From Myxococcales bacterium 68-20 (GTDB lineage Bacteria > Myxococcota_A > Polyangia > Polyangiales > Polyangiaceae): DNA of 64,000 nt. A program made the position numbers and the translations under genes. This document shows, piece after piece, positions 1-64,000 of this stretch. The stretch lies in contig MKVQ01000002.1 in assembly GCA_001899635.1 (NCBI GenBank), positions 250,198 through 314,197 of the forward strand. The letters are read 5' to 3'. The notes under the pieces were generated by a model, which was not told the DNA's origin, did no database searches, and saw nothing but the letters and a program-made list of their open reading frames with translations. The first letter of the stretch is position 1. Each line of letters opens with the position of its first letter.

Positions 1-1742
<1,742 letters not shown>

Positions 1743-1971
1743 CGGGGACCACGAGCGGGGGGGCGGACCGCTCAATCACTGGCAAACTCGACGCGGGCCG
1801 AAGGCCCTCCACTGCGGGTACTTGGGGCGTGAGCCTCGAGTTCGATGAGCGGGATACGTGCCGGACGAAACCGAAAAGCCCCGAGAGGTCTCGTATCTCG
1901 AGGACTCCCTTGCGGAGTCTGGGGATGGTCATGGCCAAGTGGATGACTCCGAGGAGAACGAGCGGCCCACT

Positions 1972-2844
1972 GTGAGCCCGCCGTTCGATCCGGTCGCCTT
2001 CGCGCGCGACGTCCTCAAGCCCTCCCCTACCCCGATGAAGGCCGTCGTCAGGTCGGCGGCTGACCTGCACACGCACGCCACTCCTGCCCAAGGCACGGCG
2101 CAGCAGGCAGCGGCAGCCGCGGCGTCCCGGTCGACCGGGCGCACGCCCGCGCCGCGCAAACGAACTCCGACGAGCACGCTGTCGCTCGTGAACACGCGCA
2201 TCCCGTCGAACCTGCCGCCTCGTCCGACCGCTCAGCCGGACGCCGGACCGCGCAAACACGAGAGCGTACCGATGATGAACCCGGTCGACCGGGAGTGGGC
2301 CGACCTCGAGATCGCCACCCGCCCGCCGCCCGCCGACGGTCCCGGCGAGGACCCGGTCATCGAGATCGCGCATGATCGCGCTCCCAAGCTCGACCTCGAT
2401 GGCCTCGGCTTCGACGAAGAGGACGAGCACGCCGTCGACACGGTCCGGCGGCCCGTCCCGCAGGAGCTGATCAAGCCGCGCGAGCACGAGATGAACGATC
2501 GCGTGGAGCTCGGCGACTACAGCGGCGCGCTCGAGATCGCCGAGAAGATCCTCGCCGACAAGCCCGACGACCTCGGCGCGAGAGCGACCGCAGAGACGTG
2601 TCGGAGCGTGCTCCGCCAGATGTATGCGACGCGCATCGGGCCGCTCGATCGCGTCCCGGTCGTGATGGTGCCTCGCGATCAGCTGCGCTGGCTGTCGATC
2701 GATCACAAGGCCGGCTTCGTCCTCTCACTCGTGGACGGAGTGTCGAGCCTCGAGATGATCATCGACGTGAGCGGAATGCCGGAGCTCGACACGCTGCGCA
2801 TCCTCTCGGAGCTCGCGCAGCAGCGCATCATATCGCTCCGCTGA
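1972..2844 (+). CDS. hypothetical protein with a conserved C-terminal module after a TPR-like helix pair
   Basis: A 290-residue protein of unknown function. The N-terminal 150 residues are low-complexity, rich in Ala, Pro, Thr and Arg. A helical TPR-like pair follows (ELGDYSGALEIAEKILADKPDD), then a compact C-terminal module with RVPVVMVPRDQLRWL, HKAGFVLSLVDGVSS and ELDTLRILSELAQQRIISL. I recall this C-terminal block from many myxobacterial proteins but know no function for it. The frame is open upstream to a GTG at 1858. However, third-position GC is clearly lower in 1858-1971 than downstream, and the family-like start VSPPFDPVAFAR begins at the GTG at 1972, so I chose 1972. There is no signal peptide, so it is probably cytosolic. 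It lies about 230 bases after the dnaK-family gene on the same strand. Confidence 0.7.
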   Translation: MSPPFDPVAFARDVLKPSPTPMKAVVRSAADLHTHATPAQGTAQQAAAAAASRSTGRTPAPRKRTPTSTLSLVNTRIPSNLPPRPTAQPDAGPRKHESVPMMNPVDREWADLEIATRPPPADGPGEDPVIEIAHDRAPKLDLDGLGFDEEDEHAVDTVRRPVPQELIKPREHEMNDRVELGDYSGALEIAEKILADKPDDLGARATAETCRSVLRQMYATRIGPLDRVPVVMVPRDQLRWLSIDHKAGFVLSLVDGVSSLEMIIDVSGMPELDTLRILSELAQQRIISLR

Positions 2845-2926
2845 GGAGCGAATCGCGAACCGAGGCCGACCGCTGGCAGGCGATAGAGCCTCGCGCAAGC
2901 GAAATCACTCGGCGGTGGACGATTCG

Positions 2927-2955
2927 TTGCAGGGTGCTTGGTCGCTCGCTACACC
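2927..2955 (+). promoter_or_regulatory. possible sigma-70-type promoter
   Basis: TTGCAG at 2927-2932 and TACACC at 2950-2955 are separated by 17 bases, just ahead of the ATG at 2969. The -10 match is moderate, so this is a candidate only. Confidence 0.3.
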
Positions 2956-2968
2956 CTAATCTCGAACC

Positions 2969-4099
2969 ATGGACCGCGCGGAGACGCAGAGGCTGCGCCT
3001 TGAGATCGAGCGTGCCCTACGCGGCGCGTTCGATCCGGCGGATGTGCTTCCGCGCCTCGCGCGACTCGCGCGACTGGCTCCGCCGGCGAGCGACGACGCT
3101 GTCTTCGCGAACCAGAAGCTGGCTGAGCTCCTCGTCGAGCGCGATCCCTGGCGTGCGGCGCTCTACGTGCGGCGGGCGCTCGCGCACAAGGGCAGCGACG
3201 ACCGCGCCTGGGCCATCCTCGCCTTTTGCCAGACACTCCTCGGAAACTTCCGCTGCGCCGCATCCGCATACAAGAAGGCGATCGCGTGCGCGCCGGCGAA
3301 TCCCTGGTACGCGCACAATCTCGGGCACCTGCTCGACGTCGCGCTCGGCGAGCCGCTCCGCGCGCTGCCCTGGCTGAAGCTCGCTTACGACGCGAAGAGC
3401 GACAACTCCGAGATCGTCGCGTCGTACGCTCACGCGCTCGCTCGCGCAGGCCGCATGGAGGTGGCGCGCAGCGTTCTCGAACACGCGCGGGGGCGGCTCG
3501 ATTCGCAGGAGCTCGACGCGCTCCTCCGCTGGCTGGATCAGGGAGCACCGTCGCGGTCGCGTCGCGACGCCAGCGCGGCAAGCGCGGCAAGCGCGGCAAG
3601 CGCGGCAAGCGCGACAAGCGCGCCTTCGCAGCCAAAGCGCCGACCGCCGAGCGCAACGCCGAAGCGACTCGCTCGCGTCCTCAGTCGAGGCCTGTCGCAT
3701 CTGCCGCTCGATCCGCGCCAGCGCGAGCGGGCCCTTGCGCTCGCGCGGGACGCGCTCCCTCCGCCGCGGCGTCGGCGCAGCGCAAACGACGCGGCGACGG
3801 GCGAGCAAGAGGCGACGCACCTCGACGGCCCCCGCAGGAAGCGCCGGAGCGCGAACGTCGCGGCCCTCCGCCCCTCCGTGGCGCCGGGACGGGCGCGCAC
3901 CGCCGAGGTCGACGTTGCCGGGCTCGCGGCTGCAGTCGCGTACGCGATCGTCTACATCGATCACGTGCCGCTCTCCCAGGCCGAGGTGGCGGCGCCGTTC
4001 CGAGTCGGCGTTGCGCACCTCCGTGGTCGCTTCGCGGAGCTCCGGGCGAAGCTCGACATCATCCGCGGCGACGCCCGCTACGCCACGACGCGGCGCTGA
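2969..4099 (+). CDS. TPR protein with Ala/Ser repeat linker and helical C-terminal domain
   Basis: A 376-residue cytosolic protein with three parts. Residues 1-190 are TPR-like helices (AWAILAFCQTLLGNFRCAASAYKKAIACAPANPWYAHNLGHLLD). Residues 190-310 are a basic, low-complexity linker containing a tandem Ala-Ala-Ser run encoded by a 9-base repeat, then many Arg and Pro residues. Residues 315-376 are a helical domain (VAGLAAAVAYAIVYIDHVPL, then QAEVAAPFRVGVAHLRGRF) that resembles the cyclin-like/helix-turn-helix DUF6398 type. The C-terminal resemblance is by eye and uncertain. The combination suggests a scaffold or DNA-associated protein, but no function can be assigned. It begins 124 bases after the preceding gene and may have its own promoter. 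Confidence 0.8.
   Translation: MDRAETQRLRLEIERALRGAFDPADVLPRLARLARLAPPASDDAVFANQKLAELLVERDPWRAALYVRRALAHKGSDDRAWAILAFCQTLLGNFRCAASAYKKAIACAPANPWYAHNLGHLLDVALGEPLRALPWLKLAYDAKSDNSEIVASYAHALARAGRMEVARSVLEHARGRLDSQELDALLRWLDQGAPSRSRRDASAASAASAASAASATSAPSQPKRRPPSATPKRLARVLSRGLSHLPLDPRQRERALALARDALPPPRRRRSANDAATGEQEATHLDGPRRKRRSANVAALRPSVAPGRARTAEVDVAGLAAAVAYAIVYIDHVPLSQAEVAAPFRVGVAHLRGRFAELRAKLDIIRGDARYATTRR
3572..3616 (+). repeat. 9-bp tandem repeat, five copies, inside the TPR gene
   Basis: The unit AGCGCGGCA is repeated four times exactly and a fifth time with one change. It encodes an Ala-Ala-Ser linker and keeps the reading frame, so it is a site where length could vary by three residues at a time. 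Confidence 0.9.
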
Positions 4100-4105
4100 C
4101 GTCTC

Positions 4106-4121
4106 CGGGGCATTCGCCCCG
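4106..4121 (+). terminator. possible terminator hairpin after the TPR gene
   Basis: CGGGGC and GCCCCG pair around a four-base loop seven bases after the stop codon at 4099. An outer dyad (4086-4092 with 4120-4126) can extend it. There is no T run. Confidence 0.4.
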
Positions 4122-4371
4122 CGTCGAGCCCGGCTCGCGCCCCGACGCCCCGCAAAAGGAGCCTCGTCGCGGTGGCGTGAGGGCGACCCCATGGCCTCGG
4201 CTCATCCGTTCTTCGGCCACGTCTCGTCGGAATGCGTCACCGGCAGGGGCGGTTTGGACGTACCGAGTTCAAGGGTCCACGTCGCTGGACCCGGCACGCT
4301 CCCGACGCGCCTTCGAGGGTCGGGGAAGCCCGATCCCGCGAAAACATGCCGTGATAGGACATCAACCTGCC

Positions 4372-5793
4372 ATGCGACGACCTCTCCTCTGCTCCGCTCT
4401 GCTCGTCGTCTCGCTCATGAGTCGCTCGGCGCTCGCCCAACCGGCGCAGCCGCCGCCGGCGACCCCGGCGCCGGGCGCCCCCTCCACCGAGCTCCCTCCG
4501 GCGCCCGAAGTCGACGATCCGATGCTCGCGCCGGTACCGCGGCCGAAGATCGAGGTCGGGAACTGGGAGGAGGCTCTCAAGCACGTTCGCGCGCGCTCGA
4601 CCGATCTTCGGATCGCCGCACAGGAGATCGCCCGCGCAGAGGCTCAGTCGCGCAGCGCGCTCGCCGGAGCGCTCACGACGATCAACGGCCAGGCCACGTA
4701 CACGCACAACCTCATCACCAACAGCACGCTCCAGCCCGTTCGCGCCGGAGACGGTCTCGGATTCCGGCCGGTGAACACGCCGTTTCCGGACTTCGTCAAC
4801 GGTTCGATCGTCGCGTCGCAGCCCGTGCTCGCGTTGCGTTCCTGGTACGCGATCGGGACCGCGGAGCGGAACGAGAACGTCGCGCACCTCACGCTCGAAG
4901 ACACCAAGCGTCAGATCGCGCTGAACGTCGCGAACGCGATCGTCGGCGTCGTCACGGCGGAGCGCGTCGCGGAGCTGAATCGACTCGGGCTTCGCAACTC
5001 CCTCACGCGGCTCGAGCTCGCGATGCGGCGGAGCACGCTCGGGAGCGGCACCGGCCTCGACGTGGTGCGGGCGCGCCAGGACGTCGAGGTCGCCCGAGCA
5101 ACGCTCGTCGCCGGCGACGAGGCGCTCCGGCAAGCGCGTGAAGCGCTGGGGCTCGCCCTCGGTGTCCCGGAGCAGGTCGGCGTCCCGCCGAACGTGGACC
5201 TCAACGGGCTCGAGGCCAGCACGCGGACCGCGTGCAAGCAGGCTCCGAACCTCGACGAGCGCCCCGACATCGCCGCTCTCCACGAGCGCGCCGGGGTCGC
5301 GCGCCGGATCGTGAACGATGCGAAGTACCAGTTCGCGCCGACGGTCGACGTCCGCTCGACGGTCGGCACGACGACGATCGATACCGGCGCGGCCCCGAAC
5401 ACGACCTGGAACGTCCAGGCGGTGCTGACAGTACCGATCTGGGACGGCGGCCTCCGCTACGGCAATCTGCGCGACGCCCGCGCACAGGAGACGATCGCCG
5501 GCCAGAGGGTCGAAGCGGCGAAGCGCCAGGCGGCCATCCAGGTGGCGCAGGCCCAGCGCGGCGTGAGCGTGGCCGACGATCGACGCCGCGTCGCCGTTCA
5601 GACGCGCGACCTCGCCGCCGAGAACGATCGCCTCACGCGCACCTCCTATCTCGAGGGGCGCGGGACGAGCCTCGAGCTCGTGACGGCGGCCCAGGCGCTG
5701 CGCGAGGCCGAGATCCAGCTCGCCGTTCGCGAGTTCGAGCTCGTGAAGGCGCGTGTCCTCGCGATCCTCGCGCTCGCTTCGTGTCCGTGGTGA
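4372..5793 (+). CDS. TolC-family outer membrane efflux protein
   Basis: A 473-residue outer-membrane channel protein of the TolC type, which joins an inner-membrane pump to the outside. The ATG at 4372 gives a clean Sec signal peptide (MRRPLLCSALLVVSLMSRS, cut near ALA-QP). A Pro-rich stretch follows to about residue 45. The two TolC repeats come next, each with long amphipathic helices (AQEIARAEAQSRSALAGAL; RQDVEVARATLVAGDEALRQAREALGLALG) and a beta-strand segment (TWNVQAVLTVPIWDGGLRYG). The tail LEGRGTSLELVTAAQALREAE is typical of the family. The frame is open far upstream of 4372, but that part has no export signal. No RND, MFP or ABC partner gene lies beside it. It faces a second tolC-like gene tail to tail with a 27-base gap. 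Confidence 0.9.
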   Translation: MRRPLLCSALLVVSLMSRSALAQPAQPPPATPAPGAPSTELPPAPEVDDPMLAPVPRPKIEVGNWEEALKHVRARSTDLRIAAQEIARAEAQSRSALAGALTTINGQATYTHNLITNSTLQPVRAGDGLGFRPVNTPFPDFVNGSIVASQPVLALRSWYAIGTAERNENVAHLTLEDTKRQIALNVANAIVGVVTAERVAELNRLGLRNSLTRLELAMRRSTLGSGTGLDVVRARQDVEVARATLVAGDEALRQAREALGLALGVPEQVGVPPNVDLNGLEASTRTACKQAPNLDERPDIAALHERAGVARRIVNDAKYQFAPTVDVRSTVGTTTIDTGAAPNTTWNVQAVLTVPIWDGGLRYGNLRDARAQETIAGQRVEAAKRQAAIQVAQAQRGVSVADDRRRVAVQTRDLAAENDRLTRTSYLEGRGTSLELVTAAQALREAEIQLAVREFELVKARVLAILALASCPW

Positions 5794-5798
5794 GTCGC

Positions 5799-5813
5799 CG
5801 TCCGCGACGGACG
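5799..5813. terminator. short hairpin between the convergent TolC genes
   Basis: CGTCCG and CGGACG pair around CGA in the 27-base gap between the two stops. It could end transcription from both sides, but the stem is only six pairs. Confidence 0.4.
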
Positions 5814-5820
5814 ACGTGAG

Positions 5821-7290
5821 TCAGGTCCCGGGCGCGATCGCGTCCCAGCCGGTCACGCGCGCGAGCTCGGCGAGCGTCACGTGCAGGTCCATCAGCGACT
5901 GCGCGTGGCTCGCGCGCGCATAGACGAAAGCGCGGAGCGGCTCGAGGAGGTAGCGCTCGTCTTTCGTGCCGAGGTCGATCGCATCCTGCGTGCTCATGAT
6001 CCAGCGCTTCGACCGCCGCTCCGCGCGATCCCAGTTCTCCTCGCGCGTCTTCGCCTCGACGACCGCCGCGTAGGCGTTCTCGACTTCGACGGCGACGCCG
6101 CCGAGCGCGAGCCGCTCGAGCGCTCGAGCCTCTTCGAGCTCCGACTCGGCCTGCGCCACGCGCGCGCTCTTCGGGAGTATGTCGAGGCCCCACTCGACGC
6201 CGAAGCCGAAGGACGCACCGAAGCGGTTGAATGGGTCGCCGATCCACGCCTGGCGTTGGGGATCCGCGCTCGGGGCGATCGAATAGGCGGCGTTGAGGCC
6301 GAGGCCGATGTTCGGGAACATCTCGGCGCGACGGAAGTCCAGCCAGGCCTTCCGCGCCTGCACGCCGGCGCGCGCCATGTTCACGTCGGCGCGGAAGAGA
6401 CGCGCCGCGGTGAGGTAGCGGACGACGGGCCCGATCGTCGTCTCCGGGCGCTTGAGCGGCTCATCGGGAATGTCGAAGCCGCTCTGGACTCCGGTGAGGA
6501 AGCGGAGCGCAGCAATGGCGAAGGCCTCGCCCTTCTTCGCCTCCGAGACGCGCGCCATGATCTCGTCCCGGTTGATCTCGAGACGGAGGCGGTCGACCTC
6601 CTCCACGCTCTGATCGCTCCGCTCGAGCTTCGCGTTGGTGTTCGCGATCGCCTTGTTGAGCTGACCGAGGACGTCGTTCGCGATGTACTGCATGTCGCGC
6701 GAGAGCATCAGGCCGAAGTAGGCCCGGCGGACGTCCATGCGGATCTGCTGCCGCTGCTTCTCGAGGTCCCATTCGCTGACGCGCGCGCGGCCCTCCGCGG
6801 CCTTCTTCACCGACTCGATCTTGCCGAAGGTATAGAGCGGGACCGTTCCGCGGACGCTGAGGCCGAAGGCGGGCTGCCAGCCGGAGCCGAAGCCCTGGTA
6901 GAGCAGCGTGTAAGGCGAGGCGTTGTAGAACGGCGTGCCGCCGATCGGCGGGAGGTAGCCGAAGTTCGAGCTGAGGGACCAGTACGAGAAGGGCGTCCAG
7001 CGCGCCTCGTCGATCTGTGCACGGACGAACGCGAGGCGAGCCCGCGCGGCCCAGAGCTGCGGCGCGTTCCGCTCGGCCAGGAGCAGGCACTCCTGGAGGG
7101 AGTAGGCGTGCGCCTTGATCGTGACGACGGGAGGCGGCGGCAGCGCGTTCTCCGAAGCCGCGGAGTCGGCCGGCTCCGACGGTTCGTCGTCGTCGAGATC
7201 GAACGGGCCGGCATGCGCCGTGGGGGCCGCGAGAGCAAGTGCGCTCGCGCAGCCGAGAAGAACCCACCAGCGAGTGCGGCGCACAGTCAT
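5821..7290 (-). CDS. TolC-family outer membrane protein (second copy)
   Basis: A 489-residue TolC-family protein. Its signal peptide (basic MTVRRTRWW, a hydrophobic core, cleavage near AHA-GP) is followed by an acidic segment (FDLDDDEPSEPAD) and the family start YSLQECLLLAERNAPQLWAARARLAF. Long coiled helices (KRQQIRMDVRRAYFGLMLSRD; ELEEARALERLALGGVAVEVENAYAAVVEAKTR is the second repeat) and strand segments such as VRGTVPLYTFGKIESVKKAA fill the rest. It differs clearly from the upstream TolC gene, so the two are not a recent duplication. It is convergent with that gene and has no pump gene beside it. A perfect 12-base palindrome lies 45 bases ahead of its start and may be an operator. Confidence 0.9.
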   Translation of the reverse strand: MTVRRTRWWVLLGCASALALAAPTAHAGPFDLDDDEPSEPADSAASENALPPPPVVTIKAHAYSLQECLLLAERNAPQLWAARARLAFVRAQIDEARWTPFSYWSLSSNFGYLPPIGGTPFYNASPYTLLYQGFGSGWQPAFGLSVRGTVPLYTFGKIESVKKAAEGRARVSEWDLEKQRQQIRMDVRRAYFGLMLSRDMQYIANDVLGQLNKAIANTNAKLERSDQSVEEVDRLRLEINRDEIMARVSEAKKGEAFAIAALRFLTGVQSGFDIPDEPLKRPETTIGPVVRYLTAARLFRADVNMARAGVQARKAWLDFRRAEMFPNIGLGLNAAYSIAPSADPQRQAWIGDPFNRFGASFGFGVEWGLDILPKSARVAQAESELEEARALERLALGGVAVEVENAYAAVVEAKTREENWDRAERRSKRWIMSTQDAIDLGTKDERYLLEPLRAFVYARASHAQSLMDLHVTLAELARVTGWDAIAPGT

Positions 7291-7334
7291 CCGGCGGCGG
7301 CGACACTACCAAACAGCCGCTAGGACACCAATAT

Positions 7335-7346
7335 GACAGCGCTGTC
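7335..7346. promoter_or_regulatory. perfect 12-bp palindrome upstream of the second TolC gene
   Basis: GACAGCGCTGTC lies 45 bases ahead of the TolC-family start at 7290. A weak promoter-like pair (TTGGTG, 17 bases, TAGTGT on the minus strand) lies just downstream. The position fits an operator for a dimeric repressor, but no regulator gene is adjacent. Confidence 0.35.
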
Positions 7347-7456
7347 GTACAGGCCGTGGACGAGCTTTCTTCGGAGCCGGCTCCCGACAGGCCGCCAGCG
7401 GGTCCCGAACAGCGGCGTGGCTCCCCAGCGGGCCCGCCGGTGCCTCCGTCCGGGTC

Positions 7457-8548
7457 CTACGCCCGCTCGTCGGCGCTCGGCGTGTAGATGAAGCCTTCCT
7501 GCTGGAAGACGCACAAACGATTGCCCCCCCGACGTTTGGCCTCGAGGAGCGCGGACTCGAGGGCGCGGAGGAGCGCCTCCTTCGTCCGGACGTCCCGGCT
7601 CGGAAAGAGCGCGACACCGAGCGATGCCGTGACCCGCGCTTCTCCGCTCGCCTGCGGCGCAGTGAAGGTCCGCGCCGCAACGTCTCGCCAGATCCGCGAG
7701 GCGACCACGAGCGATCCGGCGAAATGGGTCGACGGGAGCATGACGAAGAACTCGTCGCCGCCATAACGGGCGACCACGTCCGAGTCGCGCACCGAGCTCT
7801 TGATGACCTCCGCCACCCCGCGCAGCACGGCGTCTCCGAGCGACCGACCACCGCGCTCGTTGTGGACCTTGAGGCTGTCGACGTCGAGGATGCAGCAAGC
7901 GAGCGGCTCGGAGTGACGCTCGGCGCGTGTGAACTCGGCGTCGAGACGCTCGTGGAGGTAGAGGAACGAGTGCGCGTCGGTGAGAGCGTCGTACCGGCGA
8001 AGGCGCTCGAGCCGGTCACGCGCAGCCTTCATGCGGTCGTGCGCTCGTTTGATGCGCAGCGCGGACGAGACACAAACGAGGAGCTCCGTCTGCTCGAACG
8101 GCTTGCAGACGTAGCCGTCAGCGCCGATCTTCAGCGCCTCGATGCGGCTCTTCGCGTCCGTCTTCGCGAACACGAGGGCGACGGGGACGAAGTCGTCGGC
8201 GAGCCCGCGGATCGTCCGGCACGCGGCCTCACCGCTCAGACGAGGCATCACCGAATCGAGGAGGACGACATCGATGCCGCCTCGCGCGACGCGCTCGACC
8301 GCGGCCTGTCCGTCCGGCGCCGTCTCGACCTCGTAGCCGCTCGCGCGCAGGGTCGACGCGATCACCTCGAGCGTCGCCGGATCGTCATCGGCGACGAGCA
8401 CGCAAGCCGTGCCCTCGTCCTCGTCGACGGACGGGCTGCTCGGCCGCGCCGCCACGTGCGCCGCGAGCGCCGCGCGAAGCATGGTCGACTCACGCTCGGA
8501 CGAGGAGCCGTCCTCGCGCAGCTCGATGTCGGGCGCGGACCGCCTCAT
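7457..8548 (-). CDS. response regulator with GGDEF diguanylate cyclase domain
   Basis: A 363-residue cytosolic signalling protein that should make cyclic di-GMP when phosphorylated. Residues 48-165 are a receiver: acidic pair D54-D55, phospho-acceptor D98 (VVLLDSVMP) and K149 (CKPFE). Residues 190-345 are a GGDEF domain with an intact GGDEF at 263-267. An inhibitory-site RxxD (R254 to D257) lies exactly five residues before it, so product inhibition is likely. The first 45 residues are a disordered, acidic and Ser-rich leader. The partner kinase is not adjacent. The start is the first ATG of the frame, and a later start near residue 23 (MLRAALAAH) is possible. It sits 36 bases upstream of the mutY stop on the same strand, so it may be read in one transcript after mutY. 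Confidence 0.92.
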   Translation of the reverse strand: MRRSAPDIELREDGSSSERESTMLRAALAAHVAARPSSPSVDEDEGTACVLVADDDPATLEVIASTLRASGYEVETAPDGQAAVERVARGGIDVVLLDSVMPRLSGEAACRTIRGLADDFVPVALVFAKTDAKSRIEALKIGADGYVCKPFEQTELLVCVSSALRIKRAHDRMKAARDRLERLRRYDALTDAHSFLYLHERLDAEFTRAERHSEPLACCILDVDSLKVHNERGGRSLGDAVLRGVAEVIKSSVRDSDVVARYGGDEFFVMLPSTHFAGSLVVASRIWRDVAARTFTAPQASGEARVTASLGVALFPSRDVRTKEALLRALESALLEAKRRGGNRLCVFQQEGFIYTPSADERA

Positions 8549-8584
8549 CGTTCCCCCGCAACGACTCGTCGGCTCGACACCCCT

Positions 8585-9778
8585 TCATGATTGTCGAGCG
8601 CGAGCACGACGTCCAGTCTCCCGAGCCCGCGGCATCTTGGGGTCGAAGAGCGGGCCCGGGCTCGCCGCTGCCTCCCGGGCAGCGGCGAGGATCTTCCGCG
8701 CGAGCTTCGAGATGCCGAGACCGTCGAGCGCCGCCTCGTCGAACAGGTCGAGCGCCTCGTAGGCGGCGGGAAGCGCCGAGCCGGCGGGCCGCTTCGACAG
8801 GACCGCGGCGTGCACGTCGACCGTGAGACGGCGGTGCGAAAGCACGTGCGTGACGCGCCCGGCGAGCGCGCGCGACGCGAGCGCGAAGCGCCCGAAGAGC
8901 TCGTCGCCTGCGCTCTCGTCACCGTCAATCGACGGCGGCTCCCAGAGCCCGGCGAACAGGCCGGAGGATTGCCTGCGAGCGAGGAGGACACGCCCGTCCT
9001 TCGTGCGGGCGACGAGCGCCTGCACGCGCTGCGGCTTCGGCTTCGCCTTCTCGCCCATCACCGGCAACTCGTCGACGCGGCCCTCGGCGCGCGCGCGACA
9101 CGACGATGCCACCGGGCAACGCTCGCACGCCGGCGCACGCGGCGTGCAGATCGTCGCGCCGAGCTCCATCAGCGCCTGGTTCCAGTCGCCGGGCTTCTTC
9201 GCCGGCACGAGCTCCTCGGCAAGCGCCTCGGCACGCTTCATCCCGGCGCGGCGCATGTCGTCTTCGAGCGCGAAGATGCGCGCGAACACCCGCGCGACGT
9301 TCCCATCGACCAGGCCGACGGGCTCCTCGAATGCGATGCTCGCGATCGCGCCGGCGGTGTAGCGACCGACACCGGGCAGCTCCAGCAACCCCTCGCGGTC
9401 ACGCGGCATCTCCGCGCGGTCGGCGACGACACGGGCGCCCGCGTGGAGCATCCGCGCACGGCGGTAATAGCCGAGCCCACTCCACGCCGCGAGGACCTGA
9501 TCCTCCGGCGCCTCGGCGAGCGCGAGCGGCGTCGGGAACCGGGCCAGGAAGCGCTCGAAGTACGGCATCACCGTATCCACGCGCGTCTGCTGCAGCATGA
9601 TCTCGCTGACCCAGATCGCCCACGGATCGCGCGTGCGACGCCATGGGAGGTCGCGCCGCGAGGCCGCATACCAGCCGAGGAGGTCGCGATGCAGTCGCGC
9701 GACCAGCGAGCCTTGCGCGGGCGGCGATCCGGTCTCATCTTCTGCCTTCGTGAGCAAGTCGCGCAACGACCCTGGCAT
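8585..9778 (-). CDS. mutY: A/G-specific adenine glycosylase MutY
   Basis: A 397-residue DNA repair enzyme that removes adenine mispaired with 8-oxoguanine. The N-terminal half is the helix-hairpin-helix glycosylase: WVSEIMLQQTRVDTV carries the catalytic Glu, and LPGVGRYTAGAI is the hairpin with VDGNVARV after it. The four cysteines CTPRAPACERCPVASSC follow the C-x6-C-x2-C-x5-C pattern of the 4Fe-4S cluster. The C-terminal part (VLLARRQSSGLFAGLWEPP) is the Nudix-like domain that reads 8-oxoG. I chose the ATG at 9778 because GAGAGG stands eight bases ahead of it; an in-frame ATG at 9799 is possible. The 5' end overlaps, head to head, the start of a small gene on the other strand. Confidence 0.96.
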   Translation of the reverse strand: MPGSLRDLLTKAEDETGSPPAQGSLVARLHRDLLGWYAASRRDLPWRRTRDPWAIWVSEIMLQQTRVDTVMPYFERFLARFPTPLALAEAPEDQVLAAWSGLGYYRRARMLHAGARVVADRAEMPRDREGLLELPGVGRYTAGAIASIAFEEPVGLVDGNVARVFARIFALEDDMRRAGMKRAEALAEELVPAKKPGDWNQALMELGATICTPRAPACERCPVASSCRARAEGRVDELPVMGEKAKPKPQRVQALVARTKDGRVLLARRQSSGLFAGLWEPPSIDGDESAGDELFGRFALASRALAGRVTHVLSHRRLTVDVHAAVLSKRPAGSALPAAYEALDLFDEAALDGLGISKLARKILAAAREAAASPGPLFDPKMPRARETGRRARARQS

Positions 9779-9962
9779 TGCCGCCGTCCTCTCCCTCATC
9801 GTCCCGGGTGTCGGGCAGATCTACAACGGCGCGTGGCTGCGCGGGATTTTCTGGCTCATCATCACACCGGGGTTCTGGATCGGCTCGGGCGGGCTGCTCG
9901 GGTGGATCTGTCACCTCGTCGCCGCGTACACCGCCTACAACTACGCGAAGAAGCGGGCCTAG
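9750..9962 (+). CDS. small TM2-like membrane protein
   Basis: A predicted 70-residue inner-membrane protein. It begins VSKSRNDPGIAAVLSLIVPG, continues VGQIYNG, and has a second hydrophobic segment (FWLIITPGFWIGSGGLLGWI), ending in a basic tail (YAKKRA). The PGVGQIYNG motif and paired membrane helices resemble the TM2/DUF5683-type family, whose biochemical role is not known. The GTG at 9750 is the only start close to the conserved region. It has no clear ribosome-binding site, and its first 29 bases lie inside the mutY 5' end on the other strand. The longer open frame from 9597 is basic low-complexity sequence antisense to mutY and not credible. Confidence 0.7.
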   Translation: MSKSRNDPGIAAVLSLIVPGVGQIYNGAWLRGIFWLIITPGFWIGSGGLLGWICHLVAAYTAYNYAKKRA

Positions 9963-9989
9963 CTGAGCCGTTGGGGGAGAATCGACCGC

Positions 9990-10005
9990 GCAGGCGTTCG
10001 CCCGC
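9990..10005. terminator. short hairpin between convergent genes
   Basis: GCAGGC and GCCCGC pair (one G-U) around a four-base loop between the stop at 9962 and the stop at 10024. It is short and has no T run. Confidence 0.35.
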
Positions 10006-10023
10006 CCGCGTCGAGCTCGAGCG

Positions 10024-12045
10024 TCACTTCACCACCTTCGACTCGAGGGTGAAGACGCCCTCGTTCTTGCCCTGGTGCCCGTCGACCACGACGAAGTAGG
10101 TGCCCGCGTCGAGCGTCACGTCGATCTTCGAGTGGCGGTTGTCCGGCCCGTCGTTGTTGCACGCAGCCTCGGCCGTACGGAGCGACTTCATCTGGGGAGG
10201 ATCGACGCAGCTGTTTCGAATCGCGAGGACGCCGTCGTGCCCGGGCGTCGAGAGCGCGAGCTGGAGGCGCGTGCGTGACGCGAGGACGAGCTTGTAGACG
10301 CGATCCCCGCTCGCCTGCATGTCCTCACGACCGGCGCACGACTCGGCGAAGCGATCGCCGGCCCCCGCAGTGGTGCCGGTCACCGTCTGGCCCAGCACCA
10401 AGGACGGAGGATTGCGGCAGGCGGCCTCCTGAGCGGTCATGTCCTTGCCCTTGAGCTGGAACGTGTAGCGCCCGAACGGCCCTTTCGTGGTCCCGTCGAC
10501 GGCGAGCGAGTACATCCCCGGCGGGAGCACCTCGTCGAGGCTCGTACCGCAGGCGATCTCGCTCGCACGATCGGTGCAGCTCCTCGAGAGGACGAACGCG
10601 TGCTCGCCCTCCTCGGCGGTGAAGCGCGCCGTCACACGCGAGCGACGGGGCACCTCGAAGCGGTAGACGACGTCGGGAGCGCCGTTCGCCGTGCATCGCC
10701 CTGCGACGTCATCCTTCGCCTCGAAGGTATCGCCGTCGATCGGCCCGTCGTTCAAGACGATCGGCAGCGCGTCTCCACACGAGTCACCACGGACCCCCGA
10801 GCCGCCTTCGACGGTGAGGTCCGCCTCGATCGAGTATTGACCGCGGGCCGTGGCGTCGTCCGAGTCGGCGAAGACGCCGTACGACCCGGGCTCGAGCACC
10901 GAGACGAACGTGGCCTCGTCGGACTTCGCCCCCTTGTCGGTGCATCCGACCTCGCTCCACTCGTCGACGCACGTCCGGCGGACTCGAATCACGGGCGAGA
11001 AGTCGGCGGAGCGGAGCACGACGCGGGCGCGGGCGCGCTGGGGGACGTCGAGGCGGTGGAGCGCCTCCGGGCCCTTGCCGAGGTTGCAGCTACCGTGGCC
11101 GTGATCGAACGCGGAGGAGAGCGTGCCGCTCGTCCGCCCCACGAGCGGCCGGGCCTTCTGGCACGCCTCCGCGAGCGATGGGATGTCGGCGACCGTCACG
11201 TTCATGCGATAGCTGCCGACTTCGCTGTTGTAGCCGTCGACGAACACGTAATAGGTCGCGGGCTCGAGCACCTCGTCGATCCGCGAGCCACGAGCCCCGC
11301 CCCGCTTGCTGCTGCCGGAAGAGACGTCGTCGTTGCAGGCGATCTCGGCGTCCTTCTCGGCGCACTCGTCCCTGCGAAGATAGAGGACGGAATCGAACGT
11401 CGCCTCGACGTCGATCGTCACCCGCTGGCGCCGGGTGATCACGAGCCGGTAGACGATCTCCTTCGATTCGGAGTTGGCGCAGTCGCCGGCGTGCTCGGAC
11501 CAACCGCGCCGCGTGTTCCCGACGACCGAGCCGACCTCGAGCGGGATCGGCGCCTCGCAGCTCCCGGGCTGCGCGCCGGTGCTCGCGGTCGACACCGCCG
11601 CGGGGGTCGCGCTCTCCTTCCCTACGCCGCTCCCGGTCCACGAGCCTGCGACGAAGTCACCGCCGCCGCGCGCCATCCGGACGAGGAGCGTGAAGCGGCC
11701 GGCCTTCTCGGGACACGCACGGACCGCCGCCTGCGCGTCCGTCGTGGCATCACGCGCAATCGGCTTGTCGTCCGCGTCGAGGACCGTGACGTCGAGGTCG
11801 TGGACACCGTTGCCTCCGATCGCCACGACCGTCGTGCATGCTGCGGGAAGCTCGAGCGCGAACCGCGTGTCCCGCCCTTCGGCCAGCGAGCCTCGATGGA
11901 TCGGGCCGACCTGCGCGAGCCCCATCGCAGCAAAGGCGTTGTGCACCGCGACGTAGCGCGGCTCGAGCTCGGCTCGGGTACCGGCCCCTGCGCACGCGGC
12001 GATCGTCACCGCCGCGGCGAACATCGTTGCACTGGCGCGGATCAC
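10024..12045 (-). CDS. lipoprotein with tandem PPC-like repeats
   Basis: A 673-residue secreted lipoprotein. The start is a GTG at 12045 that overlaps the kinase stop as GTGA. It gives a short signal peptide (VIRASATMFAAAVTIAAC) with a lipobox ending IAAC. The open frame continues upstream, but that part is antisense-like shadow of the kinase gene. The mature part holds about four to five repeats of roughly 120 residues, each with a beta-sandwich pattern: YRLVITRRQRVTIDVEA, a Cys pair around VLYLRRDEC and IACNDD, and LEPATYYVFVDGYNSEVGSY. This is the pattern of PPC (pre-peptidase C-terminal) domains. No protease domain is attached. Coupling to the kinase suggests a role at the cell envelope that is linked to kinase signalling; this is inference. 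Confidence 0.82.
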   Translation of the reverse strand: MIRASATMFAAAVTIAACAGAGTRAELEPRYVAVHNAFAAMGLAQVGPIHRGSLAEGRDTRFALELPAACTTVVAIGGNGVHDLDVTVLDADDKPIARDATTDAQAAVRACPEKAGRFTLLVRMARGGGDFVAGSWTGSGVGKESATPAAVSTASTGAQPGSCEAPIPLEVGSVVGNTRRGWSEHAGDCANSESKEIVYRLVITRRQRVTIDVEATFDSVLYLRRDECAEKDAEIACNDDVSSGSSKRGGARGSRIDEVLEPATYYVFVDGYNSEVGSYRMNVTVADIPSLAEACQKARPLVGRTSGTLSSAFDHGHGSCNLGKGPEALHRLDVPQRARARVVLRSADFSPVIRVRRTCVDEWSEVGCTDKGAKSDEATFVSVLEPGSYGVFADSDDATARGQYSIEADLTVEGGSGVRGDSCGDALPIVLNDGPIDGDTFEAKDDVAGRCTANGAPDVVYRFEVPRRSRVTARFTAEEGEHAFVLSRSCTDRASEIACGTSLDEVLPPGMYSLAVDGTTKGPFGRYTFQLKGKDMTAQEAACRNPPSLVLGQTVTGTTAGAGDRFAESCAGREDMQASGDRVYKLVLASRTRLQLALSTPGHDGVLAIRNSCVDPPQMKSLRTAEAACNNDGPDNRHSKIDVTLDAGTYFVVVDGHQGKNEGVFTLESKVVK

Positions 12046-13664
12046 CGATACGGGTTCTTCGAGAGGTCGTCGGGAACGGCCGATGCCGTGTTGATGGTCG
12101 TCGCGGTCGTCGTCGGCTTCGACGGTCGCCGGATGCCGGACCGAGTGCTCGGCGGGACGGAAGAGGCGCTCGGCCTCGCCGCCGCGCTGACCGTGGCCGG
12201 AGCGGTCGCGGACGCGATCGTCGTTGCGCTCGCCGCAGGAACGTCGCTGCTCGCGATCGGCGCAGACGTGGCCGGCTGAAGCTCCGCGGCTCCGGTCGGG
12301 GCCGCGTCCGTGCTCGCGCCCGGCGAGCGAAGCTGGCTCGCTCCCCATGCGACGCCTCCGAGGACGCCGGCCACGCCGACGGCGAGCGCGATCCTGCGGG
12401 TCGAGTTTCCGCCCGTCCGAGGCGCGAGCGGCGCGCTCGCGTCGACGTCCGATACGTTGAGCACTGCCGACGACACGCTCGACACCTTGTCCTGAGGCAG
12501 GGAGCCCGAGCTACCGTCGCTCGACGCAGGCACGGTGACGGCGAGACGGTCGACGGGGCCGGGGGTACCGCCGGGAGCGCTGGACGGCTTCGACGGCTCG
12601 GACCTCCCGCGCTCCACGCGCGTCTGTACCGACTCGGGAAGGCTCTTGCGCGAGCGAGGTGGCGCGCTCGGCTCGCTGCGCGCGAGCCATCCACGCACCG
12701 CATCGCGCTGCTGGACGAGATCGCTTCCGAACACCTCCTCGACGCAGGCCGCGACATCGCGCACGGAGCCGACGCACGAGAGGCCCCGCGCCTCTCGCTC
12801 GAGCTCGTCGGCGAAAGCCTCGGCGGTGGCGAAGCGCTGATCGGGGTCGCGCGCGAGCGCCCGCATGCACACGGCCTCGAGGCTCGCGGGGATGTCCGCC
12901 TGATGCGTGCTCGGCGGCGCGATGGGATCGAACAAGACGCGATTCAACGTCGCCGCTTCGCCGTCCCCCTTGAAGAGACGCTTCAGCGCGAGCGCCTCCC
13001 ACAGGACGATCCCGCACGAGAAGAGGTCGGCACGACGATCGATCGCGGCGCCACGTGCTTGCTCCGGCGCCATGTACGCGAGCTTGCCCTTGAGCTGACC
13101 GGAGCGCGTCGTCGACAGGCGCGAGGCCGCCCGCGCGACTCCGAAATCGGCGATGCGTGCGATGCCGTCGGAGCCGACCAGGATGTTCTGCGGAGACACG
13201 TCCCGGTGGACGATCGCGAGCGGCTGGCCGAGGTCGTCGGTCAGCTCGTGCGCGGCGTGGAGACCAGCGAGCGTATCGAGCAGGATGCGGATCGTGACGC
13301 CCCACGGGATCCGTGTGTTCGTCTGGGCGGCGCGCGCGAGCAGGCGCGCGAGCGTGTCGCCCTCGACGTAGTCCATCACCAGGTAGTAGCCGCTGCCGCT
13401 CTCGCCGACCTCCTGGATGGGAACGACGTTCGGATGGTGGATGCGCGCGGCGAGGCGTGCCTCGTCGAGGAACATCTCGATGAAGTCCGGCTCGTTCGCG
13501 AGATGCGGGTGGAGACGCTTGATCGCTACGAGGCGCTGGAAGCCGGCGACTCCGGAGAGCCGCGCAAGGTACACGGTCGCCATCCCGCCACTCGCGAGCT
13601 CGGCGACGAGCTCGAAGCGATCGAGCCGCTCGCCTTCACCGTCGGTAGCGAGGAGCTTCGGCAT
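12042..13664 (-). CDS. membrane-anchored eukaryote-type Ser/Thr protein kinase
   Basis: A 540-residue protein kinase. The N-terminal kinase domain (about 16-285) is complete: Gly loop ASGGMATVY (24-32), ATP-binding K49, HRDVSPQN (153-160) with catalytic Asp and Asn160, DFG (173-175) and an APE-like APEQA. HRDVSPQN is the form typical of myxobacterial kinases. Residues 330-410 are a Ser/Pro/Arg-rich linker, and one membrane helix follows (IALAVGVAGVLGGVAWGAS). About 100 Ala/Ser/Thr/Pro-rich residues then lie outside the membrane, with no recognisable sensor domain. It is the middle gene of a three-gene operon: 61 bases after the TPR membrane protein and in GTGA overlap with the lipoprotein. 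Targets are unknown. Confidence 0.95.
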   Translation of the reverse strand: MPKLLATDGEGERLDRFELVAELASGGMATVYLARLSGVAGFQRLVAIKRLHPHLANEPDFIEMFLDEARLAARIHHPNVVPIQEVGESGSGYYLVMDYVEGDTLARLLARAAQTNTRIPWGVTIRILLDTLAGLHAAHELTDDLGQPLAIVHRDVSPQNILVGSDGIARIADFGVARAASRLSTTRSGQLKGKLAYMAPEQARGAAIDRRADLFSCGIVLWEALALKRLFKGDGEAATLNRVLFDPIAPPSTHQADIPASLEAVCMRALARDPDQRFATAEAFADELEREARGLSCVGSVRDVAACVEEVFGSDLVQQRDAVRGWLARSEPSAPPRSRKSLPESVQTRVERGRSEPSKPSSAPGGTPGPVDRLAVTVPASSDGSSGSLPQDKVSSVSSAVLNVSDVDASAPLAPRTGGNSTRRIALAVGVAGVLGGVAWGASQLRSPGASTDAAPTGAAELQPATSAPIASSDVPAASATTIASATAPATVSAAARPSASSVPPSTRSGIRRPSKPTTTATTINTASAVPDDLSKNPYR

Positions 13665-13725
13665 ACCCCTATGGGATTAGACCACCGATCGAGCTTGGTC
13701 GCGAGCGCCCAGCTGGGGATCCGGC

Positions 13726-14802
13726 TCAGAACCTACCGCTGAGCCCAAAGGGCGACACGCGGATGCTCGCTCCGGAAGAGCTCGTCGACGACCGAATCAA
13801 CCGTGCCGGGGGCGAGCTCGACGCGCTCGACGTGCTCGTCGCGCTCGTCCACTGCGTGTAGAAGACACCGATGACGGCGGTGACCACGGCCGCGCCGACG
13901 GTCACGCCGAGGAGGACGTTCGTTCGGGTCTCGGCGTCCTGGCCTCGCTGATAGAGCGCACACGATTCGCCCTGGCCCACGCACCCACGGCGCACGGCGT
14001 CAGGTCCGGGATCGTTCTGGGTCGCGATGCCCGACACGATCGTCGCGGCTCCGGCGGCCACGGTGACGCCTGTCGCGATGAAGAACACGGCCGGGCCGAG
14101 CGGCTTCTCGTTCGGCGGCGAGGTCGTGACGGTCGTGCTCGGGGTCGCCGCCACGGGCGCGGCCGTGGGCGCCGATGTGGGCCGAGGTGCCGGAGGCGGC
14201 TCGAACGCCAGCGACGTGGAGGTGCCCTTCGGCGCCTCGACGCGCTTCGAGACCGAGCCGCCCTGCTGGAAGCTCACGCCCAGATCGTGCACGCCCGGAT
14301 CGAGGAAGACGCGATGCCGGAGCGCATCCGACTGCGACACGACGCGGCTGTCGGCGGCGATGGTGCACGGAGCCGCGCACTGGACGACGTACTCGGACAG
14401 CTGCGCGGACGTCTCGGCGAGCGTCTCGTTCACGAGCTGCGCGGTCTGCGCGTCGCTCCCGTACTTCTCCTCCGCGAGGGCCGCGAGCGTGGCCGCACGC
14501 GCCGGTTGCTTCGCATCACGACGCGCGCGGATCGCGAGCCGGAGCGTCTCCTTACTGGGCGCGTCGCGGAACGCGTTCTCGAAGTGCCCGGCCGCCTGCT
14601 CGAAGTCCTTCGCGAGGTACGCGCGCCTCCCGCGGTCGAACTCCTCTGCCGCCGCCTTGATCCGCTCGGCGGACGGCTGCGTTTCCTCGGCCGACGACGA
14701 CGCAGTCCATGCGAGCGCAGCCACAGCGAGCGCGAGGGCAGCCCCGCGCGCGACGGCTCGACGCCTCGGGCACGTCGGGAAGGACCGTGTCTTGCCCCGC
14801 AT
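13726..14802 (-). CDS. exported TPR protein with PEGA-like and membrane-helix segments
   Basis: A 358-residue envelope protein. It has a signal peptide (basic RRRAVARGAALALAVAALAW, cleavage near SSA-EE) and then TPR-like helices (AEEFDRGRRAYLAKDFEQAA). A small beta domain carries CAAPCTIAADSRVVS, then HRVFLDPGVHDLGVSF, which resembles PEGA-type carbohydrate- or wall-associated repeats. A Pro/Thr linker leads to two hydrophobic helices (AVFFIATGVTVAAGAATIVS; NVLLGVTVGAAVVTAVIGVF) and a Ser-rich end. This arrangement is common next to Ser/Thr kinases in myxobacteria as I know them, and the kinase is 61 bases downstream here. It is probably the first gene of the operon. Function is unknown beyond a likely role as a kinase partner. 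Confidence 0.82.
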   Translation of the reverse strand: MRGKTRSFPTCPRRRAVARGAALALAVAALAWTASSSAEETQPSAERIKAAAEEFDRGRRAYLAKDFEQAAGHFENAFRDAPSKETLRLAIRARRDAKQPARAATLAALAEEKYGSDAQTAQLVNETLAETSAQLSEYVVQCAAPCTIAADSRVVSQSDALRHRVFLDPGVHDLGVSFQQGGSVSKRVEAPKGTSTSLAFEPPPAPRPTSAPTAAPVAATPSTTVTTSPPNEKPLGPAVFFIATGVTVAAGAATIVSGIATQNDPGPDAVRRGCVGQGESCALYQRGQDAETRTNVLLGVTVGAAVVTAVIGVFYTQWTSATSTSSASSSPPARLIRSSTSSSGASIRVSPFGLSGRF

Positions 14803-14870
14803 CGAGTCGAGCTTACCAGCTAATGAGCTCTACGTTGACGTCCGTGGGCGGCTACAGATACGAGGACGAG

Positions 14871-15197
14871 ATGCGGACTCGTCTGGTCACGGCGCTCGTG
14901 AGCGGATCGCTCCTGCTCTCGCTTCCCCATTGCGGGAGCACCTACGCCGACCTCTGCGAGAAGCAGCGCGACTGCGAAGGCGGCAACGACAAGGACGTCC
15001 AGGCGTGCATCGAGTTCGCGCGCGGCGGTGAGGAGGTCGCCGCTGCCTACGACTGCAGCGACGCCTACGAGAGGCAGGCCTCATGCCTGACGAACAGGGC
15101 CGTGTGCAAGGACAAGCGGCTCGACGACAGCGCGTGCAAAGCAGAGGAAGCCGCGCTCACGGCATGTGAGAAGGCAGCCTCGGGGAAGAAGCAGTGA
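14871..15197 (+). CDS. small Cys-rich lipoprotein, first of a tandem pair
   Basis: A 108-residue secreted protein of unknown function. The ATG at 14871 has GAGGACGAG just ahead. The product starts MRTRLVTALVSGSLLLSLPHC, a signal peptide ending in a possible lipidated Cys. The mature part is rich in cysteine (LCEKQRDCEGGNDKD, YDCSDAYERQASC, VCKDKR, ACKAEEAALTACEKA), probably paired as disulfides. It shares RDCEGGNxxDVxACIE and similar Cys spacing with the next gene, so the two arose by duplication. The stop overlaps the next start as GTGA, so they are translated together. It is divergent from the kinase operon with 68 bases between the starts. Confidence 0.78.
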   Translation: MRTRLVTALVSGSLLLSLPHCGSTYADLCEKQRDCEGGNDKDVQACIEFARGGEEVAAAYDCSDAYERQASCLTNRAVCKDKRLDDSACKAEEAALTACEKAASGKKQ

Positions 15198-15589
15198 GGG
15201 CGCCGGTGAACACGAGGTCCATCCTGAGCGCACTCGGAGTCGTCGCGCTCGTCGCCACCACCCACTGTGACTCTCGCTACGCCACGTACTGCGACAACGT
15301 TCGAGACTGCGAGGGCGGCAACTACAGGGACGTCGATGCTTGCATCGAGCGGCAGCGCGCGCTCGATGAGATTTCGTCCGCGTACGAGTGCGACGACGAG
15401 TGGGACGCGTTCGCCGACTGCCTCGAGACCATCACGTGCAACAAGGAGCGCGCCGAGCTCGACGCGACTCGATGCAAGGACAAGTCGACGCGTTGGGTCG
15501 ACTGCACGCGCAAGGCGAGCGCACGCCCGAGCGCGACCTCGTCGACGAGCGCGAGCGGCTCGTCCGGGTCGAGCGACACCGCCAACTGA
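15194..15589 (+). CDS. small Cys-rich lipoprotein, second of the tandem pair
   Basis: A 131-residue paralogue of the preceding protein. It starts at a GTG overlapping the previous stop (GTGA), with GGGAAGAAG ahead of it. A signal peptide (ILSALGVVALVATTHC) ends in a likely lipidated Cys. The conserved core is YCDNVRDCEGGNYRDVDACIE, then YECDDEWDAFADC, ITCNKE and RCKDKSTRWVDC. The C-terminal 25 residues are a Ser/Ala/Thr tail absent from the first copy. A later GTG at 15206 is possible. The pair may form an envelope complex or bind a ligand through the Cys-rich core. Neither is shown by the sequence. Confidence 0.78.
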   Translation: MRAPVNTRSILSALGVVALVATTHCDSRYATYCDNVRDCEGGNYRDVDACIERQRALDEISSAYECDDEWDAFADCLETITCNKERAELDATRCKDKSTRWVDCTRKASARPSATSSTSASGSSGSSDTAN

Positions 15590-15637
15590 GCGAGGACGGC
15601 GAGCACCTCGCCTGCCCCGGATAGCGCGCGGGCTGGC

Positions 15638-15664
15638 GGACGGCGGACGGGTAGCCCGCCGTCC
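15638..15664. terminator. hairpin between the Cys-rich pair and the E2 gene
   Basis: GGACGGCGG and CCGCCGTCC form a perfect nine-base-pair stem with a nine-base loop in the gap between two convergent genes. It fits a bidirectional terminator, but there is no T run. Confidence 0.55.
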
Positions 15665-15674
15665 TGCTCCGGGC

Positions 15675-17045
<1,371 letters not shown>

Positions 17046-17066
17046 CTCGCTTCTTCTCCTGGCCTC

Positions 17067-18059
17067 TCAGTACTTCGCCGTCTGCACGATCGCCGGAAGG
17101 ATCCGGTGAGCGAGAGGCAAGTAATCCATCTCGAGCGTGTACGGGAAGGGTGTGTCGAAGCCGGCCACGCGAACCGGCGGAGCCTCGAGCGAAAGAAAGC
17201 ATCGCTCGTTGATCAATGCGATGAGCTCAGCCCCGAACCCGCAGGTCTTCGGCGCCTCGTGCACGACAATCACACGACCGGTCTTCTCGACGCTAGCCGC
17301 AATCGTATCGATGTCGACAGGCCAGAGGGTGCGGAGGTCGACGATCTCGGATTCGATCCCCTGTTCCGCGGCCTTCTCTGCGGCGGCGACGGCCTCGTAA
17401 AGCATCGCGCCCCACGCGAGAATCGTGACGGCGGGCTCGCCCGACGTGCGATCGGCCTCGCGCACGATCCGCGCTTTGCCGAGCTCGACCGTATAGTCGC
17501 CCTCGGGGACGTCACCGCGTGCCGCGCGGTAGATACGCTTCGGCTCGAAGAAGAGCACCGGATCCGGATCGCGGAGCGCAGCCAACAAGAGGCCCTTCGC
17601 GTCGTACGGGCTCGCCGGGCACACGACCTTCAGGCCGGCGACGTGGATGAACAACGACTCGGGGGACTGCGAATGGTAGAGACCGCCGCGAATGCCGCCG
17701 CCGACGGGCGTGCGCACGACCATCTTCGCCGAGTACTCGCCGCCGGAGCGCCAGCGCATCTTCGCGAGCTCCGAGACGATCTGGTCGTAGCCGGGATAGA
17801 TGAAGTCGGCGAACTGGATCTCGGGGACGGGGCGCAACCCGTAGAGCGCCATTCCGATCGCCGTGCCGAGGATCCCGCCCTCCGAGAGCGGCGTGTCGAC
17901 GACGCGCTCGTCGCCGAACTCGTCCCAGAGGCCCTGGGTGACGCGGAACACGCCGCCTACGCGGCCGACGTCCTCACCGAGCACGACCACGCGAGGGTCG
18001 CGCTTCATCTCCAGCTTCAGGGCGTCGTTGATCGCCTGCACGAGGTTCATCTGAGCCAC
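17067..18059 (-). CDS. 2-oxoacid dehydrogenase E1 beta subunit, branched-chain type
   Basis: A 330-residue transketolase-like beta subunit of a thiamine-dependent E1. The conserved blocks are all present: VVVLGEDVGRVGGVFRVTQG (with the cofactor-activating Glu), DTPLSEGGILGTAIGMALYG, VRTPVGGGIRGGLYHSQSPE, LFFEPKRIYRAARGDVPEGD and a C-terminal swivelling domain. FEPKRIYRA and HSQSPE are typical of branched-chain 2-oxoacid dehydrogenases. Start choice: a GTG at 18068 overlaps the E1-alpha stop, but GGAGGAGGAGG stands directly against it. That site is well spaced for the GTG at 18059 (VAQMNLVQ), which I used. The frame stays open far upstream because of antisense shadow. Its alpha partner lacks the cofactor motif (see that entry). 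Confidence 0.93.
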   Translation of the reverse strand: MAQMNLVQAINDALKLEMKRDPRVVVLGEDVGRVGGVFRVTQGLWDEFGDERVVDTPLSEGGILGTAIGMALYGLRPVPEIQFADFIYPGYDQIVSELAKMRWRSGGEYSAKMVVRTPVGGGIRGGLYHSQSPESLFIHVAGLKVVCPASPYDAKGLLLAALRDPDPVLFFEPKRIYRAARGDVPEGDYTVELGKARIVREADRTSGEPAVTILAWGAMLYEAVAAAEKAAEQGIESEIVDLRTLWPVDIDTIAASVEKTGRVIVVHEAPKTCGFGAELIALINERCFLSLEAPPVRVAGFDTPFPYTLEMDYLPLAHRILPAIVQTAKY

Positions 18060-18064
18060 GACCG

Positions 18065-19162
18065 TCACCCTCCTCCTCCGTCCCATTGCGCTCCGGTCAG
18101 CCTCTGCCGCTCCGCGGCGAGGTGAGCCGGAACGCCGGCGTACACGTGCTCGAAGATGGTCGCCGGTGCCGGGGCGCCCGCTCGCTCGGCAGCGAGCACC
18201 GCAGCGTCGAGCTCGGCCATGACCTCGGCGGCCAGCACCTTCTGCGCTCCGGCGGAGGCGCGGTTCTCTCGCGCGAGCAAGGCGCCGAGCCGCGCTACGG
18301 GATCGCCGGCTCCGAGGTCGAGGACGTCGCCCGCGGCGAGCGCCGCGTCGTCGATCGCGCCAGCGGTGACACGCTCGAGCGACGGGGACACGACCTCGAC
18401 GAGCGTGGGCCCCTTCCCCTCCGTCGCGCGAGCAAGCGCGGCCTTGACGACGGTGAAGACGGCCAGCGCGTCCGCGCCGTCGACACGTGCGCTCGCGAGC
18501 CCGTAGGCCACGGCGCGGTCGACGATGCGCGCGTCGGGCTTCGCACGGCACACGAACACGACCGGAGCCTTGAAGACGCCGCCGAAGTTGAGCGCGTTGT
18601 GGAAGTCCCCGCTGGCAGCGACCTCTGCGCCGAAGAGCGCGAGCGTGGCGACGTTCGCCCTCTCGATTTTGGCCGCCCAGGCCGCGCCCACCGCCTGCGG
18701 AAGGTGCGCGCCGATGACCCCGCTCGGCGGGACGACGTGGAGCGCGCGGGCGGGCGCGTGATCGGGAGCGGCGTGGCCGTTCGTCGGATCCTCGGCCGAC
18801 CCGAAGGCGTGGTGCACGTAGACACCGAGCGGCAGGCCACGGGCGAGCCCGGCGTACCACTCGCGGGCGCCGGGAAAGATCCAGTCGGTCGCGCGCATCG
18901 CGAGGACGGCACCGACGATGGCCGCCTCTTCGCCGAGCGAAGCGTGGTGGTAGCCGATCTTCTCGGACCGCTGCAGGCCGACCATGCGCGCCGAGACGAC
19001 ACGCGCGCGGACCATGTGACGGAGCAGCGCTTCCCCGACGGCGTCGAGCGCCGGGCGAAAGGCCACGCCGACCCCACCGTCGCGCTCGGAGCGGACGAGG
19101 TCTTCCGATCCCGATAGCGGGAGCGGAGAGGCAGACGACGGATCGGGCGCGGCGTGCTGCAT
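18065..19162 (-). CDS. degenerate 2-oxoacid dehydrogenase E1 alpha subunit
   Basis: A 365-residue protein with the fold signature of a branched-chain-type E1 alpha: KIGYHHASLGEEAAIVGAVL, SGVIGAHLPQAVGAAWAAK, ASGDFHNALNFGGVFKAPVV, VDGADALAVF and GPTLVEVV. In active members the segment before SGDFH reads GDG(A/G)TSEGDFH, and VVFVC is followed by xNN and xxAIS. These Asp and Asn residues bind Mg and thiamine diphosphate. Here the first is GAE (residues 178-180) and the second is CRAKPDA, with about a dozen loop residues missing before AVAYGL. The phospho-loop HHSTSDD type is also absent. The frame is intact and coupled to E1-beta, so it is not a decayed gene. It may be structural, or another alpha subunit may supply the activity. 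The start at 19162 is uncertain; an ATG at 19204 is also in frame. Confidence 0.85.
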   Translation of the reverse strand: MQHAAPDPSSASPLPLSGSEDLVRSERDGGVGVAFRPALDAVGEALLRHMVRARVVSARMVGLQRSEKIGYHHASLGEEAAIVGAVLAMRATDWIFPGAREWYAGLARGLPLGVYVHHAFGSAEDPTNGHAAPDHAPARALHVVPPSGVIGAHLPQAVGAAWAAKIERANVATLALFGAEVAASGDFHNALNFGGVFKAPVVFVCRAKPDARIVDRAVAYGLASARVDGADALAVFTVVKAALARATEGKGPTLVEVVSPSLERVTAGAIDDAALAAGDVLDLGAGDPVARLGALLARENRASAGAQKVLAAEVMAELDAAVLAAERAGAPAPATIFEHVYAGVPAHLAAERQRLTGAQWDGGGG

Positions 19163-19375
19163 GGCGCGCGACAGTAGCACGATCACTCGGGTAACCAGCC
19201 TCATCGGTAGCAGCAGAAGAGCCGTGTGAAACGGCAGAGCAACGCGAGGGACGGACCCCGAAATTGCGCCTCGGAGAGCACGCTCGATCGTCGACGCACC
19301 GAGCCGGAGAAAAGGCGCAACCGGGGAACGTTTCAGGACTGGTGTTTTTCTGTGTCGTGTGGGTAAGATCCTCGC

Positions 19376-21532
19376 ATGGCGCGTCGCGCCTTCCTACCCA
19401 CCATTCCTCCTCCGTCGGGACCGCCGTCGGCAACGCCTTCCCCCCAGTCGCAACAGGGGCGAACGCAGACACCGCCGTCGACCGCCAGTCGGGCGAGCGT
19501 TCCGCCGCCGTCAACGCGGGGAAGCCTTCCTCCGCCCTCGGCGCGCGGGAGCATTCCTCCGCCTTCGACGCGCGGGAGCATTCCTCCGCCTTCGACGCGC
19601 GGGAGCATTCCTCCGTCCAGCATGGGTGACGGCCGGCTCTCGGCACCGACGGGGCTCGACGGAGTGCCGATGCACGCCGTCACGCAGCTCCTCGACCGAC
19701 TTGCCGCTGCAGACGAGGCGCAGTTCCTCGTCACGTGGACGGAGCAGATGCTCAGCGGTCGAGCTCGCCTCGATCCGGCGCTCGCCGTTCGCCTGCTCCG
19801 CGCCTATCGCGAGACGGGCCGCGTCGACCGCGCCCGCGAGCTCGCCGCCTCGCTGCCGAGCTCCCCGTCTTCGTGGAACCCGCTCGACACGGCGCGCCTC
19901 GCGATCGAGCGCGCGATCCTCTGCACGATCGACGGTCGCGCCGATCACGCCGAGGCCGAGCTCCGTCAAGCGTCGCGCGCGCTCACGGTCGCGTCCCGCG
20001 GGACCGGCCTTCGCGAGCAGCTCGACATGCACCTGACGAGCGCGCAGCTCGAGCTGCGGCTCAACCGGGTCCAGCAGGCGCAGGCGGCGCTCCGGCTCGC
20101 CGAGCACGTCGCCGAGCGCCTCGAGGACGGCGCGTGGCGCGTCGCCGTGTCGATGTCGCTCGGTCACCTGGCGATGCGCCTCGCCGATCCGCGCACGGCG
20201 GCCCGCCACTACGGGGCGGCGCTCCAGCGCTCGGCCGCGCGCGGCCTCGCCGGCATGCGCGCGCACGGCAACCTCGCGATCGCCCTCGGCTCGATCGGGC
20301 AGTTCGACGATGCACGCGCCAACGCGGCGACTGCATGTCAGATCGCGGGCGAGATCGCCGCGGGCTGGCGCCACGCCGACGCGTACGACGTCCTCGCGAT
20401 CGTCGAGATCGCGGCGGACCGTCCCGTCGCCGCGCTCCAGGCGCTCGACGACGCGCACGCGGCGCTCGGAGAGCTCGAGCAGCCGACGCTCCGCTATCAG
20501 CTCGCCGGCCATCGCGCGCTTGCGCTCGCGATGCTCGGCCGCGCCCAGGCGGCGAAACAGTGGCTCGCCAAGACGGACAAGCTCCGCGCGGACCTCTTCC
20601 AGGTCGACGCGATCGACGAGCAGGACCTCGTCGCCACGCGCTCGCGCATGCTCGAAGCTTGCGGCCAGCACAAGGAGGCGCTCGAGGTGGCGCTCCCGCA
20701 TGCCGAGCGGCTCCCCGACGCGTTCGTCACCGGCTCGCTGAACCTCGTCATCGCGCGCTGCGCGCTGTCGCTCGGCGATCAGGAGACCGCACGTGTCGCC
20801 GTCGAGCGCGCCGCGCTCTCCGGCGATCGCCACGCGTGGGTATTCCCGGATCGCCAGCAGAGCGCCACGCTCTGGCAGATGGCGTTGAAGAGCGGCGACA
20901 GCCGGGTCGTGCGCTACGCCGAGAAGATCCTCGCCGTCATCACGAACGGCGTGGCCCCTCCCAGCATGCCGCCGCCGTCGGCGCGCGGCGCGAGCATCCC
21001 GCCCCCGCGCGGATCGTTCCCCAGCATCCCCCCGCCCTCGGCACGCGGCTCCTTCCCGAGCCTCCCCGGAGCCCCGGACGACTCGTCCGAGTTCGACATG
21101 CTCCCCGAGGGCGAGACGCTCATCTACGTGACGACGCCGCAAGGCGTGACGCGCGTTCGCTCGTCGGAGATGAGCACCGCAACCGAGGGCTCGACGCTCA
21201 TCGTCGATACGATCACGCACCAGCTCCGCGTCGAGGGCCGCGAGGTCTCGCTCGAACGCCGGCGCGCGCTCGAGCCGCTCGTCGTCCAGCTCCTCCGCCG
21301 TGCACGTGAAGGCCTCTCCGCAGAGGAGATCCTCCGCGCCGCCGGCGGTCCGGGCCCGGAGTCCGCGGACGCGGAGCATCGCGTCCGTGTCCTCATCTCA
21401 CGCGTGCGCGATCTCCTCGGCGATCCGACGGCGATCGAGCGCGTTCGCGACGCAGGCGAGCACGGCAAGACGCGTTACCGTCTCTCGCCCGGCGTGAACT
21501 TCGCGCTGATCGAGCCGCTCTACACCTCCTGA
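19376..21532 (+). CDS. TPR protein with C-terminal winged-helix DNA-binding domain
   Basis: A 718-residue putative transcription regulator without a receiver domain. Residues 1-85 are low-complexity PPPSTRGSI-type repeats. Residues 95-520 are TPR helices (AVRLLRAYRETGRVDRARELA; LGHLAMRLADPRTAARHYGAAL). A second PPPSARGS linker lies at about 525-565. Residues 600-718 form an OmpR/SARP-like winged helix: VDTITHQLRVEGREVSLERR, LLRRAREGLSAEEILRAAG, HRVRVLISRVRDLLGD and TRYRLSPGVNFALIEP. TPRs probably sense a partner or assemble the protein. A -10-like TAAGAT at 19364-19369 lies seven bases ahead of the ATG, so the message may lack a leader. It is divergent from the E1/E2 operon and could regulate it; that is inference. 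Confidence 0.85.
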   Translation: MARRAFLPTIPPPSGPPSATPSPQSQQGRTQTPPSTASRASVPPPSTRGSLPPPSARGSIPPPSTRGSIPPPSTRGSIPPSSMGDGRLSAPTGLDGVPMHAVTQLLDRLAAADEAQFLVTWTEQMLSGRARLDPALAVRLLRAYRETGRVDRARELAASLPSSPSSWNPLDTARLAIERAILCTIDGRADHAEAELRQASRALTVASRGTGLREQLDMHLTSAQLELRLNRVQQAQAALRLAEHVAERLEDGAWRVAVSMSLGHLAMRLADPRTAARHYGAALQRSAARGLAGMRAHGNLAIALGSIGQFDDARANAATACQIAGEIAAGWRHADAYDVLAIVEIAADRPVAALQALDDAHAALGELEQPTLRYQLAGHRALALAMLGRAQAAKQWLAKTDKLRADLFQVDAIDEQDLVATRSRMLEACGQHKEALEVALPHAERLPDAFVTGSLNLVIARCALSLGDQETARVAVERAALSGDRHAWVFPDRQQSATLWQMALKSGDSRVVRYAEKILAVITNGVAPPSMPPPSARGASIPPPRGSFPSIPPPSARGSFPSLPGAPDDSSEFDMLPEGETLIYVTTPQGVTRVRSSEMSTATEGSTLIVDTITHQLRVEGREVSLERRRALEPLVVQLLRRAREGLSAEEILRAAGGPGPESADAEHRVRVLISRVRDLLGDPTAIERVRDAGEHGKTRYRLSPGVNFALIEPLYTS
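19498..19617 (+). repeat. 27-bp tandem repeat coding for PPPS(T/A)RGS(I/L)
   Basis: About four and a half copies of a 27-base unit. The copies at 19552-19578 and 19579-19605 are identical, while the earlier ones (19498-19524, 19525-19551) have diverged. The unit keeps the frame and forms the N-terminal linker of the TPR/winged-helix protein. A related, more diverged set recurs near 20960-21060. Confidence 0.9.
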
Positions 21533-21556
21533 CCTCCTGAGGGGTCGTGGTCTCCG

Positions 21557-22459
21557 TCACGGCTTCTCGACCGGGGTCGGGGCCGGCGTGCGCGCCTTCG
21601 ATTGGTCCTGTTGTTTGCCCGCCGGCTCGCTCGGGATCTTCTCCTTCGGCTCGACGACACCCGGAATACGTGACGACGAGACGGCCTGTTCGGTCTTCTT
21701 GTGGATCTCCTCGGCGCTTGCGAGGTGGTCGGCGACCGTGCTGCGCATCTCGACGAGCATCGCCTTGACGTCCGCATGCTGGGCGCTGGGGATGAGGCGA
21801 TCATCAATCGCCGTGAGGACGTCCTTGTGCGCCTTCACCTGAGAAGCCATGTAGGCCCGGTCGAACGCTGCTCCGCTCTTCGTGCGGAGCTCCTCGATCG
21901 TCTTTTCCACGTCGGCCTTCAGCGCCGCCGAGAGATCGCTGTCGGCGCTGGCGATCTTCGCCTTCTTCGCGTGCGCCTTGTCCTGCTTCAGCGCCTTCCC
22001 GTGGTCGCTCTTCATCCGCGCGGCGAACTTCTTCACGTCGGGCGCGACCGCTTTCTTCAGCGCGACCTCCGCCATCTTCACCTCGCCCTCGTTCGCGGCC
22101 ATCGCGACCCCGAGGACCTCGCCGTCCGTGAGCCGCTTCTCGGCCTTGGCCTTGGCGCGCTCGCGGTCTTCCGGCGACGTCGTCCCTGGTCCGTAGAACG
22201 GCTTTTGCGGCAAGGGCTTGTCGATCGGCGCCTGTGCCGTCGGCGGCTCGAGCGTGGAGCGCTGCGGCGTCGGCGGCTCGAGGGCGCTCGCGAGCGGATC
22301 GTACGGCTTCTCGACCCTCGGCTTGTTGAACGGGCGCTGGGGTTCCGGCTCGGTCGCCGCCGCCGAGCTTCGCGGCGGCTGCTGTTGAGGCTGGCCGCAG
22401 GCAAGCGCCAGCGTCGCGACCGCGACCGCGACCGCGCCGTGTTTGACGTAGGGAATCAT
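21557..22459 (-). CDS. DUF4142-type lipoprotein
   Basis: A 300-residue envelope lipoprotein. The ATG at 22459 has AAAGGAG eight bases ahead. The signal peptide MIPYVKHGAVAVAVATLALAC ends in a lipobox (LALAC). Residues 25-105 are a Pro/Glu-rich stalk with repeated PEPQRPF, EPPTPQR and PLPQKPF. The helical domain at about 115-260 (TDGEVLGVAMAANEGEVKMA, KFAARMKSDHGKALK, IDDRLIPSAQHADVKAMLVE) is the ferritin-like DUF4142 four-helix bundle. The C-terminus is another Lys/Pro/Gln-rich tail. Function of the family is not established, and metal binding is not obvious here. It is convergent with the TPR/winged-helix gene, 24 bases apart. Confidence 0.85.
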   Translation of the reverse strand: MIPYVKHGAVAVAVATLALACGQPQQQPPRSSAAATEPEPQRPFNKPRVEKPYDPLASALEPPTPQRSTLEPPTAQAPIDKPLPQKPFYGPGTTSPEDRERAKAKAEKRLTDGEVLGVAMAANEGEVKMAEVALKKAVAPDVKKFAARMKSDHGKALKQDKAHAKKAKIASADSDLSAALKADVEKTIEELRTKSGAAFDRAYMASQVKAHKDVLTAIDDRLIPSAQHADVKAMLVEMRSTVADHLASAEEIHKKTEQAVSSSRIPGVVEPKEKIPSEPAGKQQDQSKARTPAPTPVEKP

Positions 22460-22655
22460 CGAATGGGCTCCTTTGCTCCGGTTCGTCCGGGTCGTGGGCG
22501 CCGCTGCAATCGAGGTGCCCGCACCGCCCCCCCGCTGCGGCGGCATCGGACGGCGGCGCGACGCGCACGAGCCGTCCGTGCGGCTTACCTCCCTGCCCCG
22601 ATGAGGCCGTGAAGCTCACGAGCGGAGCTGGTACCGCCGCGCCTGACGCCTGACG

Positions 22656-22690
22656 CCGGACGCGCTCGGTGCCGCGCTACGCGCTTCCGG
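22656..22690 (-). terminator. possible terminator after the CPBP-family gene
   Basis: CCGGA and TCCGG, then GCGC and GCGC after one mismatch, pair around a loop. The hairpin ends one base from the stop codon of the CPBP-family gene at 22692, which is the right place for a terminator of the nadB transcript. Confidence 0.35.
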
Positions 22691-22691
22691 A

Positions 22692-23519
22692 CTAGAGGGA
22701 CTCGGCGTCGTCCGCGAGGTGCAGATGGGCGTTGCGACGGCTGAGGAGGCCGAGCCCGAGCAGACCACCGACGGCAAGCAGCGTCGTCCCTGCGAGCCAC
22801 GCGAGCGTCGGCTTGGGGAGGTCACGTCCCATCACCATCGGGATCACGCCGACCGCGACGAACGACATGCGGGCGAGGATGGACGGGAAGACACTTCCCG
22901 TCGCGGCGCGGATCCATGCGAAGACGAGCGACACGACGAGCACGATCATCATCGAACGCGGCGAGCCGCTCCGCAGCGTCTCGAACGCGGCGGTCGCGAG
23001 CACGACGGTCTCCCACCGGCGCGTTCGCCGGAGCGGCGTGAAGATGGCACCACGGAAATACAGCTCGTCGAGGATCGGCTGGATGCAGACCGCGCTGATG
23101 ACGAGCGAGACGCGCTTACCCGTCGTCGCGACCGAGTAGAGGCGATCGAAGTTCTCCTGCTCCTGATCGGACCGCGGCAGCCGGAGCTCCATCAACTGGC
23201 CGAGCCACTCCGCAGGGAGCGACATCGCGATCCCGACCACCACCGCGAGCATCAGCGCGACGACCGACGGCGCACGCAGCGCGAGGACGTGCCTTATCGA
23301 CGTCTCCGGCTCGTGGAGACGCAGGATTCCGAAGAAGACGACCGAGTACGCGAGAGCCACGCATCCCGTCCGCGAGACGAGGTCGAGGTACGCCCCTTCG
23401 CGCCCGGCCTCCGTCATGCCGATGAAAAACGCGTCGAGGAAGACGACGAGGAGCGTCCACAGCGCCGCCGCGGCGAACGTGAGCGGTCGGCCCTGCGGAT
23501 CGGACGAGGAGCTACTCAT
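22692..23519 (-). CDS. CPBP/Abi-family membrane protein with altered active site
   Basis: A 275-residue inner-membrane protein with six to eight hydrophobic helices. The CPBP family are intramembrane proteases marked by EExxxR, FxxxH and HxxxN/D. The first motif is present as DELYFRG (D151, E152, R156), followed by the usual LRRTRRWETVVLATAAF. The second motif, normally FxxxH, reads FETLR (R183). The third, normally with LLHxxxN, reads ILARMSF (R217). Both His residues are therefore missing, and protease activity is doubtful. Its start is only two bases after the nadB stop, so it is co-transcribed with and probably translationally dependent on nadB. A role in NAD metabolism is not implied by the family. 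Confidence 0.8.
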   Translation of the reverse strand: MSSSSSDPQGRPLTFAAAALWTLLVVFLDAFFIGMTEAGREGAYLDLVSRTGCVALAYSVVFFGILRLHEPETSIRHVLALRAPSVVALMLAVVVGIAMSLPAEWLGQLMELRLPRSDQEQENFDRLYSVATTGKRVSLVISAVCIQPILDELYFRGAIFTPLRRTRRWETVVLATAAFETLRSGSPRSMMIVLVVSLVFAWIRAATGSVFPSILARMSFVAVGVIPMVMGRDLPKPTLAWLAGTTLLAVGGLLGLGLLSRRNAHLHLADDAESL

Positions 23520-23521
23520 CG

Positions 23522-25222
23522 TCAGCCTGCGCCGCGCCCCACGTGCTCGTGGGAAGGAGACGGCTTGACGGCGACCGGCTGACCGAGGTGGGCGGCGACG
23601 CCGCGCTTGATCACCATGTCACGCGCCATCCTCGAATCCGTCGCCGGATGGTCGATCGTGAAGTGCAGCCCGCGGCTCTCACGCCGGGCGGTGGCGCACT
23701 CGACGATGAGCTGCGCGACGGTCGCGATGTTGCGGAGCTCGAGCAGATCGCGCGTGACGAAGTACTTCCAGTAGTACTCGGCGATCTCCTCCTGCAGGAG
23801 CGCGATGCGACGAGCCGCGCGCCGGAGGCGCTTGTCCGAGCGGACGATCCCGACGTAGTTCCACATCAGCCGGCGGAGCTCGTCCCAGTTCTGGGTGATG
23901 ACGACGGCCTCGTCGCTCGGCACTGCCTCGCCGACGTCCCACTCCGGCACCTCGGGCCAGGGCTTCGAGCGATCGACGTTCGCGAGCGCGAGCGCGGCGC
24001 GATGGGCGAACACCATCCCCTCGAGCAACGAGTTCGAGGCAAGGCGGTTCGCGCCGTGGAGCCCCGTGTGGGCGCACTCGCCGATCGCCCAGAGACCGGG
24101 GATGGCGGTGCGTCCGTCGAGGTCCGTCGTGATCCCGCCGCAGAGGTAGTGAGCGGCCGGGACGACGGGGATCGGCTCGCGCGTGATGTCGATCCCGACG
24201 CGCAGGCATTGCGCGTAGATGCCGGGGAAGTGCTCCTTGATGAACGCCTCGTCCCGGTGGGTGATGTCGAGCAGCACGTGCTCGGCGCCGCTCCGCTTCA
24301 TCTCGTGGTCGATCGCGCGGGCGACGATGTCGCGCGGCGCGAGCTCGGCATGCGGATGGAACTCCTTCATGAAGGGAGTGCCGTCGAGCCGACGGAGGAT
24401 GGCGCCCTCGCCGCGAAGCGCCTCCGAGATGAGGAAGTCCCTGACCTGCGGGTGGTACAGGCAGGTCGGGTGGAACTGGTAGAACTCCATGTTCGCGACC
24501 TCGGCGCCCGCGCGGAACGCCATCGCGATTCCGTCGCCCGTCGCGACGTCCGGGTTCGTCGTGTAGAGGTAGACCTTCCCCGCTCCGCCGGTCGCGAGCA
24601 CGGTGGCGCGCCCGAGGATGGTGACGACCTTGCCCCGCTCGACGTCGAGCACGTATGCGCCGGCGCAGACCTCGGGCCCGCCGTACTTGGCGAGCGTGAT
24701 CAGGTCGACGGCCATGTGCTCCTCGAGCACGCGAATGTTCTTCTTCGCGGAGACGGCCGCGACGAGCGCGCGCTCGACCTCCCTGCCCGTCATGTCGCCC
24801 CAGTGCACGATACGGCGCGCGCTATGCCCGCCCTCGAGGTGGAGATCGAGGTCCTGCTCCGCATGCGCGAGCGCGGGACCTGGACTCGACTCGTCCGCGT
24901 GCGCGCCCACCGACGCGAGGTCGAACTTCGCGCCGGCGCGGCGGAGCATCGCGATGCGGGCGGGAGCGTCCTTGACGGTGAGCTCCACGGCCCGGATGTG
25001 GTTCAGGCCGGCGCCTGCGACCATGGTGTCGCTGACGTGAGCATCGAACGAGTCGGACGCGTCGAGCACGGCCGCGATCCCACCCTGCGCGTACTTCGTG
25101 TTCGACTCCTCGCGCGCCCGCTTCGTGACCACGATGACCTCGCCGTGCTCCGCCGCCTCGAGAGCGAACGAGAGACCGGCGATGCCGCTGCCGATCACGA
25201 GGAAATCGCACGTCAAACGCAT
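23522..25222 (-). CDS. nadB: L-aspartate oxidase
   Basis: A 566-residue FAD enzyme that oxidises L-aspartate to iminoaspartate, the first step of NAD synthesis. The N-terminus is the FAD-binding motif DFLVIGSGIAGLSFALEAA. NTKYAQGGIAAVLDASDS, HPTCLY, SEALRGEGAILR, HYLCGGITTDLDGRT and GLHGANRLASNSLLEGMVF are the family hallmarks that separate NadB from succinate dehydrogenase. The helical C-terminus (RRLMWNYVGIVR) is complete. I chose the ATG at 25222, with AGAAGGAAG ahead of it, because the longer frame upstream is low-complexity and lacks homology-like sequence. No nadA or nadC is adjacent. It is divergent from etfB across 458 bases. Confidence 0.96.
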   Translation of the reverse strand: MRLTCDFLVIGSGIAGLSFALEAAEHGEVIVVTKRAREESNTKYAQGGIAAVLDASDSFDAHVSDTMVAGAGLNHIRAVELTVKDAPARIAMLRRAGAKFDLASVGAHADESSPGPALAHAEQDLDLHLEGGHSARRIVHWGDMTGREVERALVAAVSAKKNIRVLEEHMAVDLITLAKYGGPEVCAGAYVLDVERGKVVTILGRATVLATGGAGKVYLYTTNPDVATGDGIAMAFRAGAEVANMEFYQFHPTCLYHPQVRDFLISEALRGEGAILRRLDGTPFMKEFHPHAELAPRDIVARAIDHEMKRSGAEHVLLDITHRDEAFIKEHFPGIYAQCLRVGIDITREPIPVVPAAHYLCGGITTDLDGRTAIPGLWAIGECAHTGLHGANRLASNSLLEGMVFAHRAALALANVDRSKPWPEVPEWDVGEAVPSDEAVVITQNWDELRRLMWNYVGIVRSDKRLRRAARRIALLQEEIAEYYWKYFVTRDLLELRNIATVAQLIVECATARRESRGLHFTIDHPATDSRMARDMVIKRGVAAHLGQPVAVKPSPSHEHVGRGAG

Positions 25223-25466
25223 GCTTCCTTCTACCACCGCGGCGCGGGCCGGTGTGGCCGATCCGCGCGCGCGAGTCGCATCCTCGAGGCTCGACAAGGT
25301 CGACGAGACTCGACCGCTCGACGCGCGCGGGCCACGTTCGCGGCTCCGCGCACGACACGACGCAGGGCGCGCCGTTGCGCGCTGCACCTTGCAACCCCCG
25401 TCACGAGCGAAACGAGCGACCTTCGCGATGCCTCGAGCATCGGCTGAGGTCATGCGCGCGCCTCGC

Positions 25467-25487
25467 GTGGCTCGTGGCTCGTGGCTC
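25467..25487 (+). repeat. three tandem GTGGCTC copies
   Basis: Three exact 7-base copies lie in the nadB/etfB spacer, followed by a degenerate one. No function is evident. Confidence 0.8.
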
Positions 25488-25533
25488 GCGTGCTCGAATC
25501 GCGAGGCGCGAGCGCCGCATGTGTGAGGCTGGG

Positions 25534-25562
25534 TTGACACCCGGACGTGCGTTCCCTAAAAC
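25534..25562 (+). promoter_or_regulatory. promoter for etfBA
   Basis: TTGACA at 25534-25539 and TAAAAC at 25557-25562 are separated by 17 bases. This is the best sigma-70-type match in the window. Transcription would start near 25569 and leave a leader of about 110 bases before etfB. Confidence 0.65.
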
Positions 25563-25680
25563 GCGCAAGACTGAATCGCCATTCACTCGCGCGCCGATGT
25601 CGGAACGACGAAGGCGCTCGTGGGCCTTTCAGCACCTTCCAGCGTCGCTGGGCTCGTCCACTTTGGTTCATTGAGGGCTC

Positions 25681-26502
25681 ATGAAAATCCTCGTCCCGCT
25701 CAAGCGCGTTGCCGATCCCGACAACGCGAACAAGGTGAAGGTCAACGCCGGCAAGATCGAGACGACCGGTCTCGAATGGAAGCCGAACCCGTTCGACGAA
25801 TACGCCGTCGAAACGGCGCTCCGCCTCACCGAGAACGGCGCGAACCCGAAGGCCCGCCTCGGCGAGGTCATCGTCGTCACGTTCGGACCGAAGGAGACGG
25901 AGACCACGCTGCGCGGCGCGCTGGCGACCGGCGCCGACAAGGCGATCCGCATCGACGCGACCGACGAGCAGCTCGACGGTGACGTCGTCGCGCGCGCCCT
26001 CAAGGCGCTCATCGAGAAGGAGAAGCCCGACCTCGTCCTCGCCGGCAAGCAGGCCGTCGACGGCGACTCCAACCAGGTCGGTCAGCTCCTCGCCGAGTAC
26101 CTTGGCTGGCCCCAGGCGACCTTCGCCGGCACGATCAAGAGCGAGGACGACAAGGCGCTCGTCGTGGGCCGCGAGGTCGACGGCGGCACGATCAACCTCA
26201 AGGTCACCCTCCCCGCGGTCGTCACCGTCGACCTCCGCATCGTCGCGCCCACGAGCGTCTCGTCGAAGCACTCGCCCGCGCACAAGTACCCGGAGGGCGT
26301 CCGCTTCGCCGCGCTCATGGCGATCATGGCCGCGAAGAAGAAGCCCCTCACCGAGATCAAGCTCGCTGACCTCGTTAGCGACGCGGCTCTCAAGATCACG
26401 TACACCGGCTTCGAGCTCCCGCCCGCCCGCAAGGCCGGCATCAAGGTGACGAGCGTCCCGGAGCTCGTCGAGAAGCTCAAGTCCGAGGCGAAGGCCCTCT
26501 GA
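25681..26502 (+). CDS. etfB: electron transfer flavoprotein beta subunit
   Basis: A 273-residue subunit of the FAD/AMP electron carrier that takes electrons from acyl-CoA and related dehydrogenases to the quinone pool. It begins MKILVPLKRVADPDNANKVK, the standard ETF-beta start. PNPFDEYAVETALRL, VVTFGPKETETTLRGALATG and LVLAGKQAVDGDSNQVGQLL form the AMP-binding domain. The C-terminal arm that embraces the alpha subunit is present (LADLVSDAALKITYTGFELP). The length is slightly above the usual 250. It is 22 bases upstream of etfA and driven by the promoter at 25534. The neighbouring 2-oxoacid dehydrogenase and ETF genes would fit branched-chain amino acid breakdown, though they are in separate transcripts. 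Confidence 0.96.
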   Translation: MKILVPLKRVADPDNANKVKVNAGKIETTGLEWKPNPFDEYAVETALRLTENGANPKARLGEVIVVTFGPKETETTLRGALATGADKAIRIDATDEQLDGDVVARALKALIEKEKPDLVLAGKQAVDGDSNQVGQLLAEYLGWPQATFAGTIKSEDDKALVVGREVDGGTINLKVTLPAVVTVDLRIVAPTSVSSKHSPAHKYPEGVRFAALMAIMAAKKKPLTEIKLADLVSDAALKITYTGFELPPARKAGIKVTSVPELVEKLKSEAKAL

Positions 26503-26524
26503 GGAAGAAGGAAGCGAGAACGCC

Positions 26525-27487
26525 ATGCCCAACATCCTCGTCATCGCCGAAATGCTCGACGGCAAGGTGCGTAAGTCCACGCACTCGGCCATCACCTTCG
26601 CTCGCAACGCGGGCGGAACCTTCTCGATCCTCGTGCTCGGACAGGGCGCGAAGGCAGCCGCCGCCGAGGTCACCGGCTTCGGCGCGCAGAAGGTCCTCGT
26701 CTGCGACGACCCGTACCTCGCCAACCCCGTCGCGGAGCGCTTCGCTCCGACGATCGCCGCCGTCGCGAAGAGCGGCTTCGACGTCGTCGCCGTCACGGCG
26801 AGCTCGTTCGGCAAGGACGTCGCTCCGCGCGTCGCCGGCAAGCTCGGCGCCGGCTACGCGCCGGACATCAGCGGCGTGAAGGACGAGGGCGGTAAGCTCG
26901 TCTACAAGCGCCCCGTCTTCGCCGGCAACGCGTACGCCACCTGCACCATCAACACGCCGGTCCAGGTCGTGAGCGCACGCCAGAGCGAGTTCTCTGCGGC
27001 CGAGCCGTCCGGTGGCGCCTCGCCGGTCGAAGACGTCGCCCTCGCGGCGAAGGACGCCGCGGCCGAGCGCATCGAATACCTCGGCCTCTCCGCTGCCAAG
27101 AGCGAGCGCCCCGACCTCGGCGAGGCGCGCGTCATCGTGGCGGGCGGGCGCGCTCTCAAGGAGCAGTTCGCGACGGTGCTCGATCCGCTCGCAAACCTCC
27201 TCGGCGCCGCCGTCGGTGCGAGCCGCGCCGCTTGCGACGCGGGCTACGCTCCGGCGGAGCTCCAGGTCGGCCAGACCGGTCGCGTGGTCGCTCCCCGGCT
27301 GTACTTCGCCATCGGCATCTCCGGCGCGATCCAGCACCTCGCCGGAATGAAGGGCTCGAAGACGATCGTCGCGATCAACAAGGATCCCGACGCGCCGATC
27401 TTCCAGGTGGCCGACTATGGCCTCGTCGCCGACCTCTTCAACGCAGTGCCGGAGCTCGTCACCGAGCTGAAGAAGGCGACCGGCTGA
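26525..27487 (+). CDS. etfA: electron transfer flavoprotein alpha subunit
   Basis: A 320-residue FAD-binding partner of EtfB. The N-terminal domain starts [19 protein letters not shown] and includes [20 protein letters not shown]. The C-terminal FAD domain has [20 protein letters not shown], then [20 protein letters not shown], and [20 protein letters not shown], all diagnostic. It follows etfB by 22 bases, with AAGGAAGCGAG ahead of the ATG. A strong hairpin with a T run lies 25 bases after its stop, so the transcript is probably just etfBA. Confidence 0.97.
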
Positions 27488-27511
27488 TCTAGCCGTCCAC
27501 GTCCACGACCG

Positions 27512-27551
27512 AGCGATCGTCGCCGCAGCGGGAGCTGTAGCGACGATCGCT
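27512..27551 (+). terminator. Rho-independent-type terminator after etfBA
   Basis: A perfect 12-base-pair stem (27512-27523 with 27540-27551) has a 16-base loop. ATTTTG follows shortly after. It lies 25 bases past the etfA stop. Confidence 0.7.
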
Positions 27552-27636
27552 TCGCATTTTGTGGCCATGATGCGAGCGAGCCTTCCCAGGGTCGCGATGG
27601 GACAATGAACGGGATTCGCCGTAGATTGTACCGATC

Positions 27637-28557
27637 ATGCACCCCCGCCTTCCGAACGTCGCGCTCGACGAGATCCTGATCTTCACCAGGGTCGTGCAAG
27701 GCGGCAGCTTCACGGCGGCGGCAACGGCCGTCGGGATGCCGAAGTCCACCGTGAGCCGGAAGGTCGCCGAGCTCGAGGCGCGGATCGGCGCGCGACTCCT
27801 GCAGCGCACGACGCGGACCGTGAGCCTCACGGACGTGGGGCGCGTCTACTACGAGCACTGCGTTCGGATCGTCGCCGAGCTCGAGGAGGCGCAGCTCGCC
27901 GTCTCGCAGCTCCAGTCGACGCCCCGCGGACTGCTCCGGGTGACCGCCCCCATGACGTTCTCGTTCCTCGGACCGATCTTCGCGGAGTACCTGGGGCTCT
28001 TCCCCGAGGTCCAGGTGGACCTGCTCTGCACGGACCGCATCGCGGACGTCGTCGAGGAGCGCTTCGACCTCGCGCTGCGGGCCGGTACCACGCCGGACAC
28101 GAGCCTCGTCGCCCGACGTCTCGGAGTCGTGCGGCGTCGTCTCGTCGCCGCGCCGGAGGTCGCGAAGGCGCTCGGCGCCCCGAAGGAGGTGGCGGAGCTG
28201 GAGGGGCATCCCTGCATCGCGTTCGCGCCGGAAGGAAGCTCGTGGGAGCTCAGGTCGGGGACGAAGTCCGCCGAGCTCACGGTCTTCCCGCGGCTCGTCG
28301 TCAACGACTACGCGATGCTCCGGTCCGTCGCGCGCGCGGGCTTCGGCATCGCCCTCCTGCCGGAATACCTGTGCGCGGAAGACCTGCGTTCGGGACGGCT
28401 CGTGCCCGTCCTCGAGTCCTGGTCGGCGCCCGAGGTGCCCGTGTTCGCGCTCTATCCGAGCACGCGGCACCTGTCGCCGAAGGTGGTGGCGCTCCTCGAC
28501 CTCCTCCGGCAGCGGCTCGTCCTGTCCGTCGAGCCGCTCACGCCGGTCCGCGCCTGA
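27637..28557 (+). CDS. LysR-family transcriptional regulator
   Basis: A 306-residue DNA-binding regulator. The N-terminal winged helix is clear (VVQGGSFTAAATAVGMPKST, then VSRKVAELEARIGARLLQRT). The effector-binding domain from about residue 90 has the CrgA/AaeR-like pattern (GLLRVTAPMTFSFLGPIFAEY, FDLALRAGTTPDTSLVARRL). It reads in the same direction as the pirin and YcaC-like genes that follow and probably controls them; the ligand is unknown. It starts 149 bases after etfA, behind a terminator. Nested inverted repeats lie just after its stop, ahead of the pirin gene. Confidence 0.93.
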   Translation: MHPRLPNVALDEILIFTRVVQGGSFTAAATAVGMPKSTVSRKVAELEARIGARLLQRTTRTVSLTDVGRVYYEHCVRIVAELEEAQLAVSQLQSTPRGLLRVTAPMTFSFLGPIFAEYLGLFPEVQVDLLCTDRIADVVEERFDLALRAGTTPDTSLVARRLGVVRRRLVAAPEVAKALGAPKEVAELEGHPCIAFAPEGSSWELRSGTKSAELTVFPRLVVNDYAMLRSVARAGFGIALLPEYLCAEDLRSGRLVPVLESWSAPEVPVFALYPSTRHLSPKVVALLDLLRQRLVLSVEPLTPVRA

Positions 28558-28564
28558 GCCGATC

Positions 28565-28607
28565 GTCTCGATCGACGAGACAATCCTTACCATTCACGCT
28601 CATTGTC
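28565..28607. promoter_or_regulatory. two nested inverted repeats ahead of the pirin gene
   Basis: GTCTCG and CGAGAC (28565-28581) surround ATCGA. GACAAT (28579-28584) and ATTGTC (28602-28607) form a second dyad with a 17-base centre. They lie between lysR and the pirin gene and could be a LysR operator, a terminator of lysR, or both. Confidence 0.4.
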
Positions 28608-28706
28608 CTAATCCGACTGGGTGAGTACTCCTCTTGGTGCGAGGAGGACGCCTCGCCGCCACTCGAGCGGCGGTGCTGGCGCCGGCTCCGAGCGAGGAGA
28701 AGAGCC

Positions 28707-29636
28707 ATGACCACCAGCACGATGACGGATCGGCAGCCGACGAGCACCACCGGAGCAGTACGCCCTGAGCTCCGGGCGCTCGATGGGATCTATCGGGCGC
28801 GAGGCCTGCATTGGGTTGGGGACGGCTTTCGCGTCGCGGGCTTCTTCTCGGCGATCCCCGACGCCGTGCGGAAGCTGAGCCCGTTCTTGCTGCTCGATTA
28901 CCACCCGACCTACGAGTACGCGCCGACGGACAAGCCGCGCGGTGTCGGAGTGCACCCTCATCGCGGGTTCGAGACCGTCACCATCGCCTGGCAAGGCAGC
29001 GTCGCTCACCACGACAGCTCGGGCGGCGGCGGTGTGATCGGTCCGGGCGACGTGCAGTGGATGACGGCGGCGTCCGGAATCCTCCACAAGGAGTACCACG
29101 AGAAGGAGTACGCGCGTCGCGGCGGACCGTTCCAGATGGCGCAGCTCTGGGTGAACTTGCCGAGAGCGCACAAGATGTCTCCGCCTCGGTACCAGGGCAT
29201 CGTTGCAGAGCAGATCGGCGTCGTGACGCTCCCTGACGATGCGGGCTCCGTGAGGGTCATCGCAGGCGAATACCTGGGCGTGAAAGGGCCCGCGAAGACG
29301 TTCACCAAAGTCGACGTCTTCGACGTCCGCTTGGAAGAGCAGGGCAAAGTCCACTTCGCGTTCCCGGCGCACCACAACGTCGGTCTGCTCGTGATGAAGG
29401 GCGACGTCGTGATCAACGGCACACAGGCGACGCTTCACGACTTTGCGGTGTTCGAGAACGTCGGCGAGCTCGTCGTCATCGAGGCCGAATCCGAGGCCCA
29501 GCTGCTCGTCCTGAGCGGCGAGCCGATCGACGAGCCGGTCGTCCAGCACGGCCCGTTCGTCATGAACACCGCGCAGGAGATCGACCAGGCGTTCACCGAC
29601 CTGCAGCGCGGCAAGTTCGGCCATCTCGCCGACTGA
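28707..29636 (+). CDS. pirin family protein
   Basis: A 309-residue bicupin of the pirin family. Some members are Fe-dependent quercetin dioxygenases and others are regulators or redox sensors. The first cupin has the metal-binding motif VGVHPHRGFETVTI, with further ligands in HHDSSGGGG and the Glu-containing HKEYHEKEY. GPGDVQWMTAASGILHKEY is the family signature. The C-terminal cupin ends in LLVLSGEPIDEPVVQHGPFV. The ATG at 28707 has GAGGAGAAGAG ahead; the longer frame upstream is antisense-like. It is followed, past a strong hairpin, by the YcaC-like hydrolase. The LysR gene upstream is its likely regulator. Confidence 0.93.
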   Translation: MTTSTMTDRQPTSTTGAVRPELRALDGIYRARGLHWVGDGFRVAGFFSAIPDAVRKLSPFLLLDYHPTYEYAPTDKPRGVGVHPHRGFETVTIAWQGSVAHHDSSGGGGVIGPGDVQWMTAASGILHKEYHEKEYARRGGPFQMAQLWVNLPRAHKMSPPRYQGIVAEQIGVVTLPDDAGSVRVIAGEYLGVKGPAKTFTKVDVFDVRLEEQGKVHFAFPAHHNVGLLVMKGDVVINGTQATLHDFAVFENVGELVVIEAESEAQLLVLSGEPIDEPVVQHGPFVMNTAQEIDQAFTDLQRGKFGHLAD

Positions 29637-29671
29637 ACGCCGCGTCGAACGCGACCAGAAGCATCACGAAG

Positions 29672-29706
29672 GAGCGCGAGCGAGCACGAGCGGCTCGCTC
29701 GCGCTC
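29672..29706 (+). terminator. strong 14-bp hairpin between the pirin and YcaC-like genes
   Basis: A perfect 14-base-pair stem (29672-29685 with 29693-29706) has a seven-base loop. It lies 35 bases past the pirin stop. There is no T run, so it could also stabilise or attenuate a shared message. Confidence 0.6.
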
Positions 29707-29754
29707 ACGTTCGTCCATCACCACAGAAGACTACTGACGAATAGGAGATTGCTC

Positions 29755-30381
29755 ATGACCAAGTCCTACGTTCGACTCGACAAGAGCGACGCCGCAGTGC
29801 TTCTCGTCGATCATCAGACGGGCCTGTTGTCGCTCGTGCGCGACATCCATCCCGACACCTTCAAAAACAACGTCCTCGCGCTGTCGGATCTGGCCAAATA
29901 CTTCGGCCTGCCGACGATTCTCACGACGAGCTTCGAGAACGGCCCGAACGGTCCGCTCGTGCCAGAGCTGAAGGAGCAGTTCCCGACGGCGCCGTACATC
30001 GCGCGCCCCGGGAACATCAACGCCTGGGACAACGAGGACTTCGTCAAGGCGGTCAAAGCTACCGGAAAGAAGCAGCTCATCATCGCCGGCGTCGTCACCG
30101 AGGTCTGCGTGGCCTTTCCCGCCCTCTCGGCGCTCGCCGAGGGCTACGACGTCTTCGTCGTCACGGACGCGTCCGGCACCTTCAACGAGGTCACGCGGCA
30201 GGCCGCATGGGATCGGATGTCGAAGGCGGGCGCTCAGCTCATGACGTGGTTCGCCGTCGCCTGCGAGCTGCACCGAGATTGGCGCAACGACGTCGAGGGC
30301 CTCGGCGCTCTGTTCTCGAACCACATCCCCGACTATCGGAACCTCATCAATGGCCACAACGCGCTGACCGCGAAGAAGTAG
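29755..30381 (+). CDS. YcaC-like isochorismatase-family hydrolase
   Basis: A 208-residue cysteine hydrolase of the isochorismatase fold. Asp19 (AAVLLVDHQTG) and the nucleophile Cys118 (IAGVVTEVCVAFPALSAL) are in place. The third residue of the triad, normally Lys, would fall in YIARPGNINAWDN, where I see Arg84. DASGTFNEVTRQAAWDRM and FAVACELHRDWRND match the proteobacterial YcaC group closely as I remember it. The substrate is unknown. The ATG at 29755 has AGGAG seven bases ahead; a TTG at 29749 is unlikely. The close match to proteobacterial YcaC and the LysR-pirin neighbourhood suggest the cluster moved as a unit. Confidence 0.92.
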   Translation: MTKSYVRLDKSDAAVLLVDHQTGLLSLVRDIHPDTFKNNVLALSDLAKYFGLPTILTTSFENGPNGPLVPELKEQFPTAPYIARPGNINAWDNEDFVKAVKATGKKQLIIAGVVTEVCVAFPALSALAEGYDVFVVTDASGTFNEVTRQAAWDRMSKAGAQLMTWFAVACELHRDWRNDVEGLGALFSNHIPDYRNLINGHNALTAKK

Positions 30382-30393
30382 GGACCGCCCCCT

Positions 30394-30441
30394 CGACGAG
30401 CTCGGGGCTCGCGCCGCCCCCGCGGCGCGCCCCGCTCGTCG
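30394..30441 (+). terminator. long bulged hairpin after the YcaC-like gene
   Basis: Three stem blocks (8, 5 and 7 pairs) separated by two TC bulges close on a four-C loop, starting 13 bases past the stop at 30381. Its length and place make it a strong terminator candidate, although it lacks a T run. Confidence 0.6.
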
Positions 30442-30499
30442 CACGCGAGACGTGCGGTCGCGTTCGCGGGGTCGCTCGGCCGGTGCCAAGATCTCGGGG

Positions 30500-31381
30500 A
30501 TGGCCCGGCTCGTCGATCGACTGCCCGAGAACGCCGACGGAGAGCTCTTCGTCGATGCATCGTGCATCGACTGCGGGCTCTGCCGCCAGCTCGCGCCGGG
30601 CTCGTTCGTGCGACTGGACCGCGCCGGCATGTCGATCGTCGCACGCCAGCCGACGAACGACGCCGAGGCGCTCCGCGCGAAGATGGCGCTGGTCTCCTGC
30701 CCGACGAGCTCGATCGGGTCGCGCTCCAAGGTCCCGCTCGCGGACGCGATCGGCGCGTTCCCGGAGCCGCTCGGCGACGAGATCTACTTCTGCGGTTTCG
30801 CCTCCGAGAGCTCGTTCGGCGCACGGAGCTACCTGATCCGTCGCCCCGAGGGGAACGTCCTCGTCGACTCGCCACGTGCCCTGCCGCGACTGCTCGACCG
30901 GATCGAGGCGCTCGGCGGAGTGCGCTGGATGTTCCTCACGCATCGCGACGACGTCGCCGACCACGCGAAGCTCGCGAAGCGGTTCGGGTGCACCCGCGTG
31001 CTCCACACCAACGACATCACGGCCGACACGCGCGCGGTCGAGATGACGATCGACGGTGACGAGCCGACGTCCCTCGATCACGATCTGCTCGCGATCCCGG
31101 TCCCCGGACACACGCGCGGGAGCACCGCGCTCCTCTTCCGGGATTTCGCGCTCTTCAGCGGCGACCACCTCTTCGCGAGCGAGTCGGGCGACGAGCTCCA
31201 CGCTTATCGCTCGGTGTGCTGGTGGTCCTGGGAGACGCAGAAGCGCTCGCTCACGAGGCTCCTCGCATTCGACTTCGAGTGGGTGCTCCCGGGCCACCAA
31301 GGACGCATGCGTGCCCCCTCCCGGGAGGTCATGCGCGAGCAGCTGCGCGCGGCGATCGACCGGGCGCGCCGGGTGCTCTGA
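30500..31381 (+). CDS. ferredoxin / metallo-beta-lactamase-fold fusion protein
   Basis: A 293-residue cytosolic protein with two parts. Residues 1-75 are a single-cluster ferredoxin: CIDCGLCRQLAPGSF gives three ligands and the fourth is in SCPTSSIG. Residues 90-290 are a metallo-beta-lactamase fold: THRDDVADH is a variant of the THxHxDH metal motif, with PVPGHTRGSTALL, FSGDHLF and VLPGHQGRM supplying later His and Asp ligands. Fusions of this type with THRDDVADH occur in cyanobacteria and plants as far as I recall, with no known reaction. The iron-sulfur part suggests a redox-linked hydrolase or oxygen-handling enzyme. The ATG at 30500 is chosen because the ferredoxin part begins soon after. 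The gene stands alone between hairpins. Confidence 0.87.
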   Translation: MARLVDRLPENADGELFVDASCIDCGLCRQLAPGSFVRLDRAGMSIVARQPTNDAEALRAKMALVSCPTSSIGSRSKVPLADAIGAFPEPLGDEIYFCGFASESSFGARSYLIRRPEGNVLVDSPRALPRLLDRIEALGGVRWMFLTHRDDVADHAKLAKRFGCTRVLHTNDITADTRAVEMTIDGDEPTSLDHDLLAIPVPGHTRGSTALLFRDFALFSGDHLFASESGDELHAYRSVCWWSWETQKRSLTRLLAFDFEWVLPGHQGRMRAPSREVMREQLRAAIDRARRVL

Positions 31382-31501
31382 CGGGCCGGGAGCCCGCTCG
31401 CAAGGCCACGAGAGGTACCGCTGGGCTCATCGCACGAGGTGTACCGGCGCGGAGCCGCGTCCACCGTCGACGCCCGGGTCGGATCCGGCTAGAAGGACTC
31501 C

Positions 31502-33496
31502 GTGTCGTATCTCGTCCTCGCTCGAAAGTACCGGCCGCAGTCGTTCGACGACCTCATCGGCCAGGAGCACGTCGCGCAGACGCTCGCGAACGCCATCGCG
31601 CAGGACCGAGTCGCGCACGCCTTCCTGTTCACGGGAGTTCGCGGCGTCGGAAAGACGACCAGCGCGCGCATCCTCGCCAAGTGCCTCAACTGCCTCGGCG
31701 CGGACGGCAAGGCGACGGGACCGACGTCGAAGCCTTGCCAGACCTGCGCCGCGTGTACGGAGATCGCCGCGGGCGTCGACATGGACGTCCAGGAGATCGA
31801 CGGAGCGAGCTACAACGGCGTCGACGAGGTTCGCCGCCTGCAAGAGGGGCTCGCGTTCCGCCCCGCCCGCGACCGCTTCAAGATCTACATCGTGGACGAG
31901 GTCCACATGCTCTCGAACGCGGCGTGGAACGCGTTCCTGAAGACGCTCGAAGAGCCGCCCCCGCACGTGAAGTTCATCTTCGCGACGACGGAGGTGCACA
32001 AGGTCCCCGTCACGATCCTGAGCCGGTGCCAGCGCTACGACTTCAAGCTCGTGAGCGCCCGCCAGATCGGCGCGCGTCTGAAGGACGTCGTCAACAGCGA
32101 GACCCTCGCAGCCGACGACGCGGCGGTGAACGTGCTCGCGCGCGAAGCCGCCGGCTCGATGCGCGACGCGATGAGCCTGCTCGATCAGGTGATCGCGTAC
32201 GGCGCGGACAAGATCACCGCCGACGTCGTCGCGCGCGTGCTCGGCGTCGCCGATCGCGAGGTCCTGCACAGGCTCACGAGCGCCGTGCTCGCGGGCGACG
32301 CGGGAGGCGCGCTCGACGTCCTCGATCAGGTCTCGCGCCAAGGCTTCGACATGGTCCACCTCTGGAAGGACCTCATGCGCCACGTGCGCAACCTCGTCGT
32401 GGCCAAGGTCTGCGCCGAGGGACAGGCGAAGGAGCTCCTCGACCTCGCCGATGAAGAGGCCGCCGACGTGCTCGCGCTCGCGCAGAAGAGCGACGCCGAC
32501 GACCTCACGCGCATCTTCACCGGCCTGTCGCGCGGCTTCGACGACATCGTGAAGAGCGGTCAGGTCCGCTCGAACCTCGAGATGACGCTCGTGCGTCTCG
32601 CACGGCGGCCGCCGCTCCTCCCCCTCGACGAGCTCCTGAGCCGCCTCGGGGAGCTCGAGAAGCGCCTCGCGACGGGCGCCCCTCCCCCGCCCGCTCGCGG
32701 CGGCGGCTCGAGCGGCGGCGGTGGCGGTGGCGGCAGCGCGCGCGGCGCCCGCCCGGAGCCACACGCCTCGATCAGCGAGGCGATGCCCACCAGCATGACG
32801 CCGCCCTCGCCGGCGCGAGTCGACGCGGTCGACGCTCCACCGGTCGCCTCGAGCCCCTTCGGCCTCGCGCCGCCGGCGAGCGTCACTTCGGTCTCGGCGC
32901 CCGCCAGCCCCGTGCTGCACGCCACCGACGACGCGCCGCGCACGAACGGCCCGCTCGCCGATCGCGATCGTGCGGTCGCGCCGCAAGCGCCCGCCCCCAT
33001 GCAGAGCGCGCCGGCGACCCAAGCCATCGAGGTGACTTCGGCTACGCCATTAGAGGAGCCGCCGCCGTCGCCACGTCCGACGAAGGAGAGTGACACGCTC
33101 ATCACGTGGCGCACCCTCATCGACCGCGTGCGCAAGGTGAGCCCGCCCGTCGCGGCGATGCTCGATCTCGCGGTGCCGATCACGGTGACGCGCGAGAAGC
33201 TCGTCCTCGGTATCGAGGACGAGTCGTTCGAGGACGTGCGCGCCGACCAGACGGACGCCCGCGGCGTCCTCATGACGGAAGCGCGCGCCCACTTCGGGGT
33301 CACCACGGAGGTCGTCTTCGAGCATACTGCTCGAGGCAGCAAGGTCGGGAGCATCGCTTTCCTCGACGCGGCGAGGAGGAAGCAGATGCAGATAGACGCG
33401 CGCGCAGCCGTCGAGAACCACGTTCTCGTGCGGCATGCGATCCGCGTCCTCGGAGCGGAGCTCAAGGACGTGAAGCTCCCGGCGCAAGAAGAGTAA
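31502..33496 (+). CDS. dnaX: DNA polymerase III subunit gamma/tau
   Basis: A 664-residue clamp-loader ATPase of the replisome. The AAA+ part has Walker A GVRGVGKTTSAR (45-56), a zinc site (CLNCLGADG, KPCQTCAAC), Walker B VDEVHML and the SRC motif LSRCQRYDF. Domain III follows (SLLDQVIAYG, LDVLDQVSRQGFDMVHLWKD). From about residue 390 a Gly/Pro/Ala-rich linker (ARGGGSSGGGGGGGSARG) leads to a C-terminal tau-like domain (LITWRTLIDRVRKVSPPVAA). I see no slippery A-run that would make a short gamma form. The start is a GTG at 31502. It heads the dnaX-ybaB-recR operon, 12 bases before ybaB. Confidence 0.96.
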   Translation: MSYLVLARKYRPQSFDDLIGQEHVAQTLANAIAQDRVAHAFLFTGVRGVGKTTSARILAKCLNCLGADGKATGPTSKPCQTCAACTEIAAGVDMDVQEIDGASYNGVDEVRRLQEGLAFRPARDRFKIYIVDEVHMLSNAAWNAFLKTLEEPPPHVKFIFATTEVHKVPVTILSRCQRYDFKLVSARQIGARLKDVVNSETLAADDAAVNVLAREAAGSMRDAMSLLDQVIAYGADKITADVVARVLGVADREVLHRLTSAVLAGDAGGALDVLDQVSRQGFDMVHLWKDLMRHVRNLVVAKVCAEGQAKELLDLADEEAADVLALAQKSDADDLTRIFTGLSRGFDDIVKSGQVRSNLEMTLVRLARRPPLLPLDELLSRLGELEKRLATGAPPPPARGGGSSGGGGGGGSARGARPEPHASISEAMPTSMTPPSPARVDAVDAPPVASSPFGLAPPASVTSVSAPASPVLHATDDAPRTNGPLADRDRAVAPQAPAPMQSAPATQAIEVTSATPLEEPPPSPRPTKESDTLITWRTLIDRVRKVSPPVAAMLDLAVPITVTREKLVLGIEDESFEDVRADQTDARGVLMTEARAHFGVTTEVVFEHTARGSKVGSIAFLDAARRKQMQIDARAAVENHVLVRHAIRVLGAELKDVKLPAQEE

Positions 33497-33508
33497 GAAG
33501 GAGCGACG

Positions 33509-33832
33509 ATGGGACAGTTTCGCGGTGGAATGAACGAGCTGATGCGCCAGGCGGCGCGTCTTCAGCGCAAGGTCGAGGAGACGAAGAAGGCGATCGCCGA
33601 CAAGGAGATCGTTGCGTCGGCCGTCGGCGACAAGGTGAAGGCGACGGTGACGTACGCCGGCAAGGTCTCGAAGATCGAGATCGACCCGGAGTTCCTGAAG
33701 AGCGAAGGCCTCGAGCTGGCGCTCGACGGCGTCGTCGCGGCGCTGAACTCGGGCCTCGAGCAGGCGGACAAGGCCATGGAGGCCGAGCTCGAGAAGGTCA
33801 CCGGCGGCGTCAAGATCCCCGGCCTGACCTGA
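33509..33832 (+). CDS. ybaB: YbaB/EbfC nucleoid-associated protein
   Basis: A 107-residue DNA-binding dimer of the YbaB/EbfC family. It begins MGQFRGGMNELMRQAARLQRK, continues with the long N-terminal helix, and has the strand core KVKATVTYAGKVSKIEIDPE and the C-terminal helices (EAELEKVTGGVKIPGLT). The length is normal. AAGGAG stands ahead of the ATG. It lies between dnaX and recR, the standard position in many bacteria, which supports a link to recombination or replication-fork handling. Confidence 0.96.
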   Translation: MGQFRGGMNELMRQAARLQRKVEETKKAIADKEIVASAVGDKVKATVTYAGKVSKIEIDPEFLKSEGLELALDGVVAALNSGLEQADKAMEAELEKVTGGVKIPGLT

Positions 33833-33872
33833 CCGAACGAACGCGCGTGATCATCGAGTCACGCTGACACCG

Positions 33873-34484
33873 ATGCAGTCCCCGAAGGTAAGGAAGCTCG
33901 TGACGCTCCTCTCCCGCCTCCCCGGCGTCGGAGAGAAGACCGCGCAGCGCTACGTGCTCCACCTGCTCACGACCGACGCCGAGATCGCGCGCGATCTCGG
34001 CGCCGAGCTCGCCACCCTCCACGACGAGCTTCGTCCGTGCTCCCGCTGCGGGAACATCGCCGACGTCGTCCCGGGCGAAGAGGCGACGCTCTGCACGATC
34101 TGCCGGGACGAGCGGCGCGATCCGAAGCTCCTCTGCATCGTCGGGCGCGTGCACGATCTCCACGCGATCGAGCGCACCGGCGCGATGCGAGGGCGCTACT
34201 TCGTCCTCGGGCGGCTGCTGTCGCCGCTCGAGGGCATCGGCCCCGAGGAGCTCCCGCTCCCGCGCCTCCTCGGCCGCATCCGCGACGAGGGCGTCACCGA
34301 GGTCATCGTGGCCACACCGCCGAGCGTCGACGGCGAGGCCACCGCGCTCCTGCTGAAGCGCGAGCTCGCCCCGTCCGGCGTCAAGATGACGCGGATCGCG
34401 AGCGGCGTCCCGCATGGCGGCGACCTCGAGTACGCCGATCCGATCACGATGGGCCGCGCCCTCGCCGGCCGCCAGATGCTCTGA
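33873..34484 (+). CDS. recR: recombination mediator RecR
   Basis: A 203-residue protein that with RecO and RecF loads RecA on gapped DNA. The helix-hairpin-helix start LSRLPGVGEKTAQRYVLHLL, the zinc finger (CSRCGN to CTIC) and the Toprim domain (LLCIVGRVHDLHAIERTGAM, GVTEVIVATPPSVDGEATAL) are all present. The C-terminal Walker-B-like SGVPHGGDLEYADPITMGRA is typical except for His where Val or Met is usual. It is the last gene of the dnaX operon, 40 bases after ybaB, and is convergent with the Cys-rich gene 16 bases away. Confidence 0.97.
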   Translation: MQSPKVRKLVTLLSRLPGVGEKTAQRYVLHLLTTDAEIARDLGAELATLHDELRPCSRCGNIADVVPGEEATLCTICRDERRDPKLLCIVGRVHDLHAIERTGAMRGRYFVLGRLLSPLEGIGPEELPLPRLLGRIRDEGVTEVIVATPPSVDGEATALLLKRELAPSGVKMTRIASGVPHGGDLEYADPITMGRALAGRQML

Positions 34485-34500
34485 CCGCGCGGCGCGACGC

Positions 34501-34803
34501 TCACGAGCAAGCGGAGGCGCAGGCTCCACAGGCCGTCGCGCATGTCGAACAGCCCGTCTTGGCGCACTCCTTCGCGCAGGCCTCACACGCCAGCTTGCAG
34601 AGCCTCTTGGCCTCGGCGGCGAGCGGGCTGCTGCGCGCTTCGAGCTTCGCGGCCAGGACGCACGCGTCGATGCAGTCACGGCAAGCTCGGATACAAGCCG
34701 CGTGCGCGGTCGCGTCCTTCGCTAGGCAGTCTTCGATGCAGCGTTCGCACGCCTCGACACACGCGAGGTAGGACGACGGACTGGACGTGGTGGTGGTGGA
34801 CAT
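34501..34803 (-). CDS. Cys-rich four-helix copper-storage-type protein (DUF326)
   Basis: A 100-residue protein with 17 Cys and one His, arranged along helices as [36 protein letters not shown] and CSTCATACGACASAC. This is the pattern of copper storage proteins (Csp), four-helix bundles whose core cysteines hold many Cu(I) ions. There is no signal peptide, which fits the cytosolic Csp3 type. It would buffer copper or a related soft metal. AAGGGAT lies just ahead of the ATG. The first 82 bases overlap the 3' end of the MerR gene upstream on the same strand, so both are probably made from one message under the MerR promoter. Confidence 0.9.
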   Translation of the reverse strand: MSTTTTSSPSSYLACVEACERCIEDCLAKDATAHAACIRACRDCIDACVLAAKLEARSSPLAAEAKRLCKLACEACAKECAKTGCSTCATACGACASACS

Positions 34804-35258
34804 GATCCCTTTTCCTTCTTGCCGGTCTCTGGCTGGTTGTTGTCGGTTTCTGGCTGGCGGCTGAGCGCCGCGAGAATCGAACAGTGTTCGACGGCAGTGC
34901 CGCCCGAACAGGCGTGGACGAGGTGAGCAACTGCGTCACGGAGCTCGCGGAGCTCCGCCAGCTTTCGCTCGATCGCTGCGAGCTTCTCCTCGGCTCGCGT
35001 GCGAACGGCCCCACAAGGCGCCCCTCGTCGCGCACGGAGCGTGAGGAGCTCCTTCGTCTCGGCCAAGGTGAAGCCGAGCCGTGCAGCGTGGCGAATGAAC
35101 TGAAGCCGAGCGACCGCCTCTTCGCCGTAGCGGCGATAGCCACCCTTCGCACGGCCAGCCCGAGGCAGGAGGCCGATGCGCTCGTAGTAGCGAACGGTCT
35201 GGACGCCAACTCCCGCGCGCCTCGCGAGAACGCCGATCGTGAAGGTCCCCTCGCTCAT
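34722..35258 (-). CDS. MerR-family heavy-metal regulator with the three MerR Hg-site cysteines
   Basis: A 178-residue regulator. The N-terminal helix-turn-helix is typical ([20 protein letters not shown], then RIGLL and [17 protein letters not shown]). By count the cysteines are at 82, 117 and 126 ([22 protein letters not shown]), exactly the positions of the three Hg(II) ligands of Tn501 MerR. A soft-metal effector such as Hg(II) or Pb(II) is therefore likely. The usual protein ends near residue 133. The last 45 residues here are Pro/Arg-rich with low third-position GC and lie partly over the copper-storage gene, so this tail may be an unselected extension. Its promoter has the stretched spacing of MerR-controlled sites. 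Confidence 0.92.
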
Positions 35259-35264
35259 GCCGAC

Positions 35265-35296
35265 AGTATGGAGGCTGTACCGGACTATAGGGTCAA
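35265..35296 (-). promoter_or_regulatory. MerR-type promoter with 20-bp spacer
   Basis: On the minus strand TTGACC (35296-35291) and CATACT (35270-35265) are 20 bases apart, the over-long spacing that MerR proteins correct by bending DNA. An imperfect inverted repeat (CTATA, six bases, TACAG) lies in the spacer. The -10 ends seven bases before the ATG of the merR-type gene, and no ribosome-binding site is visible, so the message may be leaderless. Confidence 0.6.
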
Positions 35297-35403
35297 GGGC
35301 CTCGTCTTACCTCGACCGCAGGCGGCCGCGTCGCTCCTCGGGCGAGAGCGCTGACGACGGCTGTGATCGGGATCGCGCGGACACAGACGCCCGAAGGTCG
35401 TCT

Positions 35404-35796
35404 ATGGTGCTCGCCATGAAGCCCGTCAACTCACTCTCGGCTCCCGCAGCGATCGGCCCCTACTCGCAAGCGATCGACGCGGGCGACTTCGTCTTCCTCA
35501 GTGGCCAGGTCCCGATCGATCCGAAGACCGGCGAGCTCGTCCCGGGCGACATCGAGGCGCAGACCGAGCGCGTGCTCGACAACCTCGCCGCCGTCCTCGA
35601 GGCTGCGGGCTGCTCGTTCGCCGACGTCGTGAAGACGACGATCTACCTGATGGACCTCGGGGACTTCCAGGTCGTGAACGCGACGTACGCGAAGCGCTTC
35701 TCGTCTGCCCCGCCGGCGCGCGCGACCGTGCAGGTCTCCGCCCTCCCGAAGGGCTCGCGCGTCGAGATCGACGCGATCGCGAAGAAGCGCGCCTGA
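35404..35796 (+). CDS. RidA-family reactive intermediate deaminase
   Basis: A 130-residue protein of the Rid (YjgF/YER057c/UK114) family. Such proteins hydrolyse reactive enamine/imine intermediates made by PLP enzymes. [54 protein letters not shown] and the C-terminal [20 protein letters not shown] carry the family pattern, including the conserved Arg and Glu. The ATG at 35404 has GAAGG six bases ahead; the ATG at 35416 (MKPVNSLS) gives the more usual N-terminus and is nearly as likely. It is divergent from the merR-type gene and shows no operon partner. A strong hairpin follows its stop. Confidence 0.93.
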
Positions 35797-35880
35797 GCGC
35801 TCGCCTCGATCGCTCGCGCTCGCGCGTTCACCACGCCGGGCTGGATCGGCGCGCAACGACCGCCGCGCAATCGGTGACTG

Positions 35881-35928
35881 AACGCACAATCGCCGCCGGA
35901 GCCCGAAGGCCTCGGCGGCGATTGCGTT
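35881..35928. terminator. strong hairpin between ridA-type gene and lipoprotein gene
   Basis: A stem of 16 base pairs with a two-base bulge (35881-35898 with 35913-35928) has a 14-base loop. It lies between two convergent stops and probably serves both. Confidence 0.65.
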
Positions 35929-35955
35929 CGATGCGGATGCTGGACGGGGGGACGA

Positions 35956-36780
35956 TCAGCGGAGCGTGATCGTGCCCGTGCTGCCCGCGAACTCCTTCGC
36001 CGTGAGCTTCAGCGAAGCGAGGCCGGTGCCCGCGGTGCCACGGCCGCCGGCTCCGGCGCCGTTCTTGATGTCGGTGAACGGTCCGACCTCGATCTTGTCC
36101 GCGTCGGCCTGGAGGATGACCTCGTCGGCAGCGAAGTCCGCGGGGAGCTTGGCAGAGATGTCGTCGCTCTCCGAGACCAGCGAGATCGTGGCGCCCTGGG
36201 TCGCCGGGAGATCGGCGTTGGTGAGGCCGCCGTTCGAGTTCGCTCCGAGGCTCCCGAGGGTCGCCGCCGAGAGCTGCAGCGTGAGTGTGCCGTTGCCCGA
36301 GAGCACCTTGAGGTCGAGCTTCTTGTCGGCCGAGCCCGCCGGGACGACGATCTCGACGTGCTCGCAGCCCGACTCGCCACCGTTCGAGCTGCCGTGCGAC
36401 CCGCCATGACCGCACGCGACGGTGATCCCGCTGCCCGAGTTCGAGAGCGTGAAGGTGGTCTTGGCTTCGGTGATGGAGGCGTCCGCGCTCTCCTTCTCCT
36501 CCGCAAGGGCCATCGCGAGCATCCTCGCCGTGGCCTTCACCTTCGTCGCGTTCGGATCGGCCGTCACGGAGACGCCGCCATTGAGCGAGATGCCGACGCC
36601 CTTGATGTCGATCTGGATCGGGCTGCCGTCCCAGTCTGCCGTGTCTTCCCGCACGACGTTGGTCTCGACGAAGCGGGTCTTGGGCTTGGCCGTAACCGAT
36701 GCCTGGACCTGGCAGCCCATGACGGAAGCGACGATACCGACGGCGACCGTTCCGAAGACGAGACTCGAGACGCGGCTCAT
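35956..36780 (-). CDS. Gly/Ser-rich putative lipoprotein
   Basis: A 274-residue exported protein. The ATG at 36780 has GGAGGGAG nine bases ahead. The signal peptide SRVSSLVFGTVAVGIVASVM ends in GC (lipobox VMGC). The mature part is dominated by beta-strand and Gly/Ser/Asn patterns (IQIDIKGVGISLNGGVSVTA; GHGGSHGSSNGGESGCEH; LDLKVLSGNGTLTLQLSAAT). Such runs resemble the DUF4097/DUF2807 type of beta-solenoid adhesin-like domains, but the match is by eye only. A His/Cys cluster near residue 125 (CGHGGSHG, then GCEH) might bind metal. It lies downstream of the DUF374 gene on the same strand, after a 187-base gap. Confidence 0.75.
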   Translation of the reverse strand: MSRVSSLVFGTVAVGIVASVMGCQVQASVTAKPKTRFVETNVVREDTADWDGSPIQIDIKGVGISLNGGVSVTADPNATKVKATARMLAMALAEEKESADASITEAKTTFTLSNSGSGITVACGHGGSHGSSNGGESGCEHVEIVVPAGSADKKLDLKVLSGNGTLTLQLSAATLGSLGANSNGGLTNADLPATQGATISLVSESDDISAKLPADFAADEVILQADADKIEVGPFTDIKNGAGAGGRGTAGTGLASLKLTAKEFAGSTGTITLR

Positions 36781-36967
36781 TCTGGATTCTCCCTCCCGCT
36801 CGCGGCGGGCAAAGCAAGGGCAGATACGAGGGGCCCCAGCTACTTGGACCGACCTCTGCCTGAATTCATTCAACGGCGGTCCCGCGATTCGGATCCCGGG
36901 GCGTTCTGAGGCCGTGGAAACTCAGGCAAAAGCCTCGACAAAGGTAACACGCGTCATCGCGGGCGCG

Positions 36968-37672
36968 TCAACTCAAGGCGCCCAGCACTGCAGGTGGTCG
37001 GGGTGCGAGCCCAAGCGCCGCCTCGGCGGCCGCATTGGCAGAGGCGATGGCCGTCGCCAGCTTGCCTACTCCAACCTCGTCCGATCCGAGGTCTGCCGGC
37101 TCGATCGGCGCCCCGAGCACCACGCTCACCCGCGCGAACGGCCATGCGAGGGCGAAGCGGTCCCACGCCCGCGCAAAGATCTTCCCCCCCACGATCGCGC
37201 TGCCCATCGGCACGATGACCGCGCCGGCCGCGCGAGCGGCCAGGAGGACGCCGGGCTTGGGCACCCCGTACGGTCCGCGCGGTCCGTCGACGGCAAACGC
37301 CGCGTCGTGCGTCCCGGTCCGGAGCCGCCGCACGAGCGTCGCGAGCCCGCGCGCTCCGCCGTTCGAGCTCGAGCCACGGACGACGGTAAACCCGAGCATC
37401 GAGAGCGCGGCGCTCTGGATCTGCCCGTCCTTCGACAGGCTCACCATCACGACAGTGGACCGCCGCCGTTGCCACGCGAGGAGCGGCCACTGCTTGCCGT
37501 GGAGGAACGCGAGGACCCAGGGGCGCCGCTCTTGGCACGTGTCGAGCGCGCTCGCCTCGAGCGCCGGGTCGATCACGAGCTCGAGGCGCAGTGTCATGAG
37601 CCACAGGCGCGCGACAATCCCGAGGCAGAACCCGAGGACGGCGCGCGCCATCACGCCCATGACGCGTTTCAC
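36968..37672 (-). CDS. DUF374-type lysophospholipid acyltransferase
   Basis: A 234-residue membrane-associated acyltransferase of the DUF374 group, related to lipid A acyltransferases. It has an N-terminal membrane segment (MARAVLGFCLGIVARLWLM), the His motif VLAFLHGKQWPLLAW, SLSKDGQIQSAALSMLGF, TVVRGSSSNGGARGL and the signature AVDGPRGPYGVPKPGVLLAA. The acceptor lipid is not known. The GTG at 37672 overlaps the stop of the giant TPR gene as GTGA, so translation is coupled to it. An ATG at 37660 (MGVMARAV) is an alternative. This coupling to an 11.5-kb gene, with PlsC and a lipid kinase beyond it, is the main hint to its role. Confidence 0.88.
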   Translation of the reverse strand: MKRVMGVMARAVLGFCLGIVARLWLMTLRLELVIDPALEASALDTCQERRPWVLAFLHGKQWPLLAWQRRRSTVVMVSLSKDGQIQSAALSMLGFTVVRGSSSNGGARGLATLVRRLRTGTHDAAFAVDGPRGPYGVPKPGVLLAARAAGAVIVPMGSAIVGGKIFARAWDRFALAWPFARVSVVLGAPIEPADLGSDEVGVGKLATAIASANAAAEAALGLAPRPPAVLGALS

Positions 37673-40600
37673 CCCTTCAGCTCGGCGAGCATCGTCTTCG
37701 CGCGTGCGAGGTTCGGATCGTTCTCGACGGCGCGCTCGAGCATCTGGACAGCCTTCGCCTTGTCGCCCTGCTTCATGCTGATCTCGCCGAGGTAGTAGAA
37801 GACCTCGCCCTTCGTGATGCCGCTCTGCGCGTCGAGGCGCTGGAGAAGCAACGCGCGGAACGTCTTCTGCGCGCGATCGAGATCGCCGATCTCGATCGCG
37901 AGGACACCGAGGTCGCGGAGCACCTCGATCGAGCCCGGGTCGATCTTGAACGCCATGTCGAGCTGCGTGAGCGCGACGTCCTTCTCTCCGAGCGTCGCGA
38001 GCGCGCGGCCGAGGCGGTGGTGATAGAGCGACAGCTCCTTCGTCCGCTTGCTTCCGAACGACGCGATGATCCGCTCGAGCACCGTCGCGGCATCACGCTC
38101 GCGCTGCGATGCCGTGTAGGCATCGCAGAGGAGAAGGAGCAGCTCCCGATCGCTCGGGACGAGCTCGGTCACTCGCTCGAGCACGGGGACCGCGTCCGCG
38201 GGCGCCTTTCGCTCGACGAGGTGGATCTCCGCGGCGCGGCGCAGGAGCTTCACCTGCTCGGCGACGTGCGGGGGCGGCGGCGGGATCATCGACCCGCCGG
38301 GAGGATTGGAGCTCCGACCGACCGGCGCGACCTCCGGAGGAGGCGCCACGATGCCGCCATACGCGGCCGCGATGATGTCGGCGTTCGAGGCCAGAAGCCC
38401 CGCGAGCTCCGCCCACTTCTTTGCCCGCTCGTAGAGCTGACCGAGGCGCTCGCGGACGTCGGTGCTCTCCGGGTCTGCTTCGAGCGCACGCTTGAGCGCG
38501 TCCTCCATGCCTTGCTCGTCACCGAGCTCCTTGCGAGCGCTCGCGAGGCGGAGCGCGATCTCGACGGCGCGCGCGCCGCTCGCGGTCTCGAGCAGGCTCG
38601 CGAGAGCGCGTTCGGCTTTGTCCCAGGCGCCACGTCCCTCCGCGAGGCGCGCGACGGCCTCGAGCGCCTCGGCGTGCCGTGCGTCTCGCTCGAGGACTTG
38701 CTCGTAGATCTCGAGCGCGCGACGGGCATCCTTCACCCGAAGCTCGAGGGTCTCGCCGAGCACCACCATGCGTGACAGCTCGAGCGCAGCCTCGCCGCGC
38801 GCGCGCGCGCGCTCGACGAGGCTCGTCTGGAGCTCCGAGAGCTCCGCGTACTGCTCCGCCTTCTCGAAGAGCGCGCCGAGCACCTTCGCCGCCTCCTCGT
38901 GATCGGGATCCTCATCGAGGATCGCGCGGAGCGTGTCGGTGGCATCGCGCACGTTCTCGAACTTCTCGAGCTGGAGCCGCGCGAGATCGACACGGAGGTG
39001 CGATCGTGCGTCGGCGGACTCCGCGAGCTCGATGAGCATCGCGAGCAGCCGAGCAAGCTCGTTGTACTTCCCGAGCTCACGGTAGAGCGCACGGAGGCGC
39101 TCCTGCGCGCGCACGTCTCCGCGCTCCTGCTCGAGGATCTCCTCGTAGAGCGCGACCGCGCGATCGCGATCGCCGAGCCGCTCGGATGCGACCTCGGCGG
39201 CGCGATGACGAAGCCGGAGGGCCTGATCGCCGTCGGACTCGGCCTCGGCGCGCTTCAAGAGCAGCGTGACGACCTCCTGGTAATCGCCTGCGTTCTCACG
39301 GAGGCGCGTCAGCTCGCCGTTGGCCCACGCGTCCGCGTCGTTCTCGGCGAGGAGCTCGCGAAGGACCTCCTCGGCGAGCTTCGCGTCGGCGAGGGTGACC
39401 TCGGCGAGCTCGGCGGCCTCGCGCGCAAGCTCACGCTTGCGGTCCGGCTCGCCTTCGAGCTTCACCAAGCGACGAAGCGTCGCCACGCGATCTCGCTCGC
39501 GCCCCGGTCCTCGACGGAGCGTCTCGAGCGCGCGGACGAGCTCGATGTTCTCCGGATCCGCATCGAGCGCCTTCGCGAACGCCCCCTCGGCGCTGGAAAG
39601 GTCACCGACCTTGTCGCGATGCCAACCTCCGAGGCGCGCCCAGAGCTCCGCGGCCCCGGTCGCCCCCGCAGCGGCGCGATCGTGCGCCTCGAGTGCGCGG
39701 CCGAGCGCATCGGCAGCCTCACGCCAGGCGTTGTTCTTCTCCGCTAGGCGCTCGAGCTCGGTCAGCGCGTCGGCGTCGGTCGGCTCGCCGACGAGCGCCG
39801 CCTCGACGGCGCGCTGCGCGCCCACCGGATCGTTCGCTTCGTTCTCGCGGACGCGCGCGAGCTCGAGCCGTGCACGCGTCTTGGCACGGGTGCCGTCCGC
39901 GCGATCGACCCGTCGCTCGTAGAGCCGAGCGAGGTCCTCGCCGCGGTTCGTCGAGCGATAGACACCCTCGAGCGTGTCGAACGCGTCGTCGAAGAGCGCG
40001 TCGTCGGCGAGCAGGCGCTCGATGGCCTCCCTCGCCTGCGCGTGCTCCGGAACGCGCTCGACCGCGAGGCGGAGCGTCGCGAGCCCCTGCGCCTTGTCGC
40101 CGATCGCGTCGATCTGGAGGCTCGCGAGGCGGTGGTACAGATCCGCCTGCGCGGCGCCGTCCTCCTCGATCGCGATGCGACGCTCGAGGACGTCGACGAG
40201 CGCACGCGTGTCGCCGAGCCCGCCTTGCACGCGCTCGAGAGCCACGAGCACCTCCGGTCCGTCGCCGCCCTGCTCGGCGGCGCGAGCGTAGGCCTCGGCT
40301 GCGCGCGGCAGATCCGAGAGCTCCCTCTCCGCGACCTTGCCGAGACGCATGAAGAGATCGGCAGTCACCCTCGCATCGAAGATCGACGCCGCGCGCTCGC
40401 CGAGGGTGTCGGCGTACAGCGACCAGCCGTCCTTGCCGATGAGCGCAGCGACGCGCTCGATGTCCGCGTGGAGCGCGCCGTCATCCGGCTGCTCGGCGAG
40501 AGCCCGCAGGAGCGCTCGCTCCGCCCGTCCGAGGTCGCGGAGCGAGTCTTCCGTGACCTTGGCGATGGCGCGGAGCGTGCCCGCGCGCTCGAAGGCCTCC

Positions 40601-43600
40601 GTCTGCGCACGGAGACGCATCTCGAGCGCGTCGGCGAGCTCCTCGTGCTTGCCGGCAGCGGCGAGCACGGGCTCGAGGACCTCCGCCGCCTCGCGGCGAA
40701 GCTCGTCGCGGCTCTCGCCGATCTGGCGCACCGCCCGCGCGGCCTCCTCGTCGTAGCCGAACGCGAGGACCTCGCGGAAGGCTTCGAGCGCCTTTTCGTG
40801 ATCGTCGAGCTCGGCGGCGAGCAAGCGTCCGATCCGCTTCGTCGTCTGCACCTTGGCGACGGGATCGGTCACGAGCTCGGCCTCGGCGCGGAGGTTGTCG
40901 AGCAGCTCGGGCCACATCTTCTCCGCCTCGTAGAGGTCGGAGAGGCGCTTCATCACCTCGGGGTCGTTCGGCTTGGTTGCGAGGGCCTGACCGAGCAGGA
41001 CGACGGCCTCCCGCCGGTCCTGGAGCCCGACCTCGTAACACTTGGCCGCGTCGAGCAGGAGCCGGTGCTTCAGATCGTCGTCGTACTCGGCGCAGAGCTC
41101 GACGCGACGGCGATAGAGGTCGACGAGCCGCGCAGCGTCGTTCCGCTCCTCGTAGAGCGGGATCAGATTGTCGAGCGTCCAGGCGTTCGAAGGCTCCAGC
41201 TCGAGGGCGCGCTCGTACGCGTCGATCGAGCCCTGCTGATCGTCGAGCATGTCGCGGCGAGCCTCGCCGATGCGACGCCAGAGGCTCGCGCGCTCTTCGT
41301 CGTCGTTCGTGAGGTCGGCCCGCTTCGCGAGCACGCGGACGAGCGTCGGCCAGTCCGAGAGCAGCGTGGCGAGCTGGTCCATCTCGTCGAGCGGACGCGA
41401 ATCCGACTCGTCGAGGGAGAACAGGCGCTCCCACGCGTCGAGCGCCTTGCGCGGATCGTCGCGGCGCTGGTCGTGGAGCTTCGCGAGCGCCTCGACCAGC
41501 TCACGCCGGCCGATGCCGTCGATCTTCTCGATCCCCTGCTCGTAGGCGTCGGCGAGATCGTCCCAGCGCGACGTCGCGACAGCGAGGCGATCGAGCTCCT
41601 CGCGCGTGTCTCCGTCGTCGGGGTCGATGGTGAAGGCCTCCTTCAAGCAGTCGAAGGCGCGCCCGAGATCGTTGCCCCGCTCCTCGAGGAGCTGCCCCAC
41701 GTCCCGGAGGACGGAGACCTTCTCGTTCGGGCTGCCGGCGATCGCGTAGCGATGCCGCGCGATCTCGACCAGCTTCTGCCAGTCGTCGGCCTGCTCGTAG
41801 ATCGGGCCGAGCAGCTCCACCACGCGCGGGCGGTGGTCCTCGCTCCCGAGCTTTGCCTCGAGCTCCTTCACCGCCGCCTGACCGAGCTCGCTCGCTTGCG
41901 GGGAGACGAGCCCGATCACCGCCTCGAGCTCGTCGATCGCGGAGACGGTGTCTTCGAGCTTGCCGTCGAGGACGTTCGCGAGCGACAGGCGCCACCTCGC
42001 CTCCTCCTCCGGAAGCGCGCTCTGCTCGGCACGGCGCCGGTAGAGGTCGGCGAGGTCACGCCACCTCTCACGCCGCTCGTAGAGACGGCCGAGCGCGTCG
42101 AGCGCCGTGGCATCCGTCTCGTCGACATCGAGGACGTTCCTGAACGTGACGATCGCCGCATCGTCGTCGCCGACCTCCCCCTCCTCGATCTTCGCGATCG
42201 TGTGGAGCGTCGCGACGCGGTCGACGGGGTCGGTCCGATACTCGAGCGCATCGCGGTAGAGCGCGACCCGCTCGGCCGGGCGCTTCGCCGCGGAGAGCAG
42301 GCGATCGATCGCCCGGAACGCCTGCTGCTCGTCCTCCGGCGCAAACTGGTACGCGCGGCGGTAGAACTGGAGGGCGCGGTTCGTGTGCTTCTGGCCATCG
42401 GCTCGCGCGCCGAGCGCCTCGAACAGCTCGCCGGTTCGGTATGCGAGACGCGCCGTGGCGGGCTCGTCGGCGTCGATCTTCTCGAGCTCCCCGGCGAAGA
42501 TCTCCGCGAGGCGCTCCTCCGCCGTCGCGACGCGCGCGAGGCGCTCGAGCTCTGCCCACGTTGCCTCGTCGGTCACGTCCTCGGCGAGGAGCTTCGCCAT
42601 GACGTCGAGCGCAGCGCGGTAGTTCTCCTCCTGCTCCTCGTGGAGTTTCGCGAGGCGCCGGAGCAGCTCGCGACGCTCGCCGGGGTCCTCGCTCCCTTCG
42701 AGGCGCGCCTCGACCGCGCCCATCACCTTCCGCCAATCGAGGCGCGTCAGGTAGACGCCCTCGAGCATCTCGGCGGCTCGGGCGGCCTGGGCCCGATCCC
42801 CGTTCGCTCGCTGCGCGACGATCTGCTCGAGGGACTGGACGGTCGCCTCGTGCGTCGGGTCGACACGAAGGGCCTCGCCCCACGCCTCGAACGCGCGCTC
42901 GGGCTCGGCGAGCTCCTTCTCGAAGACGCGGCCGAGCGCATGGTAGAGCGTCGCACGGCGATCGAGCGTCGTCTCGTCGACGCCGAGCTCGCGCTCGTGC
43001 AGCGCGACGAGGTCGCCCCATCGCGACGACGCGGTGTAGAGGCGCTCGAGCGCTGCTACGGCCGGCGCGTCGAGCCCGAGCTCGACGATCTGCTCGTAGA
43101 CTCCGATCGCGCGATCGCGGTCGCCGAGCGACACGTCGCAGATCTTCGCCTGCTTGTAGAGGATGCCCCGCTTCTCGGCGTCGCTGGTCGCGATCTCGGC
43201 GCGACGCTTCAGCACCTCGATCAGGTGCTCGTGCTCCCCAGCCTCCTCGTGGAGGGACTCGAGCGCCGTGAGCGCGCGCGTCTCCTCGGGACGGAGCTCG
43301 AGGGCGCGGCGGTAGCATTCCTTCGCCAGCGCGGCGTCCGAGAGCTTCGTTCGTGCGAGCTCCGCAACACGCAGCAGCACGGAGACCTGCTTGTCCTCGT
43401 CGAGGATCTCGGGCAGCGCCGCGCGGTAGAGCGCCACGAGCTCCGCCCAGCTGCGCTCCCCCGTCGAAGGTGAGATGCGCTCGGAGAGCCGCTCCGCACG
43501 AGCGATCCATTCGTCGACCGACGGCTCGGCCGCGGACTCGCGAAGGCCTCGCGACGTGTAGGCGAACGCCTTCGGCAGATCATTCAGCGGCCCCTCGGAG

Positions 43601-46600
43601 ACCGAGGCCGCGCGCGACAGGAGCTCGAGGCGTGGGTCGAGCTCGCTCTCGAGCTCGATCTGGATGTCGAGGACGCGAACGAGCTTGTCGTCCGTGCCGG
43701 CTGCCTCGTACAGCGGCCGCAGGATCTCGGCCACCTCGCCACGTGCCCCTTCCTCGGCGAGGAGCTCCTCGAGCGCCTCACGCGCAGGGACCGTACCCGG
43801 ATCGATCGTCAGCGCCTGGCGGTAGGCCTCGACCGCCTCGTCGATCTCGCCGAGACGCTTGCGACGGACGTCGCCCATCCGGGTGAGGAGATCGATGCGG
43901 TCCTCCGGCTCCGTCGCGAGCCCGAGATCGGCCTCGAGGGTCTCGGCGAGATCGCGCGCGCGCTCGGCCTTCTCGTAGAGGACCGCAAGCGCGCCGAGGA
44001 TCTTCCGATCCGCGCCGAAGTCGTCGAGCACCGCGCGGTACGCCAGGATCGCCTCGTCGACCTCGCCGATCGTCTCGAGCGCCTTCGCCGCACGGCCCAT
44101 GAGGACCTTCCGCGCCTCGGCGTCGTTCGCGTTCCGCTCGCGCGTCCGCAGGATCTCGACCAGGCTCCGCAGATCCCCGCCCCGCTCGTAGAGCCGATCG
44201 AGGGACGCGAGCGCGTCGTCGTCCGCGGGATCGTCTTCGAGCCGCTCCTTCCACGCAGCGATCGCCGCCGCATCGTCGGAAAGCGACTCCTCGGAGAGCC
44301 GTGCTAGCCGGCCGAGGAGCTGGCGGCGCGCGTCGGCCTGCTCCTCGAGCTTCACCTGCGCGCGAAGGATGCCGGCAAGCTCGCCGTACTTGCCTCCCGC
44401 GAGGTAGATCCGCTCGAGGGCGCGCGTGGCCGGGAGCGCGATCGACGGGTCCTCCGGTGCGAGCTCGAAGACCTGCCGGAACACGCCCTCGGATCGGTCC
44501 ACCCGCCCCGCCTCTTCGTGGATCCGTGCGACGTCGCCGAGGATCTCGGCGCGCGGCTGCGGAGCATCGGCGTTCTTCGCCGCCGCCGTCAGCACCTCGG
44601 CGGCCTCCTCTCGCTTACCGAGGCGCGTCGCGATCTCGAGGTAGCGCTGCCGCGCCTCGACATCGCCGGGCGAGAGCGGCAAGAGGCGCGCGTACGTCTC
44701 GAAGGAGCCGGCGTCGTCGATGAGGCGCTCGTCGCGCAGCTCGGCGACGCGGCGGAGCAGCTCGCGCCGCTCGACGTCATCGGCGACGAACTCGAGCCGG
44801 ATCTCGAGCACGCGCACGAGATCGCTGATCTCGTCGCGATCGGAGTACACGCCCTCGAGGATGATCGCCGCGCGCTGCCGCAGATCGGGATGCACGAGGC
44901 ACTTCTCGACGAGCTCGCGTGCCTCTCGGCTCGACGTGTCCCCGAGGACGACCTCTTCGAGGTGATCGAGCGCGTTCTTCGGGTCACCGAGCTTCACGAA
45001 GAGGAGCGTGCCGAGCCGGAGCTTGAGCTGAACGCTGGCGGTGCTCCCGGCGAGCTCGATGCGACGGCGCAGGAGATCGGCGAGGTTCTGCCACCGCTCG
45101 TGCGCGGCATAGAGCTTGTCGAGGGCGAAGATCGCCTGCTCGTGCCCGGGCTCGAGTTCGAGGATGCGCTCGTAATAGTGGATGGCCTTCGCCCCGTCGC
45201 TCGTGATCTCCTCGGCGATGATCGCGACCTCCGCGAGGAGATCGGTCCGGCGCTCCGCGCTCTCGGTCGCGGCGACCATGCGCTCGTAGAGCGCCTCGAG
45301 GTCCTTCCAGCGCTCGCGCGTCGTCAGGATCTGCTTCAGACGGAGGAACGCGCGATCGTTGCCCGGGTCGCGCGCGAGGATGCGCTCGAGGTAGGGCGTC
45401 GCGAGATCGATCTCGCCGAGGTTCTCGTCGTAGAGCGTGGCGGCGCGCTCGGCGAGGTCCATCTCGACGTGCACGGGCAGGCCGGTCTCGCCCGTCTCGG
45501 GCACGGCCTGCGTGATCGTCTCGACGAACTGCTGGGTGCGCCCCGTCTTGTTGGCGAGGACGGCGAGCCGATCCCACAGATCGAGCTCGCTCGGGTACTC
45601 GAGCGCTGCCTTCGCGAGGACCTCGAACGCCGCCAGCCGATCGCCGAGGTTCTGCTTCACCGCGGCGAGACGGAGGTGGAGCGCGAGCCGGTCCTGCTTG
45701 GACGGTGCAGTCGCGATCAGCACCCCGAGCACGTCCCCCTGCTTCTCGAACTGACCCGCGGCCGCATAGGCCGCCTCGAGCAGGATCGCAGCGTCCTTGC
45801 GTGTCTCGGCGAGGGGCATGAGCTCCTCGACGAGAGCGATCACCTGCGCGTGCTGCGGCGCGATCTCGAGCGCACGCGTCGCGGCGGCGAGGGCCTCGCG
45901 CGGGTTCTCGAGCGGCCCGAGGTAGAGGCGCGCGAGATCGAGCTCGCGCGCGACGCGGTTCGCCCCCTCCTCGAGGTCACGCTCGCGCGAGAGAATGCCG
46001 GCCGCGCCCTCTGCGTCACCGGCAGCGAGGAGCAGCCGCGACAGCGCGCGAAGCGAGCCGACGTGCTCCGGATCGATGCCGAGCAGCTCCTTGTGGATCT
46101 CGGTCGCCCGGGCGGGCTCAGCGAACGCCTCTTCTTCGAGGAGCGCCCACTCCGCGAGGAGCGGCACCGCCGCCCTTCCCTCCGCGCGGTTCACGCGCAG
46201 CCGGAACAGCCACCGGAGGTCGTCGTGCCGGTCCGGAGACGAGCGCAGGAGGCGGTCGAGCCCCGCGATCGCGGCCTCGTCCTCCGGGTTGGCCTCGATG
46301 AGGTCCTTGTAAGCGAGGACGGCATCGTCGGGCTTGCCCGCATGTTGCGCGGACACCTCGGCGAGCTTCATCCTCAGCTCGCGCTGTTCGTCCGCCCCCT
46401 CCGCCGACTCGAGCCGCGCCTGGATCGCCTGCGCGAGCCCCGCCCACTCGCCGGAGGCGCGAGCCCATGCTTCGAGCGACGCGAGCGTCCCCTCGGCGGT
46501 CGGCGCGAGCTCGTAGGCCTTCTTCGCGTAGCGGAACGCGGCCGGCCTGTCCGCGAGCCGATGGCCGACGACCTCCGCGAGCTTCTCGTAGAAACCGCGA

Positions 46601-49191
46601 CGCTCGACGTCGTCGGCCGCGTGCGAGAGGAGCACCTCGTAGAGGGCCGGCAGGCGCGCCCACTTCTCGTCCTTCTCGTAGAGCGGGACGAGCGCGGCGG
46701 CGGCTCGCTTGTCGTCCGGCTTCATGGACAGAACGCGCTCGTAGGAGCGGAATGCGCGCTCGGGCACGCCGATCTTCTGCTCGTAGATCTCGGCGACGCG
46801 GAACGAGAGCGCGATCTTCGCCTCCCGTTCGGTGACGCGGTCGGCGGTGCCGGAGAGGACGTCGGCGAGCCCGTCCCAATCGTTTGCGGAAGCGTAGAGC
46901 TCGGTGAGCCCGTCGTAGTCGGCCATCGCGAGGTAGCTCTCGCGGAGGATCCGGAGCGCCTTCGCGTGTCCCGGGCTCAGATCGAGCACGCGACGCCACA
47001 CACGCAGCGATCCCGCGTGATCCTGGAGCCGGTCGGAGTAAACGGCCCCGAGCTTCTGCAGGATGGCGAGTCGCACCTGCGAGTCGTCGGCGAGCTCGAC
47101 ACGACGTTCGAGCACCTCGGCGACGGTCGCGAAGTCCTTGTCACGCTCCGCCTGCTTCTCGAGGGCGTCCAGCGCAGCGGCGTCGTCGGGATCCTCCGCG
47201 AGGATCAGCTTGTAGAGGCGGGTCGCGTCGGCGCCGCGATCGAGACGGTCGGCGGCCATCTTCGCCATCTCGCCCCAGAGCTCACGCCGCTCGGCGCCGC
47301 TCGCGCGCTTCGACTCGGCGTCGTAGAGGTCGTAGAGCTGACGGTACGCGCGCCGCTTGCCGTAGAGCTCCTTCAGCCTCTCGACCGCGTCGCGATCGTC
47401 GGGACGAGCCTCGCGGAGCTTCTCGAAGGCCTCGACCGCGTTCTGGACGTTGGAGAACTGCTCGAGCCAGCGTTTCCCGGCCGCGCGATAGAGCTCCGCC
47501 TTCACGCCCGGATCGGGCTCGAGCTCCGCAAGGCGCATCTGCGTCGTGAGCAGGTCACGCCAGCGACCGAGCGCCTCGTAGACGCGCGCGAGCTCGCGGA
47601 CGGCGTCGGCGTCGTTCGCGTCCAGCGCGATGGTCTGCGAGAGCACCGTCACCAGCGCCGAGTCGCTCTTGATGTTCTCGCGGTAGATCTGCGCGATCTC
47701 GCGGAGCACCGGGAGGCGCGTGGCGGCGTCGTCCGGCGACACGCGCTCTAGCTCGGAGCGGAGCAGATCGGCGAGGTGGTTGAACGAGCCGCTCGTGCGG
47801 TAGAGACGCTTGAGGGCCTCGCGCGCCTCGGTGTTGTTCGGCTGCGAGCGGAGCAGCGTGCGCCACTGCTCGATCGCCTTCTGCGCGTTCGCCCCCTCCT
47901 CGGCGAGCTGGGCGATCTCGCCGGCGAGCTTCGCACGCTCGGGTCCGTCGGGCATCGCGCGCTGCGCGTCGGTGAGGATCTGGACGAGCCGGGTCTGCTC
48001 GCCCTTGTGCAGGCACCACTCGCGGAAGAAGTCGAGCATTCCCGGATGCGCGGGCTCGTGCTTGCGCAGGCGCTCGAAGTAAGGCTCCGCCGCGTCCGTC
48101 TTGTGCCGCATCCTCCAGTTGACCATCGCGATCTGGAGGACGATGCCGACCTCCTGGCCCGGGCGGACGCCACCGCCCGAGAGCTGGTCGTCGTAGAGCG
48201 CCACGAGATGGTCCCACATCTCGCCTTCAGTGAAGTGATCGACGAGCGCGCGCGTCGCCTCGGCGTGCCCGGGAGAGAGATCGAGGATCTTCTCGTAAGC
48301 GGCCATGGCGCGCTCCTTCGCGGAGGGCTTCTTCTTGAGCACGCGCGCCAGCCGCGTGTACGCCGCGACCTTCTCGTCCTTCGCCGTGACTTCGGTCGCG
48401 AAGGCGTCGAGCGCGGTCGCGAGCTCTTCCCACCGCTCCTCGCCGCCGAGAATGCGCTCGAGGAGGACCGCCGCGCGGCGGTTCTTCGGATCGGAGACCA
48501 GCGCGTCGCGGAGGAGGCCGATGATCTTCTCGAGGAGATCGCGCCGCGGGTCCTTGCCCTCCTTCGCGGACGCCCCCTTGTCCTTCTTCTTCCCCTTCCG
48601 CTTGCTCTTCGGGCCGCTCTCTTCCTCGTCCATCTTCGTCGCGTCGGCGAGCGCACGTGCCTCCAGCTCGGGGCGCGCATAGCGGTAGGCGATCTCCGCT
48701 GCGCTGACGAGGAGCGAGCTCTTGAACGCCGGGTCGTTCGCGGACTTCGCCTCCGTGAAGTACTTCTGTGCGAGGTCCTTCCACCTCCCGCGCTTCACCT
48801 CGCTGCGCTCGATCGCCTCCTCGGCACCAGCGTCGCCGGGGCGAAGCGCGAGGACACGGCGGTACGCCGCGAGCGCGCCAGCATCGTCGAGCAGCACGTC
48901 GTCACGTACGCGAGCGAGCTCGAGGGCCAGCTCCGCCTCGCGCTCTCCGGTCGCGAGCGCCGCTTCGATCTCTAGGAGGTCCGCGACGGCCTCGTACTCG
49001 CGCCGCATCTCGTGTGCCCGGCGTGCAGCTTCGAGGAGCGACGCGAGCTCGCTTGCGCCCATCTCGCCCGGATCCACGGTGCCATCGGCCCCCGCATAGC
49101 CGAGAGCCGAACGGAGCTCGTTCCAAGCCTGCTCGTTGTCGGGCTCGTCCTGGAGGACGCCCAAGGCGTTGCGAATCGTGTTGGCGCTCAT
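37669..49191 (-). CDS. giant TPR-repeat protein, 3,840 residues
   Basis: A single open frame of 11.5 kb coding for a cytosolic, almost wholly helical repeat protein. After a short start (MSANTIRNALGVLQDEPDNE) TPR-like units run to the end, often in the form RWxDLxxLYxRRxE, then AYRRVLxLxPxD and ALxALxRLYE. By length there is room for around 100 units of 34 residues. Two breaks stand out: a Lys-rich segment near residue 197 (PKSKRKGKKKDKG) and a Pro/Gly-rich segment near residue 3,620 (SNPPGGSMIPPPPP). The last 200 residues are more regular TPRs. No signal peptide or enzyme motif is visible. It probably forms a long solenoid scaffold. Its stop overlaps the DUF374 gene, and its start faces the PlsC gene across a shared control region. 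Long frames on the other strand (e.g. 40042-43473, 44518-47751) are shadows. Confidence 0.88.
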   Translation of the reverse strand: MSANTIRNALGVLQDEPDNEQAWNELRSALGYAGADGTVDPGEMGASELASLLEAARRAHEMRREYEAVADLLEIEAALATGEREAELALELARVRDDVLLDDAGALAAYRRVLALRPGDAGAEEAIERSEVKRGRWKDLAQKYFTEAKSANDPAFKSSLLVSAAEIAYRYARPELEARALADATKMDEEESGPKSKRKGKKKDKGASAKEGKDPRRDLLEKIIGLLRDALVSDPKNRRAAVLLERILGGEERWEELATALDAFATEVTAKDEKVAAYTRLARVLKKKPSAKERAMAAYEKILDLSPGHAEATRALVDHFTEGEMWDHLVALYDDQLSGGGVRPGQEVGIVLQIAMVNWRMRHKTDAAEPYFERLRKHEPAHPGMLDFFREWCLHKGEQTRLVQILTDAQRAMPDGPERAKLAGEIAQLAEEGANAQKAIEQWRTLLRSQPNNTEAREALKRLYRTSGSFNHLADLLRSELERVSPDDAATRLPVLREIAQIYRENIKSDSALVTVLSQTIALDANDADAVRELARVYEALGRWRDLLTTQMRLAELEPDPGVKAELYRAAGKRWLEQFSNVQNAVEAFEKLREARPDDRDAVERLKELYGKRRAYRQLYDLYDAESKRASGAERRELWGEMAKMAADRLDRGADATRLYKLILAEDPDDAAALDALEKQAERDKDFATVAEVLERRVELADDSQVRLAILQKLGAVYSDRLQDHAGSLRVWRRVLDLSPGHAKALRILRESYLAMADYDGLTELYASANDWDGLADVLSGTADRVTEREAKIALSFRVAEIYEQKIGVPERAFRSYERVLSMKPDDKRAAAALVPLYEKDEKWARLPALYEVLLSHAADDVERRGFYEKLAEVVGHRLADRPAAFRYAKKAYELAPTAEGTLASLEAWARASGEWAGLAQAIQARLESAEGADEQRELRMKLAEVSAQHAGKPDDAVLAYKDLIEANPEDEAAIAGLDRLLRSSPDRHDDLRWLFRLRVNRAEGRAAVPLLAEWALLEEEAFAEPARATEIHKELLGIDPEHVGSLRALSRLLLAAGDAEGAAGILSRERDLEEGANRVARELDLARLYLGPLENPREALAAATRALEIAPQHAQVIALVEELMPLAETRKDAAILLEAAYAAAGQFEKQGDVLGVLIATAPSKQDRLALHLRLAAVKQNLGDRLAAFEVLAKAALEYPSELDLWDRLAVLANKTGRTQQFVETITQAVPETGETGLPVHVEMDLAERAATLYDENLGEIDLATPYLERILARDPGNDRAFLRLKQILTTRERWKDLEALYERMVAATESAERRTDLLAEVAIIAEEITSDGAKAIHYYERILELEPGHEQAIFALDKLYAAHERWQNLADLLRRRIELAGSTASVQLKLRLGTLLFVKLGDPKNALDHLEEVVLGDTSSREARELVEKCLVHPDLRQRAAIILEGVYSDRDEISDLVRVLEIRLEFVADDVERRELLRRVAELRDERLIDDAGSFETYARLLPLSPGDVEARQRYLEIATRLGKREEAAEVLTAAAKNADAPQPRAEILGDVARIHEEAGRVDRSEGVFRQVFELAPEDPSIALPATRALERIYLAGGKYGELAGILRAQVKLEEQADARRQLLGRLARLSEESLSDDAAAIAAWKERLEDDPADDDALASLDRLYERGGDLRSLVEILRTRERNANDAEARKVLMGRAAKALETIGEVDEAILAYRAVLDDFGADRKILGALAVLYEKAERARDLAETLEADLGLATEPEDRIDLLTRMGDVRRKRLGEIDEAVEAYRQALTIDPGTVPAREALEELLAEEGARGEVAEILRPLYEAAGTDDKLVRVLDIQIELESELDPRLELLSRAASVSEGPLNDLPKAFAYTSRGLRESAAEPSVDEWIARAERLSERISPSTGERSWAELVALYRAALPEILDEDKQVSVLLRVAELARTKLSDAALAKECYRRALELRPEETRALTALESLHEEAGEHEHLIEVLKRRAEIATSDAEKRGILYKQAKICDVSLGDRDRAIGVYEQIVELGLDAPAVAALERLYTASSRWGDLVALHERELGVDETTLDRRATLYHALGRVFEKELAEPERAFEAWGEALRVDPTHEATVQSLEQIVAQRANGDRAQAARAAEMLEGVYLTRLDWRKVMGAVEARLEGSEDPGERRELLRRLAKLHEEQEENYRAALDVMAKLLAEDVTDEATWAELERLARVATAEERLAEIFAGELEKIDADEPATARLAYRTGELFEALGARADGQKHTNRALQFYRRAYQFAPEDEQQAFRAIDRLLSAAKRPAERVALYRDALEYRTDPVDRVATLHTIAKIEEGEVGDDDAAIVTFRNVLDVDETDATALDALGRLYERRERWRDLADLYRRRAEQSALPEEEARWRLSLANVLDGKLEDTVSAIDELEAVIGLVSPQASELGQAAVKELEAKLGSEDHRPRVVELLGPIYEQADDWQKLVEIARHRYAIAGSPNEKVSVLRDVGQLLEERGNDLGRAFDCLKEAFTIDPDDGDTREELDRLAVATSRWDDLADAYEQGIEKIDGIGRRELVEALAKLHDQRRDDPRKALDAWERLFSLDESDSRPLDEMDQLATLLSDWPTLVRVLAKRADLTNDDEERASLWRRIGEARRDMLDDQQGSIDAYERALELEPSNAWTLDNLIPLYEERNDAARLVDLYRRRVELCAEYDDDLKHRLLLDAAKCYEVGLQDRREAVVLLGQALATKPNDPEVMKRLSDLYEAEKMWPELLDNLRAEAELVTDPVAKVQTTKRIGRLLAAELDDHEKALEAFREVLAFGYDEEAARAVRQIGESRDELRREAAEVLEPVLAAAGKHEELADALEMRLRAQTEAFERAGTLRAIAKVTEDSLRDLGRAERALLRALAEQPDDGALHADIERVAALIGKDGWSLYADTLGERAASIFDARVTADLFMRLGKVAERELSDLPRAAEAYARAAEQGGDGPEVLVALERVQGGLGDTRALVDVLERRIAIEEDGAAQADLYHRLASLQIDAIGDKAQGLATLRLAVERVPEHAQAREAIERLLADDALFDDAFDTLEGVYRSTNRGEDLARLYERRVDRADGTRAKTRARLELARVRENEANDPVGAQRAVEAALVGEPTDADALTELERLAEKNNAWREAADALGRALEAHDRAAAGATGAAELWARLGGWHRDKVGDLSSAEGAFAKALDADPENIELVRALETLRRGPGRERDRVATLRRLVKLEGEPDRKRELAREAAELAEVTLADAKLAEEVLRELLAENDADAWANGELTRLRENAGDYQEVVTLLLKRAEAESDGDQALRLRHRAAEVASERLGDRDRAVALYEEILEQERGDVRAQERLRALYRELGKYNELARLLAMLIELAESADARSHLRVDLARLQLEKFENVRDATDTLRAILDEDPDHEEAAKVLGALFEKAEQYAELSELQTSLVERARARGEAALELSRMVVLGETLELRVKDARRALEIYEQVLERDARHAEALEAVARLAEGRGAWDKAERALASLLETASGARAVEIALRLASARKELGDEQGMEDALKRALEADPESTDVRERLGQLYERAKKWAELAGLLASNADIIAAAYGGIVAPPPEVAPVGRSSNPPGGSMIPPPPPHVAEQVKLLRRAAEIHLVERKAPADAVPVLERVTELVPSDRELLLLLCDAYTASQRERDAATVLERIIASFGSKRTKELSLYHHRLGRALATLGEKDVALTQLDMAFKIDPGSIEVLRDLGVLAIEIGDLDRAQKTFRALLLQRLDAQSGITKGEVFYYLGEISMKQGDKAKAVQMLERAVENDPNLARAKTMLAELKG

Positions 49192-49211
49192 CTTGATCCC
49201 GGGTGAAACGA

Positions 49212-49245
49212 TTCTCGAATGTAAGCCGTCCACATCATTCGAGAA
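49212..49245. promoter_or_regulatory. 10-bp perfect inverted repeat ahead of the giant TPR gene
   Basis: TTCTCGAATG (49212-49221) and CATTCGAGAA (49236-49245) are separated by 14 bases. The repeat starts 21 bases before the giant TPR ATG, in the 198-base region it shares with the PlsC gene. Its centre-to-centre spacing of 24 bases is a little over two helical turns, which suits a protein dimer. It could also fold in the leader RNA. Confidence 0.5.
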
Positions 49246-49389
49246 AGGCGAGGTGACAGACTGCGGCGCAGCGATGGTATTGAGCCTTTCCCGCGCAAGC
49301 AAGCACGCGGTTTGCGGCAGTTGCGGAGCACAGCGGCCGCGTCGTCACCGGCGATCTCCCTGCTTTCCCACGCCCTTTTCTGTGGGAGG

Positions 49390-50160
49390 ATGGCGACCCT
49401 CGTTTCCTCGGGCGTGACCGTGCCTCTCGGGAAATCCCTCCTCCTGTCACTCCGCAACGTCTTCGAGACGCTGTACGTCTCCGCGCCGACGGTCGTCGAT
49501 GCCTTCCGCGGCACGGTCTCGAGGAAGGTCTGCGACGAGCGGCTCGAGTCATGGGCGTCACGGGTCGTCGCCAACAGCGAGATGATGGTCTCCGTCCACG
49601 GACGCGAGAACATCCCGTCGGGGCTCACCGGGCACGGCTCGGGACCGGCGTTCCTGGTGATGAGCAACCACCAGTCGCACTACGACGTGGCGGTCCTCTA
49701 TTACGTCCTCGGCTCCAGCATCCGCATGATCGCAAAGCGCGAGCTCTTCGATCTCCCCGTGTTCGGCGGGGCGCTGAGGGCCGCGGGCTTCATCTCGATC
49801 GACCGCAAGAACACCGAGCGCGCGATCGCGAGTCTCGACGATGCGAAGCAGGAGCTCGCCGCCGGGGTCCCGATCTGGATCGCGCCCGAGGGAACGCGTA
49901 GCCCCACCGGCAAGCTCCTGCCGTTCAAGAAGGGTGGCTTCGTCCTCGCGCTCGCCACGGGCGCTCCCATCCTCCCGGTGAGCATCCGTGGGACGCGCGA
50001 CGTGCTCCGCGCCAAGGGCATGCTGTCGAAGCCGGGCGTCGAGGTCTTCGTGACAATCCATCCCCCGGTCGATCCGGCGCGATTCTCTCACCTGAGTCCC
50101 AAGGCTGCCCGAGATGCCCTGGCCGAAGAGGTGAGACGCGCAATCGCGAGCGGTCTTTGA
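49390..50160 (+). CDS. 1-acyl-glycerol-3-phosphate acyltransferase (PlsC family)
   Basis: A 256-residue membrane acyltransferase that adds a fatty acid to a lysolipid, most likely lysophosphatidate. The four family motifs are present: NHQSHYD (HX4D), the segment FISIDRKNTERAI, EGTRSPTGKLLPFKKGG and ILPVSIRGTRDV. The N-terminal 60 residues are partly hydrophobic. The start is uncertain: the ATG at 49390 is directly against GGGAGG, so a nearby downstream GTG may be used instead. Its stop overlaps the ATG of the lipid kinase by one base (TGATG), so the two are made together. It is divergent from the giant TPR gene. Confidence 0.92.
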   Translation: MATLVSSGVTVPLGKSLLLSLRNVFETLYVSAPTVVDAFRGTVSRKVCDERLESWASRVVANSEMMVSVHGRENIPSGLTGHGSGPAFLVMSNHQSHYDVAVLYYVLGSSIRMIAKRELFDLPVFGGALRAAGFISIDRKNTERAIASLDDAKQELAAGVPIWIAPEGTRSPTGKLLPFKKGGFVLALATGAPILPVSIRGTRDVLRAKGMLSKPGVEVFVTIHPPVDPARFSHLSPKAARDALAEEVRRAIASGL

Positions 50161-51179
50161 TGAATACTGTATCCGGCAAAGGGCTCTACATCCTCGTCAA
50201 CGCCAACGCGAAGCGCGGCGGCCGGCGCATCGCCGTCCAGATCGCGCGCGCACTCCCAGGCGCCACCGTCCGGCTCACGCGCAGCATCCAGGAGGTCGAG
50301 GGATGGCTGCGTACCGTGCTCGCCAACGGGACGTCGTCGATCCGCTGCATCCTCTCCGCAGGCGGTGACGGATCCGCGGTGACGCTGCTCAACGCGCTCG
50401 ATCGCGTGGTGCCGAAGGGCAAGCCCTTCCCTCCCATCGGCGCGCTCCCGCTCGGCACCGGCAACGCGTGGGCGCACGCGCTCGGTGCACGCAAGCTGGA
50501 CGCCTGCGTTCGTGCGCTGGCGAAGCACCATGGCCCGGTGCCCACGCGCAGGTATTCGCTGCTCGAGTGTGACGGCGTGCTCACCTTCTTCGGCGGCTGC
50601 GGATGGGACGCGCAGGTCCTCGACGACTACCGCCAGCAGGTCGAGCAGTCGCCCTCGAGCCGCATCGCCAAGAGCGTCTGGGGCTACGTCACGGCGATGC
50701 TCACCCGAACCGTGCCGAAGACGCTGCTCCACGGGCGCCCCCGCGTGATCATCGAGAACCTCGGCGACGAGGTCTACGTGATCGACGAGGGATACCGCCT
50801 CAAGCGGCTCGAGGGCGCGCGCCGCGGGACGATCCTCTACGACGGCATGGCGAGCGTCGCCGGCGCCGCGACGTGTCCCGAGTTCGGCTACGGCTTCAAG
50901 GCATACCCGTTCGCGGAGCGCCTCCTCGACCTGCTCAACGTGCGCCTCTACGATCAGAAGGCGCTCTCCGCCGTTTACGACATCCCGAAGCTCTGGCGAG
51001 GCCAGCATCCGCTCGAGGGCATGCAAGACTGGTTCGCGACGGAGATCAGGATGACGTTCTCGCGCCCGGTACCGCTCCAGATCGGCGGCGAGGCGGTCGG
51101 CTCCCGCCTGACCGTGGAGTTCAAGAAGTCCGATCGCTCCGTCGACGCGCTCGACTGGCGCATGCTCGGCCTCGCCTGA
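50160..51179 (+). CDS. diacylglycerol-kinase-type lipid kinase
   Basis: A 339-residue lipid kinase of the DAGK catalytic family. The nucleotide-binding fold has GLYILVNANAKRGGRRIAVQ, the GGDG motif in ILSAGGDGSAVTLLNAL and the PLGTGNAWAHALG loop. The C-terminal beta-rich part (MASVAGAATCPEFGYGFKAY; LQIGGEAVGSRLTVEFKK) is the lipid-binding lobe. It could phosphorylate diacylglycerol, giving phosphatidate, or another neutral lipid such as ceramide. Coupling to PlsC makes a glycerolipid recycling step plausible. The second large TPR gene starts 194 bases downstream on the same strand. Confidence 0.92.
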   Translation: MNTVSGKGLYILVNANAKRGGRRIAVQIARALPGATVRLTRSIQEVEGWLRTVLANGTSSIRCILSAGGDGSAVTLLNALDRVVPKGKPFPPIGALPLGTGNAWAHALGARKLDACVRALAKHHGPVPTRRYSLLECDGVLTFFGGCGWDAQVLDDYRQQVEQSPSSRIAKSVWGYVTAMLTRTVPKTLLHGRPRVIIENLGDEVYVIDEGYRLKRLEGARRGTILYDGMASVAGAATCPEFGYGFKAYPFAERLLDLLNVRLYDQKALSAVYDIPKLWRGQHPLEGMQDWFATEIRMTFSRPVPLQIGGEAVGSRLTVEFKKSDRSVDALDWRMLGLA

Positions 51180-51373
51180 CGGCGCGCGCTTCTGCGGAGG
51201 TGCGCACGGGCGTGGTGTCAAGCGATCCGAGCACGCGCGGATGACCGGTATGGGCCGGAGCTTTCGCGAGCCGAACGATCCGGTATCCTGAACGAGCGGG
51301 ACCAAGCGGCCCGTGAGCGAGCTCACGCGACCGCGCGCGTCCTCGCGCCCACCCGAAGGAGCTGGAGAGCCAG

Positions 51374-54300
51374 ATGCCTCAAGGCGGAGACAACCGTTCG
51401 ACGAGCCCCGAATCCGAGCTCGACGCCAGCGCGCTCGAGTCGGTGCCTCCGATGCCGGCCGCCCCAGCGTACACGCCGCCGCCTGCGCCGCCGCCGCCCC
51501 CGTCTTCGGCGCGCTCCCTCGGCCCCACGCCGAGCGTCGTCCCGCGCGCGACCCCATCGCGTCCGCGGCCAGGGGCTCCGCCGCCTCCCGTGCCGCCATC
51601 GCAGCCGACCGCACGGCCGACGGCTCCTCGCGCAGCCGCGTCCGCCGTCCCGAACGCCGGGCTTCGCCTTCCGACCCAACCGCCGGGACCGCCGCGCGCG
51701 CCCGCGGCTCCTCCGTCGATCGCGCCGCAGGCCGCGGTGAAGCCCCAGCCGTCCGGCCCTCCCCCGCCCTCTCCATGGCGCGGCCCCGTCGAGCGGATCG
51801 CGCGCGAGGTCACGGCGCGCCTCCACCAGCACCCGGTGCGCGCGGCGATGCTGCTCGCGGCGCAGGCGCGCATCTGCGCCGACGCGATGGGCGATCCGCT
51901 CGCGGCCACGACCGCGCTCACGCGCGCGTCCGAGCTCGCCCCCGAGGCGCGCTTCCTCGCGAGCACCTGGCGATGGCTCTCAGAGCAGGGCGCCGACCGC
52001 CTCGACGTGCTCCATCGCACGCGCGCCGAGCTCGCGCATGTCGGCGAGGGGCGCGAGCGCGCGAGCCTGCTCTGGCAGGCAGCGGCGATCGAGGAACACG
52101 TCGCCGGCGACATCGCTGCAGCGATGCGAACGCTAGGCGAGCTGCTCGTGCTCCAACCGAACGACGTCGGCGCGCTCGACGCGCTCGCAGCTCTCCATCT
52201 CCGCGCACGCTCCGGAGACGAGAGCGCCGGATGGTCGGCTGGCGCCGATGGGCTCCCGGGCGACGACAAGGCAGTCTTCGGCGGCGTCATCGAAGCCCTC
52301 GACCTCGTTGCACAGGTCACGGACGACGCGATCACGCGCAGCGCGCTTCACGGCGCGGCCGGCGCGCTCCGCGATCGCTACCTCGCCGACACCGACGGCG
52401 CGCTCGCCTCGCTCCGCCGCGCGCTCGAAGCCGATCCGACGAACGCCGGCGCACAAGCGACGCTCGAGGCGCTTCTCCTCCGCCGGCGCGCCTGGGACGA
52501 ATACGCCCGCGTCATCGCCGCCCAGGCAGACCGTACCGCGGAGGCAGTGACGGCGCGCGAGCTCTTCGAGCGCGCCGGCGACGTGTTCGCCGAGTGCGTC
52601 GGCGATCACGCGCGCGCGGCACATTGTTACGTGCGGGCCGCGACGCTGACCGAAACGGACCCTGCGCCCGTCGAGAAGCTCGCAACCGTGCTCGAGGCCG
52701 CCGGCCGATGGGAGGACGCAGCAGCGGCCTACGAGCGGCTCCTCGCGCGCCTGCGCGAGCCTGCGCAGAAGGCGTGGGCGCTCCTCCGCCTCGGCAGCCT
52801 CCAGGAGACGCGGCTGAAGCGCGCCGACGACGCGCTCGCCGCGTACCGGCTCGCGGTCGATGCATCGCCGACGTTCGCGCCGGCAGTGCAGGCGCTCCTC
52901 CGTACGAGCCGCGAGCGCGGGCTCCCGCTCGCGATCGAGCTCGAGCGACGCGAGGCGGACCGCATCGTCGATCCGCAGGTCCGCGCGGTGCGCTATGCGG
53001 CGCTCGCCGAGTACGTCGAGGCGACGAGCGCGCCCGATCTCCCGGAGGAGGCGGCGGTGCTCTACGAGCGCACGCTCGCGCTCGATCCGACGAACGCCGC
53101 CGCCTTCGATGCGCTCGACCGCATGTACCGTGCGGCGTCGCAGTGGCCTCGGCTCGTCGCGCTCTACGAGAACGCGCTCACGAAGACCACGCATCCGCGG
53201 CGCGCACGGTCGCTCCGCCTGCAGCTCGCCGAGATCCTGGAAGCGCGCGTCCGGGAGCCGGCCCGCGCGGCCGATCTGCGGCGCGAGGCGCTCGCCGGCC
53301 CCGAGGATCGCTACGACGTCCTCGTCTCGCTCGCCCGCTCGCTCGCCGACGCGGGGCGCTGGAGCGAATACGTCGACGTGCTCGAGGCGCAGGCGAGCAT
53401 GCTGAGCGGCGCGGACGAGATCGCCGCCGTCTACCGCATCGGCGCGGCGCTCGAGACGCGCGTGAAGGATCTCCGCCGAGCGCTCGCGACCTACGAGATC
53501 GTGATCGATCGCGCCCCGGGCCACGAGGCGGCCGCGCGCGCGATCGCCCGGATCCACGAGAAGGAAGGCCGCTGGGAGCGCGTCATCGACGCGGAACGCC
53601 GCCTGCTCGATCTCGCAACGCGGCCCGAGGACGTCATCGAGGGGCTCGTTCGTATCGCGCGTGTCTTCGAGGAGCACCTCGGCCGCGTCGAAGACGCGAT
53701 CGCCTCCTACCTCGAGGCGCTGCATCGCGCCCCTGCATACGTGCCCATCGTCGCCGCCCTCGAGCGTCTCCTCCGCGGTACCGGCGATTTCCGTCGGCTC
53801 GCTCAGGTGCTCCAGCGCCACGCGGACGCTGCGGGCGACCCACACGTGAAGGCCCGCGCTCGCATGCGCGCGGCCACCATCCTGGAGCTGTGCCTCGACG
53901 ACACGGATACCGCGACAGCGGCCCACGCACGAGCAGCCGAGGCGCTCGGGAGCGTTGCTGCGGGCGGGCTCGGCGAGGCAGACCACCAGGCAGCGCTCTG
54001 GGGTCTCCTCCGCCTCCACGAGACGCGCGGGGAGTGGGACCGTGTCGACGGCACGCTTGCGGCGATCCTCGAGACCACGACCGAGCCCTCGTCGCAGAGG
54101 CGCGTCCTCGTGCGCCTCGCGCGTAACGCCGAGCTCCGCCTCGACGACGTCCCTCGCGCGGCGCGTCTCTACGAGGAGGCGCTCGCGAGCGGCTCGAAGC
54201 CCGCTGCGATGGCCGTCGATCGGCTGCGCCTTGCCCGCCTCGAAGGCAAGCCTGATGCGATCGCGAGCTGCCTGTCGGCGATGGCCGCGAACACCACCGA

Positions 54301-56857
54301 CGTGCGCCTCGAGAGCGCCCTTCTCCGCGTGCTCGCCCTCGCGGTGGAGCACGGAGGGGCGACGCCGCCCGCAGTGTTCGTGGGATCGGGACACTCCGGT
54401 CCCGGCGCGGGAACGACGGGCTACGCGGCCTCGATTTACGAGCGCCTCGTCGAGCGAGATCCGGAGGATCCGCAAGCCCTCGACGGACTCGTTCGATGCA
54501 TCGGGGCGGGACCGAACGACTCGGTCTCGGATCCGCGCTTGCCCTCGACGCTCGTCGCCCGCGCACGCGCCACCAACGATCTCTCCCTGCGCGCGCTGCT
54601 CGCCTTCTCGGCCGGCGTGCTCGACGAGAGCGCCGGGCGTACGTCCGCCGCCGAGGTGGCCTACACCCTCGCGCTCTCGGCCGATCCGGAGCTCACACCG
54701 GCGCTCGACGCATCGCGCCGCCTCCGCGCCCTCGCGAGCGACTGGAGCGCGGTGGCGGCGCTGGCGGAGCGCTCGGCCCGAGCGTCGCTCGATCGCGAGA
54801 ACGTGGCGGCAGCATGGGTGGAGGCAGCCGAGGTCCACGAGAGCCGCACGGGCGATCCCGCGCGTGCCCTCGCGAGCTACCGAGCCCTGCTCGCCACTCA
54901 GCCGGCGCACGCGCACGCGCTCGAGCGCGCGCTCGTCCTCTTCGAGGCATCCTCCGACTTCGCCGGCGCCGCGAGCGTGCTCCTCGCACATGCGGACGCG
55001 CTCGGACACGATGCAGTCGCGCAGGCGCGGGCGCTCACGCGCCGCGCGACGATCCTCGCGAGCCGCCTCGGCGACACGGCCGGCGCGATCGTCGATCTCC
55101 GGCGCGCCATGGCCCTCACCCACGACGCCAGCGCCATTCCGAGCGAAGACGAGGTCAAGACCATCCAGGCGCTCGCCATCCTCGAGGAGCGCGTGAAGAA
55201 CTGGCCGGAGGCGCTCCAGCTCTACGAGCGCATCGCACAGATGAAGTCGAGCGCCTCGGACCGCTCCGGCCCGTCGACGACGACGCGACGGCGCGCACGC
55301 CTCGCGCAGGCCCGCATCTACGGCGACGAGCTCCGCGACGACGTGAAGGGCAAGGAGATCCTCGAGGAGCTCGTCGCCTCGCGCCCGGAAGATCGCGACG
55401 CGTCGTTCCGGCTCGCGGAGATCTCGGCACGCAGCGGACACGAGGCCCGCGCGCTCGAGCTCTACGAGGCGCTCTCGACCGGCGGCTCCGCCGTCGAGCG
55501 CGTCCGCGCGCTCGTCGCGCTCGCCGATCTCCAGCGCAGCCGTCCCGACGCGGCATCGAAGGCCGAAGGCGAGGCCGCGCTCGCGCGTGCGTTCGACCTC
55601 GCGATCGCCGACCCGACGATGCTGACGCCTCTCGAGGACCGCGTCGTGCGCGACGGCGACCACCGCTCGTTCGTCGCCCACGCCGAGGCCGCGGTCAGCC
55701 GAATCCGGCCGAACACGCCCGGCGTCCTTCCGATGCGTAAGGCGGTGGCGCGCATCCTTCGCGACGAGCTCGGCAACCCCGAGGCCGCGGATCGGCAGCT
55801 CGCCGCCGCGATCCAGGCGTTCCCGGAGTCGATGGAGACGCGCCTGTCGCTCGCGACCGGCCTCATCGGCCGTAACGACGAGGCCGCGCTCGCCGAGCTC
55901 CGGCGCGCGGTCAACGCCGACCCGATCGCGCCCGGCCCCTTCGAGGCCCTCGTCACCATCGCCCGGAAGACCGGGAGGAGCGCGATCGCCACGATGCTCG
56001 CGTCCGCGGCCGCCCTCCTCGGAGGGACGTCGTCGGAGGTCGAGACCGTGCTCGCCACGGCGACGCCGATCCGTCCGGTGGCGGAGGCCTTCCTCTACGA
56101 CGAGGCCATGTCCAGGCTCGTAGGTCCGAGCCGCGCGCGCTTCCTGCGAAGCGTCCTCGCATTGCTCGAGCCGTACCTCGCGAAGATCTTCCCCGGCGGC
56201 GAGGCGATGCTCGAGACGCGCGCGCGCCTGCCCGAGAGCTATCCGATCGCGACGGAGATCCGTGCCCTCGCGATGACGCTCGGAGTCTACGCCCCCGCCG
56301 TGCATCGCGGCGTCGGGCGCGAGGTCGCGCTCCTCCTCACGGAGCCGCGCGCGCTGGTGCTGGGCAACGATCTGCTCACCGACGCGGGGCGCCCGCTCGC
56401 CGCGTTCCATGGCGCCTACGCATGCGCGAGGATGGCTTCGAACGGGAGCATCTACGTGGCGCCCCGCCAGCAAGCCGCGGCGATGCTCGACGCGGCGACC
56501 CTCCCCGACGCGGACGGCCCGGCGATCCGCGACTTCCGAAAGCGCGTCGGCTCCGCGCTCCCGCGCAAGACGAAGAAGGAACTGGAGCGCATCGTCGCCG
56601 AGGGCGCCGCCGACCTCCACGCCGAGCTTGCGGTCTGGGAGGCAGAGGAGTCGCGGCGTGCGCTCTACTCGGCGGTCGTCCTCTGTCGCGACATGCGTGC
56701 GGTCGCCCAGGTGATCGCGTCGGACGCGCTCGCGCTTCCGCGCGTGGACGACCGGCGCCGGGCGCTCTCCGCAAACGCGCGGCTACGCGAGGTGCTCGAG
56801 TTCATCGCGTCCTCCGCGTGCTGGGACGTCTTCCACCGGATCTACGGGCACCCCTGA
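51374..56857 (+). CDS. large TPR-repeat protein, 1,827 residues
   Basis: A cytosolic repeat protein. The first 140 residues are a disordered Pro/Ala/Ser linker (PPPAPPPPPSSARSLGPTP) that starts at an ATG with GAAGGAGCTGGAG ahead. From there to about residue 1,400 TPR-like units run in the same style as the 3,840-residue protein (RWEDAAAAYERLLARLREPA; AVLYERTLALDPTNAAAFDA). The last 350-400 residues are different: AFLYDEAMSRLVGPSRARFL, REVALLLTEPRALVLGNDLL, RSVLALLEPYLAKIFPGGEA and LEFIASSACWDVFHRIYGHP. They form a compact domain I recall only from unannotated myxobacterial TPR proteins. No enzyme motif is seen. The long opposite-strand frames inside it are shadows. It follows PlsC and the lipid kinase and mirrors the other giant gene. 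Confidence 0.88.
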   Translation: MPQGGDNRSTSPESELDASALESVPPMPAAPAYTPPPAPPPPPSSARSLGPTPSVVPRATPSRPRPGAPPPPVPPSQPTARPTAPRAAASAVPNAGLRLPTQPPGPPRAPAAPPSIAPQAAVKPQPSGPPPPSPWRGPVERIAREVTARLHQHPVRAAMLLAAQARICADAMGDPLAATTALTRASELAPEARFLASTWRWLSEQGADRLDVLHRTRAELAHVGEGRERASLLWQAAAIEEHVAGDIAAAMRTLGELLVLQPNDVGALDALAALHLRARSGDESAGWSAGADGLPGDDKAVFGGVIEALDLVAQVTDDAITRSALHGAAGALRDRYLADTDGALASLRRALEADPTNAGAQATLEALLLRRRAWDEYARVIAAQADRTAEAVTARELFERAGDVFAECVGDHARAAHCYVRAATLTETDPAPVEKLATVLEAAGRWEDAAAAYERLLARLREPAQKAWALLRLGSLQETRLKRADDALAAYRLAVDASPTFAPAVQALLRTSRERGLPLAIELERREADRIVDPQVRAVRYAALAEYVEATSAPDLPEEAAVLYERTLALDPTNAAAFDALDRMYRAASQWPRLVALYENALTKTTHPRRARSLRLQLAEILEARVREPARAADLRREALAGPEDRYDVLVSLARSLADAGRWSEYVDVLEAQASMLSGADEIAAVYRIGAALETRVKDLRRALATYEIVIDRAPGHEAAARAIARIHEKEGRWERVIDAERRLLDLATRPEDVIEGLVRIARVFEEHLGRVEDAIASYLEALHRAPAYVPIVAALERLLRGTGDFRRLAQVLQRHADAAGDPHVKARARMRAATILELCLDDTDTATAAHARAAEALGSVAAGGLGEADHQAALWGLLRLHETRGEWDRVDGTLAAILETTTEPSSQRRVLVRLARNAELRLDDVPRAARLYEEALASGSKPAAMAVDRLRLARLEGKPDAIASCLSAMAANTTDVRLESALLRVLALAVEHGGATPPAVFVGSGHSGPGAGTTGYAASIYERLVERDPEDPQALDGLVRCIGAGPNDSVSDPRLPSTLVARARATNDLSLRALLAFSAGVLDESAGRTSAAEVAYTLALSADPELTPALDASRRLRALASDWSAVAALAERSARASLDRENVAAAWVEAAEVHESRTGDPARALASYRALLATQPAHAHALERALVLFEASSDFAGAASVLLAHADALGHDAVAQARALTRRATILASRLGDTAGAIVDLRRAMALTHDASAIPSEDEVKTIQALAILEERVKNWPEALQLYERIAQMKSSASDRSGPSTTTRRRARLAQARIYGDELRDDVKGKEILEELVASRPEDRDASFRLAEISARSGHEARALELYEALSTGGSAVERVRALVALADLQRSRPDAASKAEGEAALARAFDLAIADPTMLTPLEDRVVRDGDHRSFVAHAEAAVSRIRPNTPGVLPMRKAVARILRDELGNPEAADRQLAAAIQAFPESMETRLSLATGLIGRNDEAALAELRRAVNADPIAPGPFEALVTIARKTGRSAIATMLASAAALLGGTSSEVETVLATATPIRPVAEAFLYDEAMSRLVGPSRARFLRSVLALLEPYLAKIFPGGEAMLETRARLPESYPIATEIRALAMTLGVYAPAVHRGVGREVALLLTEPRALVLGNDLLTDAGRPLAAFHGAYACARMASNGSIYVAPRQQAAAMLDAATLPDADGPAIRDFRKRVGSALPRKTKKELERIVAEGAADLHAELAVWEAEESRRALYSAVVLCRDMRAVAQVIASDALALPRVDDRRRALSANARLREVLEFIASSACWDVFHRIYGHP

Positions 56858-56900
56858 TCCGTCGTGGCATCGGAGCCAGGCTCGTTTCGAGCAGGAGCGC

Positions 56901-58370
56901 TCAGGTCCGAGCGTGGCGAGGAAAGAGGCCTGCGACAGTGGCGAGCAAGCGAGCAAGCTTCAGTGGCTTCGGGAGTACGACCGCTCCGGACGGTGCCCCC
57001 GCGGGATTCGAGGTCGAAACTACGACGGGGATCTTCGATAGCACCGGGTCCGCTTGCATGGTCTCGTAGACTCGCCAGCCGTCGACCGCCGGCATCACGA
57101 GGTCGAGCACCACGAGATCTGGGCGTTGCGCTCCGTCGTGAAGGATCTCGAGCGCCTCTCTTCCGTCGGCCGCGGTGACCGCGTCGTAGCCTTGCTCTTC
57201 GAATGCCTCCCGAAGGGAATCACGAATGTTCTCGTCGTCGTCGACGACGAGAATCTTCGCCGCCCGCTCGACGTCCTTCGCGACCGCGTGGTTCATCCTT
57301 CGCGGAAGGCGAACGGCGAAGGACGTGCCCCCTGCGTCGCTCGCGACGTCGATGTGCCCCCCGTGCGCGACGGCGACCTGCTGAGAGATGTAGAGGCCGA
57401 GACCGAGACCGCGTGACCTGGGCGAGGTCCTGCGTCGATCTCGAAAGGGATCGAAGAGCGTCGGAAGCGCATCGGCCGGGATCGTGCCGCGGTTCTTCAC
57501 CTGAACGATGACTTCGTCGTGGTCCCCGCGAACGGTGACCACGACGGGCGAGCCTGCCGTGCCGTGCTCGAGCGCGTTCGCGACGAGGTTCGATAGGAGC
57601 TGGAGCAAGCGGTCTGCGTCGCCGACTGTGGAGCAGTCGCCGACGGTCTCGACGACGACCTGACGCTCTGGATGCGATTGCTGGAGCTCCTCTGCCGTGC
57701 GTTCGACCAGCGCCCGAACGTCCAGGGGCTTGCGCGTCCGCAAGAACCCGAGACCGCCCGCGAGGCGCGCGCGCGTCAAATCCAACAGCTGCTCGATCAT
57801 CTCCGTCATTCGATTGCCCGCAGCGGTCATCCTCTGGAGCGTGCGGAGCTGCGCGTCCCCGGATACCTGGCGCTCGAGGAGCTGGGCGCCAGCGAGGACG
57901 GCGCTGAGGGGATTGCGCAGGTCGTGGCCGAGGATCCCGACGAAGATCTCGTTGAGGCGAAGGGCGCTCGCGAGCTCGTTTCGCTGGCGGTGAAGCTCGA
58001 AGAACACGTCGGCCTTCCCCCGGAGCACGTGCGGGTCGAGCGGCTTGAACAAGAAGTCGACCGCTCCGGTCTCGTAGCCTCGAAACACGCACTGGGGATC
58101 GCGCGACCCGGCGGTGACGAAGATGATCGGGACGTGCTTCGTCCGTTCCGCTCCGCGCATCAGCTCGGCGAGCTCGAACCCGTCCATCTCGGGCATCTGG
58201 ACGTCGACGAGAGCGAGGGCGACCTCGTGGGCGAGGAGCAACTCGAGCGCCTCGGCCCCCGAGCGGGCCTTGAGGATCGTGAGCCCGTCGCGACGAAGGA
58301 GAGCCTCGAGTGCGACGAGGTTATCCTCGGTATCGTCGACGATCAGAAAGTGGATCGGTTCGGCCATCAT
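56901..58370 (-). CDS. receiver-histidine kinase-receiver hybrid protein
   Basis: A 489-residue soluble signalling protein. Residues 1-125 are a receiver (FLIVDDTEDNLVALEALLRR; ALVDVQMPEMDGFELAELM, with the phospho-Asp; FLFKPLD). Residues 140-360 are a histidine kinase: phospho-His in VGILGHDLRNPLSAVLAGAQ, N box LLSNLVANALEHG and G box GLGLGLYISQQVAVAHGG. Residues 370-489 are a second receiver (ILVVDDDENIRDSLREAFEE; DLVVLDLVMPAVDGWRV; VLPKPLKL). Its kinase core closely resembles that of the PAS kinase at the other end of the cluster. The first ATG of an ATGATG pair overlaps the upstream stop (ATGA). It is the last gene of the signalling operon and ends 43 bases from the large TPR gene. Confidence 0.93.
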   Translation of the reverse strand: MMAEPIHFLIVDDTEDNLVALEALLRRDGLTILKARSGAEALELLLAHEVALALVDVQMPEMDGFELAELMRGAERTKHVPIIFVTAGSRDPQCVFRGYETGAVDFLFKPLDPHVLRGKADVFFELHRQRNELASALRLNEIFVGILGHDLRNPLSAVLAGAQLLERQVSGDAQLRTLQRMTAAGNRMTEMIEQLLDLTRARLAGGLGFLRTRKPLDVRALVERTAEELQQSHPERQVVVETVGDCSTVGDADRLLQLLSNLVANALEHGTAGSPVVVTVRGDHDEVIVQVKNRGTIPADALPTLFDPFRDRRRTSPRSRGLGLGLYISQQVAVAHGGHIDVASDAGGTSFAVRLPRRMNHAVAKDVERAAKILVVDDDENIRDSLREAFEEQGYDAVTAADGREALEILHDGAQRPDLVVLDLVMPAVDGWRVYETMQADPVLSKIPVVVSTSNPAGAPSGAVVLPKPLKLARLLATVAGLFPRHART

Positions 58371-58705
58371 GGAGCGTCGTTTGTCCTTTCCGTCCGGAGG
58401 GCAAGGCGAGTGAGCCAGGCGCCTACCTCGCGAGTCGGCAGCGCTTGCCCCGCCGACCCGACGCGCACGACAGCGTCGGGCACGGTGTGCGCCATCGACG
58501 TCTCCGGGGCTTGAACGACGGTCGCTCCTCCCCCGTCCCTGATCGCGGCGAGCCCACGGGCGCCGTCCTCCGCACCCGATGGCAGGATCTCGGCGAGACG
58601 AGGCCCGTACGTGTCCGCCGCGGATTCGTAGAAGTGCACGTGCAGCACGCTCGCCAATCCTCCACTCACGACTGCTTCGATCGCGTGCGCCATGTCGCCT
58701 CCCAC
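58367..58705 (-). CDS. truncated CheB-like methylesterase domain
   Basis: A 112-residue protein matching only the last part of the CheB methylesterase domain: FYESAADTYGPRLAEILPSG, AEDGARGLAAIRDGGGATVV, QAPETSMAHTVPDAVVRVG and LPTREVGAWLTRLA. CheB removes methyl groups from chemoreceptors with a Ser-His-Asp triad. The Ser and His, which lie in the missing N-terminal half, are absent, and only the region of the Asp remains (AEDG, one residue shorter than usual). It cannot be an active esterase. Codon use is normal, the frame is intact, it overlaps CheR by up to 40 bases and the next kinase by ATGA, so it is kept as a gene. An ATG at 58693 is an alternative start. It may serve as a protein-binding piece. 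Confidence 0.72.
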   Translation of the reverse strand: MGGDMAHAIEAVVSGGLASVLHVHFYESAADTYGPRLAEILPSGAEDGARGLAAIRDGGGATVVQAPETSMAHTVPDAVVRVGSAGQALPTREVGAWLTRLALRTERTNDAP

Positions 58706-59523
58706 GTGCGCTGGTAAATCCGCTCCTCGGGGACGAAGTCGGAGAAGGCGCCGGCGTGCGCCGAGAACCGGAGCGTCTCCTTCGTGCCGAGGCCGAGGAA
58801 GCCCCTCCGGCAGAGCGAGTCACGGAGCACGCCGATCGCCCGCTCCTGCAGCTCCCGTTCGAAGTAGATGAGGACGTTGCGACACGAGACGAGCGCAACC
58901 TCGGCGAACGCGCTGTCCGTCGCCAGGCTGTGATCGGAGAAGAGGATCGCGGCCTTCAGCGCGCGGTCGAGCACGGCCGACGCGTATCTCGCCGTGTAGT
59001 AGTACGAGAGCGACCCCCGACCCCCCGCAAGGAGGTAGTTCTCGCTGAAACGCGCGAACCGGTCGAGTGGGTAGACCCCGTCTTGCGCGATACGAAGGCT
59101 GTCTGGGTGGATGTCCGTCGCGTAGATCAGCGTCCGCTCGAGGAGCCCCTCCTCTGCCAGCAAGATCGCGAGCGAGTAGGCTTCCTCGCCCGTGGCGCAC
59201 CCGGCGACCCAGAGCTTGAGCGACGGATAGGTCCGGAGATACGGCACCACCTTCTCGCGGATCGCTCGGAAGTAGGACGGATCGCGGAACAGATCCGTGA
59301 CCTGGACCGTCATGAACCCGAGCAGCGCCGCGAAGACGTTCGGCTCGTGGAGGACACGCTCCTGCAGCCGCGAGATCGTCTCGCACCCGAAGCGCGGGAG
59401 CGCCGACATGACGCGCCGCTTGAGCGAGGCCTCGGCGTAGCCGCGAAAATCGTAGTGGTACTTCTCGAAGATCGCGTCGAGCAGGAGCCCGAGCTCGATG
59501 TCCGCATCCGGTCGGGTCGTCAT
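58666..59523 (-). CDS. cheR: CheR-type protein methyltransferase
   Basis: A 285-residue S-adenosylmethionine-dependent methyltransferase that methylates Glu residues of chemoreceptors or related proteins. It has the N-terminal helical domain (FEKYHYDFRGYAEASLKRRV), TDLFRDPSYF, and the SAM-binding core KLWVAGCATGEEAYSLAILL and IYATDIHPDSLRIAQDGVYP. VSCRNVLIYFERELQERAI and GFLGLGTKETLRF complete the family pattern. The ATG at 59523 overlaps the stop of the upstream hybrid kinase (ATGA). No methyl-accepting receptor, CheA or CheW gene is in the window. In such kinase-CheR clusters the target may not be a classical chemoreceptor; that is inference. Confidence 0.93.
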   Translation of the reverse strand: MTTRPDADIELGLLLDAIFEKYHYDFRGYAEASLKRRVMSALPRFGCETISRLQERVLHEPNVFAALLGFMTVQVTDLFRDPSYFRAIREKVVPYLRTYPSLKLWVAGCATGEEAYSLAILLAEEGLLERTLIYATDIHPDSLRIAQDGVYPLDRFARFSENYLLAGGRGSLSYYYTARYASAVLDRALKAAILFSDHSLATDSAFAEVALVSCRNVLIYFERELQERAIGVLRDSLCRRGFLGLGTKETLRFSAHAGAFSDFVPEERIYQRTWEATWRTRSKQS

Positions 59524-62500
59524 CGCGGCAGCCATACCCGAGCGAGGGACAGGAACCTGTCGACGTCGAGCGGTTTGGCGATGTAGTCGTTCGCGCCGGC
59601 CGCGAGGCACTTCTCGCGGTCGTCCGGCATCGCCTTGGCCGTCAACGCGATGATCGGGAGCTTCGCGTGCTCGGGTCGCTTGCGGATCTCCCGCGTGGCC
59701 TCGATCCCATCCATCTCCGGCATCATGATGTCCATGAGGATCAAGTCGACGCCCGGCTTGCCCGCGAGGTGCTCCAGCGCTTCGCGACCGTTGCGCGCGA
59801 TCTCGACCTTGGCCCCCTTCGGCTCGAGCACGCTGGTGAGCGCGAAGATGTTGCGGACGTCGTCTTCGACGATGAGGACGCGCCGCCCCTCAAACACCGC
59901 TTCACGGTGGCGGGCGTCGCGGAGCATCCGTTGGCGCTCCGGCGGCAGCTCGGCCTCGACCTGGTGGACGAAGAGCATGACCTCGTCGAGCAGCCGCTCG
60001 GGCGAACGTGCCCCCTTGATGATGATGCTGTGAGAGAAGCGCCGGAGCTGCTGTTCTTCGTCGAGAGAGAGCGACCGGCCCGTGTACACGATGACCGGCG
60101 GGAACGCGTACTGGTCCTGCGCGGCCATCTCTTCGAGGAGCTCGAAGCCGGTCCGGTCCGGAAGGGTCAAGTCGAGCACCATACAGTCGAAGGTGGAGGT
60201 ACGGAGCTGCTCGAGGGCGCCTTTGGCGGTGCCGGCGCCGACCGTCTCCACGTCACCGCCGGAGAGCAGTCGACACGTGCTCTCGCGGAGAGCCGCGTCG
60301 TCTTCGACTACGAGGACGCGGCGAAGCTTCTGCGTAAACTTCGCCTCGAGCTTTGCGAGCGCATCGACGATCTGCTCGCGCTTGACCGGCTTGATCGCGT
60401 ACCCGACGGCGCCCATCTCGAGCGCCGTCTGAGTGTAGTCAGACACGGAGATGACATGGACGGGGATGTGCCGCGTCGCCGACCCGTGCTTCAGCGCATC
60501 GAGCACCGAAAGCCCCGAGCGGTCCGGGAGCCCAACGTCGAGCACGATCGCGCTCGGCCGGTACTTCTCCGCCATCGCGAGGCCTTCATCTCCGCTCTGG
60601 GCGACGAGCGCCTGGAAGTCGAGCTCGTGAACGAGGTCCTGGAGGACGCGGACGAAGGCGGGATCGTCTTCGATGATGAGGATGCTCCGCGAGCCGTGGT
60701 GGATCTTCTCCCGGTCGTCCGGTACCGCGGGCACGTCCGGCACGGTGCGCGGCGAGCTCCCGACGGGCGCGCTCCGTCGGCGCTCGGGGGTGCCCCGCAC
60801 GTTCGGCTCCGGCGAGAGCTCGCGCTCGACGTAACGCTCCGGCACGCGGAGCGTGAACGTGCTACCGCGTCCAGGCGCGCTCTCGACGATGAGGTCGCCG
60901 CCGAGCAGACGCGCGAGATCGCGCGAGATCGACAGGCCGAGGCCGGTTCCGCCATACTTTCGGTTCGTCGTCCCGTCGGCCTGGCGAAACGCCTCGAAGA
61001 TGACCTCCTGCTGATCGATCGGCACGCCGATGCCCGTATCCCGAACGTCGAAGGCAATTCGCCCGTCGGACGCGCGCCGAACGTGAAGCGAGACGCCGCC
61101 TCGCTCGGTGAACTTCAGCGCGTTCGAGAGCAGGTTGTTCAAGATCTGCTGGAGCCGCGTTGGATCGGTGTGGATCGCAGCCGGCAACTCGGGTTCCGCG
61201 CCGGTGGCGAGCTCGAGCCTTCGCTGCTGCGCAACCGGCTTGAACGTCGCCGAGAGCTCGTCGAGCAGGCGCGCGAGCGGGACGGCTTCCGGCCGCACGT
61301 CGAGCTTGCCGGCCTCGATTTTCGAGAGGTCGAGGATGTCGTTGATCAGCGTGAGCAGATCGTTTCCTGCCGAGTAGATCGTCTGCGCGAATTTGATCTG
61401 GTCCGCCGTAAGGTTGCCTTGCCGGTTGTCGACGAGGAGCTTCGCGAGGATGAGGGAGCTGTTGAGCGGGGTCCGAAGCTCGTGCGACATGTTCGCGAGG
61501 AACTCGGATTTGTACGTATTGGCGCGCTGCAGCTCCCCTTGTGCATGCGCGAGCCCGTCACGCTCGCGTTCGAGCACCTGGGCCTGCATCTCGAGCTGCG
61601 CGTTGATCTGCACGAGCTCGCTCTGCTGGTTCTCGAGGCCCGCGTGCGCCTCCTGGAGCGCGCGCGTTTGCTGTTCGAGCTCTTCGTTCTGGACGCGGAG
61701 CTCCTCCTGCTGCGTCTGGAGCTCCTCGGCCTGGCGCTGCGTCTCCTCGAGGAGCTCGCGCTGGCGCGTGCGGAAGCCGATGGTGCGGACGGAGGAGGCG
61801 ATCGCCTCCGAAACGCGCGACAGGAGCTCGAGGTGTTCGGAGTCGAACGCGTTCAGCGTCCCGAGCTCGATGACGGCTTCGACCTTTCCGTCCGTCGAGG
61901 CGGGCGCGACCACGAGCTGCCGCGGGCGATGTCCGCCGAGTCCGGAGCGAACGTCGAGGTACTTCTCGGGCACGCCCGTGACGTGAAGCAATCGATTGTC
62001 GCGGGCGGCTTGGCCGACCAACCCTTCGCCGGCGCGCACGCGGTCCGGCCCGGCCGCCGACGGCGCGAGGGCGTACGAGGCGAATCGCCGGAACGAACCA
62101 TCGTCCAGCCCGACGTAGACGGCGCCGACCTGCGCGCCGAGGTACCGCGCGAGGAAGGTGAGGACGTTCTCGCCGAGCTGCTCGTGGGTCAGCTCGCCTA
62201 TCAAGCTCGGCGCGAGGCCGGTCTGCGCCGTCTTGAACCAGTTCTCACGCTCGACGGCCAGGCGCGCGACGATGAAGCGCTGGCCGATGATCGCCGCGGC
62301 CCAGAGCGTGACGAAGCAGAAAGAGCGATTGAGCTTGGAGTAGGCGGCGACCTCGGTACCGGGAGCGGGAGAGAAGACGTAGCCCGCCACCAGCATCGCG
62401 GAGCAAACCGCTGCCGTAACGAACGGCACGCTCGGCCGCCGCGCGAAGGTGCCGAGCGCGATCGGCCCGAAGTAGAGGACCCAGACGGTGATCCCGAGCG

Positions 62501-62591
62501 GGAGCTTCAAGTCGGCGATGAAGATCGCGGCCGTGGATGCGGCGATCGCGACATGCAAGCTTGCGCGCGTCGTGCTTCGTGAGGGGTGCAT
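59520..62591 (-). CDS. membrane hybrid histidine kinase: GAF, coiled coil, kinase, three receivers
   Basis: A 1,023-residue sensor kinase. Residues 15-105 hold about three or four membrane helices ([39 protein letters not shown]). A GAF domain follows at about 130-275 ([20 protein letters not shown]). A long coiled coil covers 280-360 ([20 protein letters not shown]). The kinase has the phospho-His in [21 protein letters not shown] box [16 protein letters not shown] and G box [20 protein letters not shown]. Three receivers come next, with phospho-Asp in [26 protein letters not shown] and [13 protein letters not shown]. This is the phosphorelay-type organisation of large myxobacterial hybrid kinases. 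It starts four bases after the PAS kinase stop and overlaps cheR by ATGA. Confidence 0.94.
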
Positions 62592-62595
62592 CGTT

Positions 62596-64000
62596 TCAGT
62601 CGAAGCTCTCCGTTGTATCGTTCTGCGTCGTTGGGCTGCCGCACGCGGTCAGGTTCACGTCGAACACGGGTGTGGTCGCCTGCGGAGCCGTTCGCGGGAG
62701 CTCCACGACGAAGCGCGTCTGCGCGCCGTCGCTCGACTCGACGCGGATGCTGCCGCCGTGCGCGACGGCGATCTGCTGGGTGATGTAGAGGCCGAGGCCG
62801 AGACCACTCGAGCCGAGCCGCTTCGCCGGCCGCTCCCCTGAGTGGCGGAGGGGTTCGAACAGGACGGGAAGGAGCTCTGGAGGGACCGCCCCCCGGTTCT
62901 GAATCTCCACGCGAACGCCGTCGCCGGGAAAGCCCTCGATGCGAATCGACACTTCTGCGCCGGGCGTGCCGTGCTGGCAAGCGTTCGCCGCCAGGTTCGA
63001 CACGAGCTGAGAGAGGCGATCGCCATCCCACTCGCCGGTCACGTCGCCGATCACCTCGAGCCGGATCTCCCGCTTCTGCACGGGCTCGAGCTCCTCGATC
63101 ACGCACCGGCAGAGCGCGGCGAGGTCGACGCGTGAGCGTTGCAACGGAAGCCCATGCCCCAAACGGATGCGAGTGAAGTCGAGCAGCTGCGAGATCATCC
63201 GTTCCATGCGGTCCGCGCTGACGGCGATCCGGCTCACGGGCTTCGCAATCTTGTCCGAGTCGGCGCGTCCCTCGAGCAGGTTCGCTGCCATCGTGATCGC
63301 GCTCAGCGGGTTCCGCAGGTCGTGACCGAGTATCCCGATGAACATCTCGCTGAAGCGCACGGCCCTCTCCATCTCGGCGACGCGCGCTTCTCGTTCGCGC
63401 GCGACGAGCTTCTGCGCGGAGACGTCGAGGACCGACCCGATGTACCCGAGGAGCTCGCCGTTCGTGCCAAACGTCGGGGCGGCGGAGTCGAGCACCCAGC
63501 CGTAGCCGCCGTGCGCGCAGCGGACGCGGTACTCGACACGAAAGGACTCGTGCGGTCCCTTCGAGAGCGTAAGCATCCGCTCGACCTGGGTTCGGTCCTC
63601 CGGATGAACGACGTCGAGCCGACCGAAGCCGAGGCCAGCGCCTGGTGCCTGGCCCGTGAATGCGTACCAGCTCCGGCTGAGGTACGTGCAGCGACCATCG
63701 GGCCCGGTGACCCACACCATCACCGGCGCGTGCTCGGCCATGTTGCGGAAACGCTCCTCGCTCTCCTTCAGCGCACGCTCGGCGTACTTGCGCTGCGTGA
63801 TGTCGATCGTGACGACGGCCGCGCCCCGCGGCTGCCCGCTCTCGTCCTCGATCCGCGACGCGCTCTTCTGCACCCAGACGATCGAGCCATCGGGCTTCAA
63901 GTATCGCTTCTCGATCTCGAACGGCACCCCGTCCTCGAGGAGCTTCGTGAATGCCGCCTGGCTGCGCGCCAGGTCGTCCTCGTGCGTGAAGTCGAGCAGT
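62596..64000 (-). CDS. PAS-domain histidine kinase, 5' end beyond the window
   Basis: About 468 C-terminal residues of a sensor kinase; the frame is still open at the window edge. The visible part starts inside one PAS/PAC domain (EDDLARSQAAFTKLLEDG, then EIEKRYLKPDGSIVWVQKSA). A second PAS domain follows (FRNMAEHAPVMVWVTGPDGR; YRVRCAHGGYGWVLDSAAP) and then the kinase: IGILGHDLRNPLSAITMAAN, N box LVSNLAANACQHG, and SSGLGLGLYITQQIAVAHGG. It has no receiver. Its kinase core is close to that of the receiver-kinase-receiver protein downstream, which suggests duplication within the cluster. It heads the visible part of the signalling operon, four bases before the membrane hybrid kinase. The number of PAS domains cannot be known from this window. 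Confidence 0.92.
   Translation of the reverse strand, partial: LLDFTHEDDLARSQAAFTKLLEDGVPFEIEKRYLKPDGSIVWVQKSASRIEDESGQPRGAAVVTIDITQRKYAERALKESEERFRNMAEHAPVMVWVTGPDGRCTYLSRSWYAFTGQAPGAGLGFGRLDVVHPEDRTQVERMLTLSKGPHESFRVEYRVRCAHGGYGWVLDSAAPTFGTNGELLGYIGSVLDVSAQKLVAREREARVAEMERAVRFSEMFIGILGHDLRNPLSAITMAANLLEGRADSDKIAKPVSRIAVSADRMERMISQLLDFTRIRLGHGLPLQRSRVDLAALCRCVIEELEPVQKREIRLEVIGDVTGEWDGDRLSQLVSNLAANACQHGTPGAEVSIRIEGFPGDGVRVEIQNRGAVPPELLPVLFEPLRHSGERPAKRLGSSGLGLGLYITQQIAVAHGGSIRVESSDGAQTRFVVELPRTAPQATTPVFDVNLTACGSPTTQNDTTESFD

Follow-up and report, generated by a model that had tools for sequence, protein, structure and literature searches.

The locus studied here is likely not one system: we read it as an old backbone, the gene for a giant TPR protein (giant 1), joined by lineage-specific additions, namely a DUF374 acyltransferase gene, a plsC/DAGK gene pair and a second large TPR gene (TPR2). 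Giant 1 persists where a neighbouring lipid gene has been lost, which suggests a neighbourhood made up of separate pieces and not a single lipid machine. An earlier note on this DNA had proposed a single undescribed system. The comparison of neighbourhoods across relatives argues against that proposal, as TPR2 is not conserved and giant 1 is kept without lpxC.

Layout of the locus

The features lie in a window of 64,000 nucleotides from Myxococcales bacterium 68-20, by which we mean the whole stretch of DNA that was analysed.

35956..36873, minus strand: hypothetical protein of 305 residues with a lipoprotein-like start, behind the DUF374 gene
36968..37672, minus strand: DUF374 acyltransferase, LpxJ-like candidate (Pfam DUF374); GTGA overlap with the stop of giant 1
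37669..49191, minus strand: giant TPR protein 1, 3,840 residues (Pfam TPR); ATG at 49191, stop at 37669
49192..49389, no strand: divergent intergenic region, 198 bases; presumed promoters, none recognised
49390..50160, plus strand: PlsC-type 1-acylglycerol-3-phosphate acyltransferase (Pfam Acyltransferase; TIGR00530; HX4D, EGTR)
50160..51179, plus strand: DAGK_cat lipid kinase (Pfam DAGK_cat; GGDG, GTGN); ATG at 50160
51374..56857, plus strand: TPR protein 2 (TPR2), 1,827 residues (Pfam TPR)

All five genes named in the earlier note are found where it had placed them, with the overlaps it gave, that of plsC and the kinase gene being one base. The start assigned to giant 1 agrees with alignments that begin at residue 1 in several relatives. 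What had been called a 198-base control region does have this length, measured between the divergent ATGs of giant 1 and plsC; its role in control is not borne out, as a scan for sigma-70-like sites found none there, nor in the 194 bases that separate the kinase gene from TPR2. Likewise, no terminators were detected in a scan of both gaps.

A conserved giant protein among changing neighbours

Of 78 related genomes, its own included, 70 contain a match to the C-terminus of giant 1, although the matches in two of them (G004 and G053) reach 34-35% only and are paralogue-like. Homologues from 41 relatives, together with the protein of the window, can be aligned along their length, and 41 of these 42 measure between 3,667 and 4,161 residues as called. 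The repeat period of giant 1 is 72 residues (an iterated-HMM repeat count is left out, since its units overlapped), and conservation is strongest in the final 140 residues or so. By hydropathy, neither giant 1 nor TPR2 has a transmembrane-like stretch, the highest 19-residue value in giant 1 being 1.36, at residue 3597; the earlier suggestion that the giants organise lipid synthesis or transfer at the inner membrane, or sense lipids, is conjectural. When the profile of the C-terminal TPRs was compared with PDB sequences it matched many TPR chains, led among the best 60 of 104 by designed TPRs and OGT, and these matches are generic to TPRs. The backbone of the locus would be an old alpha-solenoid, probably cytosolic, whose length varies little within the order. 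Most likely it is a scaffold holding one or more protein clients, and its C-terminal TPRs, the best conserved part, would be the likeliest docking site. None of the literature matches listed, judged by titles and the starts of abstracts, links myxobacterial giant TPR proteins with lipids.

What stands beside giant 1 varies. A class IV (PLP) aminotransferase is the commonest neighbour, being present at 55 of the 77 named loci that were counted: 30 loci read giant-aminotransferase, 25 giant-DUF374-aminotransferase and 12 giant-DUF374-other, and the remaining 10 have neither. Four of these aminotransferases were compared with NCBIfam models and all fell under every cut-off listed. The place behind DUF374 is taken in the window and in several congeners by the 305-residue hypothetical protein, and in other lineages by the class IV aminotransferase. 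The genes recR, ybaB, dnaX and ridA likewise remain close by across relatives, and the stretch therefore rearranges slowly.

The divergent gene pair is one of the lineage-specific additions. PlsC scores 105.5 bits with TIGR00530 (cut-off 102.95), carries an HX4D motif (from H94) and EGTR, and is one of 14 PF01553 matches in its genome; the kinase reaches 42.4 bits with DAGK_cat (Pfam cut-off 23.6) and has the GGDG and GTGN motifs. Both thus share family models and catalytic motifs with PlsC (TIGR00530) and with YegS/LCB5-type lipid kinases, and they would supply or recycle phosphatidate, as expected of their families. Unlike those enzymes, they are encoded divergently from a giant TPR gene, and the kinase stays below every NCBIfam cut-off listed for named kinases such as YegS (best 38.5 bits against 274). 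In all 13 genomes in which a close orthologue of the kinase shares a contig with giant 1, its gene lies upstream and divergent. Among the 41 fetched relatives a divergent kinase gene occurs in 13 and plsC in 10. The divergent kinase gene, for the most part with plsC beside it, is thus retained in the genus and in nearby genera, which bears out this part of the earlier note. One genome (G010) has two further called ORFs between plsC and giant 1.

TPR2 cannot be counted as a member of the set, as the earlier note had done, since an orthologue is found in 3 of 11 congeners and adjacency in 1 of 41 regions. Its C-terminal region (predicted model, pLDDT 62) matches, at 96.5%, a profile made from six further large TPR proteins that the genome encodes, and may resemble degenerate M48 peptidases. 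TPR2 has probably arrived only recently, out of a different family of large TPR paralogues in this genome.

The DUF374 gene and lipid A

LpxJ, a DUF374 protein, is a lipid A late acyltransferase described in Helicobacter, Campylobacter and Rickettsia (PMC6148475), and the resemblance of the DUF374 protein to lipid A acyltransferases that had been pointed out is confirmed by this family membership. The window protein scores 76.4 bits with the domain (curated Pfam cut-off 26.8). Its residues H58, D82, D129, W170 and D171 are the equivalents of H61, D86, D132, W172 and D173 of Rickettsia typhi LpxJ, an assignment made by motif and spacing rather than by aligning the R. typhi sequence; at these five positions, out of six that are critical in LpxJ, all 37 of the 37 sequences aligned have the same residue, with similar spacing. 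The sixth, W60, is replaced by Leu-57, and because of this residue we call the protein LpxJ-like and not LpxJ. Across the 37 sequences this position is W in 21, F in 11, L in 3, Q in 1 and R in 1. As in LpxJ, the HX4D/E motif is absent (H58-G-K-Q-W-P). The predicted model (pLDDT 92.1) has the LPLAT fold and resembles PatA (Z 13.0, rmsd 3.9, 175 aligned), PlsC (Z 12.2) and LpxM (Z 11.4, rmsd 3.5, 169 aligned); the DUF374 profile has no match among PDB sequences at E up to 1.

DUF374 matches occur once per genome in each of 42 genomes, never in more than one copy. With lpxC as the only marker of the lipid A pathway, 39 of 78 genomes have both genes, 34 have neither and 5 are discordant, three with DUF374 only (G077 among them; two of the three are weak partial matches) and two with lpxC only (among them G067). 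The association is strong when kinship is ignored (Fisher p = 3e-16). The tree of giant 1 shows at least 5 changes of lpxC, and in each of 5 independent pairs DUF374 follows in the direction of lpxC; 5 independent changes give p = 0.0625 only. In the family, lpxC and DUF374 are both missing from the relatives of Sorangium and from three further lineages, all of which keep giant 1. DUF374 would come and go with lpxC rather than with giant 1. No other DUF374 enzyme was found in the genome, and given its family, residues, fold and co-occurrence with lpxC, this one probably attaches a secondary acyl chain to lipid A. Addition of the 3' secondary chain, the activity of LpxJ, would be a candidate role. 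Features shared with LpxJ stand next to two differences, the Leu at the Trp-60 equivalent and the coupling of the gene to that of a giant TPR protein.

This coupling, already part of the earlier note, is kept wherever the family has DUF374: the gene lies directly behind giant 1 in all 36 of these 36 genomes (own genome included), as opposed to 0 of 4 genomes of another family. In 19 of 20 readable regions a candidate DUF374 start falls in the span that opens 4 bases ahead of the end of giant 1 and closes 8 bases past it, and because the spacing is so close the two proteins are probably made together. Tighter than that of the other neighbours, the coupling could reflect a real functional link in this family, which counts against our reading.

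What giant 1 may serve

Giant 1 is not tied to the lipid enzymes. No lpxC was detected in 28 of the genomes that keep it, and as it also persists without DUF374 and its commonest neighbour is the aminotransferase, giant 1 is no general lipid A device. By raw counts, however, it is not independent of lpxC: where lpxC is present, 40 of 41 genomes have giant 1, and where lpxC is missing, 28 of 37 do (p = 0.005 with kinship left out of account), and this too weighs against the reading of separate pieces. Of the 8 genomes without giant 1, 7 also lack lpxC and 5 are small (3.1-4.1 Mb).

Persistence without lpxC may be compatible with a lipid A role gained in one family. LapB is a TPR protein, and giant 1 resembles it by analogy only, as a TPR protein in a lipid A context. 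Precedent for control of this kind is the LpxC turnover governed by LapB in E. coli (PMC7730581). On the one hand, the close DUF374 starts and the unbroken coupling in the family favour recruitment of giant 1 there as a LapB-like lipid A checkpoint or scaffold, acting through the LpxJ-like enzyme and serving another client elsewhere. On the other hand, five genomes of the same family (G013, G015, G017, G029 and G042) keep giant 1 without DUF374 and lpxC, the NCBIfam LapB models give giant 1 63.6 and 54.4 bits against cut-offs of 363 and 474, and giant 1 differs from LapB also in having no transmembrane-like stretch and in occurring without lpxC. We consider such recruitment unlikely.

Orthology of giant 1 to AgmK/GltI, a TPR giant that belongs to the gliding machinery of Myxococcus xanthus, seems still harder to uphold. 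The two are alike in size and repeat type, giant 1 being another very long myxobacterial TPR protein without a signal-like or transmembrane hydrophobic stretch by hydropathy, and the seven-gene set that includes gltI is reported from no groups other than Myxococcales, including Sorangium, and Bdellovibrionales (PMC3169522). Weak matches to the GltJ model below its cut-off occur in 111 of 141 genomes (best E in the own genome 9.8e-13), but no GltJ passes the NCBIfam cut-off in the 141 genomes of the phylum sample and 8 named ones, a search in which no positive control matched. Giant 1 differs from AgmK/GltI in its neighbourhood, having beside it no gltJ-like gene but DUF374, the 305-residue hypothetical protein, PlsC and the kinase. 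Within the set of genomes that it compared, another study found AgmK homologues in M. xanthus and Stigmatella alone (PMC3447774), and the own genome encodes another giant, of 4,058 codons, nearer to the length of GltI (4,132).

We give very little credence to a single system, made up of both TPR giants and the three lipid enzymes, in which the solenoids would arrange the synthesis or transfer of lipids or monitor those of the envelope: the giant 1-DUF374 coupling, the invariably divergent kinase gene and the greater frequency of giant 1 with lpxC favour it, but giant 1 without lpxC, its aminotransferase neighbour, the scarcity of TPR2 and the slow rearrangement of the stretch oppose it.

In a speculative extension of the backbone reading, to which we attach a low probability, giant 1 would be a cytosolic assembly platform of the order, onto which one family captured the last acylation of lipid A, and the genus also phosphatidate synthesis and diacylglycerol recycling. 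A single TPR scaffold would then fix the balance between lipid A and phospholipid, in effect a LapB-like checkpoint that arose along a different path, and lineages that lost lipid A would keep the platform for an older, aminotransferase-linked task.

Reading the locus as a backbone with additions tells a shared chromosomal address apart from a shared function, and the repeated absence of lpxC and DUF374 in relatives provides a natural knockout for testing the lipid idea. It points to one candidate alone as the late acyltransferase of lipid A in the family, and it brings forward a giant TPR protein that is widespread and varies little in length within the order, and whose task could be tested in cultured genera.

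Gene order and spread of the giant TPR gene

Two giant TPR proteins and three lipid enzymes had been read in an earlier note as one candidate undescribed system. Its description of the five genes themselves is accurate, as positions and Pfam matches agree for each of them.

Genes of the locus (window coordinates)
49191 (ATG) to 37669, minus strand: giant 1, TPR protein of 3,840 aa
36968-37672, minus strand: DUF374, LpxJ-like acyltransferase gene, overlapping giant 1 at GTGA
49390-50160, plus strand: plsC, acyltransferase gene, divergent from giant 1 at 198 bases
from 50160, plus strand: DAGK_cat lipid kinase (DAGK), overlapping plsC by 1 base
51374-56857, plus strand: TPR2, second TPR protein, 1,827 aa, 194 bases after DAGK

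Both TPR proteins have a 72-residue period, and hydropathy reveals no transmembrane-like stretch in either. Three histidine kinase/hybrid response-regulator genes lie beyond TPR2 on the opposite strand (56901-63927); the host genome is 11.9 Mb.

The interpretation as a single system does not hold, the genes being separate parts with different distributions. The locus is an old giant TPR gene, whose most widespread neighbour is an aminotransferase gene, together with separate additions. Giant 1 is found widely across the order: querying with the C-terminal 641 residues gives matches at E <= 1e-30 in 70 of 78 related genomes (the own genome counted), a number that takes in two paralogue-like matches of only 34-35% (G004, G053). 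Eight genomes lack a match, and five of these are just 3.1-4.1 Mb each. The giants of 41 relatives and the window align over their full length, most of which has an occupancy near 1. As called, 41 of these 42 measure 3,667-4,161 residues and the one of G002 3,227, lengths that include N-terminal over-extension by the gene caller and contig edges. Conservation is highest in the last 140 residues, with a top-residue fraction of 0.64-0.70 versus 0.43-0.64 elsewhere.

The own genome (G000) encodes more large TPR proteins; two of them have 4,058 and 3,812 codons, and several others fall in the range of 1.7-2.0 thousand. Judging by translation, we take the neighbours of those at C43:33394-45567, C22:146232-151730, C15:192-11833 and C26:42783-47810 to be bioenergetic or Fe-S operons, presumably those for cytochrome oxidase with a quinol complex, NADH dehydrogenase, ATP synthase and isc. 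Giant 1 itself most likely acts as a cytosolic scaffold for a client protein.

Neighbours with distributions of their own

A class IV PLP aminotransferase (L158:10639-11601 and equivalents in other named loci) is the most widespread neighbour of giant 1, found in 55 of 77 named loci (the best 80 of 119, less three dropped for short flank). The order is giant-aminotransferase in 30, giant-DUF374-aminotransferase in 25, giant-DUF374-other in 12 and neither in 10; because these loci share species with the genomes searched, the counts are not independent of those for DUF374-giant coupling. At four Sorangium cellulosum loci (L154, L156, L158, L159) the aminotransferase match starts 15 bases past the giant 1 stop, and no DUF374 is present in the flank (10 kb at each locus except L156, with 2.2 kb). 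Their aminotransferases are 81-89% identical to that of genome G029, which marks the latter as a close relative. Behind giant 1 in the window's genus, the aminotransferase was not called in any of nine regions. For four of the proteins, no NCBIfam model listed scored over its cut-off.

The plsC-DAGK couple is a divergent phospholipid pair seen in the genus and nearby genera. DAGK lies divergently upstream in 13 of 41 fetched relatives, and plsC stands between it and giant 1 in 10, with two extra called ORFs between PlsC and giant 1 in G010. Apart from the own genome, 20 genomes carry a DAGK at least 55% identical; 13 of them, the same 13, have giant 1 on the same contig, six have it on a different contig, and G012 has no giant 1 match. 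The window's own dnaX, ybaB, recR and ridA (31502-35796) form a slowly rearranging stretch by giant 1, likewise in many relatives. Since such housekeeping genes also stay close to giant 1 (dnaX in 16, recR in 15, ybaB in 12 and ridA in 12 of 42 regions), adjacency here is weak evidence for shared function.

TPR2 is probably a recent arrival and does not belong to a conserved set. Among 48 genomes, own included, searched with its C-terminal 428 residues, the match is strong in three of 11 congeners (G003, G005, G006) and weak in G017. It lies beside DAGK in one of 41 regions (G005); G003 has the two on different contigs, and so does G006, where DAGK is the gene at a contig end, so that neither is informative on adjacency. 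This C-terminal region has no Pfam match besides TPR, and aligns with a profile built from six further large TPR proteins encoded in the own genome (96.5% probability, 338 columns).

The LpxJ-like gene, giant 1 and lipid A

The coupling of DUF374 to giant 1 in the window's family is tighter than that of the other neighbours. With the two weak DUF374 matches left out, 40 genomes remain whose match is strong or edge-cut; among them DUF374 is directly behind giant 1 in 36/36 of the window's family, own included, and in 0/4 of another. A candidate DUF374 start, readable in 20 of 25 fetched regions (24 relatives and the window; none obtained in five), falls from 4 bases before to 8 bases after the giant 1 end in 19, and at 120 bases in G038. 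Such spacing would fit joint translation with giant 1.

DUF374 was renamed LpxJ following studies of Helicobacter, Campylobacter and Rickettsia proteins, in which six residues were found to be critical (PMC6148475). The equivalents of five (H58, D82, D129, W170, D171) are invariant in 37/37 sequences; the position of the sixth, W60, is taken by Leu-57 in the window and by W in 21 of the 37. The predicted model (pLDDT 92.1) matches structures of PatA, PlsC and LpxM. DUF374 occurs in 42 of 78 genomes, in single copy, and lpxC, the marker for the lipid A pathway, in 41; 39 have both and 34 neither, DUF374 being without lpxC in G077 and, by weak partial matches, in G066 and G075, and lpxC without DUF374 in G012 and G067 (Fisher's p = 3e-16, kinship ignored). 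At least five lpxC changes are required on the tree built from 42 giants, and DUF374 changes in the same way in 5/5 independent pairs (p = 0.0625, the minimum possible with five pairs). These patterns suggest that DUF374 behaves like a lipid A late acyltransferase, LpxJ-like, that follows lpxC in evolution. The LpxJ-like gene is tied to giant 1 in one family, yet evolves with lpxC.

Giant 1 does not depend on lipid A, though it is unevenly spread relative to lpxC (40 of 41 genomes with lpxC versus 28 of 37 without, p = 0.005, kinship ignored). It is retained in 28 genomes without detected lpxC (30 at the E-value limit, minus G004 and G053), which speaks against the proposed bond to lipid enzymes; five of the window's family (G013, G015, G017, G029, G042) keep it without either lpxC or DUF374. 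Less probably, giant 1 may have a lipid role within this one family.

Among the 78 related genomes 37 gave no lpxC match, and the giant's tree shows several independent lpxC changes; S. cellulosum So ce56 was reportedly described by Keck in 2011 as lacking LPS. Lipid A has probably been lost repeatedly in this order, which merits separate study.
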